Below, piece by piece: positions 1 to 52,054 of a stretch of DNA of 52,054 nt. The stretch is from a virus. Where the stretch lies: IMG/VR virus record IMGVR_UViG_3300046777_001343, positions 1 to 52,054 of that record; one strand, given 5' to 3'. The position numbers and the translations under genes are program-made. Numbering within the stretch: the stretch's first letter is position 1; every line of letters starts with the position of its first letter. Under the pieces are notes generated by a model. The model did not search any database, was not told where the DNA came from, and saw only the letters and a program-made list of their open reading frames with translations.

Positions 1-2
1 AA

Positions 3-3000
3 TCTTTTAATGCTAAAAAGCCAATCGAATCAATGCTTGCAGCATTTAATAGTCCTGCTGCAAAGAAAAATGTTGCAAACATGTTTAAGTTATTTGATGG
101 AGTTCAACAAAAACTTCTTGCTCTAAAGGTTCCAGAAGAATTTAGAGACTATATTGCTGGATTAGACGCACAGCAGTTTGATGAGTTATTAAAGGCTGAC
201 CTTAATAGTAAGAAAAAGGGACAGCAAGGCGTATTTACATATGCAGCAAAGAAAGATAAAAAGGGAAATGTAATAAAAGATAAGAAGGGCAATGTCGTAT
301 ATGACAAATCAAGAATTACTGGAATTTCTGAAGAAGGCAAGGCTATTGTTGCAGCCTATAATGAAGCACCAATTGACAAGTTTAATATTGCACAAGTAAA
401 GGTAATTACTGATACTGATAATCAGTTTAAAGCATTTAATAAATTAAAGGCAGCAGGTATAGATACCGCAACAGCACTAGAAATGGTTTCAGACACTATG
501 CTTGCTGGTGCACTTGCATCAAAGCAATTTTCTGCGGAAGAGATAAAGAAGTTTGCAGAAGATGCACAAAAGGCTGCAGACGCAACTGAAAAAGCAGCAG
601 TTATGGCAGACCTTCTAAAGAAGAATGCTGACTTTAAGTTTAAAGCAGAGGCTATTCCCAAGTTAGCATCAGCACTCAAGCAAAGCGGAATGTCTGCTGA
701 AAATATTGCAACAGTTCTCCAAGATCCAGCACTAGCAAAACAATTAATAAAAGATCTTGAAGATGGAAAGATAGATTCTGCAGCAATTGCCGAATATCTA
801 AATAATATAAAAGATGAAAAGATTGTAGAGATTCGTGCTAAGTTTAATGCTGGAGACTTTGCTGGTGCTGCTGCACCAGGCATGGAACTTGTTAATAAAA
901 TGTTTTCAGTCCAGGAAGCGCTAATTCGAACTGGCGCAAGTAAAGCATCTGCTGCAATGGTTAAAAATGTTAAAACACTTAAAGACACAAATGAAGATTT
1001 ACAACTTGCAATTCAGCAAATAACTTTTAGCAAGATACGTCCAATTGAAGAGGCTATTCAAAAAGCAACAAGAGCATTGGAAATGGATATTGTTCGCCCT
1101 CTTGAAGCATATCAAGAAAGCATAAATGATCTTCAAAGAGTTATTGAAATTGCTTTTGAAAGACCAATTGCTGAAATTAATGCAGAAAATACAATCATGT
1201 CTAACGATATGGAAATAATGAACCATGCTGCAGAAGAGATTAATAAAAGATATGATGAGCAAGCAGAGGCTCTTGCAAAGGTTTCAGAGATTAAGTCTCA
1301 AATTGTTGAGCAAGAAAAGGAACAACTTGATCTAGCAGATGCTTTATCTAAGGGAGATATTGGCGCAGCAGCCCGTGCAGTCCAGGCTATAAGAGCAGCA
1401 CAAGCCGCACGAAATGCAGAAAATGCTTCTAAGGCTTTAGAGTTATCTCGTAAGAACAAAATAGATAGTCTCAGAGGGCGTGACTCAGGTCTAAGCAAAG
1501 AAGAAATTACTGAAAGACAATACCAAAATGCTCAGGCAATCTATGATTTAGAAAATAGAGCAACAACAGAGGTTAATGGAAAACTTCTTACAAGACTTGA
1601 AATTTTAAAAGAAATACAAAATACAAGCGATAAAATTTATGACCTAGAAGAAAAACGTGAAGCAGCACAAGAGGCTATCCGTAAACAAGAAGATTTGATA
1701 TATGATATAACAGAAAGCCAAATAAAGCCAAAGCAATACCAGATAGATGCAAACAATGTTGCTATTGCTACTGATGAACGTGCTATAGAAAAATTAGTAA
1801 ACGGTATAACTGTTCTTGGACAAACAAAGGATGCATGGGATGCAATAGGTGCAAAGATTGACGCTTCTGCTCTTGCTGGTGAAGATTTTGACAGGCTTAT
1901 GGGATCAATGCTTGCTTCTGTTGATAAGATTGAAGAAGGCTGGACTAAGATAGAAGACACAATGTCTAAGTATTCTTCTGCTTCTGCAGCAGCACAAGGA
2001 ACTGCCATGGATACAATAAGGCAAGATTTTAAAACAACAGCACAGGGGCTAGAAGAACTCGCAGCGAAGAAGGCAGCAGATGCAAAAGCAGCAATCGCAG
2101 CAGCAGAGGCTGAGTATAAGATTAAAAAAGAACAGTACGATATAGAACTTAAAGCAATTCAAGCAGCAAAAGATTCAAAGCAGTGGTGGCTTGCAGACAT
2201 GCTTCAAAATGGATTTAATCAAAAGTGGAAAGATGGGGCACCAGTTGCTCCAGTCTCTGGACCATCTACAGCAGCAGATGACCCAAATACAAATTATAAT
2301 AACCTTAAGCAAAACGCTGCAACTGACATATATAATTCTGCTAAAGTAAAGGGTCCAGTAACTAGTGATGCTGGTGGAAAGTCTACAACTGGTGGATCTG
2401 GTACTGGTGGATCTGGTACTGGTGGATCTGGTACTGGAAGTAGTGGAACCCCTACTCCAGGGCCTGGACAAAAGCCACCAACAACTACAACTACTACAGT
2501 AACCCCTCCTGTAAAAGCGCCAGTATTAAAGCCAACAATGGCTACTGCACAAGATAAGGCCATCGCTTCTTCAGGAACATATGATAGTTTAAGGAAAGAA
2601 AAAGATCGTGCAGAAACAATTAGAGATAACGCAAAGAAAGCACTAAAAGCCTTTGGGGGTTATGGAATAACTTCAAAAGACAACTCTGTTTACAAAACTA
2701 CAATGCCACTTGCAGATAGAGAAAAGTTTGACGTGCTATATAAAAAATATCAAGATGCATTTAATTATGCAGAATCTTTCCGTACTGAGGCAGACGGCGG
2801 TAAAAATGATAAGTATGTTACACAGACAATGGGTGCTGATAAAGTTAGAGAACAGTCATTTAAGAAACTGCCACAATGGGTACAAGATTCAGTTAATATA
2901 ATTAAGGATTCTGATCCTAAGTTTGCTGAAGACTATAACAAATTATCAGCAGCACAAACTTCATATATAAAAGAAGCAACTAAATATGGGGTCGAGACTA

Positions 3001-3590
3001 GGCCATTTTCTGAATTAAAGGGTACAAGGTATGAGGCACTACTAAAGCCAAGATATGACGAGATACAAGCACAATTTAAAAAAATGCTTGCAGAAAACGA
3101 CATAGTTGATAATGCTAGAGCCAACCTTTTAAAAATGGGTTTTGGAGACTTACAAAGTTGGGTATTTGGAGATTATGCTTACAGGGACTCTGGATCATCT
3201 TTTTCTCCACATACCCTATCTTCTGGTCTTACCCTTTCCAATATTGGCGATAGGGTAGACAGAAATAAAAACAATAGTCCATTTAAGGGATATGCAACTG
3301 GAGGCTTTGTTTCTTCTAGGTTTGCACAAAAAGAGTTTAACATGGGAACAGATACAGTCCCAGCAATGCTTACTCCTGGAGAGTTTGTAATGAACAAGTT
3401 TGCGGTACAGACTCACGGTATAGGTAAAATGCAAGCAATAAATAGTGGTCAATCTGTTGGAGACTCAGTGTATAATTATAGTATTAGCGTAAATGTTAAG
3501 TCTGAATCAAACCCAGATGAAATTGCAAGAACCGTAATTGCTCAAATAAAGAGCGTTGAGGCACAGAAGATTAGAGGAGTTAGATCATAA
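3..3590 (+). CDS. Tail tape measure protein, C-terminal part (5' end outside window)
   Basis: The frame is open from the first full codon at position 3, so the ATG at 33 is internal and the gene starts left of the window. The visible ~1,195 residues are mostly alanine/lysine/glutamate-rich helix and coiled coil. A Gly/Ser/Thr linker and a Thr/Pro-rich stretch follow at about residues 785-835 counted from position 33. The end carries the hallmark of phage tape measure proteins, an ATGGFV stretch followed by PAMLTPGEFVMNK. These proteins set tail length and occupy the tail lumen before DNA ejection. The next gene overlaps by TAATG, and a tail-tip gene set follows, which supports the call. The flexible linker inside an otherwise helical protein is unusual. 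Confidence 0.88.
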   Translation, partial: SFNAKKPIESMLAAFNSPAAKKNVANMFKLFDGVQQKLLALKVPEEFRDYIAGLDAQQFDELLKADLNSKKKGQQGVFTYAAKKDKKGNVIKDKKGNVVYDKSRITGISEEGKAIVAAYNEAPIDKFNIAQVKVITDTDNQFKAFNKLKAAGIDTATALEMVSDTMLAGALASKQFSAEEIKKFAEDAQKAADATEKAAVMADLLKKNADFKFKAEAIPKLASALKQSGMSAENIATVLQDPALAKQLIKDLEDGKIDSAAIAEYLNNIKDEKIVEIRAKFNAGDFAGAAAPGMELVNKMFSVQEALIRTGASKASAAMVKNVKTLKDTNEDLQLAIQQITFSKIRPIEEAIQKATRALEMDIVRPLEAYQESINDLQRVIEIAFERPIAEINAENTIMSNDMEIMNHAAEEINKRYDEQAEALAKVSEIKSQIVEQEKEQLDLADALSKGDIGAAARAVQAIRAAQAARNAENASKALELSRKNKIDSLRGRDSGLSKEEITERQYQNAQAIYDLENRATTEVNGKLLTRLEILKEIQNTSDKIYDLEEKREAAQEAIRKQEDLIYDITESQIKPKQYQIDANNVAIATDERAIEKLVNGITVLGQTKDAWDAIGAKIDASALAGEDFDRLMGSMLASVDKIEEGWTKIEDTMSKYSSASAAAQGTAMDTIRQDFKTTAQGLEELAAKKAADAKAAIAAAEAEYKIKKEQYDIELKAIQAAKDSKQWWLADMLQNGFNQKWKDGAPVAPVSGPSTAADDPNTNYNNLKQNAATDIYNSAKVKGPVTSDAGGKSTTGGSGTGGSGTGGSGTGSSGTPTPGPGQKPPTTTTTTVTPPVKAPVLKPTMATAQDKAIASSGTYDSLRKEKDRAETIRDNAKKALKAFGGYGITSKDNSVYKTTMPLADREKFDVLYKKYQDAFNYAESFRTEADGGKNDKYVTQTMGADKVREQSFKKLPQWVQDSVNIIKDSDPKFAEDYNKLSAAQTSYIKEATKYGVETRPFSELKGTRYEALLKPRYDEIQAQFKKMLAENDIVDNARANLLKMGFGDLQSWVFGDYAYRDSGSSFSPHTLSSGLTLSNIGDRVDRNKNNSPFKGYATGGFVSSRFAQKEFNMGTDTVPAMLTPGEFVMNKFAVQTHGIGKMQAINSGQSVGDSVYNYSISVNVKSESNPDEIARTVIAQIKSVEAQKIRGVRS
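2391..2435 (+). repeat. Three tandem 15-bp repeats coding a GGSGT linker
   Basis: Three perfect copies of the unit GGTGGATCTGGTACT lie at 2391-2405, 2406-2420 and 2421-2435, in frame inside the tape measure gene. Each encodes Gly-Gly-Ser-Gly-Thr. Identical codons in every copy suggest recent expansion by slippage, so copy number may vary among relatives and would alter linker length. Confidence 0.9.
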
Positions 3591-4255
3591 TGGCAACCAA
3601 TGCGTACATGGCGGGTCGAAAGAAATATCAAAGACCACAAGGGCTTCTATTTGCAGATAACCAGGGGATAAAGGTAGATGGATTCCATATTCCAGAAGGG
3701 GATGAGATTGGGTCACTAGGAGCCTCTGTAGACGGATATGGGGAGTTTTTAATCCTTTCAGATAACAATAGGTCACCCATAGACTTTAAGACCACCAGAA
3801 TTGAAAAAAAGGAAAGAATGATTAATGGTCGTATGAGGTCTTATCATACCGCAGATAAATTGACTATTACAGTCTCTTGGGATATGCTACCATCCAGAGC
3901 ATTTGATACTTATGCTGGGTTTGATGCAGAAGGAAACCCAAACCTTGTAAAAAATGTAGATACCAGACCAAACCCACTAGAGTTTACTACAGATGGTGGT
4001 GCAGGCGGAGTAGAACTTCTCGATTGGTACAACAACCATAGCGGATCTTTTTGGGTATATCTTGCATATGATAAGTATACAAACTTTAAGGATGTTTACG
4101 AAACCACAGAAGATGAAAGGTTTGATAAGCAAAATCTTCTTAAGTACAATGAGGTTATAGAAGTTTTCTTTTCAGACTTTAGTTACTCAGTTCAAAAAAG
4201 AAGTGGCTTAAACTTTGATTTTTGGAACATATCTTTGACACTGGAAGAGGCGTAA
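3590..4255 (+). CDS. Tail-tip protein, probable distal tail (Dit-like) protein
   Basis: A 221-residue beta-rich protein that starts at the TAATG overlap with the tape measure gene. In siphoviruses the gene directly after the tape measure normally encodes the distal tail protein, which forms the ring joining tail tube to tail tip. Size and position fit this. No catalytic motif, signal peptide or membrane segment is visible. The assignment rests mainly on gene order; a generic minor tail protein is the alternative. Confidence 0.6.
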   Translation: MATNAYMAGRKKYQRPQGLLFADNQGIKVDGFHIPEGDEIGSLGASVDGYGEFLILSDNNRSPIDFKTTRIEKKERMINGRMRSYHTADKLTITVSWDMLPSRAFDTYAGFDAEGNPNLVKNVDTRPNPLEFTTDGGAGGVELLDWYNNHSGSFWVYLAYDKYTNFKDVYETTEDERFDKQNLLKYNEVIEVFFSDFSYSVQKRSGLNFDFWNISLTLEEA

Positions 4256-7200
4256 TGTTTCAAGAAAAAGATCTGCTCAACCATCTGCAAACAAGTTCCT
4301 CTGTTAAAACACAGTCAGCAGTAATTGCTGAATGGAATATGAACATCTATACAAATATATTAGCAGTGGGAAACTATCGGTATCGTCCAAACAACCCAGA
4401 TTCAATTTATAGAACTATTCCTAATAGTTTTGTATTAGAGAATAAAGACTCTAGCCCAGCATTTTATTATGGGGCAACAGATGCAGATGTTATTATTGAT
4501 GGAGGGTTTGATAAAAACGATCTACCATTTAACCTTATTGAAAAAAAAGACAAACTAAAACTGATATATTCTTTAGAAGATTGCTTAAAGCCTTTTAGAC
4601 CAAGGTCTGGAATTAACAAAGCAGTTTTTCAGTCTGGCAAATTTTTGCATAATGCAAATGTTAACATGGCAAGAAGACCAAGATATTATATGGCAGACAA
4701 AAACGATCCATTTAAGTACTGGACATCTTTTAGAACTGAAGATGGAGTGGAGTATGGAACATCTAGTAAGACAATAAATGGTAGACACATGATTGATGAT
4801 GCAGCCCCATTTGTTGTATACAAGAAAGAGGTCCCAGCAAATAGACTTGTTATAAAAATGCAAACAAATACTGGCGATATCGATTTTGGTAAATATACAA
4901 ATAGATCAGGATCTTTTTCAGATCCATACTTTGGAGAACTAAATCAAACAACTCCAAGCGTATGGAAAGTTCAAGTATTAAAAAATAATAATTGGGTTGA
5001 TGCTGTTTCTTTTGATGATGAAATTAAAAGAAAAGATGGATCTCCAATTATTCAGTCTGATGGATACGTAGAGTTGGCATACGGGTTAATAATTCCCAAG
5101 TTGTATTCTGAGGTGTTTACTTATCGTGGAGAACTATCATCTGTATCACTGAGGCCTCCTGTTGGAACAAGAGAGGGAGATGCGTACCTTATTGTTGAAA
5201 ACTCTGGAAGCATTGGAGAGTATCACATATGGTATAAGGGTGAGTGGAAAATATTTGTCCCAGACTATGGGTGGAAGTTTGAAGAGCCAGCCGTTGACAG
5301 TTTTACCAACTTTGTTACAGAATTAACAGACCCAACAAGTTACAGAGTAAGAGGAGAGTTAAAGTATAAAGAGTTTGAATACATATCTGGAATAAGAATT
5401 GTCGTAGATAGTATGAAAAAGTTTGATTCATCTTTTGATCTTATTGAGTTCTCTCCAAGGCTTACTGTGGATTTATCTGATAGAGTTTTAGAATTTTCTT
5501 TAAATAAGAGTGCCTCTGATTTGGGGGTTAGTGGTATGCCAGTAGGACAACTTCTTGCTTCTACTGGAAGCGTTTCTCTTTTTGACTTTGACGATTCTTT
5601 CAGTGAAAACAATAAGTTAAGTATTATTGCAAATCAAAATATAAAAAATATCCAAATAAAAATATATGAAATACTTACAGATGCAATAGGAATTGACTAC
5701 TATGTTCCAATAAAAACAATGTACTCTGATGGATTTCCAAAGGTTGACAATCAGTCAAAAAGAGTTTCTTTAGAACTTAGAGATTTATATTTTTATTTTG
5801 AATCTCAAACTGCACCAGAGATGTTGTCAACAAACACTTCAGTAAGCGCTGCAGTATCTCTACTTCTTGACTCGATTGGTTTTTCTAATTATATTTTTAA
5901 AAGAGTTGAAGGAGAGTCTGAAATGATTATCCCATACTTCTTTATACCACCAGATAAAAGCGTTGCAGAAATATTGCAAGAGTTAGCGGTGTCAACGCAA
6001 ACAGCAATGTTTTTTGATGAATACAATAACTTTGTAATGATGAGCAAAGATTTTATTATGCCAACAGAAAAACAAAGGCCAACTGACTTGACACTTTATG
6101 GATCTTCAGACTCAGCCCAAGTTGAAGTAATTAAAAATAAAAATACAAAGACAGAACTTGCAAACATTATAGAGATTACTAGCCAAGATAATAAGGTTTA
6201 CAATGGTGGGCAAATATCCTATACAACAAGACACATAGAAAGAACCGTAGGAAAAGTAAAAGCGGCACAGATGCTTGAGCAAGAAAGGCTTTATATTTAT
6301 AAGCCAGTACCGCTATGGGAAGTTTCTGGTATGCAATCAATTAAATCAATTAACCAAGAGGTTAACAATCTTTCAACATATTCACTTAGCGCTATACCAT
6401 TAAATAGCAATCTTTCTTCAGCAAAGCCGACGGTATCTAATGGTAGAATAATTGACAACACTATTGACCTTGGCGAAGCAATATACTATATTGGAAGGTA
6501 TAGCGGATACTTTTATGCTAATGGAGAAATTATAAAGTTTGACGCAATTCAGTATAATATTTCTGGTACTGGTGATGTATGGATAACTGACTCTCAAGAA
6601 TATAACAAGTACTTTGCCTCTCTTCCATTTAATGGAAAAATATATCCTACAGGGCTAGTTCGAATATACTCTGAGCCAAACTATGAAGAGGTTAGTGGTT
6701 TTTCTAAGTTAAAGAATGGTGATGTCGCTAAGCATGGAAGAGGACAATTCGGAACACCAATTGTAGAGCACTTTGCTGGCCTAAACGAGCATTGGTCAAA
6801 TAATGACAATGTCCGTGGATGTGAAATGGACTCTAAATATTTATTTAAGTTTGACCAAACATTACCAGAAACATTAAGAGATGTTCCTGCTGGAGTCAAT
6901 AATACTTTTGCTACCAAGACAACAAGAAATGGAATTATTAAAAACTATTTTTCATCAAAATATATATCAGAGTCTACAATCAATAAAATGCTTTCAACTC
7001 AAAGTGGTACCACTCAGTCGTCTGCTTTGGTCATGAATGGTGCAGGATTTAAGACTACTGATACACCAGCAAACTTTATTTCATATGTATACAAACCTCT
7101 TTCAGGTAATTTTAAGCACTTTGGAACAAGGTTAAGAGTAATTGGTAAAATTCAGGATAATGAAAAAAATGGACAGATTGCTGTAGGGCCTTCAGAACTA

Positions 7201-8547
7201 TACTCCGTACAGGGAAAAACTGCTGATGAAAAAATTACAATTGCAGGTGGCGGTGGTGGTATTGGTATCATGGTTAACCCAGCAACAAATGCTGGCTACT
7301 ATTTTGAGATAATTGCTTTAGATGCAACAAAAATAAATGATTCTTCAAGACAAAATGTACACGATGTTTTATTTTATAAAATAGAAACAAATAAGTCTGC
7401 TCCCACTGGTCCAGCAATTCCTGTTACCTTATACGAAGGGCTTGCCAACATAATTGTTGATGGTGGAGACTTTGTAGGACAGTATAGAGTCGCAGCAGAA
7501 CAAAACCCAACAGTTTATGATTTATCTGTAGAGTATCAGGATATTGGATCAAGAAGAAAGTTTTTCTTGTATTTAAATAACAACCTTATTGCGACAGTTG
7601 TTGATGAATCACCACTAAAGGTATACAACAATTTAGCCTTATTTGTTAGAGGTTCTTCTAGGGTTATGTTTGAAAATGTATATGCTTTATCAAATAACTA
7701 TTCTCAAAATACAACATTCCAACTAGAAACTCCAATATCAAATGTATTTGGGGGTTCAACAATTAATGCCGAAGAGTCCTTTAGAAAGTATGCTATGAGT
7801 GGCGCAGTTCAGGCATCGTATCTAACTGGAATAAGTTCGGCACAACCACCAAAGTTTAAAATATATTTTGAAGAGTTTGGAACTATTATGAGAGAGGCAG
7901 CATCTTTTAATTTTAGATATGACTTAGCCTATCCAGCACTCTATGCAGAACTTTCAAAAACATTTAACAAATTAAAAGGATACGCTGTATCTGGATTTAG
8001 AGCAAGATCATATGGAGCAGAGTTTTTAATCTTTAATACAACAGATACTACACTAAATTTAGATGAAACAAGTCAAAACTTTTTAAGAGTTCAGGGTATA
8101 GCATTTACTAGCCAGTCAACAAACAACTTCAGCGTTGACGATTATTTCTTGAAAAACAGCAATCTTTCAGATCCACAGTTTGATTCTACTGGACTTATAA
8201 CTGCTGTAAATAAAGTTGCAAAAAACTATGAAGATATTAAAGCAAGTAGAATGCTTTATGGAAGAAGAGACTTTTCATTAGATGTCCCATACGTTCAGTC
8301 ATCTGATGCTGCTGAAAACCTTATGTCTTGGCTAGTTACAAAAATAACAAAGCCAAGAAAGGCTATAGGATTAAAGATATTTGCAAACCCAATGATTCAG
8401 TTGGGAGATATTGTAAAAATAGACTATACCGAAAATGGAATAAACAAGGCTGGTAATGATGGCGACAGGTTTGTAGTATATAATATAGAATATTCAAAAT
8501 CAAAAGAAGGACCGCAGATGTCTTTATTTTTAAGTGAGGTACTATAA
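4255..8547 (+). CDS. Large tail-tip/baseplate protein (Tal-like minor tail protein)
   Basis: About 1,430 residues. The start is placed at ATG 4255, which overlaps the previous stop as TAATG; an upstream in-frame ATG at 4222 lies inside the previous gene. Position, size and long beta-rich composition match tail-associated baseplate proteins that cap the tail and contact the host. Residues ~970-1160 contain a glycine-rich segment (AGGGGGIGI) and alternating hydrophobic strands ending in FFLYLNNNLIA, which resembles a concanavalin/LamG jelly roll and may bind glycans. The last ~90 residues (from ENLMSWLVTKI) resemble the terminal domain of Tal-type proteins. No lysin active site was recognised. 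Confidence 0.65.
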   Translation: MFQEKDLLNHLQTSSSVKTQSAVIAEWNMNIYTNILAVGNYRYRPNNPDSIYRTIPNSFVLENKDSSPAFYYGATDADVIIDGGFDKNDLPFNLIEKKDKLKLIYSLEDCLKPFRPRSGINKAVFQSGKFLHNANVNMARRPRYYMADKNDPFKYWTSFRTEDGVEYGTSSKTINGRHMIDDAAPFVVYKKEVPANRLVIKMQTNTGDIDFGKYTNRSGSFSDPYFGELNQTTPSVWKVQVLKNNNWVDAVSFDDEIKRKDGSPIIQSDGYVELAYGLIIPKLYSEVFTYRGELSSVSLRPPVGTREGDAYLIVENSGSIGEYHIWYKGEWKIFVPDYGWKFEEPAVDSFTNFVTELTDPTSYRVRGELKYKEFEYISGIRIVVDSMKKFDSSFDLIEFSPRLTVDLSDRVLEFSLNKSASDLGVSGMPVGQLLASTGSVSLFDFDDSFSENNKLSIIANQNIKNIQIKIYEILTDAIGIDYYVPIKTMYSDGFPKVDNQSKRVSLELRDLYFYFESQTAPEMLSTNTSVSAAVSLLLDSIGFSNYIFKRVEGESEMIIPYFFIPPDKSVAEILQELAVSTQTAMFFDEYNNFVMMSKDFIMPTEKQRPTDLTLYGSSDSAQVEVIKNKNTKTELANIIEITSQDNKVYNGGQISYTTRHIERTVGKVKAAQMLEQERLYIYKPVPLWEVSGMQSIKSINQEVNNLSTYSLSAIPLNSNLSSAKPTVSNGRIIDNTIDLGEAIYYIGRYSGYFYANGEIIKFDAIQYNISGTGDVWITDSQEYNKYFASLPFNGKIYPTGLVRIYSEPNYEEVSGFSKLKNGDVAKHGRGQFGTPIVEHFAGLNEHWSNNDNVRGCEMDSKYLFKFDQTLPETLRDVPAGVNNTFATKTTRNGIIKNYFSSKYISESTINKMLSTQSGTTQSSALVMNGAGFKTTDTPANFISYVYKPLSGNFKHFGTRLRVIGKIQDNEKNGQIAVGPSELYSVQGKTADEKITIAGGGGGIGIMVNPATNAGYYFEIIALDATKINDSSRQNVHDVLFYKIETNKSAPTGPAIPVTLYEGLANIIVDGGDFVGQYRVAAEQNPTVYDLSVEYQDIGSRRKFFLYLNNNLIATVVDESPLKVYNNLALFVRGSSRVMFENVYALSNNYSQNTTFQLETPISNVFGGSTINAEESFRKYAMSGAVQASYLTGISSAQPPKFKIYFEEFGTIMREAASFNFRYDLAYPALYAELSKTFNKLKGYAVSGFRARSYGAEFLIFNTTDTTLNLDETSQNFLRVQGIAFTSQSTNNFSVDDYFLKNSNLSDPQFDSTGLITAVNKVAKNYEDIKASRMLYGRRDFSLDVPYVQSSDAAENLMSWLVTKITKPRKAIGLKIFANPMIQLGDIVKIDYTENGINKAGNDGDRFVVYNIEYSKSKEGPQMSLFLSEVL

Positions 8548-9056
8548 TGGCAATAGATGCAACAGCAAATCAGGCAACTTATACCTGGACGAATGACTTT
8601 GGAAGGAGTGCTCCAAACAATCCAACAAAGGTTGCAACACCAAACCAGATAGACGTTCTAACAGATCCATTAGATCCAGAAGTAATGATTGAACTTGTAT
8701 TTCAGGATATAGGTGGGCAAGAGTTGATTAACATTTCTAGAGCAGATGCTATTAATGGTCAAAACATTATGTACAGTATTGTAAAAAATTTAAAAAATAT
8801 GATGCTTGAGTATAACTCTAATAATATAATTAAACTTCATGGAACATCAGACGTATACTTTAAAAATTTCTCAATAAGACTTGAAGACAGGATACCCAAA
8901 TATGGATCTGGTGGGTCTGGGTCAATAGTCTACCTTGATCAAGATAGTGGAGACGTGGTTATTGACGTTGTTAATATTGATGATGAAGAGCAGGTAGAGA
9001 TAGAGGTAATCAATCAAGGAGGGTATTTTGATGATACAATTAGGAGTGAGGTATAA
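8547..9056 (+). CDS. Minor tail protein, function unknown
   Basis: A 169-residue protein starting at a TAATG overlap with the baseplate gene. It is acidic toward the end (DDEEQVEIEV). A short glycine/serine hinge (GSGGSGS) separates an N-terminal part from a beta-rich C-terminal part. Its place between the tail-tip protein and the fibre-like protein suggests a structural or adaptor role. I do not recognise a family. Confidence 0.5.
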   Translation: MAIDATANQATYTWTNDFGRSAPNNPTKVATPNQIDVLTDPLDPEVMIELVFQDIGGQELINISRADAINGQNIMYSIVKNLKNMMLEYNSNNIIKLHGTSDVYFKNFSIRLEDRIPKYGSGGSGSIVYLDQDSGDVVIDVVNIDDEEQVEIEVINQGGYFDDTIRSEV

Positions 9057-9058
9057 AA

Positions 9059-10243
9059 ATGATAACTAATACAGGCCAGTCAATTTTGGCAAAATATCTT
9101 GTGGGGCAGGCACCAGCCTATGCGTCTTATATTGCTATTGGCTGTGGAGCAACACCAGTTTCACCATCTCACGTATTTTCAAATACAGAACTAGAGGCTA
9201 TGAAAGCAAAAGAATCTTTGGACTTTGAGATGTTCCGAATCCCAGTAACCTCTAGAGGATATGTTACTGAAAACGGAGTATCAAAAATTGTTTTTACTGG
9301 AGAACTGCCAACCCTAGAAAGATACGATATAACAGAGGTTGGCATTTGGTCTGCGGGATCAAACCCAAGTGCAAAGTTTAATGACAGCAGATCAATATTT
9401 TTATTTAATAAAGAAGAAAATTGGCAGTACAACAATAACGATTCGGCACCTTTAGCGCTGATTCCCCGTGAAACTCGTCTAGATGTAGATGGTAATATAA
9501 CAGTAACTGATAAAGCCTTTATTACAAATGCTGACAATCCAACATTTGCAGACGAGGTTAGATCTGATAGATACGAGGGTTCTAGATTTTTAAATAGTAT
9601 GATTGCTCTTAGGGGAGACTTGTCTGAAATTAATGTTGACCCAGACACAGGTAGGCTAGAGATAAGCCCAGATTCTCCAGAGCACTTAATGTTAACAGGA
9701 GCAGTTCTTGATTTTGATAAGTCATCTCCAAAAGATGAACTTCGTTTAGCCTTCTCAGTAGTCAATAAAGATTCAACAAGAGATATTCAGCCGTATGATG
9801 TAAAGATTCTTTTAGAGTTTGCTAACGGAGACATAGTTAATGATGCAAATGCAGAATATGCTAGACTCGAAACAGTTATAAGTAGCAAAAATGAAGATGG
9901 GTCAGATAATCCAGATGTAGATTTTCAAAATCAAAGATACTTTATTTCTGTGTCAAAGTTTGAAGAGTTGCATAGAACACCAGGGTTTACTTGGAAGATA
10001 GCAGAAGTTGTTAAGGTTTATGTTACCGTAAGAGAGAAAAACTCAGTTACAGAAGAGATTTTTATATCAGATGATTACTATGTTTGCTTAGATGCCTTAA
10101 GGCTAGAAAATACAACAAACTTAAATCCAATTTATGGATTAACTGGATACTCTGTTGTAAAAACTTTGGGATCAAAGCCAATTACTAAAATTGCAAACAG
10201 TTCAAACCATATTGAATTTAGGTTTGGATTGGATGTTTTGTAA
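9059..10243 (+). CDS. Tail fibre/minor tail protein
   Basis: 394 residues, starting 2 nt after the previous stop. The N-terminus (TNTGQSILAKYLVGQAPAYA, then IAIGCGATP) resembles the attachment domain found at the start of many fibre proteins. A following FTGELPTLERYDITEVGIW segment fits such fibre adaptor domains. The rest is beta-rich with no enzyme motif. Receptor binding or fibre attachment is inferred from position and the N-terminal pattern. Confidence 0.6.
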   Translation: MITNTGQSILAKYLVGQAPAYASYIAIGCGATPVSPSHVFSNTELEAMKAKESLDFEMFRIPVTSRGYVTENGVSKIVFTGELPTLERYDITEVGIWSAGSNPSAKFNDSRSIFLFNKEENWQYNNNDSAPLALIPRETRLDVDGNITVTDKAFITNADNPTFADEVRSDRYEGSRFLNSMIALRGDLSEINVDPDTGRLEISPDSPEHLMLTGAVLDFDKSSPKDELRLAFSVVNKDSTRDIQPYDVKILLEFANGDIVNDANAEYARLETVISSKNEDGSDNPDVDFQNQRYFISVSKFEELHRTPGFTWKIAEVVKVYVTVREKNSVTEEIFISDDYYVCLDALRLENTTNLNPIYGLTGYSVVKTLGSKPITKIANSSNHIEFRFGLDVL

Positions 10244-10737
10244 TGAGCATATTAGATCTTGAGCCAGATAAAGAAATCAAAAAGGCTAAAGTTTTAAAGG
10301 AAGACCTCCCTGCACTTAGTTCTAAGGTTCTTGGATATTTTGTTAGATATAGGATAGTGTCTAAAGATAAAAATAGGTCTTCTCACTGGTCTCCATACTA
10401 TTTTCTAATAAAGGGACAAATACCAAAAGTTAGTTGTTCTGTGACAACTTCAGGAACATCTCCAAAAGTTCTTAATATGGTTTGGGAACATCCAAAAATT
10501 TCGTCAGACCCAGACGAAACTGAAAGATCAATATTTAAAGAGTATGATATTTATATAAAGACTAATTTAAGCAATGATAAGTGGAGTTTTCTTGCTACAG
10601 CACCTTCCACACAGTTTTCAACACTGCTTTCATCTGGAATATCTTCTTTCCAGGTTGCAGTTCAGGTTCCTGTTTATCCTAAGAATTATTCTGAAGATGC
10701 TGCAATCTTTACTTTGCCAACCCCTTTAGTGGTATAA
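10243..10737 (+). CDS. Putative tail protein with fibronectin-type-III-like fold
   Basis: 164 residues, starting at a TAATG overlap. It has an Ig/FN3-like alternation of strands, with YFVRYRIVSKDKNRSSHWS early and KEYDIYIKTNLSNDKWSFLA later. Such domains are common in phage tail fibres and help surface adhesion. Its stop codon lies inside the TATAAT box that serves the next gene. The fold call is by eye and tentative. Confidence 0.5.
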   Translation: MSILDLEPDKEIKKAKVLKEDLPALSSKVLGYFVRYRIVSKDKNRSSHWSPYYFLIKGQIPKVSCSVTTSGTSPKVLNMVWEHPKISSDPDETERSIFKEYDIYIKTNLSNDKWSFLATAPSTQFSTLLSSGISSFQVAVQVPVYPKNYSEDAAIFTLPTPLVV

Positions 10738-10738
10738 T
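10733..10738 (+). promoter_or_regulatory. Extended -10 box, leaderless promoter for the 10745 gene
   Basis: TATAAT preceded by TGG (TGN extension) ends exactly 6 nt before ATG 10745. Transcription starting about 7 nt downstream of the box would begin at the start codon. No Shine-Dalgarno sequence is present and no clear -35 is visible. Confidence 0.6.
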
Positions 10739-10744
10739 TATAGT

Positions 10745-11188
10745 ATGGCAAAAATACCTCTCCCTGAACGTGGACAACCGCTAGATGTAGCATATGTTTA
10801 TGAGTTGGCCCAAGCGGTTAACGAGTTATCTAAAGAAGTTTCTCCAGCAACTTATGACTATGTAACAGTTCAAACAGCAGACAATGGTCCGCAAAATAGA
10901 AAGGTTACAGAGATTAGAGTTATTGGGGGTCTAGAAAAGGTTGCAAGTAGCAGATCTGTTCTTGCTGGAGATCAACTGCCTTTCTCACATTCTTTTGCAG
11001 GCGAGTTTAGATTCCCACCAATCGTTACTGCTACTCCAGTAAATGTAGGACAAACCCCTGCTGGATCTAATGTTACTCTTATCCTGAATGATCCTTCAAC
11101 CTCTGGTGTTAATGGTTTTGTTAAGTTTAATACATCTGGAGATACATCTCTTAATGTTAACCTTATTATCATTGGCATACCAAACTAA
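10745..11188 (+). CDS. Putative minor tail/virion protein
   Basis: 147 residues. The N-terminus (PLPERGQPLDVAYVYELAQA) resembles short phage proteins that lead into fibre tips. The C-terminal ~90 residues look like a small beta-sandwich (FRFPPIVTATPVNVG, then NVNLIIIGIP), similar to tip domains of fibres. It probably has its own leaderless promoter at 10733, so it can be made independently of the tail operon upstream. Confidence 0.5.
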   Translation: MAKIPLPERGQPLDVAYVYELAQAVNELSKEVSPATYDYVTVQTADNGPQNRKVTEIRVIGGLEKVASSRSVLAGDQLPFSHSFAGEFRFPPIVTATPVNVGQTPAGSNVTLILNDPSTSGVNGFVKFNTSGDTSLNVNLIIIGIPN

Positions 11189-11379
11189 TGCTAAAGTGTA
11201 AAAAATGCAAAGGGAGGATGTTTCTTGACAGGCAATACACAACTGTTGGGCACCTTGAAACATATTGTATGGCTTGCGGTTCAAGAAATTTTTATAATCC
11301 ACCAGAAAGTTCTGCGGAGGGTTCATGGCTGTTAAAAAGGGAAGTATCGAGAGCGAAGGCTACAATGTCCTCCCTGTAA
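11188..11379 (+). CDS. Small zinc-ribbon-like protein
   Basis: 63 residues starting at a TAATG overlap. Two CxxC pairs (CKKC at residues 4-7 and CMAC near residue 28) form a typical zinc ribbon. Its 3' end overlaps the next gene by 55 nt in another frame. Function unknown; a nucleic-acid or protein-binding role is common for such ribbons. Confidence 0.6.
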   Translation: MLKCKKCKGRMFLDRQYTTVGHLETYCMACGSRNFYNPPESSAEGSWLLKREVSRAKATMSSL

Positions 11380-11867
11380 TTCCAGGCAATAAAAAAGTTT
11401 GGTTTTTAAATGGAGACCTTGTAAGAATACATCACCTAAACAAGTCTAATGGTATTATGTCTGTTTATAATATTACAAAAGATCAAATTGAAAGTTGTTT
11501 GGTATCTGATTTTAAAAAGAAGCGTGAAAGAGCCTATACAGTTAGAGAGACTGCTGATTTAGTTAATCGTCATAAAAAATATATGCCATCACTAATGAAA
11601 CGAGGAGTCATTCCTTTCCCAACAGGTTCACAAAAAGGTGGGGCAAGAGGCTTTCAGGTTAGATCATATTACTCAGAATCGCAAGTAAGAGAGATACGTG
11701 ATATACTTGCTACGTATCATATTGGCAGACCAAGAAAAGATAATTTAATTACAAATGATATTACGCCTAGTAAGCAAGAGTTGACAAGAAGAATGGGCGA
11801 TGGTATACTTACATATACGAGAACTGAAGATGGACGATTCATTCCAATCTGGTCTGAATCTATTTAA
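11325..11867 (+). CDS. Helix-turn-helix DNA-binding protein
   Basis: 180 residues. The middle section has the pattern of a MerR/excisionase-like winged helix: AYTVRETADLVNRHKKYMPS, then a wing-like GGARGF and a second helix QVREIRDILATY. It lies at the junction between tail and replication genes, a plausible place for a regulator or replication accessory protein. The start at 11325 lies within the preceding small gene; GCGGAGGG just upstream is a good Shine-Dalgarno sequence. Confidence 0.6.
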   Translation: MAVKKGSIESEGYNVLPVIPGNKKVWFLNGDLVRIHHLNKSNGIMSVYNITKDQIESCLVSDFKKKRERAYTVRETADLVNRHKKYMPSLMKRGVIPFPTGSQKGGARGFQVRSYYSESQVREIRDILATYHIGRPRKDNLITNDITPSKQELTRRMGDGILTYTRTEDGRFIPIWSESI

Positions 11868-11881
11868 CGAAGGGTATGAAA

Positions 11882-12088
11882 ATGGAAAACGATGAGACAA
11901 AGGTATCTGTTACACTTGGATACACACTTAACCTTGGCAACTTTCAATCACTAAGACTTGATCTTGGCGTTGTTGATAGTAAGCGCAATGGAGAAAATAC
12001 AAACGAGGCATTTGAACGTGTCTACAAATTTGTAGAAGATAAGTTAACTGAAAAGATTAACGAAGCAAAGTCTGAAATTAACGAGTAA
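11882..12088 (+). CDS. Conserved small acidic protein, unknown function
   Basis: 68 residues from ATG 11882. This start is preferred over ATG 11876 because the GAAGGG sequence at 11869-11874 is then properly spaced. The protein is acidic with a beta-strand-like start (KVSVTLGYTLNLG) and a helical end (VEDKLTEKINEAKSEINE). It overlaps the next gene by TAATG, so the two are probably translated together. Confidence 0.5.
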   Translation: MENDETKVSVTLGYTLNLGNFQSLRLDLGVVDSKRNGENTNEAFERVYKFVEDKLTEKINEAKSEINE

Positions 12089-12396
12089 TGGCCGAACGCA
12101 AAGACCGTATGGCTTTGCTTTCAAGATACAGCAAGTATCATACCGCAAGGTACGAGTCAAAGCCATCACTTAACTTAAACGTAGAGCAGTGGGCATCTGA
12201 TGCCCTTGTAGAGTCATACGGAATATCTGGCTGCTACGATATACTTGAGTATTACTTTACAGTTGCAGAGAATCCTTCGTGGAACTATTTTGCATACAAC
12301 GCAGAAAAAATATTGCAGGCACAAAAAGATAAAAAGAAAGATGATGAAGAGAGAGAAGAGCGTAGAAGAATGGCAAAGGAGTGGCTAAGTGAATAA
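12088..12396 (+). CDS. Putative helicase-associated protein (possible loader)
   Basis: 102 residues with a strongly charged C-terminal helix (KDKKKDDEEREERRRMAKEW). It lies directly before the replicative helicase, whose GTG start sits inside its last codons. Small helical proteins next to DnaB in phages are often helicase loaders, but no loader signature (no ATPase motif) is visible. The role is inferred from position alone. Confidence 0.4.
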   Translation: MAERKDRMALLSRYSKYHTARYESKPSLNLNVEQWASDALVESYGISGCYDILEYYFTVAENPSWNYFAYNAEKILQAQKDKKKDDEEREERRRMAKEWLSE

Positions 12397-13609
12397 TACA
12401 GAGTCCAAACTAATTACTGCAGTTCTTCAAGATAAACAGATACACGTACTCTTGCAAGCAAATGTAGACAATCTACTTAGAACTCATGGAGATATTTGGA
12501 ACTTCATAAGGCTATATTTTGAAAACAATAAATCTTTGCCACCTGCAGAACTGGTCACAGAAAAGTTTAGAGATTTTTCTCCAATTGCAAATGTTGGTGC
12601 TACAAAGCATCACCTTGAAGAGTTACAGGGTGAATACTTAAACGATAGCCTTAAAGATATACTAAGATCTGCTGCAACCAATGTTCAAAACAATCAAGGC
12701 AATATTGCACTAAATGATTTAATTACACAAACATCAGAGTTAAAGAAAAACACTTCGGCAATTCGTGACATTGATGTAACAGACTTAGAGTCTGCAGTCG
12801 CATACTTTGAAAATCTAAAGATTCAGCAAGCAGCAGGGCATGTTGGAATTAAGACTAATCTCCCAGGGTTTGACAACTATCTTCCATCTGGAATTATGCC
12901 AGGGCAGTTAGGAGTATTCCTAGCATACCCAGGTATAGGAAAGTCCTGGATGGCCTTATACTTTGCTGTACAGGCCTGGAAACAGGGTAAGACACCACTC
13001 GTAATCTCTCTTGAGATGTCGGAGACAGAGGTTCGTAATCGTGTATTTACAATTATGGGAGAAGGTCTTTGGTCACACAGAAAACTATCTAATGGAGAGG
13101 TAGAGTTAGATACTCTCAAGGCTTGGCATGCTAAGCATTTACAGGGCAAGCCAGAGTTTCACATCATCTCTAATGATCAGGGTGGAGAAATTAACCCATC
13201 AGTTCTTCGTGGAAAGATTGATCAGTATAAGCCAGACTTTGTAATCGTTGACTATCTTCAGTTGATGGCTCCTAATCAGAAGTCAGACAATGAAACGGTA
13301 CGAATGAAGAACCTTTCAAGAGAACTTAAACTCATGGCTATTGGTGAAGAAGTTCCTATCATTGCTATCTCATCTGCTACACCAGATGATGTTAATGACC
13401 TTAGCGGAGTACCTACCCTTGGACAGACCGCTTGGTCAAGACAAATTGCGTATGATGCTGACTGGGTCATCGCTCTTGGTAGAGCCTCTAACAGCGATAT
13501 CATTGAGTGTGCTTTTAGAAAAAATCGTAATGGCTTTATGGGAGACTTCCTTGTTCAGGTCGATTTTGACAAGGGATACTATAGATATAAAGACTATGAA
13601 GATAAGTAG
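12389..13609 (+). CDS. dnaB: DnaB-like replicative DNA helicase
   Basis: 406 residues with a GTG start that overlaps the upstream gene by 8 nt; AAGGAG lies 8 nt upstream. Walker A is AYPGIGKSW at ~residues 180-188 and Walker B is VIVDYLQLM at ~285, both in the RecA-like domain of the DnaB family. The N-terminal ~140 residues are helical, as in the DnaB N domain. It would unwind the fork 5' to 3' as a hexamer and pair with the primase encoded next door. Confidence 0.9.
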   Translation: MNNTESKLITAVLQDKQIHVLLQANVDNLLRTHGDIWNFIRLYFENNKSLPPAELVTEKFRDFSPIANVGATKHHLEELQGEYLNDSLKDILRSAATNVQNNQGNIALNDLITQTSELKKNTSAIRDIDVTDLESAVAYFENLKIQQAAGHVGIKTNLPGFDNYLPSGIMPGQLGVFLAYPGIGKSWMALYFAVQAWKQGKTPLVISLEMSETEVRNRVFTIMGEGLWSHRKLSNGEVELDTLKAWHAKHLQGKPEFHIISNDQGGEINPSVLRGKIDQYKPDFVIVDYLQLMAPNQKSDNETVRMKNLSRELKLMAIGEEVPIIAISSATPDDVNDLSGVPTLGQTAWSRQIAYDADWVIALGRASNSDIIECAFRKNRNGFMGDFLVQVDFDKGYYRYKDYEDK

Positions 13610-13610
13610 T

Positions 13611-13616
13611 TATAAT
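13611..13616 (+). promoter_or_regulatory. TATAAT box just upstream of the 13622 gene
   Basis: A perfect TATAAT ends 5 nt before ATG 13622, after the helicase stop codon. No Shine-Dalgarno sequence or good -35 is seen, so this looks like a weak leaderless promoter. Confidence 0.4.
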
Positions 13617-13621
13617 ATGGT

Positions 13622-13975
13622 ATGCAGCAAAGCAAGGGAAATATCCCTCCTACCTTCTACCATCATAGGCCTATCAAGAAGTTCTACCTTGACGGGATCA
13701 TCCATGATGAGTCAGCGCTTGGTAGGTTAAAGGATGAATATATCAGGCTACTTGACTCAGAGATGCGCCTTTCTGGGTATGTACCAAGGCTTGACATAAC
13801 TCCAGATTTTACGCTAGACTATAATCATAAGAAAAAATATTTTGAATTTCAACTAACAGTACACGGGACATATACGGGGAGAAAACAGAGCGAATGGATA
13901 GCAGGAATAGACGTAAGCACACCAATCTTTATACAAAAGAGCAAATCAAAAGAGTTCTCACAGGAACAGGTGTAA
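13622..13975 (+). CDS. Hypothetical protein between helicase and primase
   Basis: 117 residues, basic in the middle (NHKKKYFEFQ), with a mix of helix and strand. Its last 82 nt overlap the primase gene in another frame. No family recognised. Its location inside the replication block suggests a DNA replication role, but nothing in the sequence proves it. Confidence 0.5.
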   Translation: MQQSKGNIPPTFYHHRPIKKFYLDGIIHDESALGRLKDEYIRLLDSEMRLSGYVPRLDITPDFTLDYNHKKKYFEFQLTVHGTYTGRKQSEWIAGIDVSTPIFIQKSKSKEFSQEQV

Positions 13976-14838
13976 CTATCGAATCTGAGGTTGACTCAGA
14001 CTACATTATTTTTTGTCCATACCACAATAACAACAGAACCCCAGCAGGAGAAATAGATAAACAGGATGGAACTTTCTTTTGCTTTGCCTGCCACCATGTA
14101 ACTGGATTAACAGAATTTGTTATGCATATGTCTAACAGGACATACTTTGAGGCTGCAAGATTTATTAAGAGTAAAGAAACAGAAACAAGTATTGAACAAG
14201 ATATTGACAAGGCATTATACAAAAAGCCAGAGTTTACAATGTTTGATGAGTTAGTTCTTAAGCGTTTACACAATAACCTTATTGAATCAGAAAGAGCAAA
14301 GAATTACTTTACTTATAGAAAGATAACAAAAGAATCTGCATCAAAGTTTTCTTTGGGTTATTCAGATAAGCAGGACATGGTTACAGTTCCAGTACATAGT
14401 CCAGATGGTTTGCCAATTGGTTTTGTTGGAAGATCTATTGAAGGAAAAGAGTTTAAGAATACTCCAGGCCTTCCAAAATCAAAAACACTTTTTAATCTTC
14501 ATAGAGTTAAAACATCTGGAAAGGTCTACGTAGTAGAATCGTCCTTTGATGCTATTAGGCTTGATCAATGTGGCTTCCCTGCAGTAGCAACACTTGGATC
14601 TAATGTATCAAACATACAAATAGAATTGCTTCAAAAGTACTTTAATGATATAATTGTCATTGCGGATAACGATGAAGCAGGAGGAAACATGAAAACTAAG
14701 ATAGTTGAAAAACTTGGTTCTCGTGTATCCGTTATAAAACTAAATAAACAATATAAAGATATAGGCGATATGGACGATAAGTCAATTCAAGAACTGGACT
14801 TCCAGTTTGACAAATCAATACAGTCTATGCTAAACTAA
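13894..14838 (+). CDS. dnaG: DnaG-type DNA primase
   Basis: 314 residues. An N-terminal zinc-binding site has Cys/His at FCPYHNN (~residue 40) and CFACHH (~62). The TOPRIM acidic motifs follow: VVESSFDAI (~213) and ADNDEAGG (~256). It is shorter than bacterial DnaG (about 600 residues) and lacks an obvious helicase-binding C-terminal domain, as in many phages. It would make RNA primers for the DnaE polymerase encoded downstream. GGGGAGAAAAC upstream of ATG 13894 is a fair ribosome-binding site. Confidence 0.85.
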   Translation: MDSRNRRKHTNLYTKEQIKRVLTGTGVTIESEVDSDYIIFCPYHNNNRTPAGEIDKQDGTFFCFACHHVTGLTEFVMHMSNRTYFEAARFIKSKETETSIEQDIDKALYKKPEFTMFDELVLKRLHNNLIESERAKNYFTYRKITKESASKFSLGYSDKQDMVTVPVHSPDGLPIGFVGRSIEGKEFKNTPGLPKSKTLFNLHRVKTSGKVYVVESSFDAIRLDQCGFPAVATLGSNVSNIQIELLQKYFNDIIVIADNDEAGGNMKTKIVEKLGSRVSVIKLNKQYKDIGDMDDKSIQELDFQFDKSIQSMLN

Positions 14839-14863
14839 TATAACAACACAAAGGAGAAAACAC

Positions 14864-15514
14864 ATGAGTATAGTAAAGGGATTAAAAGCAATCGATGCCC
14901 TACTCGAAAAGCCAAAATCAGATGGTCCAAAGGTTAAGTGGCTAAAACTTGCCGATGGTCAATCAGTAAAGATTCGATTCATTGAAGAACTTGATGAAGA
15001 TTCAGCAAACTATAGCGCAGAGCGTGGTCTTGCTCTCGTGGTATCAGAGCACACAAATCCAAAGGACTACAAGCGCAAGGCTGTAGATACAATGGATACA
15101 GAAGGCCGTGACTGGGCAGAAGAGATGCACCGCAAGGATCCAAAGGCTGGCTGGAGAGCACGTCTTCGTTTTTATTGCAACGTACTAGTTGACGATGGAA
15201 TTGAAGCACCATATGTTGCAATCTGGTCAATGGGTATCAGCAAGCAGTCATCGTTTAATACAATTCGTGAGTATGCACTTGAAACAGGAAGCATCTCAAA
15301 CGTGGTATGGAAGTTAAAGCGTAATGGTCAGGGAACTGAAACCAACTATACACTTATTCCTTCATCACCTGACAAGGAGCCATTTGACTGGAGTGGTGTT
15401 CAGCCATATCCACTAGAGTCTGCTCTTCGTAAGGTTCCATACGCAGAACAAGAAGCGTTCTACTTGGGCTTCGATAGCCCATCTATTACTTCATCTACCA
15501 ACACTGATTGGTAA
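14864..15514 (+). CDS. Probable single-stranded DNA-binding protein
   Basis: 216 residues with AAAGGAG upstream. A beta-rich core (VKWLKLADGQSVKIRFIEEL, later RLRFYCNVLVDDG and APYVAIWSMG) fits an OB-like fold such as phage gp32-type proteins. It lies between primase and polymerase, where ssDNA-binding proteins are often found, and no other SSB is seen in the window. The end (DSPSITSSTNTDW) is short and weakly acidic. The assignment is by context and fold impression, not by a diagnostic motif. Confidence 0.5.
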   Translation: MSIVKGLKAIDALLEKPKSDGPKVKWLKLADGQSVKIRFIEELDEDSANYSAERGLALVVSEHTNPKDYKRKAVDTMDTEGRDWAEEMHRKDPKAGWRARLRFYCNVLVDDGIEAPYVAIWSMGISKQSSFNTIREYALETGSISNVVWKLKRNGQGTETNYTLIPSSPDKEPFDWSGVQPYPLESALRKVPYAEQEAFYLGFDSPSITSSTNTDW

Positions 15515-15515
15515 T

Positions 15516-18500
15516 ATGAACTACGTCGGCTTACATGTCCATACACACTTCTCATTATTTGATGGTGTGGCTACTCCAGAAGAATACGTGAACCGTGCAG
15601 TTGAGTTAGGGATGCCAGCAATTGCCATCACTGACCACGGTACTTTATCTGGGCATAGGGAACTGCACCGTATTGCAAAAGCAAAGGGCATTAAGCCAAT
15701 TCTTGGGCTAGAGGGATACATGTGTGCAGACATATCTGATACACGAGATAAGTCTGAAAGAGAAGGTCAGCAAGATCTTGTCTACAATCACATTATCCTT
15801 CTAGCCAAGAATCAAATTGGTTTAGAAAACCTTAACAAAATTAGTGAACTATCATGGACAGATGGTTTCTTTAAAAAGCCACGATTTGATTTTACTATTT
15901 TAGAAAAATATAAAGAGGGAATTATTGTAACCTCTGCATGTCCAAGTAGCGTACTTGTCAAAGCACTTGAAGAAGAAGAATTTGCCCTTGCCAAAAAGTA
16001 CATCTCTTGGTTTAAAGAACGATTTAAAGATGACTACTATATTGAAGTTATGCCTCATAATGAGGCTCATATAAATAAATATCTAATAGAACTTGCTGAT
16101 GAGTTTAGCATTAAAGTTGTAGTTACGCCAGACTGCCACCATGTAGATCAATCTCAAAAAGAGGTTCAAGAGTTTAAACTGCTTATGAATACACATGGCA
16201 AAGTTTTAAAGGATAGCACATACGAGAAGTCTAAGAAGCAGCCAGATATGATGAAGCGTCTTGATTATCTATATGGAGAAGATCGTCAGATTACATTTAA
16301 CAAGTTTGACATCCATTTATTATCTTATGAAGAGATTAAGTCAGCGATGGAGTTGCAGGGTATTGATCGCCCAGATATCTACTCAAACACAATTCTATTG
16401 GCAGAGAGCGTTGGCGACTATGGAATTCAGGACGGAATGAACCTACTACCAGTTCAATACAAAAGCCCTGACAAAGAATTAAAGAAGATTGCATATGAAG
16501 GTTTAGAACAAAGAGGTTTTGCAGATAATCCCGAATATATTGCAAGAGTTGAAGAAGAACTTGAGATTATTAAGGATAAGAAGTTTGCGCCTTACTTCCT
16601 TGTAGTTCAAAGCATGATTGCTTGGGCTAAGAAGGAGGGGATCATGGTTGGTCCAGGTCGTGGCTCTGCTGCAGGCTCACTTGTTTGCTATGCCCTTGGA
16701 ATAACAGATGTTGATCCAATTAAGTATGGACTGTTGTTTTTTCGTTTTATTAATCCAGAACGAAATGACTTTCCTGATATTGATACAGATATCCAAGACT
16801 CTCGCCGTGATGAAGTCAAAGACTATCTTGTTAGACAGTATAGACACGTTGCATCCATTGCTACATTTCTACAGTTTAAAGACAAAGGAGTCGTACGAGA
16901 TGTTGCACGAGTATTAAATATACCGCTAACAGATGTAAACAAAGTTTTAAAGTTGGTAGATACTTGGGATGACTTTTGTACTTCTAAATCAACTAGAGAG
17001 TTTAGAGAAAAGTATCCAGAGGTAGAGATTTATGGAGAACAACTTCGTGGAAGGATTCGTGGAACAGGTATCCACGCAGCAGGAGTTGTAACATCTAAGG
17101 ATCCAATCTTTAGGTATGCACCAATGGAAACAAGATCATCACCAGGATCTGATGAAAGAATTCCTGTTGTTGGTGTTGATATGGAAGAGGCTGAAAGGAT
17201 TGGTCTAATTAAGATTGATGCGCTGGGCTTAAAGACTCTTAGCGTAATTCAGGATGCGGTTGCAATGATTAAAGAAAACCATTATAAAGATATAGACTTG
17301 CACTCAATTGATCTTGGAGATTCAAATATTTATACCATGCTTTCTGATGGATATACAAAGGGTGTTTTTCAGTGTGAAGCAACACCGTATACAAATCTTC
17401 TAGTCAAGATGGGTGTTAAGAACTTTAACGAACTTGCTGCATCTAATGCTCTTGTTCGTCCAGGTGCAATGAATACAATTGGTAAAGACTATATTGCTCG
17501 TAAGCATGGAAAGCAAAACGTATCCTATAGTCATCAAATTATGAAACCATTTACGGAGGACACATATGGCTGCGTTTTATACCAAGAACAAGTTATGCAA
17601 GCATGCGTACACCTTGGACAAATGTCCATGTCAGAAGCAGACAAAGTTAGAAAAATCATTGGAAAGAAGAAAGATGCTAAAGACTTTGACGAGTTCAAGG
17701 AACGGTTTGTCAAAGGTGCTTCTGCCTATATTAGTCCCAATCAGGCTCTTGACCTATGGCATGACTTTGAAGCGCATGCAGGCTATTCGTTCAACAAGTC
17801 TCATGCGGTTGCTTACTCTACGCTCTCGTATTGGACGGCGTGGTTAAAGTATTATTATCCATTAGAGTTTATGTTTGCACTTCTTAAGAACGAAAAAGAT
17901 AAAGACAACAGAACGGAATATCTTATTGAGGCAAAGCGTATGGGTATTCCTGTTAAGTTGCCACACATCAATGATTCAGACTTTGATTTCAAGATTGAGG
18001 GCAAAGGAATTAGGTTTGGTCTAACAGGGATAAAATACATATCAAGCAATATTGCGGAAAAGTATATTGCTGCAAGACCATTTAAGAGTTTTAAAGAGGT
18101 AGAAGAGTTTACATTTACTAAAGGTAACGGCGTAAATAGTCGTGCACTTCAAGCAATGAACATGATTGGTGCTCTGACATTTCCAGATAATCCTAGAAAT
18201 GATAACCAGATTAAAGAAAATCTGTATGAATACTTAAACCTTCCAGAGTTTAATATTACGATTCCGTCACACTACTATGCATTTATACAAGATGTAGAGG
18301 ATTTTGAAGAAAAGGGATCTTATGTTTTGCTTGGTATGGTAAAATCAATTAAGCGAGGAACAGGATGGTCACGAGTTGAAATTTTGGACAAGACTGGCAG
18401 TGTTGGTATATTTGATGAAGAGTCTACGACTATTGAGACTGGTCGTACTTATCTTATTCTTGCAAATGATAACAGGATTGTATCTGCAGTCCCTGCTGAT

Positions 18501-18791
18501 GAGATAAAGGGCTCTGCAAATGCTCTTGTAAAGTTTTTAGGTTATAAGCAGTTACCCTATACAGATGAAGAAATGTTTGTTGTTTCTTTTAAGCCAAGAG
18601 TTACAAAGGCTGGAAAGAAGATGGCTTCTCTAACTCTTGCAGACACTGGAAGAGAACTTCATTCAATTACGGTATTTCCTACATCTTTTGCAAAAGCATA
18701 TATGCATATAGAAGAGGGAAAGTCTTATAAGTTTAGTTTTGGAAAGACAAAAGACGGAACAGTAACATTGGAGGATGTACATGTCAGTTAG
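15516..18791 (+). CDS. dnaE: DNA polymerase III alpha subunit (DnaE type)
   Basis: 1,091 residues. The N-terminal PHP domain has HVHTHFS (residues ~7-13), TDHGTL and DCHH. The polymerase core has GPGRGSAAGS (~378), the catalytic aspartates in PDIDTDIQDSRR (~420) and the third in KIDALGLKTLS (~566). A C-terminal OB fold (VLLGMVKSIKRG) follows. There is no inserted exonuclease domain, so it is DnaE rather than PolC. It starts 1 nt after the ssDNA-binding gene. It is the likely phage replicase, perhaps borrowing the host clamp. Confidence 0.93.
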   Translation: MNYVGLHVHTHFSLFDGVATPEEYVNRAVELGMPAIAITDHGTLSGHRELHRIAKAKGIKPILGLEGYMCADISDTRDKSEREGQQDLVYNHIILLAKNQIGLENLNKISELSWTDGFFKKPRFDFTILEKYKEGIIVTSACPSSVLVKALEEEEFALAKKYISWFKERFKDDYYIEVMPHNEAHINKYLIELADEFSIKVVVTPDCHHVDQSQKEVQEFKLLMNTHGKVLKDSTYEKSKKQPDMMKRLDYLYGEDRQITFNKFDIHLLSYEEIKSAMELQGIDRPDIYSNTILLAESVGDYGIQDGMNLLPVQYKSPDKELKKIAYEGLEQRGFADNPEYIARVEEELEIIKDKKFAPYFLVVQSMIAWAKKEGIMVGPGRGSAAGSLVCYALGITDVDPIKYGLLFFRFINPERNDFPDIDTDIQDSRRDEVKDYLVRQYRHVASIATFLQFKDKGVVRDVARVLNIPLTDVNKVLKLVDTWDDFCTSKSTREFREKYPEVEIYGEQLRGRIRGTGIHAAGVVTSKDPIFRYAPMETRSSPGSDERIPVVGVDMEEAERIGLIKIDALGLKTLSVIQDAVAMIKENHYKDIDLHSIDLGDSNIYTMLSDGYTKGVFQCEATPYTNLLVKMGVKNFNELAASNALVRPGAMNTIGKDYIARKHGKQNVSYSHQIMKPFTEDTYGCVLYQEQVMQACVHLGQMSMSEADKVRKIIGKKKDAKDFDEFKERFVKGASAYISPNQALDLWHDFEAHAGYSFNKSHAVAYSTLSYWTAWLKYYYPLEFMFALLKNEKDKDNRTEYLIEAKRMGIPVKLPHINDSDFDFKIEGKGIRFGLTGIKYISSNIAEKYIAARPFKSFKEVEEFTFTKGNGVNSRALQAMNMIGALTFPDNPRNDNQIKENLYEYLNLPEFNITIPSHYYAFIQDVEDFEEKGSYVLLGMVKSIKRGTGWSRVEILDKTGSVGIFDEESTTIETGRTYLILANDNRIVSAVPADEIKGSANALVKFLGYKQLPYTDEEMFVVSFKPRVTKAGKKMASLTLADTGRELHSITVFPTSFAKAYMHIEEGKSYKFSFGKTKDGTVTLEDVHVS

Positions 18792-19791
18792 TATAGAAGA
18801 AGCATTAGCACAACTTGATCCTAAGTTGAGAAAAAGACTTGGTAGTGGGGTTGGTGTTAACTATGAATACCAGCCTACACCCAGTTACGGACTAAACCGT
18901 GCACTAGGAGGTGGACTTCCATATGGCAGACAAGTTCTCATATGGGGCTCAAAGTCATCTGCAAAGTCCTCTATGTGCCTTCAGATGATTGCCCTAGCGC
19001 AAGCAGAGGGTAAGTTATGTGCATGGATTGACTCTGAAATGTCCTACTCAGAAGACTGGGCTAGAACTCTTGGGGTAGATCCAGAAAAACTAATCTACTC
19101 ACAAGCAAGAACTATCAGCGATATGGTAGATGTTGGAGTGGGATTAATGAATGCTGGTGTTGACCTAATTGTAGTAGACTCTATTACATCAATGCTTCCT
19201 GCCATCTATTTTGAAAAAGATACAGATGAAATGAAAGCATTAGAAAATACAAAACAGATTGGAGCAGAATCCCGTGACTTTAGTAACGCATGGAAAATGC
19301 TTAACTATGCAAACAATAAAGTTAAGCCAACTTTGCTTGTTCTTATTTCTCAGTCTCGTAACAATATTAATGCTATGTATACTAGCCAGCAGCCTTCTGG
19401 TGGTCAGGCTACTAAGTTTTATTCCTCATGTATTATTAAACTCTTTTCTTCAGAGTCAGACAATCAAGCGATTAAGGGCAAGATCAAAGTAGGAGATAAA
19501 TTAATTGAAGAAAAAATTGGCAGAACTATTAAGTGGGAACTACAGTTCTCCAAAACCTCTCCAGGGTTCCAGTCTGGTGAGTATGATTTTTATTTTAGAG
19601 GTGACGATATTGGTCTTGATACCATTGGTGACTTGGTTACTACCGCAGAACTAAACGGCATTGTAGAGCGCACAGGGGCCTGGTACATACTTCCTGATGG
19701 TACAAAGGTTCAGGGTAAAGAAGCATTTGTTAATCGTGTAAGAGAGGATCTTGACTTGCAAGAATCAATCAAGGCTAAGTTAAATGCCTAG
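18781..19791 (+). CDS. recA: RecA-like recombinase
   Basis: 336 residues. The start is placed at ATG 18781 because GGAGG (18770-18774) is 6 nt upstream; ATG 18775 touches that site. Walker B is LIVVDSITS and the L2 DNA-binding region includes ISQSRNN and SGGQATKFYSS. Walker A at ~56 reads GSKSSAKSS, with Ala where bacterial RecA has Gly before the lysine. Phage recombinases such as T4 UvsX also vary there. It would promote strand exchange in replication or repair. It overlaps dnaE by 11 nt. Confidence 0.87.
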   Translation: MSVSIEEALAQLDPKLRKRLGSGVGVNYEYQPTPSYGLNRALGGGLPYGRQVLIWGSKSSAKSSMCLQMIALAQAEGKLCAWIDSEMSYSEDWARTLGVDPEKLIYSQARTISDMVDVGVGLMNAGVDLIVVDSITSMLPAIYFEKDTDEMKALENTKQIGAESRDFSNAWKMLNYANNKVKPTLLVLISQSRNNINAMYTSQQPSGGQATKFYSSCIIKLFSSESDNQAIKGKIKVGDKLIEEKIGRTIKWELQFSKTSPGFQSGEYDFYFRGDDIGLDTIGDLVTTAELNGIVERTGAWYILPDGTKVQGKEAFVNRVREDLDLQESIKAKLNA

Positions 19792-19960
19792 TTACACAGT
19801 ATATAATGGAAAGTTTGTTTGCCATGAATGCAAGGCAGAGGTTAAGTCTTTGAGGCTTTATGCAGAAACAAAGACAATGACATGGATGTGCCCAAGCAAA
19901 CATTTGAGTACTGTTAGGTTTGGTAAGCAGAAATGGAAGGGTAATGACAGAGAAGAGTGA
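19784..19960 (+). CDS. Small zinc-finger-like protein
   Basis: 58 residues, starting 8 nt before the recA stop. CHEC near residue 13 and CPSKH near residue 38 could hold one zinc ion. It overlaps the following gene by 17 nt. Tight coupling on both sides argues that it is translated. Function unknown. Confidence 0.5.
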   Translation: MPSYTVYNGKFVCHECKAEVKSLRLYAETKTMTWMCPSKHLSTVRFGKQKWKGNDREE

Positions 19961-20225
19961 GTCTAAAAGAATTGGTGCTAAGCAGCATAAGAATTCTGGT
20001 CGTAATACACAAAAGGGAGATGCCTCCTGGAAAAACTTTGTCGTAGACTTTAAGGAAGTTGGAAAGTCCTTTACATTAAATAAAGAGGTTTGGGCCAAGG
20101 CTACAACTGATGCAATGAAGAATGGTAAGGACCCAGCCATAGTTGTGGTAATAGGCGAGGGTAACGCAAAAGTAAGACTTGCTATAATTGAGATGAGTAT
20201 TTTAGAAGATCTAGTGGAGGAATAA
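19944..20225 (+). CDS. Small basic protein, possible PD-(D/E)XK-like resolvase
   Basis: 93 residues from ATG 19944, chosen because GGAAGGG lies just upstream. The pattern RNTQKGDASW, then VDFKEVGKS, an invariant-looking lysine and PAIVVVIGEG resembles small PD-(D/E)XK resolvases (acidic residue, strand, ExK). The match is weak and by eye. A recombination role would fit its position after recA. Confidence 0.45.
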   Translation: MTEKSESKRIGAKQHKNSGRNTQKGDASWKNFVVDFKEVGKSFTLNKEVWAKATTDAMKNGKDPAIVVVIGEGNAKVRLAIIEMSILEDLVEE

Positions 20226-20530
20226 TGGAACAACAAGGAACAACTATAGATATGGTCAATGGTCTTGCAGAAATTGCAGACTATATGCAAGATGAAGAGT
20301 TAACAACTGCACTAACAATGATTGCTAAACTAATTATAAAACCAGACATTCCAATTAATGTGGCTCATGTTGAGATTGTAAGGCTTCAGGCTATAGCAGC
20401 AAAAATGGCGTTTAAGGCTACCTGGATGGCAAATGTAGACAAGTCAGATCGTGGAAAGAAGAATCTTTATTATACGGCAGCAGAGTCGTTAAACAATTTA
20501 GTATCTGCGCTAAAGTATATTACTCGCTAA
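20225..20530 (+). CDS. Hypothetical helical protein
   Basis: 101 residues, starting at a TAATG overlap. It is predicted all-helical (EIADYMQDEELTTALTMIAK, later AAKMAFKATWMANV). No family recognised. It is the last gene of the unit before a promoter at 20533-20547. Confidence 0.5.
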   Translation: MEQQGTTIDMVNGLAEIADYMQDEELTTALTMIAKLIIKPDIPINVAHVEIVRLQAIAAKMAFKATWMANVDKSDRGKKNLYYTAAESLNNLVSALKYITR

Positions 20531-20532
20531 TA

Positions 20533-20547
20533 TGCTATACTTATACT
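20533..20547 (+). promoter_or_regulatory. Extended -10 promoter before the Cas4-like nuclease
   Basis: TGC followed by TATACT (20536-20541) and a second TATACT (20542-20547). No TTGACA-like -35 is visible, so the TGN extension is probably important. It would give a short leader of about 10-17 nt before ATG 20565. Confidence 0.5.
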
Positions 20548-20564
20548 AATAGAAACGAGTAAAA

Positions 20565-21365
20565 ATGACAAAAAGTTTATTGCAACAAATTATGGTTAAG
20601 CAGGAAAAGCCACCAGTACACTCAATAGATGTTGCTGGTTTGACTGAAAAGATTCAGTCTGGATATACTGTTAATAGAATTGACAAGCAAACTCAAAAGA
20701 AAACTTTTGCTCCATCAACAATTGCCTACGGACATGGCGAATGTCCAAGATACTGGTATCTTGCATTTGATGGACAGATGTTTGAAGATGATGCTACCCC
20801 TTATAGTGCTGCAAACATGACAGCAGGCACAAAGTCTCACGAAAGAATTCAGGAAGCAATGGGAAATGTTCCAGACTTCCTTGTTGATTCTGAGTTTAAG
20901 ATTACGCATAACGATCCACCAATCTTTGGATACGGAGATGTTATGGTTAATTGGCAAGGAGAAGAACTCCTTGGTGAAATTAAAACAATGATGAACGAAG
21001 GATTTGAGTATCGTAAGGCACACATGAAGCCTAAGACTGGGCATTTAGTTCAGTTATTAATTTATATGAAAATTCTTAAGAAGCCAAAAGCAGTTCTGAT
21101 TTATGAAAATAAAAATAATCATGAGTTGCTTATTCTTCCAGTAGAAGTAAATGATTATTATCGTCGGTGGGTAGACCAGACGTTTGAATGGATGAGATCA
21201 GTTCGCAAGGCTTGGGTCGACAGAACCCTGCCTGAAAAGAACTATCGCTCAAATTCAAAAATCTGCAAATCTTGTCCTATTAAAAAGGCATGTGCAGAGG
21301 CTGGTAAGGGAGACTTTAAACTAAAGTCCTTGGAGCCTATAGATGAAACATTGTCAATGGTGTGA
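20565..21365 (+). CDS. Cas4/RecB-like PD-(D/E)XK exonuclease with Fe-S cluster
   Basis: 266 residues. The order of key residues matches Cas4-like nucleases: Cys in GECPRYW (~60), His in KSHERI, Asp in GYGDVM (~123), GEIKT (~136), Gln in HLVQLL (~158), and three cysteines in CKSCPIKKAC (~234). The four cysteines probably hold a 4Fe-4S cluster. Such phage enzymes process DNA ends with the phage recombinase; no CRISPR array is present here. It follows its own promoter and overlaps the next gene by 23 nt. Confidence 0.8.
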   Translation: MTKSLLQQIMVKQEKPPVHSIDVAGLTEKIQSGYTVNRIDKQTQKKTFAPSTIAYGHGECPRYWYLAFDGQMFEDDATPYSAANMTAGTKSHERIQEAMGNVPDFLVDSEFKITHNDPPIFGYGDVMVNWQGEELLGEIKTMMNEGFEYRKAHMKPKTGHLVQLLIYMKILKKPKAVLIYENKNNHELLILPVEVNDYYRRWVDQTFEWMRSVRKAWVDRTLPEKNYRSNSKICKSCPIKKACAEAGKGDFKLKSLEPIDETLSMV

Positions 21366-21618
21366 TAAACAATTTAAAACAGATATAACTTATCAAATAT
21401 ATTGTTCACCAGAGTGCAGAGATATGTCAACAAAAGAAAAAATTGCTGCAAGGTATATGGTTTCTAGGCGACAAAAAAGAAGAGGAAAAGAAAGAAATTG
21501 CAAATCGTGCAAGGAACCTTTATCAATCTATAATGATGAAACACTTTGTGTAAAATGCAATGTAAACCCCTCTGATGTAGCAAAAGCACTAAAAGAAATT
21601 AAGGATAACTTGAAATGA
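21343..21618 (+). CDS. Double zinc-ribbon protein
   Basis: 91 residues. There are two zinc sites, CQWC with CSPEC in the first half and CKSC with CVKC in the second, separated by a very basic stretch (RRQKRRGKERN). It resembles small nucleic-acid-binding ribbons. It sits between two nucleases, overlapping both, and may help them bind DNA. Confidence 0.65.
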   Translation: MKHCQWCDKQFKTDITYQIYCSPECRDMSTKEKIAARYMVSRRQKRRGKERNCKSCKEPLSIYNDETLCVKCNVNPSDVAKALKEIKDNLK

Positions 21619-22208
21619 AATTAGCAGAGGCAATAGGAACCAAACTTCCAGAAACTATTTGTGCTATTGATGCCAGCACTAATAGTCTTGCCTTTGCTAT
21701 TTTTAATACTAGTGAAAAAACTTTAGAGTCAGTAGGAAAGATTACATTTAAGGGTAGCAATACCTACGAAAAGGTTATGGATGCAGGACAAAAAGTTAAA
21801 CTATTTCTTGATATGTATGGTGGGTTTGAGGCAATAGTGATTGAGCATACAGTGTTTATGAATAGTCCCAAGACTGCTGCAGATCTTGCATTGGTTCAAG
21901 GGGCTATTCTTGGAGCAGCAGGTCAATCTGGAACAAAGGTAATAGGAAAGGTTGCGCCAATAACATGGCAAAACTTTATTGGCAATAAGAAAATTTCTAA
22001 AGATGAAAAACTTTATATTAAGTCACAGAATCCAGGAAAGTCAGAGTCTTGGCTTAAATCTTATGAGAGAGATCTTCGTAAGCAAAGAACTATAAACTTT
22101 ATTAATATACAATACGACAGAACTATAACAGATAACGATGTTGCAGATGCTTGTGGCATTGGGCACTGGGCATTAAAAAACTGGTCAAAGGCGATAGGGG
22201 TAGAATAA
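21615..22208 (+). CDS. RuvC-like Holliday junction resolvase
   Basis: 197 residues, ATGA overlap with the gene before. The RNase H-fold signature is present: CAIDASTNS (first Asp, ~residue 17), VIEHTVF (Glu, ~76) and the closing acidic pair in TDNDVADACGIGHWA (~172). It would resolve branched DNA before packaging. Together with RecA and the Cas4-like nuclease it completes a recombination set. Confidence 0.82.
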   Translation: MKLAEAIGTKLPETICAIDASTNSLAFAIFNTSEKTLESVGKITFKGSNTYEKVMDAGQKVKLFLDMYGGFEAIVIEHTVFMNSPKTAADLALVQGAILGAAGQSGTKVIGKVAPITWQNFIGNKKISKDEKLYIKSQNPGKSESWLKSYERDLRKQRTINFINIQYDRTITDNDVADACGIGHWALKNWSKAIGVE

Positions 22209-22381
22209 TGGAAAGAGATTCTTTTAAATTTAAAGAAGAAAAAGAAGATGTTATCCTGACTGTTAGGACTCTTGCTCCTACAAAGTGGATACTTATAGAT
22301 AGAGAGACTGGACAAATTTATCAAGGAAGCCCAAAGGGGCACTGGGATAGACTTGATCCAACTATTAAGGATATAGGTTGA
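22208..22381 (+). CDS. Small hypothetical protein
   Basis: 57 residues from ATG 22208, a TAATG overlap with the resolvase gene; the in-frame ATG at 22151 lies inside that gene. It has a charged start and a beta-hairpin-like end with WILIDRETGQIYQGSPKG. No family recognised. Confidence 0.5.
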   Translation: MERDSFKFKEEKEDVILTVRTLAPTKWILIDRETGQIYQGSPKGHWDRLDPTIKDIG

Positions 22382-22384
22382 CAT

Positions 22385-23089
22385 ATGAATATAAATCAAA
22401 CACTAATACTGGATGGATCAGAGTACTCCCCGTCTGCACAATTACTTATTGAGCAAAATAAAAAAAGATTTAATTATTTTTATCCAGATTTTAATTATAA
22501 GGTTTGGAATAAGGAAGAGTTGAGCGACCTAATAAAAAATAATTTTGATAAAGATGTACACCTTGCGTTTCATTCTTTAAAGCCTTACTCCTATAAATCC
22601 GATCTTGCAAGATTTTGTATACTATTCCTTGAAGGTGGTTTTTATTTTGATATACACAATAAACCCCTGACACACATTGTTCCATCACAAAGTTTGATGG
22701 CTTTTCGTGATGACCAAAGAAATTCGCTAACATCTTGGGCTATGCAAACTAGCGTTTTGTACTCAAAAAATCCTGGCCATAAGATATTTGAATTAACAAT
22801 AAATAGCATTGTAGAAAACGTAAAATCAAAACATTATGGCTGGAGTTCGCTTGCACCAACTGGACCAATACCATTTGGGAAATCTTTTGTTGATTATAAC
22901 AACCCTGAAGATACAATTATAGGAGACTTCAGGCAATTAACAGCAGAATACCCAACAAGGAATTACGGATTTATTTTACCAGATGGAAATCTCTTTGCAC
23001 TATCTAAGAATTTTTCTAGTGGGGATATAAACTTAGAGGGTTCAAATAATTATAACGACCTTTGGGTAAAGGGGGATGTTTATGAATAA
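22385..23089 (+). CDS. GT32-like glycosyltransferase
   Basis: 234 residues. The segment from KSDLARFCILFLEGGFYFD (~residues 74-92) matches the OCH1/capsule-type sugar-binding family, where the donor sugar and metal are bound by a DxD motif. Here the second Asp is replaced: the motif reads FDIHNKPL. It may use His as ligand, or be altered in activity. It could transfer a sugar to the host surface, virion or another phage product. It is followed directly by a second glycosyltransferase. Confidence 0.72.
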   Translation: MNINQTLILDGSEYSPSAQLLIEQNKKRFNYFYPDFNYKVWNKEELSDLIKNNFDKDVHLAFHSLKPYSYKSDLARFCILFLEGGFYFDIHNKPLTHIVPSQSLMAFRDDQRNSLTSWAMQTSVLYSKNPGHKIFELTINSIVENVKSKHYGWSSLAPTGPIPFGKSFVDYNNPEDTIIGDFRQLTAEYPTRNYGFILPDGNLFALSKNFSSGDINLEGSNNYNDLWVKGDVYE

Positions 23090-24107
23090 AATATTGGTAT
23101 CAATAATTGGATATAAAGAGGGAGATCTTCTTGGAACAGTCAAAGATTGTTACGATAAAGCAAAGAATAAAGAAGACATACTCTTTTCAATAGTGGAAGA
23201 GCACTATCCAGACTCATATTCAGACTTAAGTTTCATTCCACAGGAACAGATCATTTATAGAAAGTTCGATCTCTCAAAATATAGAGGAATACTCTGGGCA
23301 CGAGATTTAACAACAAAAGAGTTGCCATTTGAGTATGACTATGTTCTTTATATGTGTGGTCATACAAGATTTGAAAAAGACTGGGATGAAACTTGCATAA
23401 AGGAGTACTATAATATATTACAAAATAGTGGATGCGAAAAAGCAGTATTATCGTTTCAGTCCCCAATGTTTGAAGTTAACGAAGATGGAACCTTGGAATT
23501 TGAAAAGAGTATTGGACCAAAAGTAAATACATATTACCCAAGACTTGACATAACAAAAGATTTTGGCTACGACTTTGCTCCAGGATACTGGTTCCCAGAT
23601 GTCAGAGAGGTTCCAACATATAACACTTTTACTCAGTCTTACTGGATTCATTTTACCTGGTGCTTTGCCTCAAAAGAATTTGTTGAAGATGTACCATTTG
23701 ATACATCTATTGGGTGGACGGCTGAAGAGATATACTGTTCAGTACAGGCTTGGTCAAAGGGATGGAAAATATTTGCAACCCCAACAAAGATGTATTATCA
23801 TCATACAATTAGAAAATATCCAGGGGAAAAAGAAATAAGAAATGATACCCACAGACCTTGGGCAGATAAGAATAAGGATAGTTACTGGGCCAATGTAGAC
23901 TATTCTATATTAAGACTAAATAAACTATTGTCTGGGAAACTAGAAGATGATGATAGGTTTAAGATTAATCAAGATATAATCTTAGATTATTGTAAAGAGA
24001 GTGGCCTCAATACAAAATATACAGAGTATAATCCAAATTATCACAAACTAGATAACTATCAGCAAAGGAAGCATCTAAGAGATGCTCCTCCAGTAACGGA
24101 GATTTGA
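23082..24107 (+). CDS. Glycosyltransferase of the (hydroxyproline/Skp1) GlcNAc-transferase type
   Basis: 341 residues from ATG 23082, chosen because the purine-rich AAAGGGGG is 6-7 nt upstream; ATG 23076 is too close. The pattern GILWARDLTTKEL (~68) followed by LYMCGHTRFEKDWDE (~90) and WIHFTWCFASKEFVEDVPFD matches the family that includes Dictyostelium Skp1 hydroxyproline GlcNAc-transferase (PF11397-like). The usual DSH metal motif is CGH here, a missing key Asp. It overlaps the GT32-like gene, so the two are likely coexpressed. Substrate unknown. Confidence 0.7.
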   Translation: MNKILVSIIGYKEGDLLGTVKDCYDKAKNKEDILFSIVEEHYPDSYSDLSFIPQEQIIYRKFDLSKYRGILWARDLTTKELPFEYDYVLYMCGHTRFEKDWDETCIKEYYNILQNSGCEKAVLSFQSPMFEVNEDGTLEFEKSIGPKVNTYYPRLDITKDFGYDFAPGYWFPDVREVPTYNTFTQSYWIHFTWCFASKEFVEDVPFDTSIGWTAEEIYCSVQAWSKGWKIFATPTKMYYHHTIRKYPGEKEIRNDTHRPWADKNKDSYWANVDYSILRLNKLLSGKLEDDDRFKINQDIILDYCKESGLNTKYTEYNPNYHKLDNYQQRKHLRDAPPVTEI

Positions 24108-24118
24108 CAGGAGAGGCT

Positions 24119-24274
24119 ATGTCTGCTAAACTATATACAAGCGAGACTTTTATGCGTAAGAGATATCTTATGGATAAGAAGACTCCAGAAGAGATTGCAA
24201 AGGAGTGTGGAGTGAGTCTAGAGACCATCTACGTTTACCTTGCCAAATTTGGATTAAGGAAGTCGAGACGATGA
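24119..24274 (+). CDS. Small helix-turn-helix protein
   Basis: 51 residues, with CAGGAGAGG upstream. The helix-turn-helix reads TPEEIAKECGVSLETIYVYL, followed by a basic tail. It resembles small DNA-binding proteins with resolvase-like HTH domains. It overlaps the next gene by ATGA. It could regulate the packaging genes or act in DNA recognition. Confidence 0.65.
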   Translation: MSAKLYTSETFMRKRYLMDKKTPEEIAKECGVSLETIYVYLAKFGLRKSRR

Positions 24275-24405
24275 GTAAATTTGAGAAGGCTTTAGTAGCA
24301 CTTGCAGTAGCAGGCACTGTTGGTTTTGCTTTTGCGTTTGCTGCACTAAAAGGAATCCCAGAAGCGTTTGACTGGGAACTTGATGACGAGGAATCCTATG
24401 AGTGA
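24271..24405 (+). CDS. Small single-pass membrane protein
   Basis: 44 residues from ATG 24271. One hydrophobic helix (ALVALAVAGTVGFAFAFAAL) is followed by an acidic tail (DWELDDEESYE). It overlaps both neighbours. Function unknown. Confidence 0.55.
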   Translation: MSKFEKALVALAVAGTVGFAFAFAALKGIPEAFDWELDDEESYE

Positions 24406-24640
24406 TAACTTAAACATAACAGTTGACCAAGTAAATAACCCATTGCACTACACATCAGATCCTTCAGGTATTGAGTGCATTGAGATTACCAGACATAGAA
24501 ACTTTAACATTGGCAATGCCTTTAAGTATTTGTGGAGAGCAGGACTCAAGGACGAAGCAAAGACTATTCAGGATTTAGAAAAAGCAATCTTCTACATCAA
24601 AGATGAAATTAATAGACTAGAGGGAAAGTATGTCAACTGA
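24398..24640 (+). CDS. DUF3310 family protein
   Basis: 80 residues from ATG 24398; GAGGA upstream supports this start over ATG 24368. The sequence NPLHYTSDPSGIECIEI, then FNIGNAFKYLWRAGLKD and DLEKAIFYIKDEI, matches the DUF3310 (nucleotide-kinase-like) proteins common in phages. Biochemical role unknown in the family. Confidence 0.8.
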   Translation: MSDNLNITVDQVNNPLHYTSDPSGIECIEITRHRNFNIGNAFKYLWRAGLKDEAKTIQDLEKAIFYIKDEINRLEGKYVN

Positions 24641-25166
24641 AGATGATCTAGTTAAGCACCTTGATCAAGTAAACCAGGTAGTAGAAGAATACCTTAAGGG
24701 TAATGACCCAACTGTAATCTCTAAGCAACTTGCAATACCAAGACAAAAGGTTGTAACACTTATTAACGAGTGGAAGGTTCTGGCATCTGCTAATGATGCT
24801 ATTCGTGCTCGTGCAAAAGAAGCACTAGCAGCAGCAGATACACACTATAGTAAGTTGGTTTCTCGTACATACGAGGTTATTGATGAAGCATCAATGACTA
24901 ATAATCTTGGTGCAAAGACTGCTGCAATTAAACTTGTTATGGATATTGAGTCCAAAAGAATTGATATGTTGCAGAAGGCTGGACTCCTTGAGAATAAAGA
25001 ATTAGCAGAAGAAATGATGGAGATTGAGCGCCGTCAAGAAGTTCTTGTTGCTATACTAAAAGACATTGCATCTGAATACCCACAGGTTCGTGATGAGATT
25101 ATGCGTAGGCTATCTTCATTTGCAAAAGACAACGAGGTGATTACAGTTGTCCACGATGTTCAATGA
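24630..25166 (+). CDS. terS: Probable terminase small subunit
   Basis: 178 residues. An N-terminal HTH-like region (DPTVISKQLAIPRQKVVTLI) is followed by long helices with coiled-coil character (LAEEMMEIERRQEVLVAIL). It lies directly before and overlaps the large terminase gene. This arrangement fits the small subunit that recognises packaging sites. No specific motif is diagnostic, so the call rests on context and the HTH. Confidence 0.65.
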   Translation: MSTEDDLVKHLDQVNQVVEEYLKGNDPTVISKQLAIPRQKVVTLINEWKVLASANDAIRARAKEALAAADTHYSKLVSRTYEVIDEASMTNNLGAKTAAIKLVMDIESKRIDMLQKAGLLENKELAEEMMEIERRQEVLVAILKDIASEYPQVRDEIMRRLSSFAKDNEVITVVHDVQ

Positions 25167-26928
25167 GTTTCTTGAAGCATTAAAGGATGATCACTTTGAA
25201 GAGATTCCTGTAGATGCAAGAACTTTTGTAGAGGGTGAGGCCTACCTTGGGCAACCTCCACTATCTGATATCCAATACGATATTGTTGAAGCAATGAGTC
25301 AGATCTATCGTAAAGAAGATTTAATTAATATGATGGGGGAAGAAAAAGGGTCAAAGTACTACGACAAGTACACAAAGAACGAAATCATTTTGCAACTTGG
25401 CAAGGGATCTGGGAAAGACTTCACATCAACAGTAGCATGCTCATATATCGTATACAAACTTCTATGCTTAAAAGACCCAGCAAAATATTTTGGCAAGCCT
25501 TCTGGAGATGCTATTGACCTAATTAACGTTGCTATTAACGCCCAGCAAGCAAAGAATGTTTTCTTTAAAGGCTTTAAAACTAAGATTGAAAAGTCTCCTT
25601 GGTTTATAGGAAGGTATAATGCTAAGGCAGACTCCGTTGAATTTGATAAGTCTATCACGGTTTATTCTGGTCACTCAGAAAGAGAATCACACGAAGGTTT
25701 GAACTTGTTACTTGCAGTTCTTGATGAGATTTCTGGTTTTGCTTCTGAGATTGGAACAGGAAATGATCAAGGTAAAACTGCAGACAATATCTATAGAGCG
25801 TTCCGTGCTTCAGTAGACTCTCGCTTCCCTGACTTGGGCAAGGTTGTTTTGCTTTCATTTCCAAGATATCCAGGAGACTTTATTTCAGAAAGATATGATG
25901 CAGTAATTGCTGAAAAAGAATCAATTGAAAAAACTCATAGATTTATTATCAATCCAATCTTACCAGAAGATGATCCAGACAATTACTTTGATATTTCCTG
26001 GGATGAAGACCAGATACTTTCATACAAATATCCAGGAGTGTTTGCATTAAAGAAGCCAACATGGGAAGTAAACCCAACAAGAAAGATTGATGATTTTAAG
26101 ATTGCATTTTTAACAGACATAGGAGATGCTATGCAAAGATTTGCATGCGTACCAACCTTTGCATCAGATGCTTTTTTTAAACAATCTGAAAAAGTAAGGT
26201 CCTGTATGACATTGAGAAATCCTGTAGATAACTTTAGAAGGTTTGATGAATCTTTTAAGCCAGACCCAGACAAGGTTTATTATGTTCATGCTGACCTTGC
26301 CCAAAAGCATGACAAGTGTGCTGTAGCAATTGCACATGTGGACAAGTGGGTAAACATACAGGTAATTAATAATTACGAACAGGTTGCCCCAATTGTAGTA
26401 GTTGATGCGGTTGCATGGTGGGAGCCAAAGGTTGAAGGCCCAGTCAACCTATCTGAAGTAAAAATGTGGATTCAAAACCTTCGTAGGCTTGGTTTTAATA
26501 TTGGAATGGTTTCTTTTGACCGATGGCAGTCTTTTGATATACAAAATGAACTAAAGCAGGTAGGTATGAGAACTGATACTGTTTCTGTTGCTAAAAAACA
26601 TTATGAGGATATGGCCATGCTTGTATATGAGGAAAGACTTGCTATGCCAGCAATTGAACTACTCTTTGATGAACTAACCCAGTTAAAGATTATGAAAAAT
26701 AATAGAGTTGACCACCCACGTAAAAAGTCAAAGGACTTGGCAGATGCTGTGTGTGGAGCAATTTTTGGGGCCATATCTCATACCCCAAAAGATCAAAACC
26801 TTGTAGTTGATGTTCATACTATAAGTGATAGACCAAAGCAGGTTGACAACAATCCTGCCAACGTGATACAATATAAACCTATGCCAGACGATGTAAAAGA
26901 TTATCTGGATAGGTTCAATCTACTATAA
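25147..26928 (+). CDS. terL: Terminase large subunit
   Basis: 593 residues. Walker A is LGKGSGKDF (~83) and Walker B with catalytic Glu is LAVLDEIS (~188), forming the packaging ATPase. The RNase H-like nuclease follows with VHADLAQKHD (~379), SFDRWQS (~455) and a last Asp in DLADAVCGA (~530). The TTG at 25147 is chosen because GAGGTGA ends 6 nt upstream; the next ATG (25156) would be 15 nt away. The portal gene does not follow, which is unusual. Confidence 0.9.
   Translation: MSTMFNEFLEALKDDHFEEIPVDARTFVEGEAYLGQPPLSDIQYDIVEAMSQIYRKEDLINMMGEEKGSKYYDKYTKNEIILQLGKGSGKDFTSTVACSYIVYKLLCLKDPAKYFGKPSGDAIDLINVAINAQQAKNVFFKGFKTKIEKSPWFIGRYNAKADSVEFDKSITVYSGHSERESHEGLNLLLAVLDEISGFASEIGTGNDQGKTADNIYRAFRASVDSRFPDLGKVVLLSFPRYPGDFISERYDAVIAEKESIEKTHRFIINPILPEDDPDNYFDISWDEDQILSYKYPGVFALKKPTWEVNPTRKIDDFKIAFLTDIGDAMQRFACVPTFASDAFFKQSEKVRSCMTLRNPVDNFRRFDESFKPDPDKVYYVHADLAQKHDKCAVAIAHVDKWVNIQVINNYEQVAPIVVVDAVAWWEPKVEGPVNLSEVKMWIQNLRRLGFNIGMVSFDRWQSFDIQNELKQVGMRTDTVSVAKKHYEDMAMLVYEERLAMPAIELLFDELTQLKIMKNNRVDHPRKKSKDLADAVCGAIFGAISHTPKDQNLVVDVHTISDRPKQVDNNPANVIQYKPMPDDVKDYLDRFNLL
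26843..26872 (+). promoter_or_regulatory. Promoter inside terL for the exported protein at 26946
   Basis: TTGACA (26843-26848), 18 bp spacer, TACAAT (26867-26872) with a TGA extension. It gives a leader of about 67 nt with AAGGAG before ATG 26946. With the terminator at 28102 it makes the next gene a single-gene unit. Confidence 0.6.
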
Positions 26929-26945
26929 ATAAGGAGAAATACCGA

Positions 26946-28085
26946 ATGAATTCATTCAAGAAAATCGCACTAGCCATGGTTGCAGCCATGACTTTGGGCA
27001 CAATCGTAGCAACACCTGCAAGTGCTGCTGTAATGACAGTGGCTGTATCGCTTGATACTGTAGCAAACACTACGGCATCAGCAATTGCAACGCCAGCATC
27101 ATTGCCAGTCCCTGCAGACAATACAGTCGACGCTGCTGACGCACTAAAGTTCGTCGCTACAGTTGACACAGGAACTAATGTTACTGTAACAGCAACAAAC
27201 GCAACAATCGTGTCTGCACTACACACATCTGCTGCACCAGTAGGAGCAACATCAGGGTCATCATCTCTGACAATTGCAACTGGTACAGGAACAACGGCAA
27301 CATTTTATGTCTACACAAAGACAACAGCAATTGGAACAGTTGTAATCAACAACCAGGGAACCACCCTTACATATTATGTACAGGGAACTGCTGGAAAGAT
27401 CAATACTCTATCAGTGTCTGCACCTACATCAGGTGCTGCTGGAACAAAGCAAGACATCACAGTAACTGCAACAGATACATTTGGTAACAAGGTATCAGGT
27501 AAGTCAATTACTGCAACAGTCTTTGCTGCTACAGCAACACTAGATACAGCAACAGCGACAACTGGTGCAACGCTTTCAGATTTTGGAGTTGCTACATTTA
27601 AGGCAACACTTCCAGCATCAGGAACACGCACACTAATCACATTTGCACCAACAACATCAACAGATGCAACAACTGCAGATGTAGTTGGACTTCCTGCTCG
27701 TGCACTAGCACCATTTGCAGAGATTGCAGTTCGTGATCTAGTATCAGAACTTGCAGCAGAAAAGGCTGCAAAGGATGCAGCGCTTGCTGCTAAGGCAATC
27801 TCAGATGCTGCAGTTATAAAGGCTAATGCCGATGCTGCTGCTGCACTAGCAACAGAAAAGGCAGCATCTGCTGCTGCTCTTGCTGCTGAAAAGGCTGCTT
27901 CTGCAAAGGCACTTGCTGATGCAAAGGCTGCTTCAGATGCAGTTGTGCTTGCCAAGGATGCACAGATTGCTAAGTTGGCTGCAGATAATACAGCAGCAAT
28001 TAATTCTATGAAGGCTGCATTCAATAAGTTGGCTCTTCAGTGGAACAAGAAGAATCCAAAGGCAAAGGTTGCTTTGCTTAAGTAA
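26946..28085 (+). CDS. Exported alanine-rich protein with Ig-like and coiled-coil parts
   Basis: 379 residues. There is a clear signal peptide: basic MNSFKK, a hydrophobic core and TPASA before AVM, suggesting signal peptidase I cleavage near residue 27. Residues ~30-250 are Thr/Ala-rich beta structure with Ig-like repeats (TVTATDTFGNKVSGKSITAT). Residues ~265-350 are an Ala/Lys coiled coil, followed by a basic end (NKKNPKAKVALLK). It resembles bacterial surface proteins rather than virion proteins. It could coat the infected cell or be released. It has its own promoter and terminator. Confidence 0.65.
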   Translation: MNSFKKIALAMVAAMTLGTIVATPASAAVMTVAVSLDTVANTTASAIATPASLPVPADNTVDAADALKFVATVDTGTNVTVTATNATIVSALHTSAAPVGATSGSSSLTIATGTGTTATFYVYTKTTAIGTVVINNQGTTLTYYVQGTAGKINTLSVSAPTSGAAGTKQDITVTATDTFGNKVSGKSITATVFAATATLDTATATTGATLSDFGVATFKATLPASGTRTLITFAPTTSTDATTADVVGLPARALAPFAEIAVRDLVSELAAEKAAKDAALAAKAISDAAVIKANADAAAALATEKAASAAALAAEKAASAKALADAKAASDAVVLAKDAQIAKLAADNTAAINSMKAAFNKLALQWNKKNPKAKVALLK

Positions 28086-28101
28086 TTAATACAACATTAA
28101 A

Positions 28102-28131
28102 GGGGTTACCAATTGCGGTAGCCCCTTTTTT
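28102..28131 (+). terminator. Rho-independent terminator
   Basis: GGGGTTACC (28102-28110) pairs with GGTAGCCCC (28117-28125) with one G-U pair and a 6-nt loop, followed by six T. It ends the transcript of the exported protein gene. Confidence 0.85.
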
Positions 28132-28142
28132 GTGCAATAAAA

Positions 28143-28151
28143 TGGTATAAT
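28143..28151 (+). promoter_or_regulatory. Extended -10 promoter for the PA14 protein operon
   Basis: TGG followed by TATAAT (28146-28151), directly after the terminator. No good -35 is seen. The transcript would start near 28158, just before a perfect palindrome and a purine-rich ribosome-binding site. Confidence 0.55.
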
Positions 28152-28160
28152 CATCTTATC

Positions 28161-28173
28161 AGACATTATGTCT
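28161..28173. promoter_or_regulatory. Perfect 13-bp palindrome, possible operator
   Basis: AGACAT T ATGTCT has 6-bp perfect arms and lies at the expected transcription start, between the promoter and the PA14 gene. Such placement is typical of a repressor site, but a small RNA hairpin in the leader is equally possible. Confidence 0.35.
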
Positions 28174-28189
28174 GCGAGGGGGAAGGCAA

Positions 28190-30283
28190 ATAAAAAAATT
28201 ACTACGCATAGTTACAGCCAGTATATTAACATTTGGATGGTTATTAATAGCCCCTACAGAGGCTCACTCTGACGACCCTATAACAGTAGGTGCCCAGAGG
28301 ATAGAAGCCCTTAATGAGAAGGTTTCAGACCTTAACGATAGTGCTGAGTTGGTATCTCTTATTGATGTGGCACAGGGCAAGTATGATGATGCCGTAACTG
28401 CCAGGGATAATAAAAACTTAGCAGAAGAAGCATACGATGAAGCAGTAGAGACAGAAGCCAATGCCCTGTCAACCCTTGATGAAAAAATATCAGATATCTC
28501 TACTGCACAATCAGCAGTAGATGGACAAACAGCAACAGTAGAGTTAGCCTTGACAAATAAGAATAACGCACAAGATGCTCTCAACATAGCCAACATTAAT
28601 CTTCAAACAGCACAATCTAACATGCAATCTTCTGGTGGATCAGGACTTCAATATACTGTATATAATCTTGCAAGAGTTTGGCCAAGCATAGCCGTTCCAG
28701 ATTCTGTTATTTGTTCTGGTACCTGGAACTCAAACTCCATGCAACTTCCAGTATGTGGTAATAGATATGAAAATATTGTGGTTAAATTTACTGGAAGAAT
28801 TACTGTTCCATCACACTGGACATCCACATATTTTGCAGGGTATACAGACGATGGCTTTAAGATGTATATTGATGGACAACTTGCTATTAGTAACTGGAGA
28901 GAGCAAGGCTCTACCTGGAGTCCGTACTCTCCAACCTATGATGTAACTGAGGATAAAACATTTGATGTTGAGATATGGTGGTATAACGGTGGAGGCCCTG
29001 GCAACTACCATCTTGGCTGGGCTATACCTGGAGGATGGACTGGAGCAGGCTGTGATTATACTGGTGGATGGGGTGTAGGATTTAGTTGCAACCTTGGAAC
29101 ATTCTCTTCTGGATCTGGACCAACACAGGAACAAATAAATGCTTATGATCAAGAACTTGCCACCAAGAATGCAGCACAAGATGTTTATAATGATAAGTTA
29201 TCTATTTATAACCAAGAAGTGTCAACTCTAAATAACCTGCAGGATGAATTAGAATTAGCACAAGAAGAAAAAGATGATGCACAAACTACATATGAAATTG
29301 CACAGTTAAACACAGCACTAACATTAACAGCAAAAGATTTAGCGATTGAAAACTATAATAATGCAGTTAGTGATATGAATGATGCTATTACTGCTGCTGA
29401 AGAAGAGTATATTTCTCAATGGGATTTTGAAGAGAAGCAAAGGATTGCTGCTGCTATTGCTACTGCCCTTGCAAATATGCCACAGCCAGAACCAACACCA
29501 GAGGCTCCTCCAACACCAGTGGCAAGTCCAGACCCAACACCAGAAGCACCCCCTACTCCTGAACCAAGCCCTGAGCCTACTCCAGAGCCACCACCAACAG
29601 AAGAGCCTAAGCCAGAGCCAACAGTAGATCCAGAACCAACTCCAGAGCCTGAACCAACACCTGCTCCTGAGCCAGAGACTACCCCTGAACCTTCTCCAGA
29701 ACCTTTGCCAGAACCAACCCCTGAACCAGAACCAACAACGAATCCTGAAATAAAGGATGAGGAGTTAGCAGCCCTTATTCCTGAAAAGGGTACAGGAACA
29801 TCAGAGGATTTATCTGGAGTTATTGCCAACCTCACAAGCAAAGATAATAAATTAGTTACTCTTTCACCTGAGCAGGTAGCAGCAGTTAGCCAGACGCTTA
29901 AGTCTTTGACACAAGAAGCAAAGGCAGAAATTGCTGAAGACCTTGGTATTGCACCTGGAGAAGTAGCAAAGATTGCTGAGCAGATGAAAGAAAACCCAGC
30001 ACTTGCCTCAGCATTTGTTGAGTTCGCAGAAAGAGCAGGGGGTGCAGGAGAAACCCCAATGCCATTTACATTAGCAGATGCAGTAACAGAAGTACAAACA
30101 GAAGCATTTTTAGCAGACCCACTTGGAGCAGTATTCAATGTGGATGTTACAGAACTCCTATCCAATTTCTCTGAGTTGGGTATGGATATGACAGACGATC
30201 AGAGAGAAAAAGCCCAGGAAGTCATTATTCCAGTAATCATTGTTTCACAGATTGCAAACGTAATGATTGGGATGAGGAGGTAA
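28190..30283 (+). CDS. Exported PA14-domain protein with proline-rich stalk
   Basis: About 697 residues if started at ATA 28190. The frame encodes a signal peptide (KKLLRIVTASILTF... ending in PTEAHS) before the first standard start (TTG 28349), so an ATA or upstream CTG (28172) start after GAGGGGGAAGG is likely. Order: coiled coil, PA14 carbohydrate-binding domain (~residues 160-305; FAGYTDDGFKMYIDG), coiled coil, long Pro/Glu/Thr-rich repeat (~430-520), helical domain, and a hydrophobic C-terminal helix ending in RR that may anchor it. It may be a surface or fibre-like adhesin. It heads the lysis-region operon. Confidence 0.7.
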   Translation: MKKLLRIVTASILTFGWLLIAPTEAHSDDPITVGAQRIEALNEKVSDLNDSAELVSLIDVAQGKYDDAVTARDNKNLAEEAYDEAVETEANALSTLDEKISDISTAQSAVDGQTATVELALTNKNNAQDALNIANINLQTAQSNMQSSGGSGLQYTVYNLARVWPSIAVPDSVICSGTWNSNSMQLPVCGNRYENIVVKFTGRITVPSHWTSTYFAGYTDDGFKMYIDGQLAISNWREQGSTWSPYSPTYDVTEDKTFDVEIWWYNGGGPGNYHLGWAIPGGWTGAGCDYTGGWGVGFSCNLGTFSSGSGPTQEQINAYDQELATKNAAQDVYNDKLSIYNQEVSTLNNLQDELELAQEEKDDAQTTYEIAQLNTALTLTAKDLAIENYNNAVSDMNDAITAAEEEYISQWDFEEKQRIAAAIATALANMPQPEPTPEAPPTPVASPDPTPEAPPTPEPSPEPTPEPPPTEEPKPEPTVDPEPTPEPEPTPAPEPETTPEPSPEPLPEPTPEPEPTTNPEIKDEELAALIPEKGTGTSEDLSGVIANLTSKDNKLVTLSPEQVAAVSQTLKSLTQEAKAEIAEDLGIAPGEVAKIAEQMKENPALASAFVEFAERAGGAGETPMPFTLADAVTEVQTEAFLADPLGAVFNVDVTELLSNFSELGMDMTDDQREKAQEVIIPVIIVSQIANVMIGMRR

Positions 30284-30284
30284 T

Positions 30285-30491
30285 ATGAAAATAATCAAAA
30301 AGGTTGTGAAGGGATTCTTCACATGGCTAAAAGATGCAGGGGTGGAAGTAATCGCACAGGCCTTTACTCTCCTTGGCTTCTTCATCGCATGGCTAACTTT
30401 GACGGGATCAGCAAGAGACATTGTTGGTATTGCAGTACTTGCAACAACAGTAGTCTGGCTAATTACAATCCCACTAAGAAAGGAGGACTAA
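30285..30491 (+). CDS. Small two-helix membrane protein, holin-like
   Basis: 68 residues with GAGGAGG upstream. There are two hydrophobic helices (VIAQAFTLLGFFIAWLTL and IVGIAVLATTVVWLITI) between basic ends. Small two-helix membrane proteins next to lysis genes are often holins. A second candidate follows directly. No homology is claimed. Confidence 0.5.
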   Translation: MKIIKKVVKGFFTWLKDAGVEVIAQAFTLLGFFIAWLTLTGSARDIVGIAVLATTVVWLITIPLRKED

Positions 30492-30493
30492 AT

Positions 30494-30778
30494 ATGGCAA
30501 CTAAAAAGGTAGTAGAGCCTCCTAAGAAGGAGCACCCACAAAAGGCAATCACTAATATCTTGATGAGAATCGTAGCAGTTTTCGCTGCATCTGGTCTATC
30601 AGTACTTGGTGCTGGAGCAGTAGTTGGAATTGACACAGTTCAGGCAGTATTCTTAGCAGGACTATTAGGCGTAGCAACAGTCATTGAAAGACTGGCAAGG
30701 GCTTTTTTGGACGATGGAAAACTCACATTGTCAGAGATCAATGATGCGTTTAAGACGGTAGACAAAAAGGCTAATTAG
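30494..30778 (+). CDS. Putative holin
   Basis: 94 residues from ATG 30494, with AGGAGG 7 nt upstream; the longer reading from 30323 overlaps the previous gene in another frame. Two hydrophobic helices (ILMRIVAVFAASGLSVLGAG and VFLAGLLGVATVIERLARAF) are followed by a charged tail. It resembles actinophage holins. It would form membrane holes to release the endolysin, which is encoded 2.5 kb downstream. Confidence 0.55.
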   Translation: MATKKVVEPPKKEHPQKAITNILMRIVAVFAASGLSVLGAGAVVGIDTVQAVFLAGLLGVATVIERLARAFLDDGKLTLSEINDAFKTVDKKAN

Positions 30779-30794
30779 TCATTATTGACCTTAG

Positions 30795-30823
30795 TTGACA
30801 GCCCTCTCTGGCAATGGTATACT
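30795..30823 (+). promoter_or_regulatory. Consensus promoter for the HslV-like gene
   Basis: TTGACA (30795-30800), 17 bp spacer, TATACT (30818-30823) with a TGG extension. The transcript would start near 30830, leaving a short leader with GGAGAGGG before ATG 30854. Confidence 0.8.
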
Positions 30824-30848
30824 TGATTATATCTATCTGGAGAGGGCT
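30800..30848 (+). promoter_or_regulatory. Inverted repeat spanning the promoter and ribosome-binding site
   Basis: AGCCCTCTC (30800-30808) is a perfect inverted copy of GAGAGGGCT (30840-30848). The right arm contains the Shine-Dalgarno sequence of the 30854 gene. In read-through RNA it could fold and hide that site, while RNA from the local promoter lacks the left arm. This is inference from position. Confidence 0.5.
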
Positions 30849-30853
30849 TTGTC

Positions 30854-31378
30854 ATGACCTGTATTGCTGTAGTAAAACATGAAGATAAAATCTACATGGC
30901 TGGAGATCGTGGAGCATCAGACGATGGAACTATTTTAGCATTAACTGCTCCTAAAGTTTGGAAGATAGGTCCATATCTTATTGGCTATGCTGGGTCAATG
31001 GACGGAGAAAGAATCCGTTATAACTTCAAGCCAACACCCCCCAATATTAAAGATACAGATAAGTTTATGCAAACTAAGTTTGTAAAAGAACTAAGAGAAT
31101 TTTATAATGAGTTTTGGGTTGACACATCAAAAGATGGAGACCTTGGTTTAATTGTTGCAGTTCGTGGAGAGATCTATGAACATAGTTCTGGAGATATGTC
31201 TTTGTCTAAGTACATGTTGCCATATCTTGCTATGGGCTCTGGGGCAGAATATGCCTACGGTGTTTTATATGCAACAGATAAACAAAAAAATGCAAGGAAC
31301 AGAGTGGTGCAAGCCGTAAATGCTGCTATCAAGTTTAACCCATCTTGCATGGGACCAGTGGATGTTGTGAGTCTATAG
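30854..31378 (+). CDS. HslV/proteasome-like Ntn-hydrolase
   Basis: 174 residues, the size of HslV. The N-terminus MTCIAVVKHEDKIYMAGDRG places Thr at position 2, which becomes the catalytic N-terminal threonine after Met removal. AMGSGAEYAYGVLYA matches the conserved GSG region of the family. No unfoldase is encoded nearby, so it may work alone, with a host partner or in capsid maturation. The stop overlaps the GTG start of the next gene (TAGTG). Confidence 0.72.
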   Translation: MTCIAVVKHEDKIYMAGDRGASDDGTILALTAPKVWKIGPYLIGYAGSMDGERIRYNFKPTPPNIKDTDKFMQTKFVKELREFYNEFWVDTSKDGDLGLIVAVRGEIYEHSSGDMSLSKYMLPYLAMGSGAEYAYGVLYATDKQKNARNRVVQAVNAAIKFNPSCMGPVDVVSL

Positions 31379-32010
31379 TGAGCCTTAGAGAAAAATTTAA
31401 CAAGGCAAAGGAAAGTGGAACATACATAGTAGAAAGATCGTACTTTCCCAATAGCATTGACTGGCAAGATGTTTTAAGTTTTATATACGAGGAGTCTTCT
31501 GTTGAAGATATAGAAAATAAAAATAAGAATAGGTTTGAAAAAGTAAACCCAAAAGGCAATCTTTTTGTTACAATAAAAGGAAACTTATCGGTTCACCACC
31601 CTTTATGGATTAAAACTTTAAGTGGCCAAGTCTGGAAAGATATACCAGAATTAAAAGATTTTTTAATAAAACTAAATAAAGATTTTGATAGTTCAGTATC
31701 TTTTGATGACTGTGTATACTATCAAAAAACAGATAAAAGATTTTGCACCTGCAGTTCTTTTTGGCATTCAGAGGGAATGGTGGTGTCTCTAGCGAGTAGA
31801 CTTATTAATGCACACAGGGACGTATTTGATGCTGGTTATATTCAACTAGTAGGAACATCTTTTTGGAAAATTGGTGGGCATGATGAAGTATGTGTATTAA
31901 ATTCAGGAGATATTCTTCTACTGCCACACGAACTGAGTCATGAGGTATGGGGAGAAGGCCCAAGGGCTGGAGTACTTTTATACTCAGAAGAAAAAAATAA
32001 AAAACAATAA
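31378..32010 (+). CDS. JmjC/cupin-like Fe(II) 2-oxoglutarate oxygenase
   Basis: 210 residues from GTG 31378, which overlaps the previous stop; an in-frame ATG at 31345 lies inside that gene. The core HRDVFDAGYIQLVGTSFWKI followed by GDILLLPHELSHEVWG matches cupin-8/JmjC enzymes: HxD supplies two iron ligands and the late His the third. Bacterial relatives hydroxylate ribosomal proteins or peptides. The target here is unknown. It is one of three different oxygenase types in this window. Confidence 0.62.
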   Translation: MSLREKFNKAKESGTYIVERSYFPNSIDWQDVLSFIYEESSVEDIENKNKNRFEKVNPKGNLFVTIKGNLSVHHPLWIKTLSGQVWKDIPELKDFLIKLNKDFDSSVSFDDCVYYQKTDKRFCTCSSFWHSEGMVVSLASRLINAHRDVFDAGYIQLVGTSFWKIGGHDEVCVLNSGDILLLPHELSHEVWGEGPRAGVLLYSEEKNKKQ

Positions 32011-32013
32011 AAC

Positions 32014-32042
32014 TTGACAGACAAAATGGTTTGGGGTATACT
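32014..32042 (+). promoter_or_regulatory. Consensus leaderless promoter for the 32049 gene
   Basis: TTGACA (32014-32019), 17 bp spacer, TATACT (32037-32042). The box ends 6 nt before ATG 32049, so the RNA should begin at the start codon. Confidence 0.82.
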
Positions 32043-32048
32043 TATAAT

Positions 32049-32267
32049 ATGAGCGAAGAGTTTGATGATATTCTAAAAGGAATGCAAGATACAGAGGCAG
32101 ACTTTAATGAGTTTGAGATCTGGCTTGAAAACGGGATTGAAAGAGGATGGGTAACAGAGCCATTCTGCAATACACATGAAGGTGATCCTTTTATGACAGA
32201 GGAAGAACAAGAAGAGTGGGAAGCAGGGGGAGACCCTTGCCAATTAGTTTTAAAAATCAAAGAATAA
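32049..32267 (+). CDS. Small acidic protein, unknown function
   Basis: 72 residues from ATG 32049. The TTG at 32031 lies in the promoter and is rejected as a start. The protein is very acidic (MTEEEQEEWEAGGDP) and contains two cysteines. No family recognised. It is probably made from a leaderless transcript that continues into the subtilase gene. Confidence 0.6.
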   Translation: MSEEFDDILKGMQDTEADFNEFEIWLENGIERGWVTEPFCNTHEGDPFMTEEEQEEWEAGGDPCQLVLKIKE

Positions 32268-32293
32268 TAACAACAACAAAAGAGAGAGACAAA

Positions 32294-33145
32294 ATGAAAA
32301 AAACACTACTAGCACTACTATCAGCAGTACTTTTAATTACAGTAACACAGCCAGCACAGGCACAAGATCAAAAGGTCTTAGCAATTATTGATACTGCTAT
32401 TAATTCTAAAAATACACCTTCAGTAATTTATGAGGCATGCTTTACAGGAAACTTTTCTTGTCCAAATAAAACAAACTTTATGGAAGGTCCTGGCTCTGCA
32501 AGTGCAGTAGTTTGGGCAAAGTCTGTCAATGATCCAATTTATCACGGAGATGCAATGGTCAAGGCTGCATTGGCAGTTAATCCAGATGTTAAGATTGTTT
32601 TTGTAAGGTTTGCAAATGTAATTTCTTCAGGAGCATCAATTAATAGACCAGAATCTCTGGTTTCTGCAATTGAATGGGTATCGAATAATGCAGACAAATA
32701 CAGCATTGATGCTCTCTCAATTAGTCAGTCTGCAGTTGATGTTATTAACTTAAGTCGCTGTTCAACTGACAAATTGACTATTGGAGCAGTTTTATCTTTA
32801 AATTCAAAAAATATTCCAGTGTTTGCTGCTACAGGAAATCACAAGAGGACAGATGTTGTTGGTTTTCCGTCATGTATTCCTGGAGTAATTGGTGTTGGAG
32901 CACTACACTCATCATCAGTTTTTGAAGCAGCAACCAACAGAGGTCCTGGACTTGATTTAGTTGCTTTTGGTAAGATTTCTATTACAAAGGTAAACGGATC
33001 GCAGTATGACCTTGCTGGTACTTCAGGAGCAACGGTAGTTTCTGCATCATCCTATATTAATAAAAATACAGGAAAAAGTTTTCAAGAGTATTTAGATGCT
33101 CTTCCAAAGATTACAATTAACAAAGTTTCCTATAGTTTTAACTAA
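32294..33145 (+). CDS. Exported subtilisin-like (S8) serine protease
   Basis: 283 residues from ATG 32294; a longer frame from 32216 lacks a fitting start. A signal peptide (MKKTLLALLSAVLL... to QPAQA) precedes the catalytic domain. Catalytic residues: Asp in IIDTAIN (~33), His in YHGDAM (~86), oxyanion Asn in AATGNH (~180) and Ser in AGTSGATV (~243). It would act outside the membrane, perhaps on surface proteins, on superinfecting phage receptors, or to mature exported phage proteins. A phage-encoded exported subtilase is uncommon. Confidence 0.8.
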   Translation: MKKTLLALLSAVLLITVTQPAQAQDQKVLAIIDTAINSKNTPSVIYEACFTGNFSCPNKTNFMEGPGSASAVVWAKSVNDPIYHGDAMVKAALAVNPDVKIVFVRFANVISSGASINRPESLVSAIEWVSNNADKYSIDALSISQSAVDVINLSRCSTDKLTIGAVLSLNSKNIPVFAATGNHKRTDVVGFPSCIPGVIGVGALHSSSVFEAATNRGPGLDLVAFGKISITKVNGSQYDLAGTSGATVVSASSYINKNTGKSFQEYLDALPKITINKVSYSFN

Positions 33146-33180
33146 AGGAAAGTCCTGGGCATGACATAAACTGCCTGCTT

Positions 33181-33253
33181 TGCCCTATAACTCAGTTGGT
33201 AGAGTGCCGAACTGTTAATTCGGATGTCCCTGGATCGAGGCCAGGTGGGGCAG
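33181..33253 (+). tRNA. tRNA-Asn (anticodon GTT)
   Basis: The acceptor arms TGCCCTA and TGGGGCA pair over 7 bp with one G-U. The anticodon arm CCGAA/TTCGG encloses CTGTTAA, anticodon GTT. D and T arms (TGGATCGAGGCCA) are present. The discriminator is G at 33253; CCA is not encoded. Confidence 0.9.
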
Positions 33254-33255
33254 CG

Positions 33256-33264
33256 TGATATAAT
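33256..33264 (+). promoter_or_regulatory. Extended -10 promoter for the endolysin
   Basis: TGA followed by TATAAT (33259-33264), directly after the tRNA. A leader of about 24 nt contains AAGGAGG before ATG 33295. No clear -35. Confidence 0.5.
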
Positions 33265-33294
33265 TGTATTGTCATACCTACAAGGAGGAATAAC

Positions 33295-33966
33295 ATGGCA
33301 GCAAAAGGTAGTTTAGAAGCAATCATTGAGGTTGCAAAGAAGGAAGTGGGCACAATTGAAGGCCCTAAAGATAACGAAACAAAGTATGGTGCATGGATTA
33401 AGGTAAATTTCCAACCATGGTGCCAGTCATTTGTTTCTTGGTGTGCGTTTACTGCGGGAGTAAAGTCATTCCCTAAGTCTGCATCAACAGTAGCAGCATC
33501 AGATTGGTTTAAGAAGGCTCAGCGTTGGTCTGATGCCCGTAATGATGATCCACAGGCAGGAGATTGGATCTACTTTGATTTCCCAGATGATGGCGTAAAT
33601 CGTATTTCACACGTTGGTCTTTGCATTAAGAACAATGGAGATGGAACCATTCAAGTTATTGAAGGAAACACTTCAGGAACCGCAAAGGGAGATCAGCGCA
33701 ATGGCGGAATGTGCGTCGAAAAGACTCGTGCATATGTAAAAAACAATAAGAAGAAGTTGGTAAATGCCGTAGTTGGTTGGGGTCGTCCAGTTTATACTGG
33801 TGAAGAAAATGTTCCACTGCTATCAAAGGTTGGCGAGTCTGATACAACATCAAGAGTTAACACTACAACTCTAGATGGAATTCTAAAAGCATCTGCAAAG
33901 CCAGTTGCTAAAAAGCCAGCAGCAAAGAAGGCTTCTGGTGGAGGTAAGGGAAGTCAGGTAAAGTAA
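33295..33966 (+). CDS. Endolysin with CHAP-type amidase/peptidase domain
   Basis: 223 residues with AAGGAGG upstream. The catalytic Cys is in WCQSFVSWC (~43), His in SHVGLCI (~105) and the third acidic/polar residue in VIEGNTSG (~122), as in CHAP peptidoglycan hydrolases. The C-terminus is a Lys/Ala-rich tail (KPVAKKPAAKKASGGGKG) that may bind the anionic cell wall. It would cut peptidoglycan at lysis after holin action. Confidence 0.85.
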   Translation: MAAKGSLEAIIEVAKKEVGTIEGPKDNETKYGAWIKVNFQPWCQSFVSWCAFTAGVKSFPKSASTVAASDWFKKAQRWSDARNDDPQAGDWIYFDFPDDGVNRISHVGLCIKNNGDGTIQVIEGNTSGTAKGDQRNGGMCVEKTRAYVKNNKKKLVNAVVGWGRPVYTGEENVPLLSKVGESDTTSRVNTTTLDGILKASAKPVAKKPAAKKASGGGKGSQVK

Positions 33967-34167
33967 ATGGAATCAACAAAAAGAACACTCTTAAAGACAG
34001 CAAGTTGGGAAACGTTCCACCTTGTTGGAGTTGCAGGTGTCATATATCTTTTTACTGGTGAGTGGGAGTATGCTAGTTTGGGTGCTCTAATATATATTGG
34101 TTGGGAAGCACTTGGATACTTCTTGCATGAAAGGGTCTGGGCCAAGTTCGGACACAGGGTCAAGTAA
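33967..34167 (+). CDS. DUF2061 membrane protein (copy 1)
   Basis: 66 residues, starting immediately after the endolysin stop. The pattern KRTLLKTASWETFHLVGVAG, two hydrophobic helices, then WEALGYFLHERVW matches DUF2061 membrane proteins. Two more members lie at 36762 and 36962. Family function unknown. Confidence 0.75.
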   Translation: MESTKRTLLKTASWETFHLVGVAGVIYLFTGEWEYASLGALIYIGWEALGYFLHERVWAKFGHRVK

Positions 34168-34274
34168 TGAGGATTAAGATTATTCGATTTGTTGTTAAGT
34201 TACTAGGCTATGAATGGGGTGGAGACTCTCTAAATGCTCCAATCTGGACAGTAAAGGCTAAGAAAAAGAAGTAG
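34167..34274 (+). CDS. Small basic protein
   Basis: 35 residues, starting at a TAATG overlap with the DUF2061 gene. It reads MRIKIIRFVVKLLGYEWGGD and ends in KAKKKK. An amphipathic basic helix at the start may contact the membrane. No family recognised. Confidence 0.45.
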   Translation: MRIKIIRFVVKLLGYEWGGDSLNAPIWTVKAKKKK

Positions 34275-34275
34275 T

Positions 34276-34464
34276 ATGCCTGTTTATGAATATAAATGTA
34301 CTGGAAAATGTGAAGGTACAAAAATAAAACAGCGTTCAATTAAAGAAGACGATCCAGGGTATGATTGTGAAACTTGCAATCTACCACTGGAACGTGTATA
34401 CTCTAATGTAGGAGTTGTTTTTAACGGCTCTGGCTATTATTCCACAGACAACAGAAAGCGGTAG
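34276..34464 (+). CDS. FmdB-family zinc-ribbon protein
   Basis: 62 residues. It begins MPVYEYKC, has a second pair CETC, and ends with the family hallmark FNGSGYYSTDNR. These small zinc-ribbon proteins (FmdB/CxxC_CxxC_SSSS type) occur in many bacteria and phages; some are transcription regulators. Confidence 0.82.
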   Translation: MPVYEYKCTGKCEGTKIKQRSIKEDDPGYDCETCNLPLERVYSNVGVVFNGSGYYSTDNRKR

Positions 34465-34470
34465 TATAAT
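34465..34470 (+). promoter_or_regulatory. TATAAT box, leaderless promoter for the 34478 gene
   Basis: TATAAT at the end of the FmdB gene ends 7 nt before ATG 34478. The first in-frame ATG (34469) lies in the box itself. Confidence 0.5.
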
Positions 34471-34477
34471 GTTTACA

Positions 34478-34711
34478 ATGCTAAAAGAAGAAGTCAAGCA
34501 AGAATGGGTTCTAGGACCAAAGGATCGCTGCGACAAATGCGGAGCAGAAGCCTTAGTTCAGGTAACTGGTATTTCTGGAGACCTACTATTTTGTGGTCAC
34601 CACTACAACGCCATTATGGCTATCCCAGATGGTTATAACAGTATGATGTCCTTTATGATTAGCATTATTGATGAGCGTGAGAAGTTAGATAAAGACAGAA
34701 ATAAGGATTAA
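34478..34711 (+). CDS. DUF7455-like zinc protein (actinobacterial type)
   Basis: 77 residues from ATG 34478. DRCDKCGAEALVQVT followed by LLFCGHHYNAI is the pattern of a short zinc-binding protein conserved in actinobacteria (C-x2-C, then C-x-H-H). Its presence supports an actinobacterial host. Function unknown. Confidence 0.72.
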   Translation: MLKEEVKQEWVLGPKDRCDKCGAEALVQVTGISGDLLFCGHHYNAIMAIPDGYNSMMSFMISIIDEREKLDKDRNKD

Positions 34712-34713
34712 TA

Positions 34714-35274
34714 ATGATTAGCAAAGTAGATGAGCCTTTTAATTATAAGTTTCATGGTAACTTTGATATATCACAAATAGCAGACCACTTATCAACATAT
34801 TCAGATGAGTGGTTTGCTAATGGACAAAGACAGGCTATTCATGAAGTACATAAAGAAACAAACTCTGTATTTGTGTATGACCACGATGCTGGATGGTCCA
34901 TTGGAGATGAATACAATGTCAAAATAAATAAGGATCAGTCTGTAATGATTGACCTTCTTTCTCCTATAGTAAGAACTCTAGAATCTATACACGATGGTAA
35001 AGTTGGAAAATGTATTTTTATTAAATTGCCTGCACATAAAAATGTTGGAGAGCACACAGACAAGATGGACTATCTTGGTGCTGTTAGACGACACCATGTT
35101 GCAATAACAACAAACGATGATGTTCTTTTCTTTGTTGATAAAGAAAACAAGAACATGAAAGTTGGAGAGTGCTGGGAAATTAACAATAGCAGACTTCACA
35201 GTGTAGAAAACAATGGTGATACTGAACGAATCCATTTGCTAGTTGATATATTGCCTAACAAGTTTGTTAAATGA
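34714..35274 (+). CDS. Aspartyl/asparaginyl beta-hydroxylase-like 2-oxoglutarate oxygenase
   Basis: 186 residues. IKLPAHKNVGEHTDK gives the HxD iron ligands, RRHHVAITT the substrate/2-oxoglutarate region, and NNSRLHSVENNGDTERIHLL the distal His and Arg. This matches the Asp/Asn beta-hydroxylase fold. It could hydroxylate a phage or host protein or a small molecule. It overlaps the sulfotransferase gene by ATGA, so both are likely made together. Confidence 0.72.
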   Translation: MISKVDEPFNYKFHGNFDISQIADHLSTYSDEWFANGQRQAIHEVHKETNSVFVYDHDAGWSIGDEYNVKINKDQSVMIDLLSPIVRTLESIHDGKVGKCIFIKLPAHKNVGEHTDKMDYLGAVRRHHVAITTNDDVLFFVDKENKNMKVGECWEINNSRLHSVENNGDTERIHLLVDILPNKFVK

Positions 35275-35909
35275 TATATTCATCAAAACATAATTTTTTG
35301 TTATTGAAAAATTATAAGGTTGGAGGAACTTCCCTAGAGGTTGAACTATCTCAAGTTTTAGATGATTCAGCAATTGTTACTCCAATTCATCCAGAAAGTC
35401 CTTTACATAGGCCAAGAAACTTTAATAGGTTCTATAACCATATACCCTATACAGAAATAGAGAGTTTACTAGGCAAGGATATTCTAGATAAAACTCACTC
35501 TGTTGTGTTTGTTAGGAACCCATTTGATGTTGTTCTGTCACATATGTATATGTCATTTTCTTGGAGTCAAATAAATAACCCATCTAAGGCAGATGTGGAT
35601 AAGTATTTTAATAATGAAACTAAACTAAAAAAGATTACTAGTTCTATGTCAAAAAACATATACACAAAAAATAATACAATAATGGCAAAAACTATTTATA
35701 AGTATGAAGATGGATTGGATCAGATTAATAAAACGCTGTGTGATGTTGGCATTGGGGCTATATCAATCAATGCTAAAGAAAAAGCGTATAGGCCTAAAAA
35801 TATTAGACCGCTAGATATTTTTACATCAAACCAGATTGATGATATATATAAAGACTGGGCTTGGGAGATAGAACAGTTTGACTATACCGTCTCCCCTATG
35901 GTATTATAG
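35271..35909 (+). CDS. Sulfotransferase family protein (1)
   Basis: 212 residues. LLLKNYKVGGTSLEVEL at the start is the PAPS 5'-phosphosulfate loop type, and VFVRNPFDVVLSHMYMSF (~78-96) matches the 3'-phosphate loop. It would transfer sulfate from PAPS to a hydroxyl on a glycan or protein. A CysC-like enzyme that could supply PAPS is encoded next. Confidence 0.7.
   Translation: MIYSSKHNFLLLKNYKVGGTSLEVELSQVLDDSAIVTPIHPESPLHRPRNFNRFYNHIPYTEIESLLGKDILDKTHSVVFVRNPFDVVLSHMYMSFSWSQINNPSKADVDKYFNNETKLKKITSSMSKNIYTKNNTIMAKTIYKYEDGLDQINKTLCDVGIGAISINAKEKAYRPKNIRPLDIFTSNQIDDIYKDWAWEIEQFDYTVSPMVL
35899..35907 (+). promoter_or_regulatory. Extended -10 promoter for the CysC-like fusion gene
   Basis: TGG followed by TATTAT (35902-35907). 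A short leader with AGAGAGGA leads to ATG 35929. Confidence 0.45.
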
Positions 35910-35928
35910 TATAGTAGAGAGGAACACA

Positions 35929-36687
35929 ATGATTATTCAAATAATTGGTCTTCCAGGATCTGGGAAAACAGAACTGGCAAAAGCATTAAAAGAAAGAATT
36001 AATGCAATACATCTCAACGCAGATGAGGTTCGTGCAACAGTAAATTCAGATCTAGGATTTAGCCCTGAAGATAGGATTGAGCAGGCTCGTCGTATGGGTG
36101 AAATGGCTCGTCTAATTGGAAAGCAAGGCGTTGCTCCAGTAATAGTTGACTTTGTGTGCCCAACTGATCTAACCCGTGCAGCATTTGGCAAGCCAGACAT
36201 TTTAGTATGGGTAGATAGGATCGAGTCTGGAAGATTTGAAGATACTAATAAGATGTGGGAAGACCCAGAGTCTTGTGACATCAGGATACCCTCTGGAATG
36301 ACCGTAGAAGAAGAGGCTGACCTTATCATTGCCGCTTGCCAGTTACACGACTGGACAGCCCCTACAACCCTTATGCTGGGCAGATACCAGCCTTGGCATG
36401 AAGGCCACCACGCCCTTTACAAAGAGGCAGGGAAGAGAACAGAGCAGGTCCTACTTGGAGTTCGTAATACATACAACACAAGCGAAAAGGACCCACTAAT
36501 GTTTGATCAGGTAAAAGAATATATTGCCAAGGATGAATTCATGGATGGCGCATTAGTGTTAAGACTACCTAACATTACCAACATCGTATATGGTCGTGAT
36601 GTTGGCTATAAGATCGAGCAAGTAGATTTGGGGGCAGAGATTCATGCTATTAGCGCTACTGAAAAACGCAAGCAATTGGGCATATAG
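35929..36687 (+). CDS. Fusion of adenylylsulfate-kinase-like and nucleotidylyltransferase domains
   Basis: 252 residues from ATG 35929 with AGAGAGGA upstream; a longer frame start at 35878 is in the previous gene. Residues 1-130 are CysC-like: P-loop GLPGSGKTEL, LNADEVR, LGFSPEDRIEQARRMGEMAR. Residues ~145-250 are a NMNAT/cytidylyltransferase-like domain with GRYQPWHEGH and ISATEKRK. PAPS supply for the two sulfotransferases is one reading. A cytidylyl-linked pathway is another, since CysC homologues act on CDP-phosphoramidate in Campylobacter. The fusion is unusual. Confidence 0.72.
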   Translation: MIIQIIGLPGSGKTELAKALKERINAIHLNADEVRATVNSDLGFSPEDRIEQARRMGEMARLIGKQGVAPVIVDFVCPTDLTRAAFGKPDILVWVDRIESGRFEDTNKMWEDPESCDIRIPSGMTVEEEADLIIAACQLHDWTAPTTLMLGRYQPWHEGHHALYKEAGKRTEQVLLGVRNTYNTSEKDPLMFDQVKEYIAKDEFMDGALVLRLPNITNIVYGRDVGYKIEQVDLGAEIHAISATEKRKQLGI

Positions 36688-36775
36688 TATATTCTTTGAC
36701 AACAAGATCGCAGAGGCAGAAGAAAGACTGTACTCTGATTGGTTTAAGGAAGAGGTAGATGATGAACGTCTCTAA
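36644..36775 (+). CDS. Possible small protein in a gap
   Basis: 43 residues in an alternative frame, starting inside the fusion gene and filling the 71-bp gap to the next gene. It reads MLLALLKNASNWAYSIFFDN and ends acidic (WFKEEVDDERL). There is no strong ribosome-binding site. It may be real or chance. Confidence 0.3.
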   Translation: MLLALLKNASNWAYSIFFDNKIAEAEERLYSDWFKEEVDDERL

Positions 36776-36965
36776 GAAAAGATCATTTGCCAAGTCTTTG
36801 ACTTGGAGAGTAGTTGCACTTATAACAACATTTATAACTTTGTATGCTTTAAGTAAAGATATTAATATGGCTACTATGGCAACAGTGATAACTAATGGTG
36901 TTAACTTTGTTGCATACTACTATCATGAAAGAATTTGGAATGCTGTTAGGTGGGGCAAGGAATGA
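36762..36965 (+). CDS. DUF2061 membrane protein (copy 2)
   Basis: 67 residues from ATG 36762; GGAAGAGG is better spaced for this ATG than for 36759. KKRSFAKSLTWRVVALITTF, a second hydrophobic segment, then YYYHERIWNAVRWG are typical DUF2061 features. ATGA overlap with copy 3. Located between the CysC-like fusion and the halogenase. Confidence 0.8.
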   Translation: MNVSKKRSFAKSLTWRVVALITTFITLYALSKDINMATMATVITNGVNFVAYYYHERIWNAVRWGKE

Positions 36966-37165
36966 CAGTAACCAAGGCAAGGTCGTTTGCTAAAGCACTT
37001 AGTTATCGCATATGGGGAACGCTTTCATCTGTGGCTGTTGCGTATGTTATAACAAAGAACGCTTCTCTTTCTGTAACTATTGCATTTTGGGAAACGGTAG
37101 TCAAGGTATTTATTTATTACGCACATGAGCGTGGATGGAACTATATACAATGGGGGAGAAAGTAA
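36962..37165 (+). CDS. DUF2061 membrane protein (copy 3)
   Basis: 67 residues from ATG 36962, overlapping copy 2. The sequence ARSFAKALSYRIWGTLSSVA then IYYAHERGWNYIQWG is clearly similar to copy 2, indicating tandem duplication. The two could form a heteromeric membrane protein. Confidence 0.8.
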   Translation: MTVTKARSFAKALSYRIWGTLSSVAVAYVITKNASLSVTIAFWETVVKVFIYYAHERGWNYIQWGRK

Positions 37166-38688
37166 TGCAGAAAAAGGTTGTTGTTGTCGGTGGAGGCAGC
37201 GCAGGATGGCTAACAGCATTGATGGCAAAAAAATCTTCTCCAGATATAGATGTAACTGTTATAGAGTCAGAAGAGATAGGTATTTTAGGTGCAGGCGAGT
37301 CGTCAGTGCCAGCACTTATTCAGTTTTTTAGGCATTTAGGAATATCTGTTCCCGATTTAGTAAAAAATTGTGACGCAACAATAAAAAATGCTATTAAGTT
37401 TACTAACTGGAACAATGATAATGACTTTTACTATCATGGATTTTTGCCAACAGAAGAGGCATTAGGCCCATATGCAATACCTTTTAAGTTTTTGTCAACA
37501 AGCCCAATGCAAGTATCAAGTTTAGTAATTAATAATGGACTAAAAGAAATAGAGTTTTCAGAAAATATTTCAGAACAAAATAAGGTTCCTTTTATTTTTA
37601 AATCAAAGCAAGGCAAAAACCCAATGCTTGATTATGAAAATATAGGAACCTTCTCTCTTCATATTAATGCTACTAAACTTGCAAATAGGCTAAAAGAAAT
37701 AGGGATTGATCGTGGAATTAGTGTTATAGAAGGAATTGTAAAAGAAGTGTCATTAGATAGTAACAACTATGTTGATGGATTAATTTTAGAGAATGGCTCT
37801 ATGGTTTCATGTGATTTTGTCTTTGATTGCAGTGGGTTTCACAGACTAATTATTGGTAAAATTTTTAAATCAAAATGGAAAAGTTATAAAGAGTTCTTGC
37901 CATCTGACTCAGCCATCCCATTTTTTATTGATATGACAGAAGAAATTCCTCCATACACAGAGTGTATTGCTATGAAGTATGGTTGGATGTGGAAGATTCC
38001 TCTTCAATCAAGATTTGGCTGTGGATATGTCTACGATTCTTCTTTAATATCAGAGAAAGAGGCTATAGAGGAGGTTGAAGAATTCCTTGGTTTTGAGCCA
38101 CACTATCCTAGAAAAGAAAAAGGTGGGTTTAGTTTTAATGCTGGATCATATGAAGAGCCTTGGATAAATAATTGTGTAGCGATAGGTCTTGCAGCAAACT
38201 TCATAGAGCCCTTAGAAGCGACATCTCTTTGGACTAGTACATCATCCCTAATTGAGGTCTTTGCAAATCCAAACTGGATATCAAATAACTCAAAAGAGGT
38301 CAGAGATGAGTTTAACAAGTTTATTGTTTCTTTAAATGAAGAGATTGTAACTCTCTTATATCTACATTATATGTCATTAAGAAAGGATACAGACTTTTGG
38401 AAAAAGTTTTCATATGAGGGCGCACCAGAACAACTAAAACAAAGGCTTGAGATGTGGAAAGTAAGACTGCCGAATAAAAACGATGTATCAAAACTTTGGG
38501 CAGTTGATAGTTGGATAACTATTGCATCTGCACAAAATACAATGAATAAAAGTTTGGCAAAATCCTATCTAGAATACTCTGAAGAGTATCAAAAGGGGAT
38601 TGATACATACGATCATTTTATTAATTACCAAAATTATAAAATTTCACAATGTCTTGGACATAGAGAGTTTTTGGAGAGTTTAAAATGA
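37165..38688 (+). CDS. Flavin-dependent halogenase (tryptophan-halogenase type)
   Basis: 507 residues from ATG 37165 (TAATG overlap with the DUF2061 gene; GGGGGAG upstream). FAD-binding GGGSAGW (~10-16), GAGESS (~43), a conserved Lys in IKNAIKFTNW (~76), the diagnostic WxWxIP motif as GWMWKIP (~273) and NFIEPLEATS (~345). It would halogenate an aromatic substrate using a flavin reductase from the host. Halogenases of this type occur in a few environmental phages; the substrate is unknown. Confidence 0.87.
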   Translation: MQKKVVVVGGGSAGWLTALMAKKSSPDIDVTVIESEEIGILGAGESSVPALIQFFRHLGISVPDLVKNCDATIKNAIKFTNWNNDNDFYYHGFLPTEEALGPYAIPFKFLSTSPMQVSSLVINNGLKEIEFSENISEQNKVPFIFKSKQGKNPMLDYENIGTFSLHINATKLANRLKEIGIDRGISVIEGIVKEVSLDSNNYVDGLILENGSMVSCDFVFDCSGFHRLIIGKIFKSKWKSYKEFLPSDSAIPFFIDMTEEIPPYTECIAMKYGWMWKIPLQSRFGCGYVYDSSLISEKEAIEEVEEFLGFEPHYPRKEKGGFSFNAGSYEEPWINNCVAIGLAANFIEPLEATSLWTSTSSLIEVFANPNWISNNSKEVRDEFNKFIVSLNEEIVTLLYLHYMSLRKDTDFWKKFSYEGAPEQLKQRLEMWKVRLPNKNDVSKLWAVDSWITIASAQNTMNKSLAKSYLEYSEEYQKGIDTYDHFINYQNYKISQCLGHREFLESLK

Positions 38689-38969
38689 AATTTAGAACAG
38701 AGTGGTTGAATGCATTAAAGACAATGAGGTATCGTTCATATTGGAACAAGCCAAATACTGTTGAGTTTTTTGCGTTTATGACTAAGGCAGCAATAATAGT
38801 TCCAGGCCTTTTATTTGGTACACAAATTTGGTGGCTTTACATCTTTGCACTTATAACTAGCCTTGCACTTATTTGGTCTTCAACAGTAAAGACATTGCCA
38901 ACAATTATTTGGTTTAATATTTTGTGGTCAATTCTTGCTACAACTGCTATAATTAAGTACTGGGTATAA
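38685..38969 (+). CDS. Small membrane protein after the halogenase
   Basis: 94 residues, ATGA overlap. It is basic at the start (RTEWLNALKTMRYRSYWNK), with three hydrophobic segments (AAIIVPGLLFGTQIWWLYIF, ALITSLALIW, IIWFNILWSILATTAII). No family recognised. Tight coupling with the halogenase suggests a shared pathway. Confidence 0.55.
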   Translation: MKFRTEWLNALKTMRYRSYWNKPNTVEFFAFMTKAAIIVPGLLFGTQIWWLYIFALITSLALIWSSTVKTLPTIIWFNILWSILATTAIIKYWV

Positions 38970-38983
38970 GGGGTGAAAACAAA

Positions 38984-39793
38984 ATGTCATTGAAGCAATT
39001 GTACTTTCTTCACATACCAAAAACTGCTGGAAGTTTTGTTTCTCAAAATATTAAAGATAGTATAAACAATAATACCCTTTGCTATGTTAGTACAATTTTC
39101 CCAAACAGCAATGAATTTTTAAATTCAAAGATCTATATATCTGCACATGGAGGAAGGTATCCTATAGATTTCCTTGGAGATGTTGATGTTGCCACATTAA
39201 TAAGAGAGCCTGTGTCTGCAAAAGCAAGTTACTTTAATTTTATTTACCCAAGGTATCTAAGCCACAGGACTGAGTATAAAGAATTAAACAGTAACAAAGA
39301 TAGATTCCTGTACTACTTACTTAAAGATGAAAACTTTAAAATTCATAACAACTATCAAAGTAGATTTATTTGCAACTCTGCTGATCCAAGATCTTGGAAT
39401 GCAGAATCTTTTTACACAAAGCATAGAACCGAAATGATGAAGAAGTATCACGAAGGCTATGGATTTGACTGGTTTATTGGAAATGAAAAAACATCGCTAT
39501 CTAATGCAATTCATAATATAAGTAATTTTCAAATAGTTAACACAGTTGACAACATAGGGGTGTTTTGTGATAAAATTAAGAATTGGTTTTGGATAAACCA
39601 CAAAATTGAAATAAATTTTGACCTTAATACTAAGATTAATGTTGGTCCATCTGAGTTAAATGAAGAAAAAGTTTCCTCTGAGTACTTTGTAAACCTTCTT
39701 ACACAAGGAGAAAAGGATAGGGTATTAGAGTTAAACAGTATAGACTTAGATGTATATAATTTTGTAAAAAACAAGGAGGCTACAAATGTATGA
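38984..39793 (+). CDS. Sulfotransferase family protein (2)
   Basis: 269 residues with AAGGGGTG upstream. YFLHIPKTAGSFVSQNI (residues ~8-24) is the PAPS-binding loop of the Sulfotransfer_2 type. ATLIREPVSAKASYFNF (~70) matches the 3'-phosphate loop. It differs strongly from the 35271 protein, so the two probably have different acceptors. The 3' end overlaps the nuclease gene by 8 nt. Confidence 0.78.
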   Translation: MSLKQLYFLHIPKTAGSFVSQNIKDSINNNTLCYVSTIFPNSNEFLNSKIYISAHGGRYPIDFLGDVDVATLIREPVSAKASYFNFIYPRYLSHRTEYKELNSNKDRFLYYLLKDENFKIHNNYQSRFICNSADPRSWNAESFYTKHRTEMMKKYHEGYGFDWFIGNEKTSLSNAIHNISNFQIVNTVDNIGVFCDKIKNWFWINHKIEINFDLNTKINVGPSELNEEKVSSEYFVNLLTQGEKDRVLELNSIDLDVYNFVKNKEATNV

Positions 39794-40193
39794 ATACTAT
39801 GTAAGAAAAGTAGAGAACGTAGTAGATGGAGATACCATTGACGTTCTTATTGATTTAGGGTTTGATATTTTATTTCAATCCCGTGTGAGATTGGCTGGGA
39901 TCGACACCCCTGAATCTCGAACATCTGACAAGGCTGAAAAAGTTCTTGGTCTTGAGTCTAAAGAGTATCTTAAAAAGCACTTAAAGGATGCTAAGTCAGT
40001 AGTTATTAAGACTGAAAAAATGGACTCGTCCGAGAAGTATGGCCGTATTTTGGGGTGGGTGTATGTTAATGGAGATACAGAGTCTATCAATGATAAGATG
40101 ATTAATGATGGCTATGCCTGGGGATATATGGGAGACACAAAGGTCAAAGATTTTGATGCTTTGAAGAAGGCTAGAGCAAAGTCAGGAAAGTAA
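39786..40193 (+). CDS. Staphylococcal-nuclease-like (SNase) protein
   Basis: 135 residues. VVDGDTIDVLIDLG, RVRLAGIDTPESR and KYGRILGWVYV carry the SNase catalytic pattern (Arg, Glu, Arg, plus Asp/Thr calcium ligands). There is no signal peptide, so it should act inside the cell on host or phage DNA. It overlaps both neighbours. Confidence 0.85.
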   Translation: MYEYYVRKVENVVDGDTIDVLIDLGFDILFQSRVRLAGIDTPESRTSDKAEKVLGLESKEYLKKHLKDAKSVVIKTEKMDSSEKYGRILGWVYVNGDTESINDKMINDGYAWGYMGDTKVKDFDALKKARAKSGK

Positions 40194-40414
40194 TGGACAT
40201 AAAAAAGCAGGCACTATTAGATCACCTACTAAACCAGGGGGCAATTCAAATGGCTGATATTGACTATGAAGGAAATATTCTTTATAGCATTACTGATAAA
40301 TTACAGCAGGTTAGTCCAGAGATATATGCAGAACTTAAAGAGCAGTATGAGGACCACATGTTTAAACTAATAAAAAAGGGTCCTTCTACAATGAACTGGA
40401 GGATTAATGTCTGA
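40193..40414 (+). CDS. Hypothetical protein, paralogue of the next gene
   Basis: 73 residues, TAATG overlap. The core LLNQGAIQMADIDYEGNILY and SITDKLQQVSPEIY aligns with residues of the next protein. Function unknown. Confidence 0.55.
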   Translation: MDIKKQALLDHLLNQGAIQMADIDYEGNILYSITDKLQQVSPEIYAELKEQYEDHMFKLIKKGPSTMNWRINV

Positions 40415-40739
40415 TACAGGAGACAGGATAGAAGATTTGATCCTGAGTGGAGCCCTTGAGGTTGCAGGAATAGATGTTGAAACTGGAGAGATACTTTATA
40501 ACTTTACAGATAAACTAAAAGATATAAACCCAGACCTATTTAAGGATATGTCTGATTATATTTCTACAGAAACAATGGCTTTGTGGGCTGATGGATTTTT
40601 AGACATAGATGTAACAGAAAAAAATCCAATGGTTAGGCTTACAGAGAAGGCTTTTGATGAGTCTGAGGTTAGCAAACTCACTAAAGATAAACAGTATACC
40701 TTAAAAGAAATTATAAGGATAATTAGTCTAGATAGGTAG
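40407..40739 (+). CDS. Hypothetical protein, paralogue of the previous gene
   Basis: 110 residues. LILSGALEVAGIDVETGEIL then NFTDKLKDINPDLF is clearly related to the 73-residue protein before it, with an added C-terminal helical part. A tandem duplication followed by divergence is likely. Confidence 0.55.
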   Translation: MSDTGDRIEDLILSGALEVAGIDVETGEILYNFTDKLKDINPDLFKDMSDYISTETMALWADGFLDIDVTEKNPMVRLTEKAFDESEVSKLTKDKQYTLKEIIRIISLDR

Positions 40740-40743
40740 TATA
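40738..40743 (+). promoter_or_regulatory. TATAAT box with short leader
   Basis: A perfect TATAAT overlaps the stop of the previous gene. The leader carries TTGGAG before ATG 40761, so this promoter is leadered, unlike many others here. Confidence 0.4.
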
Positions 40744-40760
40744 ATTGTTTTGGAGAAACT

Positions 40761-41183
40761 ATGGAATATTTTTTAGGCTCAGTAATAACTATGGTAGCGA
40801 TGTTTTTTGCAACCAGATTAATATCCTTTGAGAAAAAAACTATAAAGGAGAGTCCTTTTAGGTATAGCCAAAGCCATATCCATGAAATCATCGCCCCACT
40901 AATTCCAAATATCAAAGAATATAAAAAGTTTATACCAAGGCAGTCTGCTAATCAAGAGGAAAAAACAAACATAAAGGTTGTAATTTTTGACAATAAGGCT
41001 TATTTTGTTAAGGATGGAACATTTTATTGTGCAGATATGCACGGTACAGAGATAGACGGAGCCAATGCAACCCTAGTTGACACAATGGGTATGGATAAGG
41101 TACAATTAGATAAGATGCTATTTATAATGGATCAACTTAGAGACGGGAAGAAAAATGATAGTGGGGATTCAAGGAACCAGTAG
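40761..41183 (+). CDS. Membrane-anchored protein, unknown
   Basis: 140 residues. One N-terminal hydrophobic helix (FLGSVITMVAMFFATRLISF) is followed by a soluble part with a strand pair (KVVIFDNKAYFVKDGTFYCA). It is predicted to face the cytoplasm or periplasm from the membrane. No family recognised. Confidence 0.5.
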   Translation: MEYFLGSVITMVAMFFATRLISFEKKTIKESPFRYSQSHIHEIIAPLIPNIKEYKKFIPRQSANQEEKTNIKVVIFDNKAYFVKDGTFYCADMHGTEIDGANATLVDTMGMDKVQLDKMLFIMDQLRDGKKNDSGDSRNQ

Positions 41184-41505
41184 TTTTGATGACTACCAGG
41201 TTTTTCTTAGAGCCATGGCGGTTACTATGTCTTCTTTAAAAGAAGAAGATCCATATTTTTATATTTATTCTGCTGGTCCAGCAAATATTAATTCAATGGC
41301 TATGGAGTTTGCAAATCTATCAGAACGTGGATTAAAGGCTCGTGGCAAAAGCATTAAGTATAAGCCTGTTCCTCCTTGGTGGATAACAGAAAACATTTCA
41401 GATATAAACTACTTTGCTTTTTTAAGTAAAGAAAAAGAACAGGTCTCAAGACTCGTTGAAGAAGCAAAAACAAACAATGTCGAATACGGCATTTTCAGAT
41501 ACTAA
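41155..41505 (+). CDS. Small Rossmann-like protein, possible SLOG/DUF2493 type
   Basis: 116 residues overlapping the previous gene by 29 nt. It begins MIVGIQGTSSFDDYQVFLRA, similar to nucleotide-binding SLOG/DUF2493 proteins that start with a strand, a GTS/GSR turn and a helix. The rest fits alternating helix and strand (YFYIYSAGPANINSMAM). It could bind a nucleotide derivative. Tentative. Confidence 0.45.
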   Translation: MIVGIQGTSSFDDYQVFLRAMAVTMSSLKEEDPYFYIYSAGPANINSMAMEFANLSERGLKARGKSIKYKPVPPWWITENISDINYFAFLSKEKEQVSRLVEEAKTNNVEYGIFRY

Positions 41506-41519
41506 CAGAAAGAATAACA

Positions 41520-41729
41520 ATGCAAATTAATTCATTAGAGCAAATGGAAACAATTGTAAGCAAGAACAAGTCTCTGATTTGGGACGGATGGACAGTAGTC
41601 AACTCTTATCCTTCTGAGAAGGGTAGAACAGCCCCACAGGGGGCATTCGTGGATGGTAAGTGGCATCTACAGCGTCGTTTTGTACCTTCTAAGAATGGAT
41701 GGGATATACCAGACAAGTTTGTGAGTTAA
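41520..41729 (+). CDS. Small hypothetical protein
   Basis: 69 residues. Rich in aromatic and basic residues (WDGWTVVNSYPSEKGRTA, then KWHLQRRFVPSKNGWDIP). Similar short phage proteins with DGWT and KWH segments are common and uncharacterised. No zinc site. Confidence 0.55.
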   Translation: MQINSLEQMETIVSKNKSLIWDGWTVVNSYPSEKGRTAPQGAFVDGKWHLQRRFVPSKNGWDIPDKFVS

Positions 41730-41730
41730 T

Positions 41731-42012
41731 ATGCCAAAGCACGAATGGAAAGACGATGCGTTGTGTTTGGAATATGACACAAACCTTTTCTTTGAAAAGT
41801 ATGAAGATGATGAAATTCTTAGACCAGCAATAGACAAACTTTGCTCTATGTGCCCAGTATCAAAAATGTGTTTTGCTGTTGGCGTGTCACAAAAAGAGTG
41901 GGGTATCTGGGGTGGTGTTTACCTTGAAGGTGGGCAAATATCTAAAGAATTTTCTAAGCACAAGTCTAAATCAGACTGGGCAAATACTTGGCAAAGATTG
42001 ACGGTGGACTAA
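41731..42012 (+). CDS. whiB: WhiB-family Fe-S regulator
   Basis: 93 residues. Four cysteines in the WhiB pattern: C12, C38, C41 and C47 (LCSMCPVSKMC), then the G[I/V]WGG turn as WGIWGG (~58-62). The family holds a 4Fe-4S cluster and binds the primary sigma factor. It is found essentially only in actinobacteria and their phages, so it is strong host evidence. A basic C-terminal tail (SKHKSKSDW) may touch DNA. It may redirect host transcription or affect superinfection. Confidence 0.88.
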   Translation: MPKHEWKDDALCLEYDTNLFFEKYEDDEILRPAIDKLCSMCPVSKMCFAVGVSQKEWGIWGGVYLEGGQISKEFSKHKSKSDWANTWQRLTVD

Positions 42013-42013
42013 T

Positions 42014-42223
42014 ATGTGGTCATGGGTTTTAGCAGTAATTGGAGTTACAGGAATCTTTTTTGTTGGTAGAAAAACTATTTGGGGATGGTTTGTTCTATTG
42101 TTTAATGAATGCTTATGGATTGCATACGCACTCATAACAGATCAATATGGCTTTATATTTTCTGCACTTGCTTATGCAGCAGTGTATATAAAATCATATC
42201 TTCACTGGAAGAGAGAAGAGTAA
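42014..42223 (+). CDS. Small three-helix membrane protein
   Basis: 69 residues, nearly all hydrophobic (WVLAVIGVTGIFFVG, WGWFVLLFNECLWIAYAL, FIFSALAYAAVYI). It resembles short membrane proteins common in actinophages. TAATG overlap with the next gene. Function unknown. Confidence 0.55.
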   Translation: MWSWVLAVIGVTGIFFVGRKTIWGWFVLLFNECLWIAYALITDQYGFIFSALAYAAVYIKSYLHWKREE

Positions 42224-42459
42224 TGTATACAGACTCAATGAGAAGAGCCTTTAGATCACTTAGAGGTCCAAAAGGGTTTCAACTTCAGATAATAGATCAC
42301 GATAATTTTTTAACAGTAAAGGCAAGCGAAAAACAGTTTATGAGCCTTTCTGGTGAAGAAAGAAAAGAAGCAGTAGAATACATGGTTCGTGTAAAAAAAG
42401 CACTGGAAGATAATGGTGCAATAGTATTATTAGTTAGAGAAGGTGGTGAAGAACAGTGA
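42223..42459 (+). CDS. Small hypothetical protein
   Basis: 78 residues from ATG 42223, the TAATG overlap; a longer frame from 42109 lies inside the previous gene. Basic N-terminus (MRRAFRSLRGPKG) and helical middle (EERKEAVEYMVRVKKALEDN). No family recognised. Confidence 0.5.
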   Translation: MYTDSMRRAFRSLRGPKGFQLQIIDHDNFLTVKASEKQFMSLSGEERKEAVEYMVRVKKALEDNGAIVLLVREGGEEQ

Positions 42460-42884
42460 TTGAGTTCATTGCATTTTCAATAGTTATTGTTTTATTTTTT
42501 ACTTTAGTTGTTAGATATGTTAGAGTGAGCATAAAATTATCTGAGACAACTGTAGAACTTATAAAGGCGTATGTAGATAAGACTTTAATATCTGAGAAAT
42601 TGTCTGAAATAGTTGAGCAGTCTCAAAGTAAGCCAGACCCATCATCAGAAGCATTTTTAAAATTTGTTTCAGAATCTAGGGATTGGGCATACCAGTATAT
42701 AGACGAGGTACAAGAGTCCCTAAATAAGTTTATTACTGATATTGAGCCTGAAATTGCCTATTTTGATGAATATGGGGTTGTTGGAAATGCCTATCCACAC
42801 TACCATTCTATGAAAAAAATATCAGCAGCATATAAAGATTTAAAGAAAATGCTTCCAGAGGACTATGGTAAAATAGATACATGA
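42456..42884 (+). CDS. Membrane-anchored helical protein
   Basis: 142 residues with a GTG start overlapping the previous stop (GTGA). One hydrophobic N-terminal helix (FIAFSIVIVLFFTLVVRYV) is followed by long helices. It could be a spanin-like or assembly protein, but nothing diagnostic is present. Confidence 0.5.
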   Translation: MIEFIAFSIVIVLFFTLVVRYVRVSIKLSETTVELIKAYVDKTLISEKLSEIVEQSQSKPDPSSEAFLKFVSESRDWAYQYIDEVQESLNKFITDIEPEIAYFDEYGVVGNAYPHYHSMKKISAAYKDLKKMLPEDYGKIDT

Positions 42885-43033
42885 TAACGTTTAAGTCATA
42901 CCAAGATCTGGCATATGATGCATTTTATGTATGCCATGTGATTGACTGTGAACTTGAGGCAGAGAAACTGTATAGTACAGAAACTCAAATCAGAGATGTC
43001 TGTATAAATCATTATACAGAACTAACAAAGTAA
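42881..43033 (+). CDS. Small hypothetical protein
   Basis: 50 residues, ATGA overlap. It has three cysteines (YVCHVIDCEL and DVCINHY) and His residues that might bind metal. No ribosome-binding site other than coupling to the gene before. Confidence 0.5.
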   Translation: MITFKSYQDLAYDAFYVCHVIDCELEAEKLYSTETQIRDVCINHYTELTK

Positions 43034-43049
43034 TATCCTAGGAGGAAAT

Positions 43050-43337
43050 ATGACACATCACAACGAAACAAACTCACAGATCAAGGCAGCACTTGCTTCA
43101 TACGGACGATCAGTTCTTGGCGCAGCAATTGCTCTTTATGCTTCAGGCGTAACTGATCCGAAGACACTTGCTTATTCATTGCTTGGAGCCATCGTGCCAG
43201 TAGCATTGAGAGCAGTCAACCCTAACGATAAGGCTTTTGGCAAGTTGCCATCAGTTGAAGAGGTAGACGTAGCAGTAAAGACTGCTAAGGTAGTAAAGAA
43301 GGCTCCTGCACGTAAAAAGGCAGCAGCAAAGAAGTAA
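43050..43337 (+). CDS. Membrane protein with Lys/Ala tail, possible holin
   Basis: 95 residues with AGGAGGAAAT upstream. Two hydrophobic helices (SVLGAAIALYASGV and LAYSLLGAIVPVALRAV) and a Lys/Ala-rich tail (KKAPARKKAAAKK) similar to that of the endolysin. Close relatives in actinophages are membrane proteins of unknown role; a holin or holin-antagonist is possible. Followed by a terminator. Confidence 0.5.
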   Translation: MTHHNETNSQIKAALASYGRSVLGAAIALYASGVTDPKTLAYSLLGAIVPVALRAVNPNDKAFGKLPSVEEVDVAVKTAKVVKKAPARKKAAAKK

Positions 43338-43348
43338 AAGATTAGATT

Positions 43349-43379
43349 AGCAGGCTTGTTATTTGACAGGCCTGCTTTT
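43349..43379 (+). terminator. Terminator overlapping the Hsp20 promoter
   Basis: AGCAGGC (43349-43355) pairs with GCCTGCT (43370-43376), 7 bp, followed by TTTT. The loop holds the -35 box of the next promoter. Confidence 0.65.
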
Positions 43380-43391
43380 CTATGTTATAAT
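43363..43391 (+). promoter_or_regulatory. Consensus promoter for the Hsp20 gene
   Basis: TTGACA (43363-43368), 17 bp spacer, TATAAT (43386-43391), fully consensus. A leader of about 50 nt contains AAAGGGG before ATG 43448. Confidence 0.85.
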
Positions 43392-43447
43392 ATTGTTACC
43401 TGCCCAATATGGGGGGAATTAACTTATTCGCTTGAAAGGGGAATAAT

Positions 43448-43852
43448 ATGGTAGTAGAAACAATGCTGGGTCTTTTAGATGACCCATTCTTTAATCGATT
43501 CAATCAAACAGTTAGAACAACACAAAACAACTATCCACCTTATAATTTAATTAAGGTAGGCCAAGAGTTGTTTGTTTTAGAGTTTGCTCTAGCAGGTTTT
43601 GACAAAGAAGAAGTGTCGATTACGGTAGAAAATAATCAACTAAAGGTCAGTGGCCAAAGATCAGAGGTTGAAGAGGACGATTCTGTAACCTATTTACACA
43701 AGGGGATTGCAGCAAGAAAGTTCTCAACAGTGTTTAACTTGCCAGAATATATGGAAGTTGAATCAGCACTATTTTCAAACGGTATATTAGAGGTAACTCT
43801 AGAAAAGCATATACCAGAAGAAAAGAAGCCAAAAACTATTGAAATTCAGTAG
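43448..43852 (+). CDS. Small heat-shock protein (Hsp20/IbpA-like)
   Basis: 134 residues. It shows the alpha-crystallin domain pattern: YPPYNLIKVGQELFVLEFALAGF, NNQLKVSGQR, YLHKGIAARKFSTVFNLPEY and the final NGILEVTL, plus the IbpA-like end PEEKKPKTIEIQ. It would keep unfolded proteins soluble, possibly aiding virion assembly. It has a strong own promoter. Phage Hsp20 genes are known in cyanophages and some others. Confidence 0.88.
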   Translation: MVVETMLGLLDDPFFNRFNQTVRTTQNNYPPYNLIKVGQELFVLEFALAGFDKEEVSITVENNQLKVSGQRSEVEEDDSVTYLHKGIAARKFSTVFNLPEYMEVESALFSNGILEVTLEKHIPEEKKPKTIEIQ

Positions 43853-43858
43853 TATAAT
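43853..43858 (+). promoter_or_regulatory. TATAAT box for the first structured RNA
   Basis: A perfect TATAAT directly after the Hsp20 stop. Transcription from it would begin near 43865. No clear -35. Confidence 0.45.
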
Positions 43859-43864
43859 AGTACA

Positions 43865-43984
43865 AATTCCGCTATAAGACTTTAAAAGGTTTTACAACGG
43901 ATGCTCCTTCGAGTGGAGAGTTGGCAGGAGTCGAATCTTCGTGGCTAATAGACCTGAGCAGTCGTCTATAAACTGCTCATTTCC
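43865..43984 (+). ncRNA. Probable structured non-coding RNA 1
   Basis: No ORF with a good start is seen. CTCC (43894-43897 area) can pair with GGAG after an intervening TTCGAGT. TGAGCAGT (43955-43962) pairs perfectly with ACTGCTCA (43972-43979), followed by TTTCC. ATAGAC (43948-43953) can also pair with GTCTAT (43964-43969), which interleaves with the first stem as an H-type pseudoknot or an alternative fold. Function unknown. Confidence 0.45.
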
Positions 43985-43986
43985 TA

Positions 43987-43995
43987 TGCTACAAT
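43987..43995 (+). promoter_or_regulatory. Extended -10 promoter for the second structured RNA
   Basis: TGC followed by TACAAT (43990-43995). Six nt later the terminal stem of RNA 2 begins. Confidence 0.5.
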
Positions 43996-44001
43996 ATAAC
44001 T

Positions 44002-44085
44002 GTCCCACACAGGACCTTAGTGATGGATTAGTTACCCATTGGATAGAGACCGTGGCGCAAGTCAGGTGAATTGCTTGTGTGGGAC
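44002..44085 (+). ncRNA. Probable structured non-coding RNA 2
   Basis: The 84-nt element is closed by a perfect 10-bp stem, GTCCCACACA (44002-44011) with TGTGTGGGAC (44076-44085). An extended -10 box ends 6 nt before the first base, so the stem would start at the transcript 5' end. Inside, ATGG/CCAT and GCAA/TTGC can form short stems. It is tRNA-sized but lacks a T-arm motif and anticodon arm, so it is not a tRNA. Confidence 0.5.
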
Positions 44086-44099
44086 CTAACATTTGGCGG

Positions 44100-44105
44100 T
44101 ATAAT
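44100..44105 (+). promoter_or_regulatory. TATAAT box, leaderless promoter for the HNH gene
   Basis: TATAAT ends 7 nt before ATG 44113. No Shine-Dalgarno sequence is present. Confidence 0.5.
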
Positions 44106-44112
44106 AATATCA

Positions 44113-44385
44113 ATGACTGACAAAGAGTTAGACCATTATAATAAGCAGCAGTATAAAAAAATGCTTGCCAAGATAAAAGAAGATTCTGGCTGTGTGGATT
44201 GTGGAATCAGTAATCATATTATCTTAGACTTTGACCACATAAGAGACAAAAAATACAATGTATCAAGGATGATCCATGATGGGTTTTCATGGAAGGCTAT
44301 CAAGAAAGAAATAGAAAAGTGTGAGGTGGTTTGTGCCAACTGCCATAGGATAAGAACCCATAATAGATTAAACGGCATGCTATAA
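44113..44385 (+). CDS. HNH endonuclease
   Basis: 90 residues from ATG 44113. CVDCG (~27) and LDFDHIRDKK (~39) followed by EIEKCEVVCANCHRIRT give the zinc-binding HNH nuclease: DH as first HN residues and the final CHR. It resembles free-standing small phage HNH proteins that act as homing or packaging-associated nicking enzymes. It directly follows the two structured RNAs. Confidence 0.8.
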   Translation: MTDKELDHYNKQQYKKMLAKIKEDSGCVDCGISNHIILDFDHIRDKKYNVSRMIHDGFSWKAIKKEIEKCEVVCANCHRIRTHNRLNGML

Positions 44386-44386
44386 T
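44378..44386 (+). promoter_or_regulatory. Extended -10, leaderless promoter for the 44393 gene
   Basis: TGC followed by TATAAT (44381-44386), ending 6 nt before ATG 44393. The stop codon of the HNH gene lies in the box. Confidence 0.65.
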
Positions 44387-44392
44387 GGTTGT

Positions 44393-45373
44393 ATGCTAAA
44401 AGAAGGCGATTTCGCAATGACTGCTCATGGATCTGATGAAGAGGTCCATACTGGCCAAGTAGTACATGTTATGACAGAAGGAGTTCTTGGTGTACCAGGG
44501 GGAGAATATACTCTTGAAGCAACACCTGAGAACCCAGCAGTTTTAATTCAATTGTTTGAACAAGAAGAAGATGGATTTTGGGAAGCAACAAATTTATACA
44601 CAGGATGCATGATGTCGTTGCTAGTTCCTATTAGCCCACTACCACAAGAACCAACTAAAGAGGAGATAGCGATGGCAGCGTATGATGCATCAATAGGTAA
44701 GGCTGATGATTCAATGATGCCAACAGATACCTACCAAGACTGTGGATGCGAAACATGTAAAGAATTAGATGTAAGTTGTGAAAACTGTCCAGTGTGTCAG
44801 TCAGATGGAATGAAGAGTGACTGCTGTCCTGATTTAAATAAGCAAGCGCCGTGCTGGGATGGATATGTGCAGCGTGGAATGAAGCCAGGAGATAGTGGTA
44901 AGCCAGTTCCTAATTGTGTTCCTGCTGCAAAGGCAGATGATCTTTGGGAAGATGATGATACAGTTGAATATGAAACAGACACAGTGTCAAAGGCTGAAGG
45001 ATACTCCCCACCAGCAGGAGCAAGATCTGCTGCTCGTAGAGCAATTAAGTTTAAAGAAGATGGAAAGGCTAATGGTGCAGGTACTGCAGTTGGCTGGACT
45101 AGGGCAGGGCAGTTAGCAAGAGGTGAATCATTATCTCTCAGCACTGTTAAGAGAATGTATTCATACTTCTCACGCCACGAAGTAGACAAGAAGGGCAAAG
45201 ATTGGGGTAACTCAGCAAACCCATCTAATGGATACATCATGTGGTTAGCATGGGGTGGAGACGCAGGATTCTCTTGGTCAAGAGGAATTGTTAATCGTGA
45301 AAAAGATAAGGCATTGTTTGCTGATTTTGGAAAAGATTATACAAGAAACCGAACAGAAAGACACTCACTATAA
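44393..45373 (+). CDS. Phage structural-type protein with Cys-rich middle
   Basis: 326 residues. The N-terminal ~90 form a beta-rich domain. The middle has many cysteines (CGCETCKEL, CENCPVC, CCPDL) and a CWDGYVQRGMKPGDSGKPV stretch. The C-terminal domain with GWTRAGQLARGESLSLSTVK and YIMWLAWGGDAGFSWSR occurs attached to phage portal, protease or scaffold proteins. No protease motif is clear here. It could be a head-associated or maturation protein. Leaderless promoter. Confidence 0.5.
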   Translation: MLKEGDFAMTAHGSDEEVHTGQVVHVMTEGVLGVPGGEYTLEATPENPAVLIQLFEQEEDGFWEATNLYTGCMMSLLVPISPLPQEPTKEEIAMAAYDASIGKADDSMMPTDTYQDCGCETCKELDVSCENCPVCQSDGMKSDCCPDLNKQAPCWDGYVQRGMKPGDSGKPVPNCVPAAKADDLWEDDDTVEYETDTVSKAEGYSPPAGARSAARRAIKFKEDGKANGAGTAVGWTRAGQLARGESLSLSTVKRMYSYFSRHEVDKKGKDWGNSANPSNGYIMWLAWGGDAGFSWSRGIVNREKDKALFADFGKDYTRNRTERHSL

Positions 45374-45501
45374 TGCCAAAAAAGAAAGCATCAGCATTTA
45401 ATCCAGTGCAAATTAAAGACGGATGGATTGTAAGATTGTATAAAGATGGAAGAATTAAGTCTAAGATTGCTCCCTATGAAGTCAAACACAAGGCCAAGTA
45501 A
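45373..45501 (+). CDS. Small basic protein
   Basis: 42 residues, TAATG overlap. It is basic (MPKKKASAF; ending in KHKAK) with a beta-hairpin (DGWIVRLYKDGRIKSKI). No family recognised. Confidence 0.5.
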   Translation: MPKKKASAFNPVQIKDGWIVRLYKDGRIKSKIAPYEVKHKAK

Positions 45502-45753
45502 TTGAAAGAGTTTTTGCATTTTACAGCAACTTGGTGCAATCCTTGCAAGAATATGGCTCCAGTAATTGAAAGGTTTGTCAACGACAATCCAGAAATAAAA
45601 TATACAAAAATTGATGTAGACAAAGAAACTGATTTAGTCAGAGAATATAGAATTCAGTCAGTTCCAACTTTTATTGCACTTATAGATGGTGAAATACATA
45701 ACATGCTTGGTGGAGTTAAACCTGAGTCTGCTATAAGATCTATCTTTAATTAA
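45502..45753 (+). CDS. Thioredoxin-like protein
   Basis: 83 residues with a TTG start directly after the previous stop. The redox motif WCNPCK (residues 11-16) and SVPTFIALIDGEI with the cis-proline are standard thioredoxin features. It is shorter than typical thioredoxin (~105). It could reduce the phage peroxidases, or serve ribonucleotide reduction in the host. The start codon has only weak ribosome-binding support. Confidence 0.85.
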   Translation: MKEFLHFTATWCNPCKNMAPVIERFVNDNPEIKYTKIDVDKETDLVREYRIQSVPTFIALIDGEIHNMLGGVKPESAIRSIFN

Positions 45754-45759
45754 ACTGTG

Positions 45760-45832
45760 TACCCCTGGCAGGAATCGAACCTGCGACGCTTGGCTTAGAA
45801 GTCCAACGTTCTGTCCACTGAACTACAGAGGC
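45760..45832 (-). tRNA. tRNA-Arg (anticodon TCT)
   Basis: Acceptor GCCTCTG pairs with CAGGGGT. The T arm GCAGG-TTCGATT-CCTGC is perfect and the anticodon loop is CTTCTAA. It reads AGA codons, which are frequent in the phage genes here. Confidence 0.9.
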
Positions 45833-45836
45833 TTGG

Positions 45837-45907
45837 AGCGAGTGACCAGAATCGAACTGGCACTATCTGCTTGGAAGGCAGAGGCACTACCATTATGCAA
45901 CACTCGC
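45837..45907 (-). tRNA. tRNA-Gly (anticodon TCC)
   Basis: Acceptor GCGAGTG/CACTCGC is perfect. The anticodon stem TCTGC/GCAGA encloses CTTCCAA. T arm CCAG-TTCGATT-CTGG. It reads GGA. Confidence 0.9.
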
Positions 45908-45911
45908 TTAG

Positions 45912-45985
45912 TACATCTGGAAGGACTTGAACCTTCGGCTCTCTGCATATAAGGCAGGTACTCTAACCAACTGAGTTACAGATGT
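45912..45985 (-). tRNA. tRNA-Ile (anticodon TAT)
   Basis: Acceptor ACATCTG/CAGATGT is perfect. The anticodon loop CTTATAT sits between CTGC and GCAG. T arm GAAGG-TTCAAGT-CCTTC. It reads ATA, a common codon in the window. Confidence 0.88.
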
Positions 45986-45989
45986 GTAG

Positions 45990-46063
45990 TACACCAGGTA
46001 GGACTTGAACCTACGATAACCGAATTATGAGTTCGGGGCCTTGACCAACTTGGCTACTGGTGC
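45990..46063 (-). tRNA. tRNA with anticodon CAT (Met or Ile2)
   Basis: Acceptor GCACCAG/CTGGTGT. The anticodon arm CCGAA/TTCGG encloses CTCATAA. T arm GTAGG-TTCAAGT-CCTAC. The CAT anticodon can be elongator Met, initiator Met or, after lysidine modification, Ile. The first acceptor pair is G-T, so identity cannot be settled by eye. Confidence 0.85.
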
Positions 46064-46069
46064 TAGACC

Positions 46070-46237
46070 TTATTTAATTAATATTCCAAAAAATGTTCCA
46101 AGTAAAAAAGATAAGAAACCAATAGACCAATAGTATGTTGTCTTTGTATGGCTTAAAATAATATCTTTAATTACTTCCCTTGGAATATTGATTTCATACC
46201 TGTCATCGTCTGGATCTAAAAATTTAAACTCTTTCAT
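46070..46237 (-). CDS. Small single-pass membrane protein
   Basis: 55 residues with AAAGGAAA upstream. An acidic start (MKEFKFLDPDDDRYEI) is followed by a hydrophobic helix (WSIGFLSFLLGTFFGILI). It is the last gene of a leftward unit that ends at the tRNA cluster. Function unknown. Confidence 0.55.
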   Translation of the reverse strand: MKEFKFLDPDDDRYEINIPREVIKDIILSHTKTTYYWSIGFLSFLLGTFFGILIK

Positions 46238-46247
46238 AAATTTTCCT

Positions 46248-46409
46248 TTATTTAGATGGTTGCTTCAAAGCCTGCAGAATAATCTGCTCTCTTAAGAATG
46301 CCTGCTTCCGCTCAAACTTTGATAGGTAGGGCTTAGCCTGTATTCTTTTTTTATTTTTATTTGCTCTTTTAATTTTATGCTGAGATACTTTGTTGTTAGA
46401 CTTTTTCAT
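46248..46409 (-). CDS. Small highly basic protein
   Basis: 53 residues with AGGGAGC upstream and an ATGA overlap with the gene before it. It is rich in Lys/Arg/Asn (HKIKRANKNKKRIQ) with a helical end (REQIILQALKQ). Nucleic-acid binding is plausible. No family recognised. Confidence 0.5.
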   Translation of the reverse strand: MKKSNNKVSQHKIKRANKNKKRIQAKPYLSKFERKQAFLREQIILQALKQPSK

Positions 46410-46543
46410 TTTGCTCCCTGATTTTCTGCTACATTGTCACAAGGACAGATAATTGATTCTGGAAGTTCGTGGACCCCTGTTACAATTGTTATTGTAGTTT
46501 TACATTCATTACACTTATAAATCTTTTTAGTTTGTTTATTCAT
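46406..46543 (-). CDS. Small zinc-ribbon-like protein
   Basis: 45 residues. KCNEC near residue 11 and CPC near residue 34 could bind zinc. It starts from a leaderless promoter at 46550-46578 and overlaps the next leftward gene. Confidence 0.6.
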   Translation of the reverse strand: MNKQTKKIYKCNECKTTITIVTGVHELPESIICPCDNVAENQGAK

Positions 46544-46549
46544 GATCTA

Positions 46550-46578
46550 ATCATACCACAGTTCGACCCATGAGTCAA
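46550..46578 (-). promoter_or_regulatory. Consensus leaderless promoter (leftward)
   Basis: Read on the minus strand: TTGACT (46578-46573), 17 bp, TATGAT (46555-46550) with a TGG extension, then 6 nt to ATG 46543. The -35 contains the stop codon of the phosphatase gene upstream. Confidence 0.78.
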
Positions 46579-47042
46579 GACTTGTCTCCATCCCAGTCAC
46601 CAATCTTGGTAGTAGGTATTCCGTGCTCTTCCCACAGTCTAATAACATTTGGATTATCATCAACTGCATGAAGGACATTCCAATGTTTCTTAATTTTAAG
46701 CAAGATGTCTTTTTTTACTTCATAGTCTGGTCTATTGTCATCATCTTCACGCATATACAATGCGTGGTGGCCAATATCATTTTTAGCAAGCCATTGAGAT
46801 GTTAGCCCACGCCATTTTTCTTTCCTTGATGTAACAATTATGATTTGCCTTTGATCAAAGAAAGCCTGATTTAACATTTCAACTACTTCAAAATTTGGCA
46901 GGGCATCTATAGAAGCCTCATGAAAAGCATCATAATCCCTATTAGAGCCACGAACAAGGTGTAGATATGGATCTACATTAGCCAGAGTTCCATCAACATC
47001 AAAGATGATTGCTGGTGTCATAGGGCTAGTTTTGATCAACAT
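46575..47042 (-). CDS. HAD-family phosphatase (polynucleotide 3'-phosphatase-like)
   Basis: 155 residues. The HAD motifs are all present: DVDGTLA (nucleophile), IIVTSR, a Lys in YEVKKDI, and AVDDNP. The layout resembles the phosphatase half of phage polynucleotide kinase. It could trim 3' phosphates from RNA or DNA ends, or act on nucleotides. No kinase domain is attached. Translation may start at ATG 47042 or at the internal ATG eight codons later (MTPAIIFDVDG). Confidence 0.78.
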   Translation of the reverse strand: MLIKTSPMTPAIIFDVDGTLANVDPYLHLVRGSNRDYDAFHEASIDALPNFEVVEMLNQAFFDQRQIIIVTSRKEKWRGLTSQWLAKNDIGHHALYMREDDDNRPDYEVKKDILLKIKKHWNVLHAVDDNPNVIRLWEEHGIPTTKIGDWDGDKS

Positions 47043-47115
47043 TGTATGTCATAACAAGATAGCACAATGCATAGCCTACTAAAAATGCTGGAATTAAAAA
47101 TAAAAAGTTAATCAT
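47026..47115 (-). CDS. Tiny membrane peptide
   Basis: 29 residues. One hydrophobic helix (MINFLFLIPAFLVGYALCYL). It overlaps the phosphatase start and the previous gene by ATGA, so it would be translated by coupling. It may be real or a translational coupler only. Confidence 0.4.
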   Translation of the reverse strand: MINFLFLIPAFLVGYALCYLVMTYNVDQN

Positions 47116-47285
47116 TCGAAATCTACCTGTGTTTCAAAATACTTTGTCATATAGTTTCCTTCTCCTCTTGCAATTTTAGCAGCAGCGATACGCATACCTA
47201 AAGCATTTGTCTTTGATTCTTCAATAGGAAGAGCCTCAATAGCCTTTGCTATTTCTTCTCTTAATACCATCTCATCTATACTCAT
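47112..47285 (-). CDS. Small helical protein
   Basis: 57 residues from a leaderless promoter. Helical throughout (EMVLREEIAKAIEALPIEES, then LGMRIAAAKIARG). It heads a leftward unit that includes the membrane peptide and HAD phosphatase. Function unknown. Confidence 0.6.
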   Translation of the reverse strand: MSIDEMVLREEIAKAIEALPIEESKTNALGMRIAAAKIARGEGNYMTKYFETQVDFE

Positions 47286-47291
47286 AATTCA

Positions 47292-47320
47292 AGTATACCC
47301 TAAGAGGAACTGATTGTCAA
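47292..47320 (-). promoter_or_regulatory. Consensus leaderless promoter (leftward)
   Basis: Minus strand: TTGACA (47320-47315), 17 bp, TATACT (47297-47292), 6 nt, ATG 47285. The -35 box includes the stop codon of the glutathione peroxidase gene. Confidence 0.85.
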
Positions 47321-47748
47321 ACTATGTCTGATACTTGATGTGAACTAGGATAGTGAGTAATTGTTCCATCAGAAGACACTAGGAATTTTTCAAAGTTCCA
47401 CCCAATGTCTCTTCCTGGTGTAGCATTATTCTTTAAATACTTATATATTGGGTGGGCTTCTGGACCATTAACCTCTACTTTTTGTGAAATAGGAAATGTG
47501 ATTGAGTAGTTAGTTGAGCAAAACTCTTTTATATCTGCATCTGATCCTGGTTCTTGGTTTCCAAATTGATTGCAAGGAAAGCCAATTACAACTATATCTT
47601 CACTTTGTGCCTTCTGTAGGTCTGCATATTGTGATGTATAGCCACAATGACTTGCAGTATTAACTATCAAAATGGTTTTATCTTTAAAACTTTCTAGTTT
47701 TATTTCATTTCCAGCATTGTCAATAAATGACAAGTCGTATATACTCAT
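47317..47748 (-). CDS. Glutathione-peroxidase-like protein
   Basis: 143 residues. The peroxidatic Cys is C35 in VNTASHCGYTSQY. Gln in GFPCNQFGNQEPG and Trp in GWNFEKFLV complete the catalytic set. Such bacterial Cys-type enzymes usually use thioredoxin; a phage thioredoxin is encoded at 45502. It may protect the infected cell from peroxides. Weak ribosome-binding site (AGAAAGAA). Confidence 0.87.
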   Translation of the reverse strand: MSIYDLSFIDNAGNEIKLESFKDKTILIVNTASHCGYTSQYADLQKAQSEDIVVIGFPCNQFGNQEPGSDADIKEFCSTNYSITFPISQKVEVNGPEAHPIYKYLKNNATPGRDIGWNFEKFLVSSDGTITHYPSSHQVSDIV

Positions 47749-47762
47749 TTTTATTCTTTCTA

Positions 47763-48551
47763 TTAGTTAGATAAAACTAGATTAGGATTGATCAATGATT
47801 TCTCGCCAGCCATAAGTCTTTCAATATGGTCACGAATAACTGCGTTCTCTTCTTGGAAGATGTCATCTGATCTATCAGGACCCATTGTTGGTGTAATTCC
47901 CTGAGCCAAAAGATCTTCTTTTAGAGTGCGCTCTACGTCATAGTTAAGAGTTGTACAAGGATAATGCTTAACTACATATCCATCCTTATCAATCAAATAC
48001 TTTTCAAAGTTACAATTCATTGTAAACCCACCATCGTGCTGGTTAAGGTATCTTGATTCATAGTCTGTTTTTTCAACAATGCCAAGTTCTTGCTTCTTAT
48101 CCCAAATTGCCTTGGTCTGTCGTGCAACCTCTAGATAAAGTTCATGTCTTTCTCCAAATGGCTGACCATTTCCATTAAGTCCTGGACCCTGTCCAAGCCA
48201 TGGTGCTTCTAATGGAATTTCTGCGGGATTGGATGTGATCATTTCTGAGAATGGGAATGTAACACCATAAACATCTTCTCCATACATCTTAGAATCTAAA
48301 CCTTTTTCAATACCCTTGGACCACTTACCCTTTGTGATACTTGGTCCACAGAAGTCATTGGTAGGAATTGCTACAACAGAGAAGTCTTCTCCACCAAGGT
48401 CTTCTTGAATCCACTGAATGGATTCCATTTGACCAGCGTTACCACAACCAACTGTAGTGTTAATGAGCATAATTGCTTTGCCCTTGAATTGTTGAAGAAA
48501 GTGTGGAACGCCTTCGGCAGATTCCAATTCGATGTCATATATAGATTTCAT
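47763..48551 (-). CDS. Divergent glutathione-peroxidase-like protein
   Basis: 262 residues from ATG 48551, chosen because the leaderless promoter ends 6 nt upstream; ATG 48578 lies upstream of it. LINTTVGCGNAGQME, PTNDFCGPS and NCNFEKYLIDKDG parallel the Cys, Gln and Trp segments of glutathione peroxidase. The central ~80 residues are an insertion. The Gln and Trp positions differ, so substrate or activity may be new. It is a possible distant paralogue of the next gene. Confidence 0.65.
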   Translation of the reverse strand: MKSIYDIELESAEGVPHFLQQFKGKAIMLINTTVGCGNAGQMESIQWIQEDLGGEDFSVVAIPTNDFCGPSITKGKWSKGIEKGLDSKMYGEDVYGVTFPFSEMITSNPAEIPLEAPWLGQGPGLNGNGQPFGERHELYLEVARQTKAIWDKKQELGIVEKTDYESRYLNQHDGGFTMNCNFEKYLIDKDGYVVKHYPCTTLNYDVERTLKEDLLAQGITPTMGPDRSDDIFQEENAVIRDHIERLMAGEKSLINPNLVLSN

Positions 48552-48557
48552 ATTGAT

Positions 48558-48566
48558 ATTATAACA
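48558..48566 (-). promoter_or_regulatory. Extended -10, leaderless promoter (leftward)
   Basis: Minus strand: TGT then TATAAT (48563-48558), 6 nt, ATG 48551. No clear -35. Confidence 0.6.
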
Positions 48567-48571
48567 CACTT

Positions 48572-49255
48572 TTAACAATCATCTTTTGTGCTTGCAAGAA
48601 CAATGGATGGATCAACGTATGAATTTCCGTAAAAAGTATGCCTTGAATTAGGTCCAAGAACCTTATTTACTCTGTGCTTATACTTATCTCCACCAGGGAT
48701 TACGGCAAGCATTCCAGCCTTTGGCTTAACCTTGATTGGCAAATTTCCAAACTCTAACTCTCCACCTTCAAAATCATCATTGAGATATAAACTAAATGAT
48801 ATTAAAATGTTACTTTCTAGACCTGGATCCTGGTGCCAATACATAGCAAAATCAATATTGTTCTTATCTGCACCATATTCATTTAGGAGATCTTCATTCG
48901 CATTCTCTGCAATCTCTTCATCTGTCATATACTTAAAGGTTTGCAGTGTTGAGTGTCTGCGATAGCCTTCTGGAAGAACTGACTCAAGTCTTTCCCAAAT
49001 TCCGCCAGGGCGAGAAAAAACTGGTACATCAATAAGAACTGAATCATCATTAGGAAACTCAATGTTTCCGTTCTCATCATACTTTGGGACCACATTTAAA
49101 AACTTATTTAAAATATTTTTGTATGGTGATCTCATTGTTGGGTACCACCCGTTTAAGTCATCTGTTTGAGTTTTGAACCAAGATAGTTCTTCTTCTGTAA
49201 GAAAATCTTCTATAATCCAAACTTGCTTATCTTCATCTAAATAAATTTTTTCCAT
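48572..49255 (-). CDS. Prolyl-4-hydroxylase-like Fe(II) 2-oxoglutarate oxygenase
   Basis: 227 residues. Iron ligands H141 and D143 (YWHQDPG) and H194 (YKHRVNKV), with R205 as the 2-oxoglutarate anchor (SRHTFYGN). EGGELEFG and KAGMLAVIPGG are typical prolyl hydroxylase strands. The enzyme may hydroxylate proline in an exported or tail protein. A proline-rich protein and a hydroxyproline-type GlcNAc-transferase are encoded in the same genome. Leaderless promoter at 49262. Confidence 0.8.
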   Translation of the reverse strand: MEKIYLDEDKQVWIIEDFLTEEELSWFKTQTDDLNGWYPTMRSPYKNILNKFLNVVPKYDENGNIEFPNDDSVLIDVPVFSRPGGIWERLESVLPEGYRRHSTLQTFKYMTDEEIAENANEDLLNEYGADKNNIDFAMYWHQDPGLESNILISFSLYLNDDFEGGELEFGNLPIKVKPKAGMLAVIPGGDKYKHRVNKVLGPNSRHTFYGNSYVDPSIVLASTKDDC

Positions 49256-49261
49256 AACAAT

Positions 49262-49270
49262 ATGATACCA
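49262..49270 (-). promoter_or_regulatory. Extended -10, leaderless promoter (leftward)
   Basis: Minus strand: TGG then TATCAT (49267-49262), 6 nt, ATG 49255. It lies between the tRNA-Glu gene and the hydroxylase gene. Confidence 0.55.
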
Positions 49271-49278
49271 TAACTTTG

Positions 49279-49350
49279 TAGCCCCAACGGGAATCGAACC
49301 CGTCTTTACGCCGTGAAAGGGCGTTGTCCTAACCGATAGACGATGGAGCC
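49279..49350 (-). tRNA. tRNA-Glu (anticodon TTC)
   Basis: Acceptor GGCTCCA/TGGGGCT. The anticodon loop CTTTCAC lies between CGCC and GGCG. T arm ACGGG-TTCGATT-CCCGT. Discriminator A; CCA not encoded. Confidence 0.9.
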
Positions 49351-49354
49351 AAGA

Positions 49355-49573
49355 CTAAACATCCATTTCGTAGTATGTTCCCCACCACTTGTAAGGCTTG
49401 TTTAGTATTACCCACATTTTTCCGTGGTATTTATAACGCCAACCATAGTCGCCATCTTCATCCATACACATAGCCTTAAACAAATGGTTGCCAGCAAACC
49501 CTCCAGAGACATTACCTATCCATCTTAATGGTATTATGTTAGTTCTCTGATGTTTCTTTAAACGATTTATCAT
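49355..49573 (-). CDS. Small hypothetical protein, aromatic-rich
   Basis: 72 residues from ATG 49573; longer starts overlap the previous gene more. It is rich in Trp/Tyr (YGWRYKYHGKMWVILNK, then YKWWGTYYEMDV). No family recognised. Confidence 0.45.
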   Translation of the reverse strand: MINRLKKHQRTNIIPLRWIGNVSGGFAGNHLFKAMCMDEDGDYGWRYKYHGKMWVILNKPYKWWGTYYEMDV

Positions 49574-49664
49574 CTTTCGGTACCCACACTTTCTTTCCAT
49601 CTTTCCAAACGGGCCAATAGCCAAGACTGCGCCAATCCATAGACATTATTTTAGCCTCTTTCAT
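49539..49664 (-). CDS. Small hypothetical protein
   Basis: 41 residues with AGGAG upstream and a TAATG overlap with the gene before it. It reads MSMDWRSLGYWPVWKDGKKV and ends in acidic/polar residues. It overlaps the next leftward gene in another frame. Confidence 0.5.
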   Translation of the reverse strand: MKEAKIMSMDWRSLGYWPVWKDGKKVWVPKDDKSFKETSEN

Positions 49665-49741
49665 TATTCTCCTATTGCAAACCAGATAAGCATAGCAGCA
49701 AGAATAAACCCTGCCCCCATACCAAGTACAAAACTTATCAT
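49664..49741 (-). CDS. Tiny membrane peptide
   Basis: 25 residues, a single hydrophobic helix (MISFVLGMGAGFILAAMLIW). It overlaps both neighbours (ATGA and TAATG), with AAAGGA upstream. Confidence 0.45.
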   Translation of the reverse strand: MISFVLGMGAGFILAAMLIWFAIGE

Positions 49742-49983
49742 CCCATATCCTTTTCCCATAGAGTTAAACACTTAGTACATTGTATACCATTCTCACGCAT
49801 ATACCAAGTATGATCACAGCCAAGAACCCTATCTTTGGGCTTTCTGTGGACACCTTCTCTAACCTGTTGTCTAAAGATACCATTTGGATCATGGATATGG
49901 CACTTATCTCCAATGCGCCAGTCCTCCACTTTATATTTACACGGAAGACCTTTTTTTGTTAGTGAACTACAGTCTCTTGCCAT
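49738..49983 (-). CDS. Zinc-binding protein
   Basis: 81 residues. The first half has CSSLTKKGLPCKY with CHIHD, a small treble-clef-like pattern. The second half has GCDHTWYMRENGIQCTKC, a second ribbon. It overlaps its neighbours closely. Function unknown. Confidence 0.62.
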   Translation of the reverse strand: MARDCSSLTKKGLPCKYKVEDWRIGDKCHIHDPNGIFRQQVREGVHRKPKDRVLGCDHTWYMRENGIQCTKCLTLWEKDMG

Positions 49984-50074
49984 TTACACACCAAATTTTG
50001 TAATCGCTCATGGTTTGATGATTATCCCAATATTCAATATTTTCTTTTTCCATTTTGCAGGTTGGGCAAATCAT
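49967..50074 (-). CDS. Tiny zinc-ribbon-like peptide
   Basis: 35 residues, ATGA overlap with the gene before it. CPTC at residues 3-6 and one later Cys. Probably translated by coupling. Function unknown. Confidence 0.4.
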   Translation of the reverse strand: MICPTCKMEKENIEYWDNHQTMSDYKIWCVNGKRL

Positions 50075-50193
50075 TGTCTGTGCCGTTTCTTATTACCAAA
50101 ACGAATCTTAACTTCAGCCTTAGCCTGATCTACAATGGCTTTGGTGATTTCTTCAACACTAAACTCTTGGTCGAATGTTTGTTCAGTATCCAC
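50071..50193 (-). CDS. Small helical protein
   Basis: 40 residues with a GTG start that overlaps the previous gene by 11 nt. An acidic start (VDTEQTFDQEF) and a basic end (RFGNKKRHRQ). The start codon lacks a strong ribosome-binding site. Confidence 0.4.
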   Translation of the reverse strand: MDTEQTFDQEFSVEEITKAIVDQAKAEVKIRFGNKKRHRQ

Positions 50194-50389
50194 CTAGGCA
50201 CTCATTTCTTGTATGGTAAAGTCTAATCTTAGTCATAGTCTTTTTGTTGGGTGCATTAAGTGGTTCTCCACATGCTCCACACTCCATATCCCATTCGCCA
50301 GAAAAGAAGTCGTATCGTAATCCTTTTGTGCGATTATATTTTTCTATTCTAAACTGGGTAAATGGATCAGGAATTTCTAAATTTATCAT
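50183..50389 (-). CDS. Small zinc-binding protein
   Basis: 68 residues from ATG 50389; the longer frame from 50464 contains the promoter and is rejected. CGACGEPL and a late Cys could bind zinc. It is rich in aromatic and basic residues. It heads a leftward unit with a consensus leaderless promoter. Confidence 0.6.
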   Translation of the reverse strand: MINLEIPDPFTQFRIEKYNRTKGLRYDFFSGEWDMECGACGEPLNAPNKKTMTKIRLYHTRNECLGGY

Positions 50390-50395
50390 ACTACA

Positions 50396-50424
50396 AGAAT
50401 ACCGTATTTCGGCAGGGATGTCAA
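50396..50424 (-). promoter_or_regulatory. Consensus leaderless promoter (leftward)
   Basis: Minus strand: TTGACA (50424-50419), 17 bp, TATTCT (50401-50396), 6 nt, ATG 50389. Confidence 0.8.
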
Positions 50425-50427
50425 GTC

Positions 50428-50553
50428 TTAAGAAACAAGACCCATAGACAAATGAGTAAAGCAAACGTCAGCAACAATATAGTCGGCGTGATCTACGACA
50501 ATATCAAAATGTGTAGCGTCTTTGTCGCAAAAAAAACACTTAGATTTATTCAT
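50428..50553 (-). CDS. Small zinc-finger-like protein
   Basis: 41 residues from ATG 50553. CFFC at residues 6-9 and CFTH near residue 31 are possible zinc ligands (C-C-C-H). A leaderless promoter ends 6 nt upstream. Function unknown. Confidence 0.58.
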   Translation of the reverse strand: MNKSKCFFCDKDATHFDIVVDHADYIVADVCFTHLSMGLVS

Positions 50554-50559
50554 ACATTC

Positions 50560-50568
50560 ATTATATCA
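50560..50568 (-). promoter_or_regulatory. Extended -10, leaderless promoter (leftward)
   Basis: Minus strand: TGA then TATAAT (50565-50560), 6 nt, ATG 50553. A weak -35, TTTGCG, lies 17 bp upstream. Confidence 0.65.
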
Positions 50569-50596
50569 TGTTTAAAGTTCGGCGCAAAATAGAAGT

Positions 50597-50633
50597 AAAA
50601 AACCTCCATATGCCCTAAAAGGGCACTAAGGTT
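50597..50633 (-). terminator. Leftward terminator
   Basis: GCCCT (50612-50616) pairs with AGGGC (50620-50624), with an outer AACCT/AGGTT pairing. On the minus strand it is followed by six T. It ends the 50730 gene and shields the next promoter. Confidence 0.72.
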
Positions 50634-50730
50634 TACATTCCTTCATATGCTTATATAAACTTTCATGAGCAAAACCTTTTCTAAAATCCCATTCTTTCTT
50701 GCAGGTAGGACATACTATGGTTCTACTCAT
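50626..50730 (-). CDS. Tiny C2HC zinc-finger protein
   Basis: 34 residues with GGAGG upstream. It reads CPTCKKEW, then YKHMKEC: Cys-Cys-His-Cys spacing of a classical-like zinc finger. It has its own promoter and terminator. It may bind nucleic acid or regulate early genes. Confidence 0.62.
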   Translation of the reverse strand: MSRTIVCPTCKKEWDFRKGFAHESLYKHMKECKP

Positions 50731-50752
50731 TCATCCTCCATTGATATAATCA

Positions 50753-50781
50753 ATTATCTCATATTTGGCACTGTATGTCAA
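50753..50781 (-). promoter_or_regulatory. Promoter for the tiny zinc-finger gene (leftward)
   Basis: Minus strand: TTGACA (50781-50776), 17 bp, GATAAT (50758-50753) with a TGA extension. A leader of about 17 nt contains GGAGG. Confidence 0.7.
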
Positions 50782-50927
50782 GTGGACAGTTTATACTCAT
50801 ATCCAGGAGTCTCAACCTTTACTTTATACACGCTGCTGAGTTAGTCCGTGTTGGCTTTTCGTGATAGTCACCTACCAAGAAAGTTTATGAAGGTAATACT
50901 CACCATATGGCTTTCGGCTTCTATACA
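50782..50927. other. Gene-poor gap between divergent promoters
   Basis: No convincing gene. A leftward transcript from the promoter at 50928 would cross it. On the minus strand a GTG-started 17-residue frame (VYKVKVETPGYEYKLST) ends at the -35 of the zinc-finger promoter; it is too short to call. A small RNA is possible. Confidence 0.3.
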
Positions 50928-50956
50928 ATTATATCCATTTTGCCACGGTATGTCAA
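50928..50956 (-). promoter_or_regulatory. Consensus promoter, no clear gene (leftward)
   Basis: Minus strand: TTGACA (50956-50951), 17 bp, TATAAT (50933-50928). It is fully consensus, yet no good start codon follows at the leaderless distance. Confidence 0.72.
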
Positions 50957-50957
50957 G

Positions 50958-50963
50958 TATAAT
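50958..50963 (+). promoter_or_regulatory. TATAAT box, leaderless promoter for the GIY-YIG-like gene
   Basis: TATAAT ends 6 nt before ATG 50970. It lies 1 nt from the -35 of the leftward promoter, so RNA polymerase could not occupy both at once. Confidence 0.6.
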
Positions 50964-50969
50964 GAACCT

Positions 50970-51290
50970 ATGGAAGAAGCAGTCTTATATATACTATATA
51001 GCCCATTACATAAGGCTGTTAAAGTTGGGATATCTGATATAAGCGGAAGAAGGTTTGCAAGCCATAGGACCAAGGGTTGGATATTGATCAAGTATTGGCA
51101 TTTTTTCGAACGGGATAAAGCGAGAGCCGTAGAAACCCTAGTACTAAGAACACTAAGGGAAAGATATGGACACTTTCTGGATAAGTCGGATATGCCTCAA
51201 AATGGATACACAGAAACCTTTGATGCCTCAAAGATAACTCGTAGGGCTTTGATCCGTATGGTCAATAGGGCTATAAAGGATGTATCGTAA
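50970..51290 (+). CDS. GIY-YIG-like nuclease
   Basis: 106 residues from ATG 50970; an earlier in-frame ATG (50907) lies upstream of the promoter box. LYILYSPLHKAVKVGISD followed by RRFASHRTKGWIL and an ERDKARAVETLVLRTLRE helix match GIY-YIG nucleases of the T5orf172/MUG113 type (Tyr, Arg and a catalytic Glu). It is the only rightward gene near the origin and may cut host DNA, or act in homing or replication. Confidence 0.62.
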   Translation: MEEAVLYILYSPLHKAVKVGISDISGRRFASHRTKGWILIKYWHFFERDKARAVETLVLRTLRERYGHFLDKSDMPQNGYTETFDASKITRRALIRMVNRAIKDVS

Positions 51291-51309
51291 TCTTTATTTA
51301 CCGTGGTTT

Positions 51310-51435
51310 TTACTCAGATATACATGAAGTGCAGACAAATGGTTCATCAGTTGGTTTGAAGTGTAGTTCATCACATTGAGTACAGGCTATTTTGTACCCC
51401 ATAAACTTAGTATATGATGATTCTAATTTGTGCAT
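51310..51435 (-). CDS. Small zinc-ribbon protein
   Basis: 41 residues. CTQCDELHF and CTSC form a zinc ribbon. A leaderless promoter ends 6 nt upstream of ATG 51435. It lies next to the origin and converges on the GIY-YIG-like gene. Confidence 0.65.
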   Translation of the reverse strand: MHKLESSYTKFMGYKIACTQCDELHFKPTDEPFVCTSCISE

Positions 51436-51441
51436 TGGATT

Positions 51442-51450
51442 ATTATATCA
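51442..51450 (-). promoter_or_regulatory. Extended -10, leaderless promoter (leftward)
   Basis: Minus strand: TGA then TATAAT (51447-51442), 6 nt, ATG 51435. A DnaA box (51454-51462) lies just upstream, which may link initiation and transcription. Confidence 0.65.
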
Positions 51451-51453
51451 GAG

Positions 51454-51462
51454 TTATCCACA
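51454..51462 (+). promoter_or_regulatory. DnaA box 1
   Basis: A perfect TTATCCACA. It lies directly upstream of the promoter for the zinc-ribbon gene. Confidence 0.75.
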
Positions 51463-51465
51463 GGT

Positions 51466-51588
51466 TTAGCAGTTATGAGTATATCCACAATCAGGACATT
51501 TCTCTCCTGGATTTGCTACACAATCGTCACACCAATCTGGTGCATCTTTCCATAACTTACCCAATGAATCATATTCTGGTTTGTCCAT
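51466..51588 (-). CDS. Small zinc-binding protein
   Basis: 40 residues. WCDDC, CPDC and a final Cys could bind zinc; the rest is acidic. A leaderless promoter ends 6 nt upstream. Function unknown. A near-match DnaA box (ATATCCACA, 51481-51489) lies inside the gene. Confidence 0.62.
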   Translation of the reverse strand: MDKPEYDSLGKLWKDAPDWCDDCVANPGEKCPDCGYTHNC

Positions 51589-51594
51589 ATGTAT

Positions 51595-51603
51595 AGTATA
51601 TCA
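51595..51603 (-). promoter_or_regulatory. Extended -10, leaderless promoter (leftward)
   Basis: Minus strand: TGA then TATACT (51600-51595), 6 nt, ATG 51588. DnaA box 2 begins 6 bp upstream of it. Confidence 0.62.
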
Positions 51604-51608
51604 AAGAG

Positions 51609-51969
51609 TTATCCACAGCCTGATAAGCCAAAAATGTCATAGTTATCCACATGTTATCCACAGATTAATCTTACTGATTAGATTATTAGATAGGGTAGAA
51701 GTGGAGTGAAGTGGAGGATAGTGGAGTACTGAGCACTTTTATAGATGGCTTCGTAATCTTTGACGGGCCAAACCCCAAACCCCCAAACCTTAATAGCGGC
51801 ATTATACCCCAAACCTTTATATCTGTCAAACCTTTATATGCATGGCTTGGGCATTATATACTACAAACAATGGTTTGTCAAGCCCATTTTCATGCAAAAC
51901 CTTCATATAAAATTTGCTCAAATTTGCTCAGAAAATAAAGAAAACCTTTATAAAAATATATAAAGGTTT
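51609..51969. other. Probable replication origin (DnaA boxes, iterons, AT-rich hairpin)
   Basis: Perfect TTATCCACA boxes lie at 51609-51617, 51643-51651 and 51654-51662 (plus 51454-51462). Direct copies of AAACCTTTATA follow at 51811-51821, 51828-51838 and 51942-51952, with one-base variants at 51785 and 51897. The copy at 51942 forms a perfect 11-bp inverted repeat with TATAAAGGTTT at 51959-51969. AATTTGCTCA is repeated in tandem at 51911-51930. The region has no convincing gene. This is the standard layout of a DnaA-dependent or iteron origin with an unwinding element. Confidence 0.72.
51942..51969. repeat. 11-bp inverted iteron pair in the origin
   Basis: AAACCTTTATA (51942-51952), 6-nt AT loop, TATAAAGGTTT (51959-51969). 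The arms are perfect and share the iteron sequence. Confidence 0.8.
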
Positions 51970-52054
51970 GATAAATATTTAAATATCAGGAAATAATTTA
52001 TAGTGGTTTGTTATGGTGTATTTACTATAGGGGATTGTGGGTATCATCTTGATC
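51970..52054. other. AT-rich right edge, no gene seen
   Basis: The last ~85 bases are AT-rich with no recognised gene or promoter with a clear target. They probably continue the origin or lead into genes outside the window. Confidence 0.4.

Follow-up and report, generated by a model that had tools for sequence, protein, structure and literature searches.

Genes read from leaderless mRNA in Actinobacteria and Deinococcus-Thermus carry a TANNNT box some 12 bp ahead of the start codon, and the box comes nearer to TATAAT where the genome has less GC (PMC3160421); in such genes the -10 region adjoins the open reading frame (PMC12340547). Leaderless promoters have also been predicted for cluster O mycobacteriophages (PL1, PR2 and PL2; PMC4351075) and for Adephagia (P90; PMC11373665), and a search of open-licence papers brought up none describing leaderless transcription throughout a phage. 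Here, we analyzed a 52-kb virus record (the window, by which we mean this whole stretch of DNA) with 37% GC and six tRNAs, in which about one gene in six has a TATAAT-like box near its start codon. We propose that 15 such boxes are sigma-70-type promoters placed one discriminator length before the start codon, from which the host polymerase would produce leaderless mRNA, and we put the probability of this reading at roughly 0.9.

The DnaE and the terminase of the window are nearest to those of Streptomyces phages of the BillNye/Jay2Jay kind (~54% identity), and the gene order (tail, helicase, primase, polymerase, RecA, terminase) is like that of BillNye; megablast against phages gave no match. 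A WhiB-like gene, a marker of actinophages (PMC6802176, PMC10202952), lies at 41731..42012 on the plus strand (PF02467, 42.1 bits against a cut-off of 23.6) and is present in 12 of 12 relatives. The WhiB genes of the window and its relatives, together with the affinities of the polymerase and the terminase, support the classification of the virus as an actinophage. Since the long relatives measure 112–120 kb, the window is probably one part of such a genome. The setting is presumably that of a freshwater actinobacterial phage, and a terminase 63% identical on a MAG contig labelled Nanopelagicales, possibly mis-binned, faintly hints at this group as the host.

All 15 boxes reported by the first-pass annotation were present with the spacings it gave, which confirms the box-to-ATG observation; the spacer is 6 nt in 12 of the 15, 5 nt at 13622 and 7 nt at 34478 and 44113 (genes are named here by the position of their ATG). 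The further claim that most boxes have a TGN extension or a -35 element at 17 bp also held, for 11 of 15: the extension occurs at eight boxes and the -35, taken as at least a 5/6 match to TTGACA at 17 bp, at four (32049, 47285, 50389 and 46543, the last with TGN too), with neither at 13622, 34478, 44113 and 50970. A TATAAT-like -10 combined with TGN or with TTGACA at 16–18 bp is the arrangement by which a sigma-70-type promoter would be recognized. A regular-expression search found a Shine-Dalgarno sequence before none of the 15 genes, where the annotation had said that most lack one; this is a matter of geometry, because the box fills positions -12 to -7.

On the plus strand, TATAAT with a TGG extension (10733..10738) ends 6 nt before ATG 10745 of a predicted leaderless gene of 147 aa without a family match (10745..11188). 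Most orthologues (48/60) have a box at 5–7 nt, and the TAA of the upstream gene (10735-10737) lies within it, as in 43 of the 48 boxed orthologues. The TATAAT at 13611..13616, 5 nt before ATG 13622 and within a 12-nt gap 3' of the helicase gene, occurs in every sampled orthologue (36/36), has flanks that are likewise well conserved, and precedes a predicted leaderless gene of 117 aa (13622..13975; phrog_17515, unknown function); the upstream stop is one base from the box in most orthologues. TATACT at 32037..32042, with TTGACA at 17 bp, stands 6 nt before ATG 32049 of a predicted leaderless gene of 72 aa (32049..32267) and is again universal among the orthologues (21/21). At 34478, a TATAAT (34465..34470) directly 3' of the upstream gene's TAG, with zero bases between stop and box in most orthologues, ends 7 nt before the ATG of a DUF7455 gene of 77 aa (34478..34711) predicted to be leaderless or to have a very short leader. 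The box lies at 5–7 nt in 18 of 33 orthologues and at least 9 nt from the start in some others; orthologues with boxes this far away would have a short leader.

Further along the same strand, TATAAT at 44100..44105 ends 7 nt before ATG 44113 (16/23 orthologues) of an HNH endonuclease gene of 90 aa (44113..44385), predicted to be leaderless or to have a 1-nt leader. The TAA of this gene (44383-44385) falls within the next box, a TATAAT with a TGC extension (44381..44386) located 6 nt before ATG 44393 and found in 12 of 20 orthologues, six of these 12 sharing the stop-in-box overlap; the gene, predicted to be leaderless, encodes 326 aa (44393..45373; phrog_2859, unknown function). The last plus-strand TATAAT (50958..50963), 6 nt before ATG 50970, is kept in every sampled orthologue (4/4) of a predicted leaderless, endonuclease-like gene of 106 aa (50970..51290; phrog_681).

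On the minus strand, every box ends 6 nt before its ATG. Those of 46543 and 47285 are TATGAT (46550..46555), with both a TGG extension and TTGACT at 17 bp, present in all 11 orthologues, and TATACT (47292..47297), with TTGACA at 17 bp, present in 9 of 12; the predicted leaderless genes encode 45 aa with CxxC motifs (46406..46543) and 57 aa (47112..47285). TATAAT with a TGT extension (48558..48563) precedes ATG 48551 of a predicted leaderless, glutathione-peroxidase-like gene of 262 aa (47763..48551; box in 21/33 orthologues). TATCAT with a TGG extension (49262..49267), just after tRNA-Glu (49278-49350), serves ATG 49255 of a 2OG-Fe(II) oxygenase gene of 227 aa (48572..49255), also predicted to be leaderless, and recurs in 21 of 23 orthologues. 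TATAAT with a TGA extension occurs at 50560..50565 before ATG 50553 (12/12 orthologues) and at 51442..51447 before ATG 51435 (2/3 orthologues), in each case ahead of a predicted leaderless gene of 41 aa, the former with a CxxC motif (50428..50553) and the latter with CxxC motifs (51310..51435). A TATTCT with two mismatches (50396..50401), with TTGACA at 17 bp, precedes ATG 50389 of a putative leaderless gene of 68 aa (50183..50389; box in 3/9 orthologues), and a TATACT with a TGA extension (51595..51600), seen in the window sequence with no usable orthologue, precedes ATG 51588 of a putative leaderless gene of 40 aa with CxxC motifs (51466..51588). With its two mismatches, 50389 is a weak member of the set, as are 51435, with three orthologues, and 51588.

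Is the 6-nt spacing more than the window's base composition would give? The predicted excess over shuffled sequence was not significant by itself when all ATGs were counted (20 at 6 nt against a mean of 11 and a maximum of 21 in 100 shuffles), the count being weak because most ATGs are not gene starts. When the count was limited to gene starts, a catalogue of 85 starts that contains the start choices of the first-pass annotation had 1, 12 and 2 genes at 5, 6 and 7 nt, compared with 0.57 for each other distance, and a catalogue of 59 genes with starts set by coding score alone had 5 genes at 6 nt, compared with 0.49. Because the larger catalogue includes those choices, independent support comes from the smaller one and from the relatives. 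A generic scan of the right arm gave 36 promoters and 4 terminators, numbers that do not clearly exceed those in shuffles (30.2 and 4.9, respectively).

The evidence for a signal comes mainly from the comparison of relatives, which were collected in four scans, the orthologues being aligned by tblastn and the DNA before the aligned start read. Upstream of the orthologues of the 15 genes, a box was found at 5, 6 or 7 nt in 37, 163 and 34 of 300 cases (234/300 in all), against 2, 19 and 1 of 1,946 (22/1,946 in all) for the orthologues of 70 other genes; the sequences are related, and hence these counts are not independent. Pairwise identity in start-aligned sequences was 0.75 in the box, 0.67 in the TGN, 0.55 between box and start and 0.48 further upstream. 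Among mechanically called ORFs of the relatives, the 6-nt peak was 13-fold around the 2OG-oxygenase gene, 6-fold around the helicase and ~3-fold elsewhere, and it appeared for in-frame ATGs only, with no peak for out-of-frame ones. Furthermore, TATAAT-N5-7-ATG was counted 299 times in 16 long relatives, where the N12-14 version gave 115 hits and the reversed pattern 109. The box-to-ATG arrangement is genuine, and related phages have it too.

A T-rich -1 base is what initiation at the A of the ATG would lead one to expect. In a comparison drawn from related sequences, this base was T at 69% of the 6-nt sites, compared with 19% of Shine-Dalgarno genes and 28% of other in-frame ATGs. The 7-nt sites had A at -1 in 50% and a pyrimidine at -2 in 67%, which fits a pyrimidine-purine step that tends to lie one base further up, as if the start had moved with the box. 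These frequencies are consistent with a predicted start seven bases beyond where the box ends, at the A of the ATG or beside it. The 6-nt sites of the relatives had TGN in 61%, a -35 in 15% and both in 1.5%, 75% of them having TGN or a -35. Folding of the first 30 nt (-1.28 kcal/mol for leaderless genes, -1.51 for Shine-Dalgarno genes and -2.42 for other ATGs) was also considered, and no conclusion was drawn from it.

The 6-nt spacing also occurs in the order of the MAG. In three of its genomes, TANNNT stood 6 nt before ATG 34, 15 and 13 times (vs 5.8, 3.0 and 3.2) and 6 nt before GTG 17, 10 and 10 times (vs 4.6, 2.1 and 2.0). Its presence in this presumed host order and in BillNye points to an inherited actinobacterial grammar, and the phage arrangement would be one already found in the presumed hosts. 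Viral contigs L201-L240 were rejected as unrelated controls, as they include other WhiB phages and the peak stays after a WhiB split: those without WhiB still had a smaller 6-nt peak (18 vs 6.2), and the pattern therefore extends beyond the window's phage family. T4 and the cyanophage P-SSM4 were used as clean controls instead, and neither of these non-actinobacterial phages showed a peak (0/87 and 1/73 starts at 6 nt). The prediction of leaderless promoters is strongly supported: the box and its spacing are conserved, the initiator base fits, and these two phages lack the pattern.

In the mechanism that we propose, the -10 element would sit one discriminator length (~6 nt) 5' of the start codon, and the RNA polymerase of the host would begin the transcript at the A of the ATG; a box 7–9 nt away would move the start 1–3 nt upstream. 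The promoters would depend mainly on either a -10 with a TGN extension or a -35 at 17 bp and seldom on the two together. The host ribosome would translate the leaderless mRNAs without a Shine-Dalgarno sequence, a grammar that would be that of the actinobacterial lineage to which the phage belongs. An individual small gene, in some cases within a co-directional run, could in this way have a promoter to itself at hardly any cost in length; in two cases the -10 box includes the stop codon of the gene before. The remaining genes would use Shine-Dalgarno leaders or translational coupling. The use of Shine-Dalgarno sites by coupled genes, also claimed in the first-pass annotation, was recognizable in only 18 of 32 overlapping genes. 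Its correction of gene starts is borne out where a longer ORF exists and the orthologues have an in-frame stop just upstream (e.g., 48551 and 32049), the starts at 34478, 44113 and 50970 being putative by this test.

Could the arrangement instead reflect two deliberate translation programmes, with leaderless expression reserved for a functional or temporal class and served by a ribosome state different from that of the Shine-Dalgarno class? A deliberate split of this kind had been suggested, and we consider it unlikely, although it survives better than the other alternatives. The predicted leaderless genes are over-represented in the right arm (9/20 vs 6/65, p = 9e-4), which is mostly minus-strand and contains small genes and tRNAs, and the 13-fold peak at the 2OG-oxygenase region is the strongest in the relatives. 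On the other hand, such genes also lie near the tail and helicase genes in the tail/replication region, and ordinary leadered promoters exist: before 30854, 33295, 39786 and 40761, the box is 15–30 nt from the ATG and is followed by a Shine-Dalgarno sequence. In the promoter of the endolysin gene (33259..33294, plus strand), the TGATATAAT box ends 30 nt before ATG 33295, with AAGGAGG in the leader, and a box near this distance occurs in 30 of 36 orthologues. The mode also switches among orthologues. At 48551, where 21 of the 33 are predicted to be leaderless, 10 have a Shine-Dalgarno sequence, and the three of these that were inspected have the box ~21 nt further upstream and AGGAGG in the added leader; at 47285, 2 of 12 have a Shine-Dalgarno sequence and no box. 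Moreover, the presumed host order has the same arrangement, and an unsystematic search identified no phage-coded ribosome or initiation factor. The right-arm enrichment stands, but deliberateness goes beyond the evidence, given the geometry, the orthologue switching and the host grammar. Marginally less probable still is the idea that the right-arm genes are kept leaderless by selection for a ribosome state (e.g., 70S initiation) that the phage or infection stress favours, the mode acting as a timing switch.

We regard it as improbable, more so than either of these, that the boxes are promoters whose transcripts start a few bases before the ATG: leaders of a few nt are predicted for some orthologues, in which at least 9 nt separate the box from the ATG, but the distances peak sharply at 6 nt and the A of the ATG mostly follows a pyrimidine. 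Chance, by which AT-rich DNA would put TATAAT-like hexamers near many ATGs and the fitting ones were chosen, is scarcely credible, since the all-ATG count at the top of the shuffle range is outweighed by the conservation of box and spacing across divergent relatives and by the missing peak at out-of-frame ATGs and in the similarly AT-rich T4 and P-SSM4.

The leaderless promoters that we favour would chart predicted transcription starts throughout this family of freshwater actinophages, which are known mainly from metagenomes, and would improve gene-start calls. Orthologous pairs with and without a Shine-Dalgarno leader should be useful for comparing leaderless and leadered translation.

With the leaderless genes of Actinobacteria and Deinococcus-Thermus, the window shares a -10 element that begins with a T ~12 bp ahead of the start codon and, as predicted, no leader, and the likeness of the box to TATAAT at lower GC (PMC3160421) is also seen in it. 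The window differs from these bacterial genes in being phage DNA of 37% GC with frequent TGN extensions; furthermore, in the phage relatives the arrangement stood before ATG starts only, but in the host-order genomes before GTG as well. The mycobacteriophages have a few such promoters per phage, in contrast to the ~15 in this 52-kb fragment, whose conservation was assessed in relatives. The Stanwilliamsviridae (e.g., BillNye) are alike in polymerase and terminase (~54% identical) and in helicase-primase-polymerase-RecA-terminase order, and BillNye has a smaller 6-nt peak (7 of 217 annotated starts vs 0.7), but it differs in its ~53% GC, in Shine-Dalgarno sequences at 64% of starts and in far fewer leaderless candidates. 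The mode of gene expression is one already known in the phage's bacterial relatives.

The 6-nt peak, the excess of −10 boxes ending 6 nt before start codons that we read as predicted leaderless promoters, was found before both GTG and ATG in genomes of the presumed host order, Nanopelagicales (G036, G007 and G026); in the phage relatives (L162–L191), it was found before ATG only. This restriction to ATG may be a numbers effect, because GTG starts are few in the phage. A smaller peak (18 vs 6.2) was also present in L201–L240, viral contigs originally intended as unrelated controls, which share chiefly the oxygenase domain and most of which lack a match to the actinophage marker WhiB. The largest contributors to it were L219, L222 and L223.

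Close to the right end, the minus strand has three promoters that match the consensus perfectly (TTGACA, 17 bp, TATAAT), at 51801–51881 and 50928–50956. The one at 50956 overlaps, in a back-to-back arrangement, the promoter region on the plus strand that serves the predicted leaderless gene at 50970–51290.

The window also carries genes for a tryptophan halogenase (37135–38688), which has numerous relatives among viral contigs, a phage-encoded glutathione-peroxidase-like protein (47763–48551; PF00255), and staphylococcal-nuclease-like (39786–40193), Hsp20-like (43448–43852) and aspartyl/asparaginyl hydroxylase-like (34714–35274) proteins. Four very small predicted leaderless genes (46406–46543, 50428–50553, 51310–51435 and 51466–51588) encode proteins of 40–45 aa with CxxC motifs that, by eye, resemble a zinc ribbon.

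What the first reader, a model, noticed from the sequence alone, without database searches (positions are those of the whole stretch)
43853..44112. Two tandem structured RNAs with own promoters before an HNH gene
A 260-bp stretch without a gene holds two RNA-like elements. The first contains two interleaved perfect stems (ATAGAC/GTCTAT and TGAGCAGT/ACTGCTCA), which form an H-type pseudoknot or mutually exclusive folds. The second is a tRNA-sized element closed by a 10-bp perfect stem that starts exactly 6 nt after an extended -10 box. I recognise neither. They may be regulatory RNAs, tRNA mimics or partners of the HNH protein.
Basis: seen in the sequence. Interest (0 to 1): 0.75.

Follow-up and report, generated by a model that had tools for sequence, protein, structure and literature searches.

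The report
Two new phage RNAs, one HNH-linked
A gap between two phage genes holds two real, previously undescribed RNA genes: one ends in a knotted RNA fold found at the ends of many genes in diverse phages, the other always travels with a small DNA-cutting-enzyme gene, so both can now be tested experimentally.

Summary
Window 43853-44112 is a double ncRNA locus, and the stated stems are exact. The reported interleaved stems are the best such hit in a scan of both strands of the window. RNA 1 (about 43865-43979) has a folded body with covarying helices and ends in an H-type pseudoknot. That pseudoknot proved to be a separate, widespread element: S1-C-UGAGCA-N-S1'-nAAAAC-UGCUCA, found in at least 120 viral contigs. 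S1 varies freely with compensation, and it usually sits 8-16 nt after a stop codon. At one gene it is interchangeable with a GC-rich terminator-like hairpin. I read it as a transcript 3'-end module. RNA 2 (44002-44085) is an 84-nt RNA closed by a 12-bp helix, with compensatory changes in 11 of 11 pairs modelled. It has its own -10 box and an invariant UAGUUAC loop. It is an obligate neighbour of the small HNH gene: 106 of 106 informative el2 loci have the HNH, and 79 of 80 HNH relatives have el2. It is a separate transcript, not the HNH leader. No Rfam family, cultured relative or paper was found. A partnership of el2 with the HNH protein is likeliest but unproven; intronless homing beside el2 is the main rival. 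"tRNA mimic" has no support.

The parts
43853..43858 (+). -10 box (TATAAT) of RNA 1, directly after the HSP20 stop codon TAG (43850-43852)
   Evidence: Sequence. The same stop-codon/TATAAT arrangement stands before el1 types A, B, C, E or before el2 in other phages.
43865..43979 (+). RNA 1 (el1, type A): P1 UCCG/CGGA 43868-43871 with 43898-43901; P1b UAAGACUU/AGGUUUUA; P2 CUCC/GGAG; P3 UUGGC/GCUAA; P4 GGAG/CUUC; then the 3' pseudoknot
   Evidence: 42 distinct relatives: 99.7% of cells paired, 5 pairs with double changes, 0/500 shuffles reach the covariation score. Start point inferred from the -10 box.
43949..43979 (+). H-type pseudoknot: S1 UAGAC 43949-43953 / GUCUA 43964-43968, L1 C 43954, S2 UGAGCAGU 43955-43962 / ACUGCUCA 43972-43979, L3 UAA
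   Evidence: 62-sequence alignment: all 4 S1 pairs and 3 of 6 S2 pairs with double changes, 83 such cells against 22 shuffled; 210 contexts; protein-retrieved set, 61 of 80 exact and 75 of 80 with at most 2 substitutions per arm.
43987..43995 (+). extended -10 box (TGCTACAAT) of RNA 2
   Evidence: -10 box at fixed distance in 86 of 87 distinct el2 contexts, shuffled 6%.
44002..44085 (+). RNA 2 (el2): P1 44002-44013 with 44074-44085; P2 44021-44026 with 44036-44041, loop AUUAGUUAC 44027-44035; P3 44049-44056 with 44061-44067, GCAA loop 44057-44060
   Evidence: P1: 7 of 12 pairs with double changes in 45 close relatives, 11 of 11 in 44 divergent ones (RNAalifold). P2 and P3 hardly vary in close relatives, so their pairs are neither proven nor refuted. 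UAGUUAC invariant.
44100..44105 (+). -10 box (TATAAT) of the HNH gene, 7 nt before its ATG (leaderless mRNA)
   Evidence: TATAAT, TATACT or TATAGT lies 6-10 nt before the HNH start in 102 of 129 distinct contexts.
44113..44385 (+). small HNH endonuclease gene (90 aa), obligate neighbour of el2
   Evidence: PHROG 2255 HNH endonuclease, E 1.6e-23; linkage.
43448..43852 (+). HSP20 small heat-shock gene; its stop codon abuts the RNA 1 promoter
   Evidence: Pfam PF00011, E 4.6e-21.

Best explanation
Shown: the stretch holds two independent small RNA genes on the + strand. RNA 1 is a modular RNA whose last 31 nt form an H-type pseudoknot. That pseudoknot is a widely used phage element placed just after stop codons or at the end of small RNAs. 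RNA 2 (el2) is a conserved 84-nt RNA closed by a long terminal helix, and it is inherited together with a small HNH endonuclease gene. Inferred: the pseudoknot defines or protects transcript 3' ends. It takes the place of a terminator hairpin when followed by U residues, and blocks 3'-to-5' decay when the downstream end is made by processing, for example at an adjoining tRNA. Inferred and less sure: el2 acts in trans as the RNA partner of the HNH protein, as a guide, cofactor or inhibitor, the conserved loop UAGUUAC being the contact. I put the anatomy at about 0.95, the 3'-end role of the pseudoknot at about 0.6 and the HNH partnership at about 0.4.
For: Covariation of the pseudoknot, of el1 and of el2 P1. 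Pseudoknot position: 8-16 nt after the stop of a same-strand gene in most cases; upstream-gene-only orientation (+,-) 13 against (-,+) 7 in viral contigs and 9 against 1 in cellular ones, including convergent junctions. Exchange with hairpins: behind one phage gene family, the four loci without a pseudoknot that were read carry a GC-rich hairpin at the same place, one with a long T run. Tails: 17 of 65 followed by a T-rich tract, 43 by a tRNA. el2-HNH: of el2 loci with enough sequence, 102 have the HNH directly downstream, 4 with one gene between, 0 without. Of HNH relatives at 64-100% identity, 79 of 80 have el2 just upstream, also away from HSP20. Separate transcripts: own -10 for el2 and for the HNH.
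Against: No transcript data. Most pseudoknots lack a U-tract, so they are not ordinary intrinsic terminators. S2 is conserved in sequence more than a mere roadblock needs, which suggests a specific binder. Obligate linkage of el2 and HNH could also come from homing or hitch-hiking. HNH relatives in Streptomyces phages at about 50% identity show no el2-type RNA where looked for. The HNH has no RuvC or guide-binding domain.
Confidence: 0.55

Rival explanations
1. Intronless homing: the HNH is a free-standing homing endonuclease whose target lies in or beside the el2 gene. el2 is a phage RNA with its own unrelated job, and the HNH gene is parked next to its own recognition site.
For: HNH genes of this size are classic phage homing endonucleases (general knowledge; PHROG HNH hits). 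el2 is a highly conserved target, with the 47-nt core identical in 182 of 206 copies. el2-HNH occurs in several neighbourhoods. A gene has been inserted between the two in 4 contigs.
Against: No empty site (el2 without HNH) in 106 informative loci, though homing predicts some.
Confidence: 0.35
2. el2 is the 5' leader of the HNH mRNA, a cis-regulatory RNA or protein-binding autoregulation site.
For: It lies 20-30 nt before the HNH start in nearly all loci.
Against: The HNH has its own -10 box 6-10 nt before its ATG in 102 of 129 contexts, giving a leaderless mRNA. In 4 contigs a whole gene stands between el2 and the HNH. No ribosome-binding site overlaps el2.
Confidence: 0.12
3. The pseudoknot is a ligand- or protein-responsive switch for the next gene, as the T-even gene 32 leader pseudoknot is.
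For: Same topology class (two stacked stems, short L1). A ribosome-binding site often follows within 20-40 nt. S2 and L3 are conserved in sequence.
Against: It is tied to the upstream stop codon, also where the next gene points the other way or is a tRNA. It ends RNA genes with no downstream gene of their own. Hairpins replace it.
Confidence: 0.2
4. A mimic of host RNA: el2 loop AUUAGUUAC imitates the 16S rRNA 790 loop AUUAGAUAC in the same GG/CC hairpin.
For: 12 of 13 letters of GGATTAGTTACCC match, in a like-shaped hairpin.
Against: Not beyond chance: 22% of shuffles score as high against 16S. The first two loop letters vary in el2. The one differing base is fixed.
Confidence: 0.04
5. Chance structure or protein-coding remnant.
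For: Short ORFs overlap the stretch.
Against: Compensatory changes far above shuffles and slid controls. Non-triplet indels and no shared frame in the alignments.
Confidence: 0.01

Closest known systems
T-even phage gene 32 leader pseudoknot (PMC3014915)
   Same: Short phage H-type pseudoknot with two coaxial stems and short loops, in an mRNA intergenic region.
   Different: That one lies in the 5' leader 67 nt upstream of a start codon and is bound by gp32. This one follows stop codons or ends RNAs, has a fixed S2 sequence, and occurs after many unrelated genes in diverse phages.
STAXI motif RF01728 (PMC2864571)
   Same: A simple pseudoknot, near DNA-metabolism or mobile-element genes.
   Different: STAXI is tandemly repeated two or more times, with UUCG loops. 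Ours is mostly single, with other sequence, and no Rfam match.
Intrinsic terminators and 3'-end stability hairpins
   Same: Position just after the stop codon; some copies are followed by U runs; exchangeable with GC-rich hairpins.
   Different: A pseudoknot, with a conserved S2 sequence and often no U-tract.
HEARO / omega RNA with IscB (RF02033; PMC9755519)
   Same: A conserved structured RNA directly 5' of an HNH-domain protein gene.
   Different: IscB carries RuvC plus HNH and a guide-bearing 5' UTR RNA. Here the protein is a 90-aa stand-alone HNH, the RNA is an 84-nt separate transcript, and no Rfam match was found.
DUF2800 RNA RF02960
   Same: Phage or prophage RNA; our pseudoknot lies directly upstream of it in clostridial contigs.
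   Different: Different sequence and fold; our pseudoknot is not part of that model.

Membership tests
HEARO / omega RNA-IscB | Match to the RF02033 model | tested here: not met
   No match.
HEARO / omega RNA-IscB | Protein with both RuvC and HNH domains | tested here: not met
   The protein is 90 aa with only HNH matches.
HEARO / omega RNA-IscB | RNA-guided DNA cleavage | not testable with these tools
   Needs biochemistry.
STAXI motif | Tandemly repeated pseudoknot matching RF01728 | tested here: not met
   Single copy in the window; no Rfam match.
T-even gene 32 operator | Pseudoknot in the 5' leader of a single-strand-binding protein gene | tested here: not met
   Sits after stop codons of many unrelated genes.
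Intrinsic terminator | Stable stem directly followed by a U-tract | tested here: inconclusive
   17 of 65 pseudoknots behind one gene have a T-rich tract, 43 are followed by a tRNA instead; none in the window.
tRNA or tRNA mimic | Cloverleaf or tRNA-model match | tested here: not met
   ARAGORN and Rfam tRNA find six tRNAs elsewhere, none here.
Free-standing HNH homing endonuclease | Small HNH protein related to phage HNH endonucleases | tested here: met
   PHROG 2255 and others.
Free-standing HNH homing endonuclease | Empty target sites in relatives | tested here: not met
   0 el2 loci without HNH among 106 informative ones.

The most novel reading that the evidence does not exclude
el2 is the RNA subunit of a minimal two-component HNH nuclease system (a stand-alone 90-aa HNH protein with an 84-nt RNA), unrelated to IscB and Cas9. 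Alongside it runs a phage-wide, sequence-specific pseudoknot that ends transcripts by binding a conserved host factor.
Probability: 0.15. Interest if true: 0.95.

Novelty: new variant of a known kind. Interest (0 to 1): 0.7.

Why it matters
The pseudoknot gives a compact, strongly covarying 3'-end element used by phages of apparently many hosts and seen in bacterial contigs, with no Rfam entry. It would change how 3' ends and ncRNAs are annotated in phages, and it makes the question of a non-hairpin terminator or stabiliser directly testable. The el2-HNH pair is an obligate RNA-nuclease gene association conserved over 64-100% protein identity; whether a lone HNH domain works with an RNA is an open and easily tested question.

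Tried and rejected
tRNA-like RNA. Known Rfam families, also with permissive thresholds (chance-level hits only for these elements). 16S/23S rRNA mimicry or antisense pairing (no better than shuffles). el2 as HNH leader (separate -10; a gene between in 4 contigs). At first el2 seemed free of HNH in three contigs; a closer look showed the HNH one gene further on. Exact el2 core in 84,980 cellular species genomes: none. Plasmids: none. The pseudoknot in seven cultured phages, including three Stanwilliamsviridae, and el2 in the three Stanwilliamsviridae: none. About half of the cellular pseudoknot-pattern hits have no proper S1 and look like chance. Literature searches for the sequence or a phage 3' pseudoknot gave nothing fitting, but only open-access papers are held. 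A distant model match among pk loci led to the divergent L252 el2-HNH.

Full report
OBSERVATION. The interleaved perfect stems are the best hit of a full two-strand scan of the window, and both RNAs fold far better than dinucleotide shuffles. The window is a 52-kb virus record. Its terminase is nearest to Streptomyces phages of the Stanwilliamsviridae at about 54%, so it is an actinophage relative; the host is unknown.

RELATIVES. The HNH protein and short DNA patterns brought in more than 200 loci. The two elements are better conserved than the HSP20 gene beside them: el1 is about 90-97% identical where the HSP20 DNA is 65-70% in many of the same loci. They are separable. In many phages el1 is followed by other genes and el2 stands about 0.5-1.2 kb on; in others el2 directly follows HSP20. 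The spot behind the HSP20 stop codon holds interchangeable RNA cassettes behind a stop-codon-abutting TATAAT. These are type A (this window), type B (same UUCCG...CGGA ends, other inside), type C (GUCGGGGGAGACAGCGAC hairpin), type E (with a UAGUUAC hairpin) and el2. Types A, B, C and E end in the same pseudoknot, and two phages carry the bare pseudoknot in the HSP20 3' UTR.

EL1. In 42 distinct type A relatives the helices P1, P1b, P2, P3 and P4 hold in 99.7% of cells. CUCC/GGAG (to UUCC/GGAA or CUCU/AGAG) and UUGGC/GCUAA (to UUAGC/GCUAA or UUGGU/ACCAA) change in compensated fashion, beyond all shuffles for score and double-change cells. The pseudoknot itself does not vary within type A, so its proof comes from elsewhere.

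PSEUDOKNOT. In 210 distinct contexts the first three S1 pairs form in 198, against a mean of 40 and maximum of 55 when partners are shuffled, nearly all Watson-Crick. To avoid the bias of a fixed S2 pattern I retrieved 80 loci with a phage protein only (PHROG 1221, unknown function) and read what follows its stop codon. 61 have the exact motif and 75 have it within two substitutions per arm. S2 variants are compensated: UGAACA/UGUUCA, UAGGCA/UGCCUG, UGGACA/UGUCCA. The four distinct loci printed without it (L536, L543, L544, L587) carry a GC-rich hairpin, in L587 followed by a long T run. An alignment of 62 shows double changes in all four S1 pairs and three of six S2 pairs (83 cells against 22, 0 of 500 shuffles). 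It lies close behind the stop codon of a same-strand gene, also at convergent junctions. Behind that gene 17 of 65 are followed by a T-rich tract and 43 by a tRNA. Cellular contigs hold it too, but about half of those pattern hits are chance. From this I infer a 3'-end module (terminator or exonuclease barrier). The partner that conserves S2 and the A-rich L3 is unknown.

EL2. Among 45 close relatives 7 of 12 P1 pairs have double changes. A covariance model made from them found a divergent copy in L252, again before an HNH gene. HNH relatives of that copy (64-100% identical) carry el2 just upstream in 79 of 80 (L635 looks like a partial copy). RNAalifold on 44 divergent el2 sequences recovers P1 with compensatory changes in all 11 pairs. 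The P2 loop nnUAGUUAC is invariant from its third base on. Starting from el2 instead, 106 informative loci all have the HNH, 102 directly and 4 with a peroxidase-like gene (my reading of its sequence) between. The pair is therefore obligate in both directions within this clade. el2 has its own -10 box in 86 of 87 contexts, and the HNH has a -10 box 6-10 nt before its start in 102 of 129, so the two are read as separate transcripts.

MECHANISM. Shown: the two folds, their conservation and their linkage. Inferred from the -10 boxes: that they are transcribed as separate RNAs. Inferred: the pseudoknot as a 3'-end module (about 0.6). Inferred: el2 acting with the HNH protein (about 0.4) against HNH homing beside el2 (about 0.35). 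The lack of empty sites speaks for the first; the common biology of phage HNH genes speaks for the second.

KNOWN FAMILIES. There is no Rfam match. The gene 32 operator pseudoknot (PMC3014915), STAXI (PMC2864571) and HEARO/IscB (PMC9755519) are comparable, but each fails at least one defining feature tested here.

LIMITS. There are no transcripts. Nearly all relatives are metagenomic, with no host and no cultured phage carrying these exact RNAs. The literature held is open access only.

Noticed in passing
L682:355-470 (Streptomyces phage Spilled 22156-22271) and relatives L688-L695: A conserved, mostly unannotated structured RNA with a -10-like box and a GC-rich terminator lies directly after the endolysin gene in 126 Streptomyces phages. 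It contains CUUAGGAUGG...AUUACC, resembling el2's CUUAG..GAUGG..UAGUUACC. No Rfam family reaches its gathering score.
   Followed up: partly
L416, L393, L451: The pseudoknot stands close to or immediately upstream of Rfam DUF2800 RNA (RF02960) in clostridial contigs.
   Followed up: partly
L384, L390, L437: In some bacterial contigs the pseudoknot's CCUGAGCA holds the UGA stop of a short Cys-containing ORF (for example MKKYAVPRIAHCSEGCRPQS*), seen when translating the output; meaning unknown.
   Followed up: no
L609, L612, L623, L633, L669, L674: A 5' hairpin module GUCGGGGGAGACAGCGAC is fused directly before el2 here, and before the pseudoknot elsewhere (L160, L277, L322): modular RNA shuffling.
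   Followed up: partly
L259, L333, L350: Type E RNA after HSP20: a hairpin (UUCG loop in L259 and L350), GGCUAAUAGUUACGCC-like hairpin, then CCUUAGGAU and the pseudoknot. It shares the UAGUUAC and CCUUAG words of el2 in the other order.
   Followed up: partly
window 45759-46063 (-): Cluster of four tRNA genes (Arg, Gly, Ile, Met) on the minus strand, plus Asn at 33181 and Glu at 49278.
   Followed up: no
L265:11778-12019: A permuted tmRNA (RF04321) in a 98-kb viral contig that also carries the pseudoknot.
   Followed up: no
L413 and L290: Tandem pseudoknots: two copies 48 nt apart (L413) and three within about 140 nt (L290).
   Followed up: no

Follow-up and report, generated by a model that had tools for sequence, protein, structure and literature searches.

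A conserved non-coding module carrying clustered DnaA boxes was identified in a freshwater phage and its relatives. On balance, and with moderate confidence, this module is interpreted as an origin of replication that depends on host DnaA, resembles the bacterial basal unwinding system (BUS) and feeds the phage's own replisome. The observations on which this interpretation is built are the sequence elements of the module, their geometry and conservation, the replisome genes and the lack of a detectable phage DnaA. For phages that bring a complete replisome, the usual assumption is that the initiator is likewise encoded or recruited by the phage. In the present case, the docking sites are laid out in an oriC-like manner and are kept across the family, and it is therefore probably the host that opens the phage DNA.

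Gene content and predicted host

The window (i.e. the whole stretch of DNA analysed here, an IMG/VR virus record of 52,054 bases) lacks a terminal repeat, and its first reading frame, which is tape-measure-like, begins at base 33 and appears to be cut. The initial annotation had proposed that helicase, primase and polymerase are supplied by the phage, and all three were found, together with SSB and RecA:

12389-13609: DnaB-type helicase
13894-14838: DnaG-type primase
14864-15514: SSB
15516-18791: PolIII alpha
18775-19791: RecA-type recombinase

The window also encodes a Cas4/RecB-type exonuclease, a RuvC-type resolvase and a large terminase, the last being the only head gene found in it. Compared along its full length, PolIII alpha reached 55% identity with its closest counterparts in Stanwilliamsviridae (e.g. 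Streptomyces phage BillNye), and the replication and structural genes of BillNye follow the order of those in the window. As judged from a window without other head genes, the order tail, helicase, primase, SSB, PolIII alpha, recombinase, resolvase and terminase appears to be shared with members of the Stanwilliamsviridae type (BillNye, Annadreamy and EGole). Unlike the Streptomyces phages, the freshwater group has a GC content of ~38% and is represented by circular assemblies of ~109-112 kb. Elsewhere in the window, a tryptophan-halogenase family protein (37135-38688; Pfam E 4e-104) adjoins hydroxylase- and kinase-like genes, and leftward genes at 46575-50464 include those for a glutathione-peroxidase-like protein and a 2OG-Fe(II) oxygenase, with tRNA genes close by.

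WhiB was encoded in 7/7 freshwater relatives examined (the window record being counted among them) and, among 14 control genomes, in Corynebacterium only, which indicates that the host of the phage is an actinobacterium. This host may belong to the Nanopelagicales, as the phage signal peptides resemble those of that group. A search for a host genome with a surface-protein query gave no match, and an actinorhodopsin query matched solely non-actinobacterial rhodopsins.

With regard to initiators, the DnaA box-binding domain DnaA_C was not detectable in 19 phages (freshwater and Streptomyces), Bac_DnaA was absent from 7 freshwater relatives, and neither a DnaC-type loader nor a Rep_3 (winged-helix) initiator scored over the cut-off in 7 freshwater records. 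The idea that the phage encodes DnaA, a Rep_3 initiator or a DnaC-type loader was rejected on these grounds.

A cluster of exact DnaA boxes

The following elements were located in the non-coding DNA to the right of a conserved gene:

50907-51290, + strand: neighbour gene, conserved beside the module, with a weak match to phrog_681 (phage endonuclease family)
51454-51462, + strand: DnaA box 1, exact TTATCCACA
51481-51489, + strand: near-match box ATATCCACA, with no fixed position seen in relatives
51609-51617, + strand: DnaA box 2, exact, starting 34 bp upstream of the start of box 3
51643-51651, + strand: DnaA box 3, exact, distal member of a tandem pair
51654-51662, + strand: DnaA box 4, exact, proximal member of the tandem pair

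The four exact TTATCCACA boxes and the single near match of the initial annotation were thereby confirmed. The exact boxes lie within 209 bp, all on the + strand, and boxes 3 and 4 share the same orientation and are separated by 2 bp. A single further exact TTATCCACA was found in the 52 kb (35594, - strand). First-order Markov simulations (200 runs) predicted 0.6 exact boxes in the whole window, and the 200 simulated windows never contained >1 exact box per 210 bp; the clustering is far beyond chance.

Conservation among freshwater relatives

Relatives were gathered by means of the protein encoded at 50907-51290, yielding 80 loci. In most of these, the stretch to the right of the neighbour gene was shown to contain TTATCCACA boxes, always in the orientation of that gene. 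An alignment of 41 dereplicated modules, chosen by their boxes, revealed an invariant layout, namely AGTTATCCACA-NN(N)-TTATCCACA-GATWAATSTTACTGAT...TTAGA...AAGTGGAG-TGA-AGTGGAG-GAT-AGTGGAG. Because this set had been selected by its boxes, IMG/VR was rescanned with the downstream core alone, which returned at least 65 distinct stretches, the group being larger than that. The counted sequences are kin, so that the counts represent conservation rather than independent events: among the matches listed, an exact proximal box ending 8 bp before the core was present in 62/65 distinct stretches, an exact tandem pair with a 2-3 bp gap in 57/65 (3 bp in 35 and 2 bp in 22) and a third exact box 33-34 bp further upstream (the equivalent of box 2, at -62 from the core) in 29/65, while the 200 bp upstream of the core held 169 forward and 0 reverse boxes across the 65 stretches listed. 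The box cluster thus appears real and conserved, and very likely represents a binding region for host DnaA. The earlier proposal that host DnaA is used is supported by this conserved position, orientation and spacing, in combination with the lack of a detectable phage DnaA.

At the DNA level, comparison of the module region with named phages yielded chance matches only, and a search of the conserved core for a structured leader RNA gave no consensus fold on either strand and no Rfam match. A second, inverted tandem box pair was observed ~5-6 kb to the right of the module in some relatives (L018 11687-11706, with equivalents in G003, G007 and G009). It precedes a DUF932 gene, is flanked by a conserved hairpin on one side and a sigma-70-like promoter on the other, and lacks trios. 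Contigs G005 and G007 had suggested that this second pair marks the physical genome end, a notion that was rejected as 1/50 contigs ends there; contig ends beyond the module were scattered and a fixed terminus was not found.

Multiple exact, high-affinity boxes, with additional pairs elsewhere in some relatives, would also be expected of a datA-like sink that titrates host DnaA and thereby blocks initiation on the host chromosome during infection. This function is considered improbable, as three to five boxes is a small number for a titrating site, and as the fixed spacing, orientation and adjacent elements would not be required for it.

A DnaA-trio-like run and an AGTGGAG array

To the right of the proximal box, two elements were found that had been overlooked in the initial annotation:

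51665-51679, - strand: run resembling DnaA-trios, with five triplets that read NTN on the top strand and NAN on the bottom
51700-51726, + strand: three AGTGGAG repeats (51700, 51710 and 51720), exactly 10 bp apart and near-invariant in relatives

From a pair of boxes, bacterial DnaA extends onto a trinucleotide repeat whose middle adenine is conserved (PMC6669920), and the published BUS rule comprises a TTATCCACA box, tandem boxes <=3 bp apart, a spacer of 0-16 bp and >=3 NAN trios (PMC8287927). The window contains four exact and conserved boxes, a tandem pair of one orientation within the 3 bp limit, and five bottom-strand NAN trios within 16 bp of a box. In the window, these five triplets are followed by one broken triplet and then by two more (51683-51688), and the run has a base composition of 79% AT. 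Five trios in a row represent a 4-6% chance event, and the fact that the window contains only five counts against the origin reading. Among relatives, 7-8 consecutive triplets were observed in 25/41, while random window DNA reaches >=7 in ~1% of places. Rightward of the proximal box, T on the top strand had a frequency of 0.89 in the trio register, compared with 0.15 and 0.49 in the others, and a control with the wrong base (NAN on the top strand) never produced a run longer than 4. Such a run is specific to the module, as the second box sites reached 3 triplets at most. The strand that carries the trios presumably agrees with that in B. subtilis, as judged from the B. subtilis sequence and from 5'-tail scaffolds (PMC8287927).

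The module thus resembles the BUS of oriC (Bacillus subtilis DnaA-boxes #6/#7 and DnaA-trios; PMC6669920, PMC8287927) in its tandem TTATCCACA boxes of one orientation with a 2-3 bp gap, in the bottom-strand trinucleotide run, with its conserved middle base, that follows the boxes on their right, and in the additional distal boxes. It differs from oriC in that it is located on a phage genome without a dnaA gene, its trios are degenerate, the strongest AT-rich stretch is not adjacent, and the trios are followed by a 10-bp-phased AGTGGAG array and then by promoters reading toward the boxes. The trio-like run is taken as support for, and not as proof of, a BUS-type opening.

An AGTGGAG-type array with exact 10-bp spacing was found in 65/65 stretches among the matches listed; the search pattern dictated the first interval but not the second. 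As judged from the alignments, the trio-like run and this array appear to be the most conserved parts of the module. The AGTGGAG repeats and the reverse-complemented DnaA box have GTGGA in common, and the repeats could represent low-affinity DnaA sites in the opposite orientation.

Promoters and short repeats

The region to the right of the array was shown to contain the following:

51829-51801, - strand: P2, perfect sigma-70 consensus (TTGACA-N17-TATAAT), leftward, toward the boxes
51881-51853, - strand: P1, perfect sigma-70 consensus (TTGACA-N17-TATAAT), leftward
51785-51795, 51811-51821, 51828-51838, 51897-51907 and 51942-51952, and inverted at 51959-51969, - strand: TATAAAGGTTT elements (AAACCTTTATA on the + strand)
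51911-51930, + strand: tandem AATTTGCTCA pair (starts 51911 and 51921), conserved in close relatives, not beyond

P1 and P2, likewise missed in the initial annotation, are two of four perfect sigma-70 promoters in the whole window, and a perfect promoter of the P1 kind was present in 45/59 relatives. A third perfect leftward promoter (50928-50956) lies inside the start of the rightward gene at 50907-51290. It had previously been suggested that some of the boxes are closely followed by leaderless promoters; the strong promoters are oriented leftward, however, and the boxes are therefore located downstream, 130-390 bp from the expected starts.

The main rival explanation is that the boxes serve transcription: host DnaA sitting on them would activate, repress or road-block P1/P2, so that early phage expression is tied to the host DnaA level and no origin is involved. 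P1 and P2, 130-240 bp rightward of the boxes, are directed across them, a perfect promoter of this kind is kept in the 45/59 relatives mentioned above, and DnaA is known to act as a transcription factor (PMC8203912). In addition, the extra pairs upstream of the DUF932 gene in several relatives indicate that box pairs occur at promoters too, which leaves room for a role in transcription. Against this, the boxes lie far downstream of the expected starts and away from the promoters, and the trio-like run and the AGTGGAG array are better conserved than the promoter flanks, which is unexpected for simple regulation. Purely transcriptional control is consequently considered unlikely, though it deserves to be taken seriously.

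The five AAACCTTTATA-like copies, the inverted pair and the tandem AATTTGCTCA of the initial annotation are all present. The forward copies at 51785 and 51897 carry 1 mismatch each, 51942-51969 forms a perfect 11-6-11 palindrome, and the four exact copies of AAACCTTTATA are the only ones in the window. One TATAAAGGTTT copy abuts the -35 box of P2, one is located in the P2 spacer and one at the expected start of P2, while the remaining copies lie upstream of P1. Given this arrangement around and inside P1/P2, the TATAAAGGTTT elements look like operator or promoter elements, which would fit them better than their earlier designation as iterons.

An iteron-type origin, in which a phage Rep protein would bind the AAACCTTTATA repeats and cooperate with DnaA as in the RK2, P1 and F plasmids, is suggested by the combination of DnaA boxes, short repeats and AT-rich DNA, and by the confinement of exact AAACCTTTATA repeats to this region of the window. 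Iterons are 17-22 bp in length (PMC4980987), and in iteron plasmids they are tandem direct repeats of about this size, whereas the AAACCTTTATA repeats are 11 bp long, irregularly spaced, drift among relatives and overlap perfect promoters; in addition, no Rep_3 gene was found in 7 relatives. AAACCTTTATA was therefore rejected as an iteron, and an origin of this type is regarded as very improbable; the three AGTGGAG repeats would be a better iteron candidate than AAACCTTTATA. The module is comparable to iteron-plasmid and P1-type origins (RK2 oriV, P1 oriR, F and pSC101; PMC4980987) in that host DnaA boxes occur in the candidate origin of a non-chromosomal replicon, but it belongs to a phage without a Rep_3 initiator (7 records) and without 17-22 bp iterons, which supplies its own DnaB-type helicase, primase and PolIII alpha.

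Helix stability and GC skew

The AT-rich setting described in the initial annotation was borne out, as the least stable 50- and 100-bp stretches of the window both fall in this region, the former starting at 51951 and the latter being:

51930-52030, no strand: 100-bp stability minimum of the window, a candidate for an unwinding element or for the upstream part of a promoter

This minimum lies in the same intergenic region as the trios but ~270 bp from them, rather than beside them, which counts against the origin reading. The weakest stretch of the module falls within the top 0.6% in two relatives with circular genomes (108,955 and 111,771 bp), yet is not the weakest of either genome.

A GC-skew switch at ~51.6 kb had been predicted for an origin; for a DnaA-dependent origin of the BUS type, such a change is supportive rather than a requirement. 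The detrended cumulative GC skew of the two circular relatives instead peaked 4-7 kb to the left of the module, close to a change in gene orientation, and did not turn at the module. This counts against the origin reading, and GC skew was rejected as origin evidence. Of the initial interpretation, the pairing of host DnaA with a phage replisome is supported, whereas the iterons, the skew switch and the placement of boxes upstream of leaderless promoters are not.

Box clusters in Streptomyces phages

A TTATCCACA cluster near the equivalent genome end was found in 12/12 Stanwilliamsviridae-type Streptomyces phages tested, each comprising two to four exact copies in a span of ~290 bp, at around 118-124 kb in genomes of 126-136 kb. 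The freshwater phages share this placement of the cluster with Stanwilliamsviridae. An unannotated gap of 1.4-1.7 kb encloses the cluster in Annadreamy, EGole, Wakanda and Comrade, and several Streptomyces phages display the pair geometry of the freshwater phages. Among other actinophages (Pleione, WaldoWhy, RedBear and Satis), 0/4 were shown to contain a cluster or any TTATCCACA. In none of the Streptomyces phages tested was a trio run found, though boxes are present, and the trio part is therefore not family-wide; unlike these phages, the freshwater group possesses both the trio-like run and the AGTGGAG array.

The cluster sites of EGole (124219-124263), PumpkinSpice (119800-119832) and WhereRU (121053-121083) end ~50-62 bp before a right terminal repeat of 10.6-12.6 kb, while in the Loccivirinae checked the cluster lies 5-6 kb from the right terminal repeat. 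A link between the box cluster and genome-end processing is possible in EGole, PumpkinSpice and WhereRU.

The high-affinity DnaA box of Streptomyces is TTGTCCACA (PMC4285127). The Streptomyces phage clusters consist exclusively of TTATCCACA, without TTGTCCACA, keeping A at position 3 where the host box has G, and this discrepancy counts against an origin that depends on host DnaA. It would suit an unrecognised phage protein, distinct from DnaA, that reads the TTATCCACA sites. The lack of a DnaA_C-like domain in 19 phages, and the exact identity of TTATCCACA with the general bacterial DnaA box, render such a reader quite improbable.

Proposed mechanism and implications

DnaA binding, melting, helicase loading and origin activity at the module are inferred. 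Under the favoured reading of a BUS-like, host-DnaA-dependent origin, host DnaA would bind the tandem + strand TTATCCACA pair (51643-51662), aided by the distal boxes at 51609 and 51454, and the DnaA filament would extend to the right onto the trinucleotide run (51665-51688, bottom strand), melting the trios. The opened site would then receive the phage DnaB-type helicase and primase, after which PolIII alpha, SSB and RecA would carry on replication. The AGTGGAG repeats may bind more DnaA or another protein, and the leftward sigma-70 promoters, which traverse the site, may either activate the origin by transcription or drive early genes.

A single DnaA box has been described in corticoviral prophages (PMC1950889), and an origin has been predicted by Ori-Finder in a Pseudomonas phage (PMC11512268); a non-exhaustive literature search returned no description of a phage module of the present kind. 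More broadly, and as a tentative proposal, large virulent actinophages of one family may mimic the BUS, such that the host initiator melts the phage DNA and hands it over to phage helicase and PolIII without any phage initiator, with the AGTGGAG array as an additional, undescribed element.

Among the non-coding features of this abundant group of freshwater phages, the predicted site for the host initiator is the best conserved. If the phage module works in the manner proposed, it would provide an independent natural test of the generality of the DnaA-trio mechanism, and the recurrence of the box cluster in cultivated Streptomyces phages makes the idea directly testable in laboratory hosts that are non-pathogenic.
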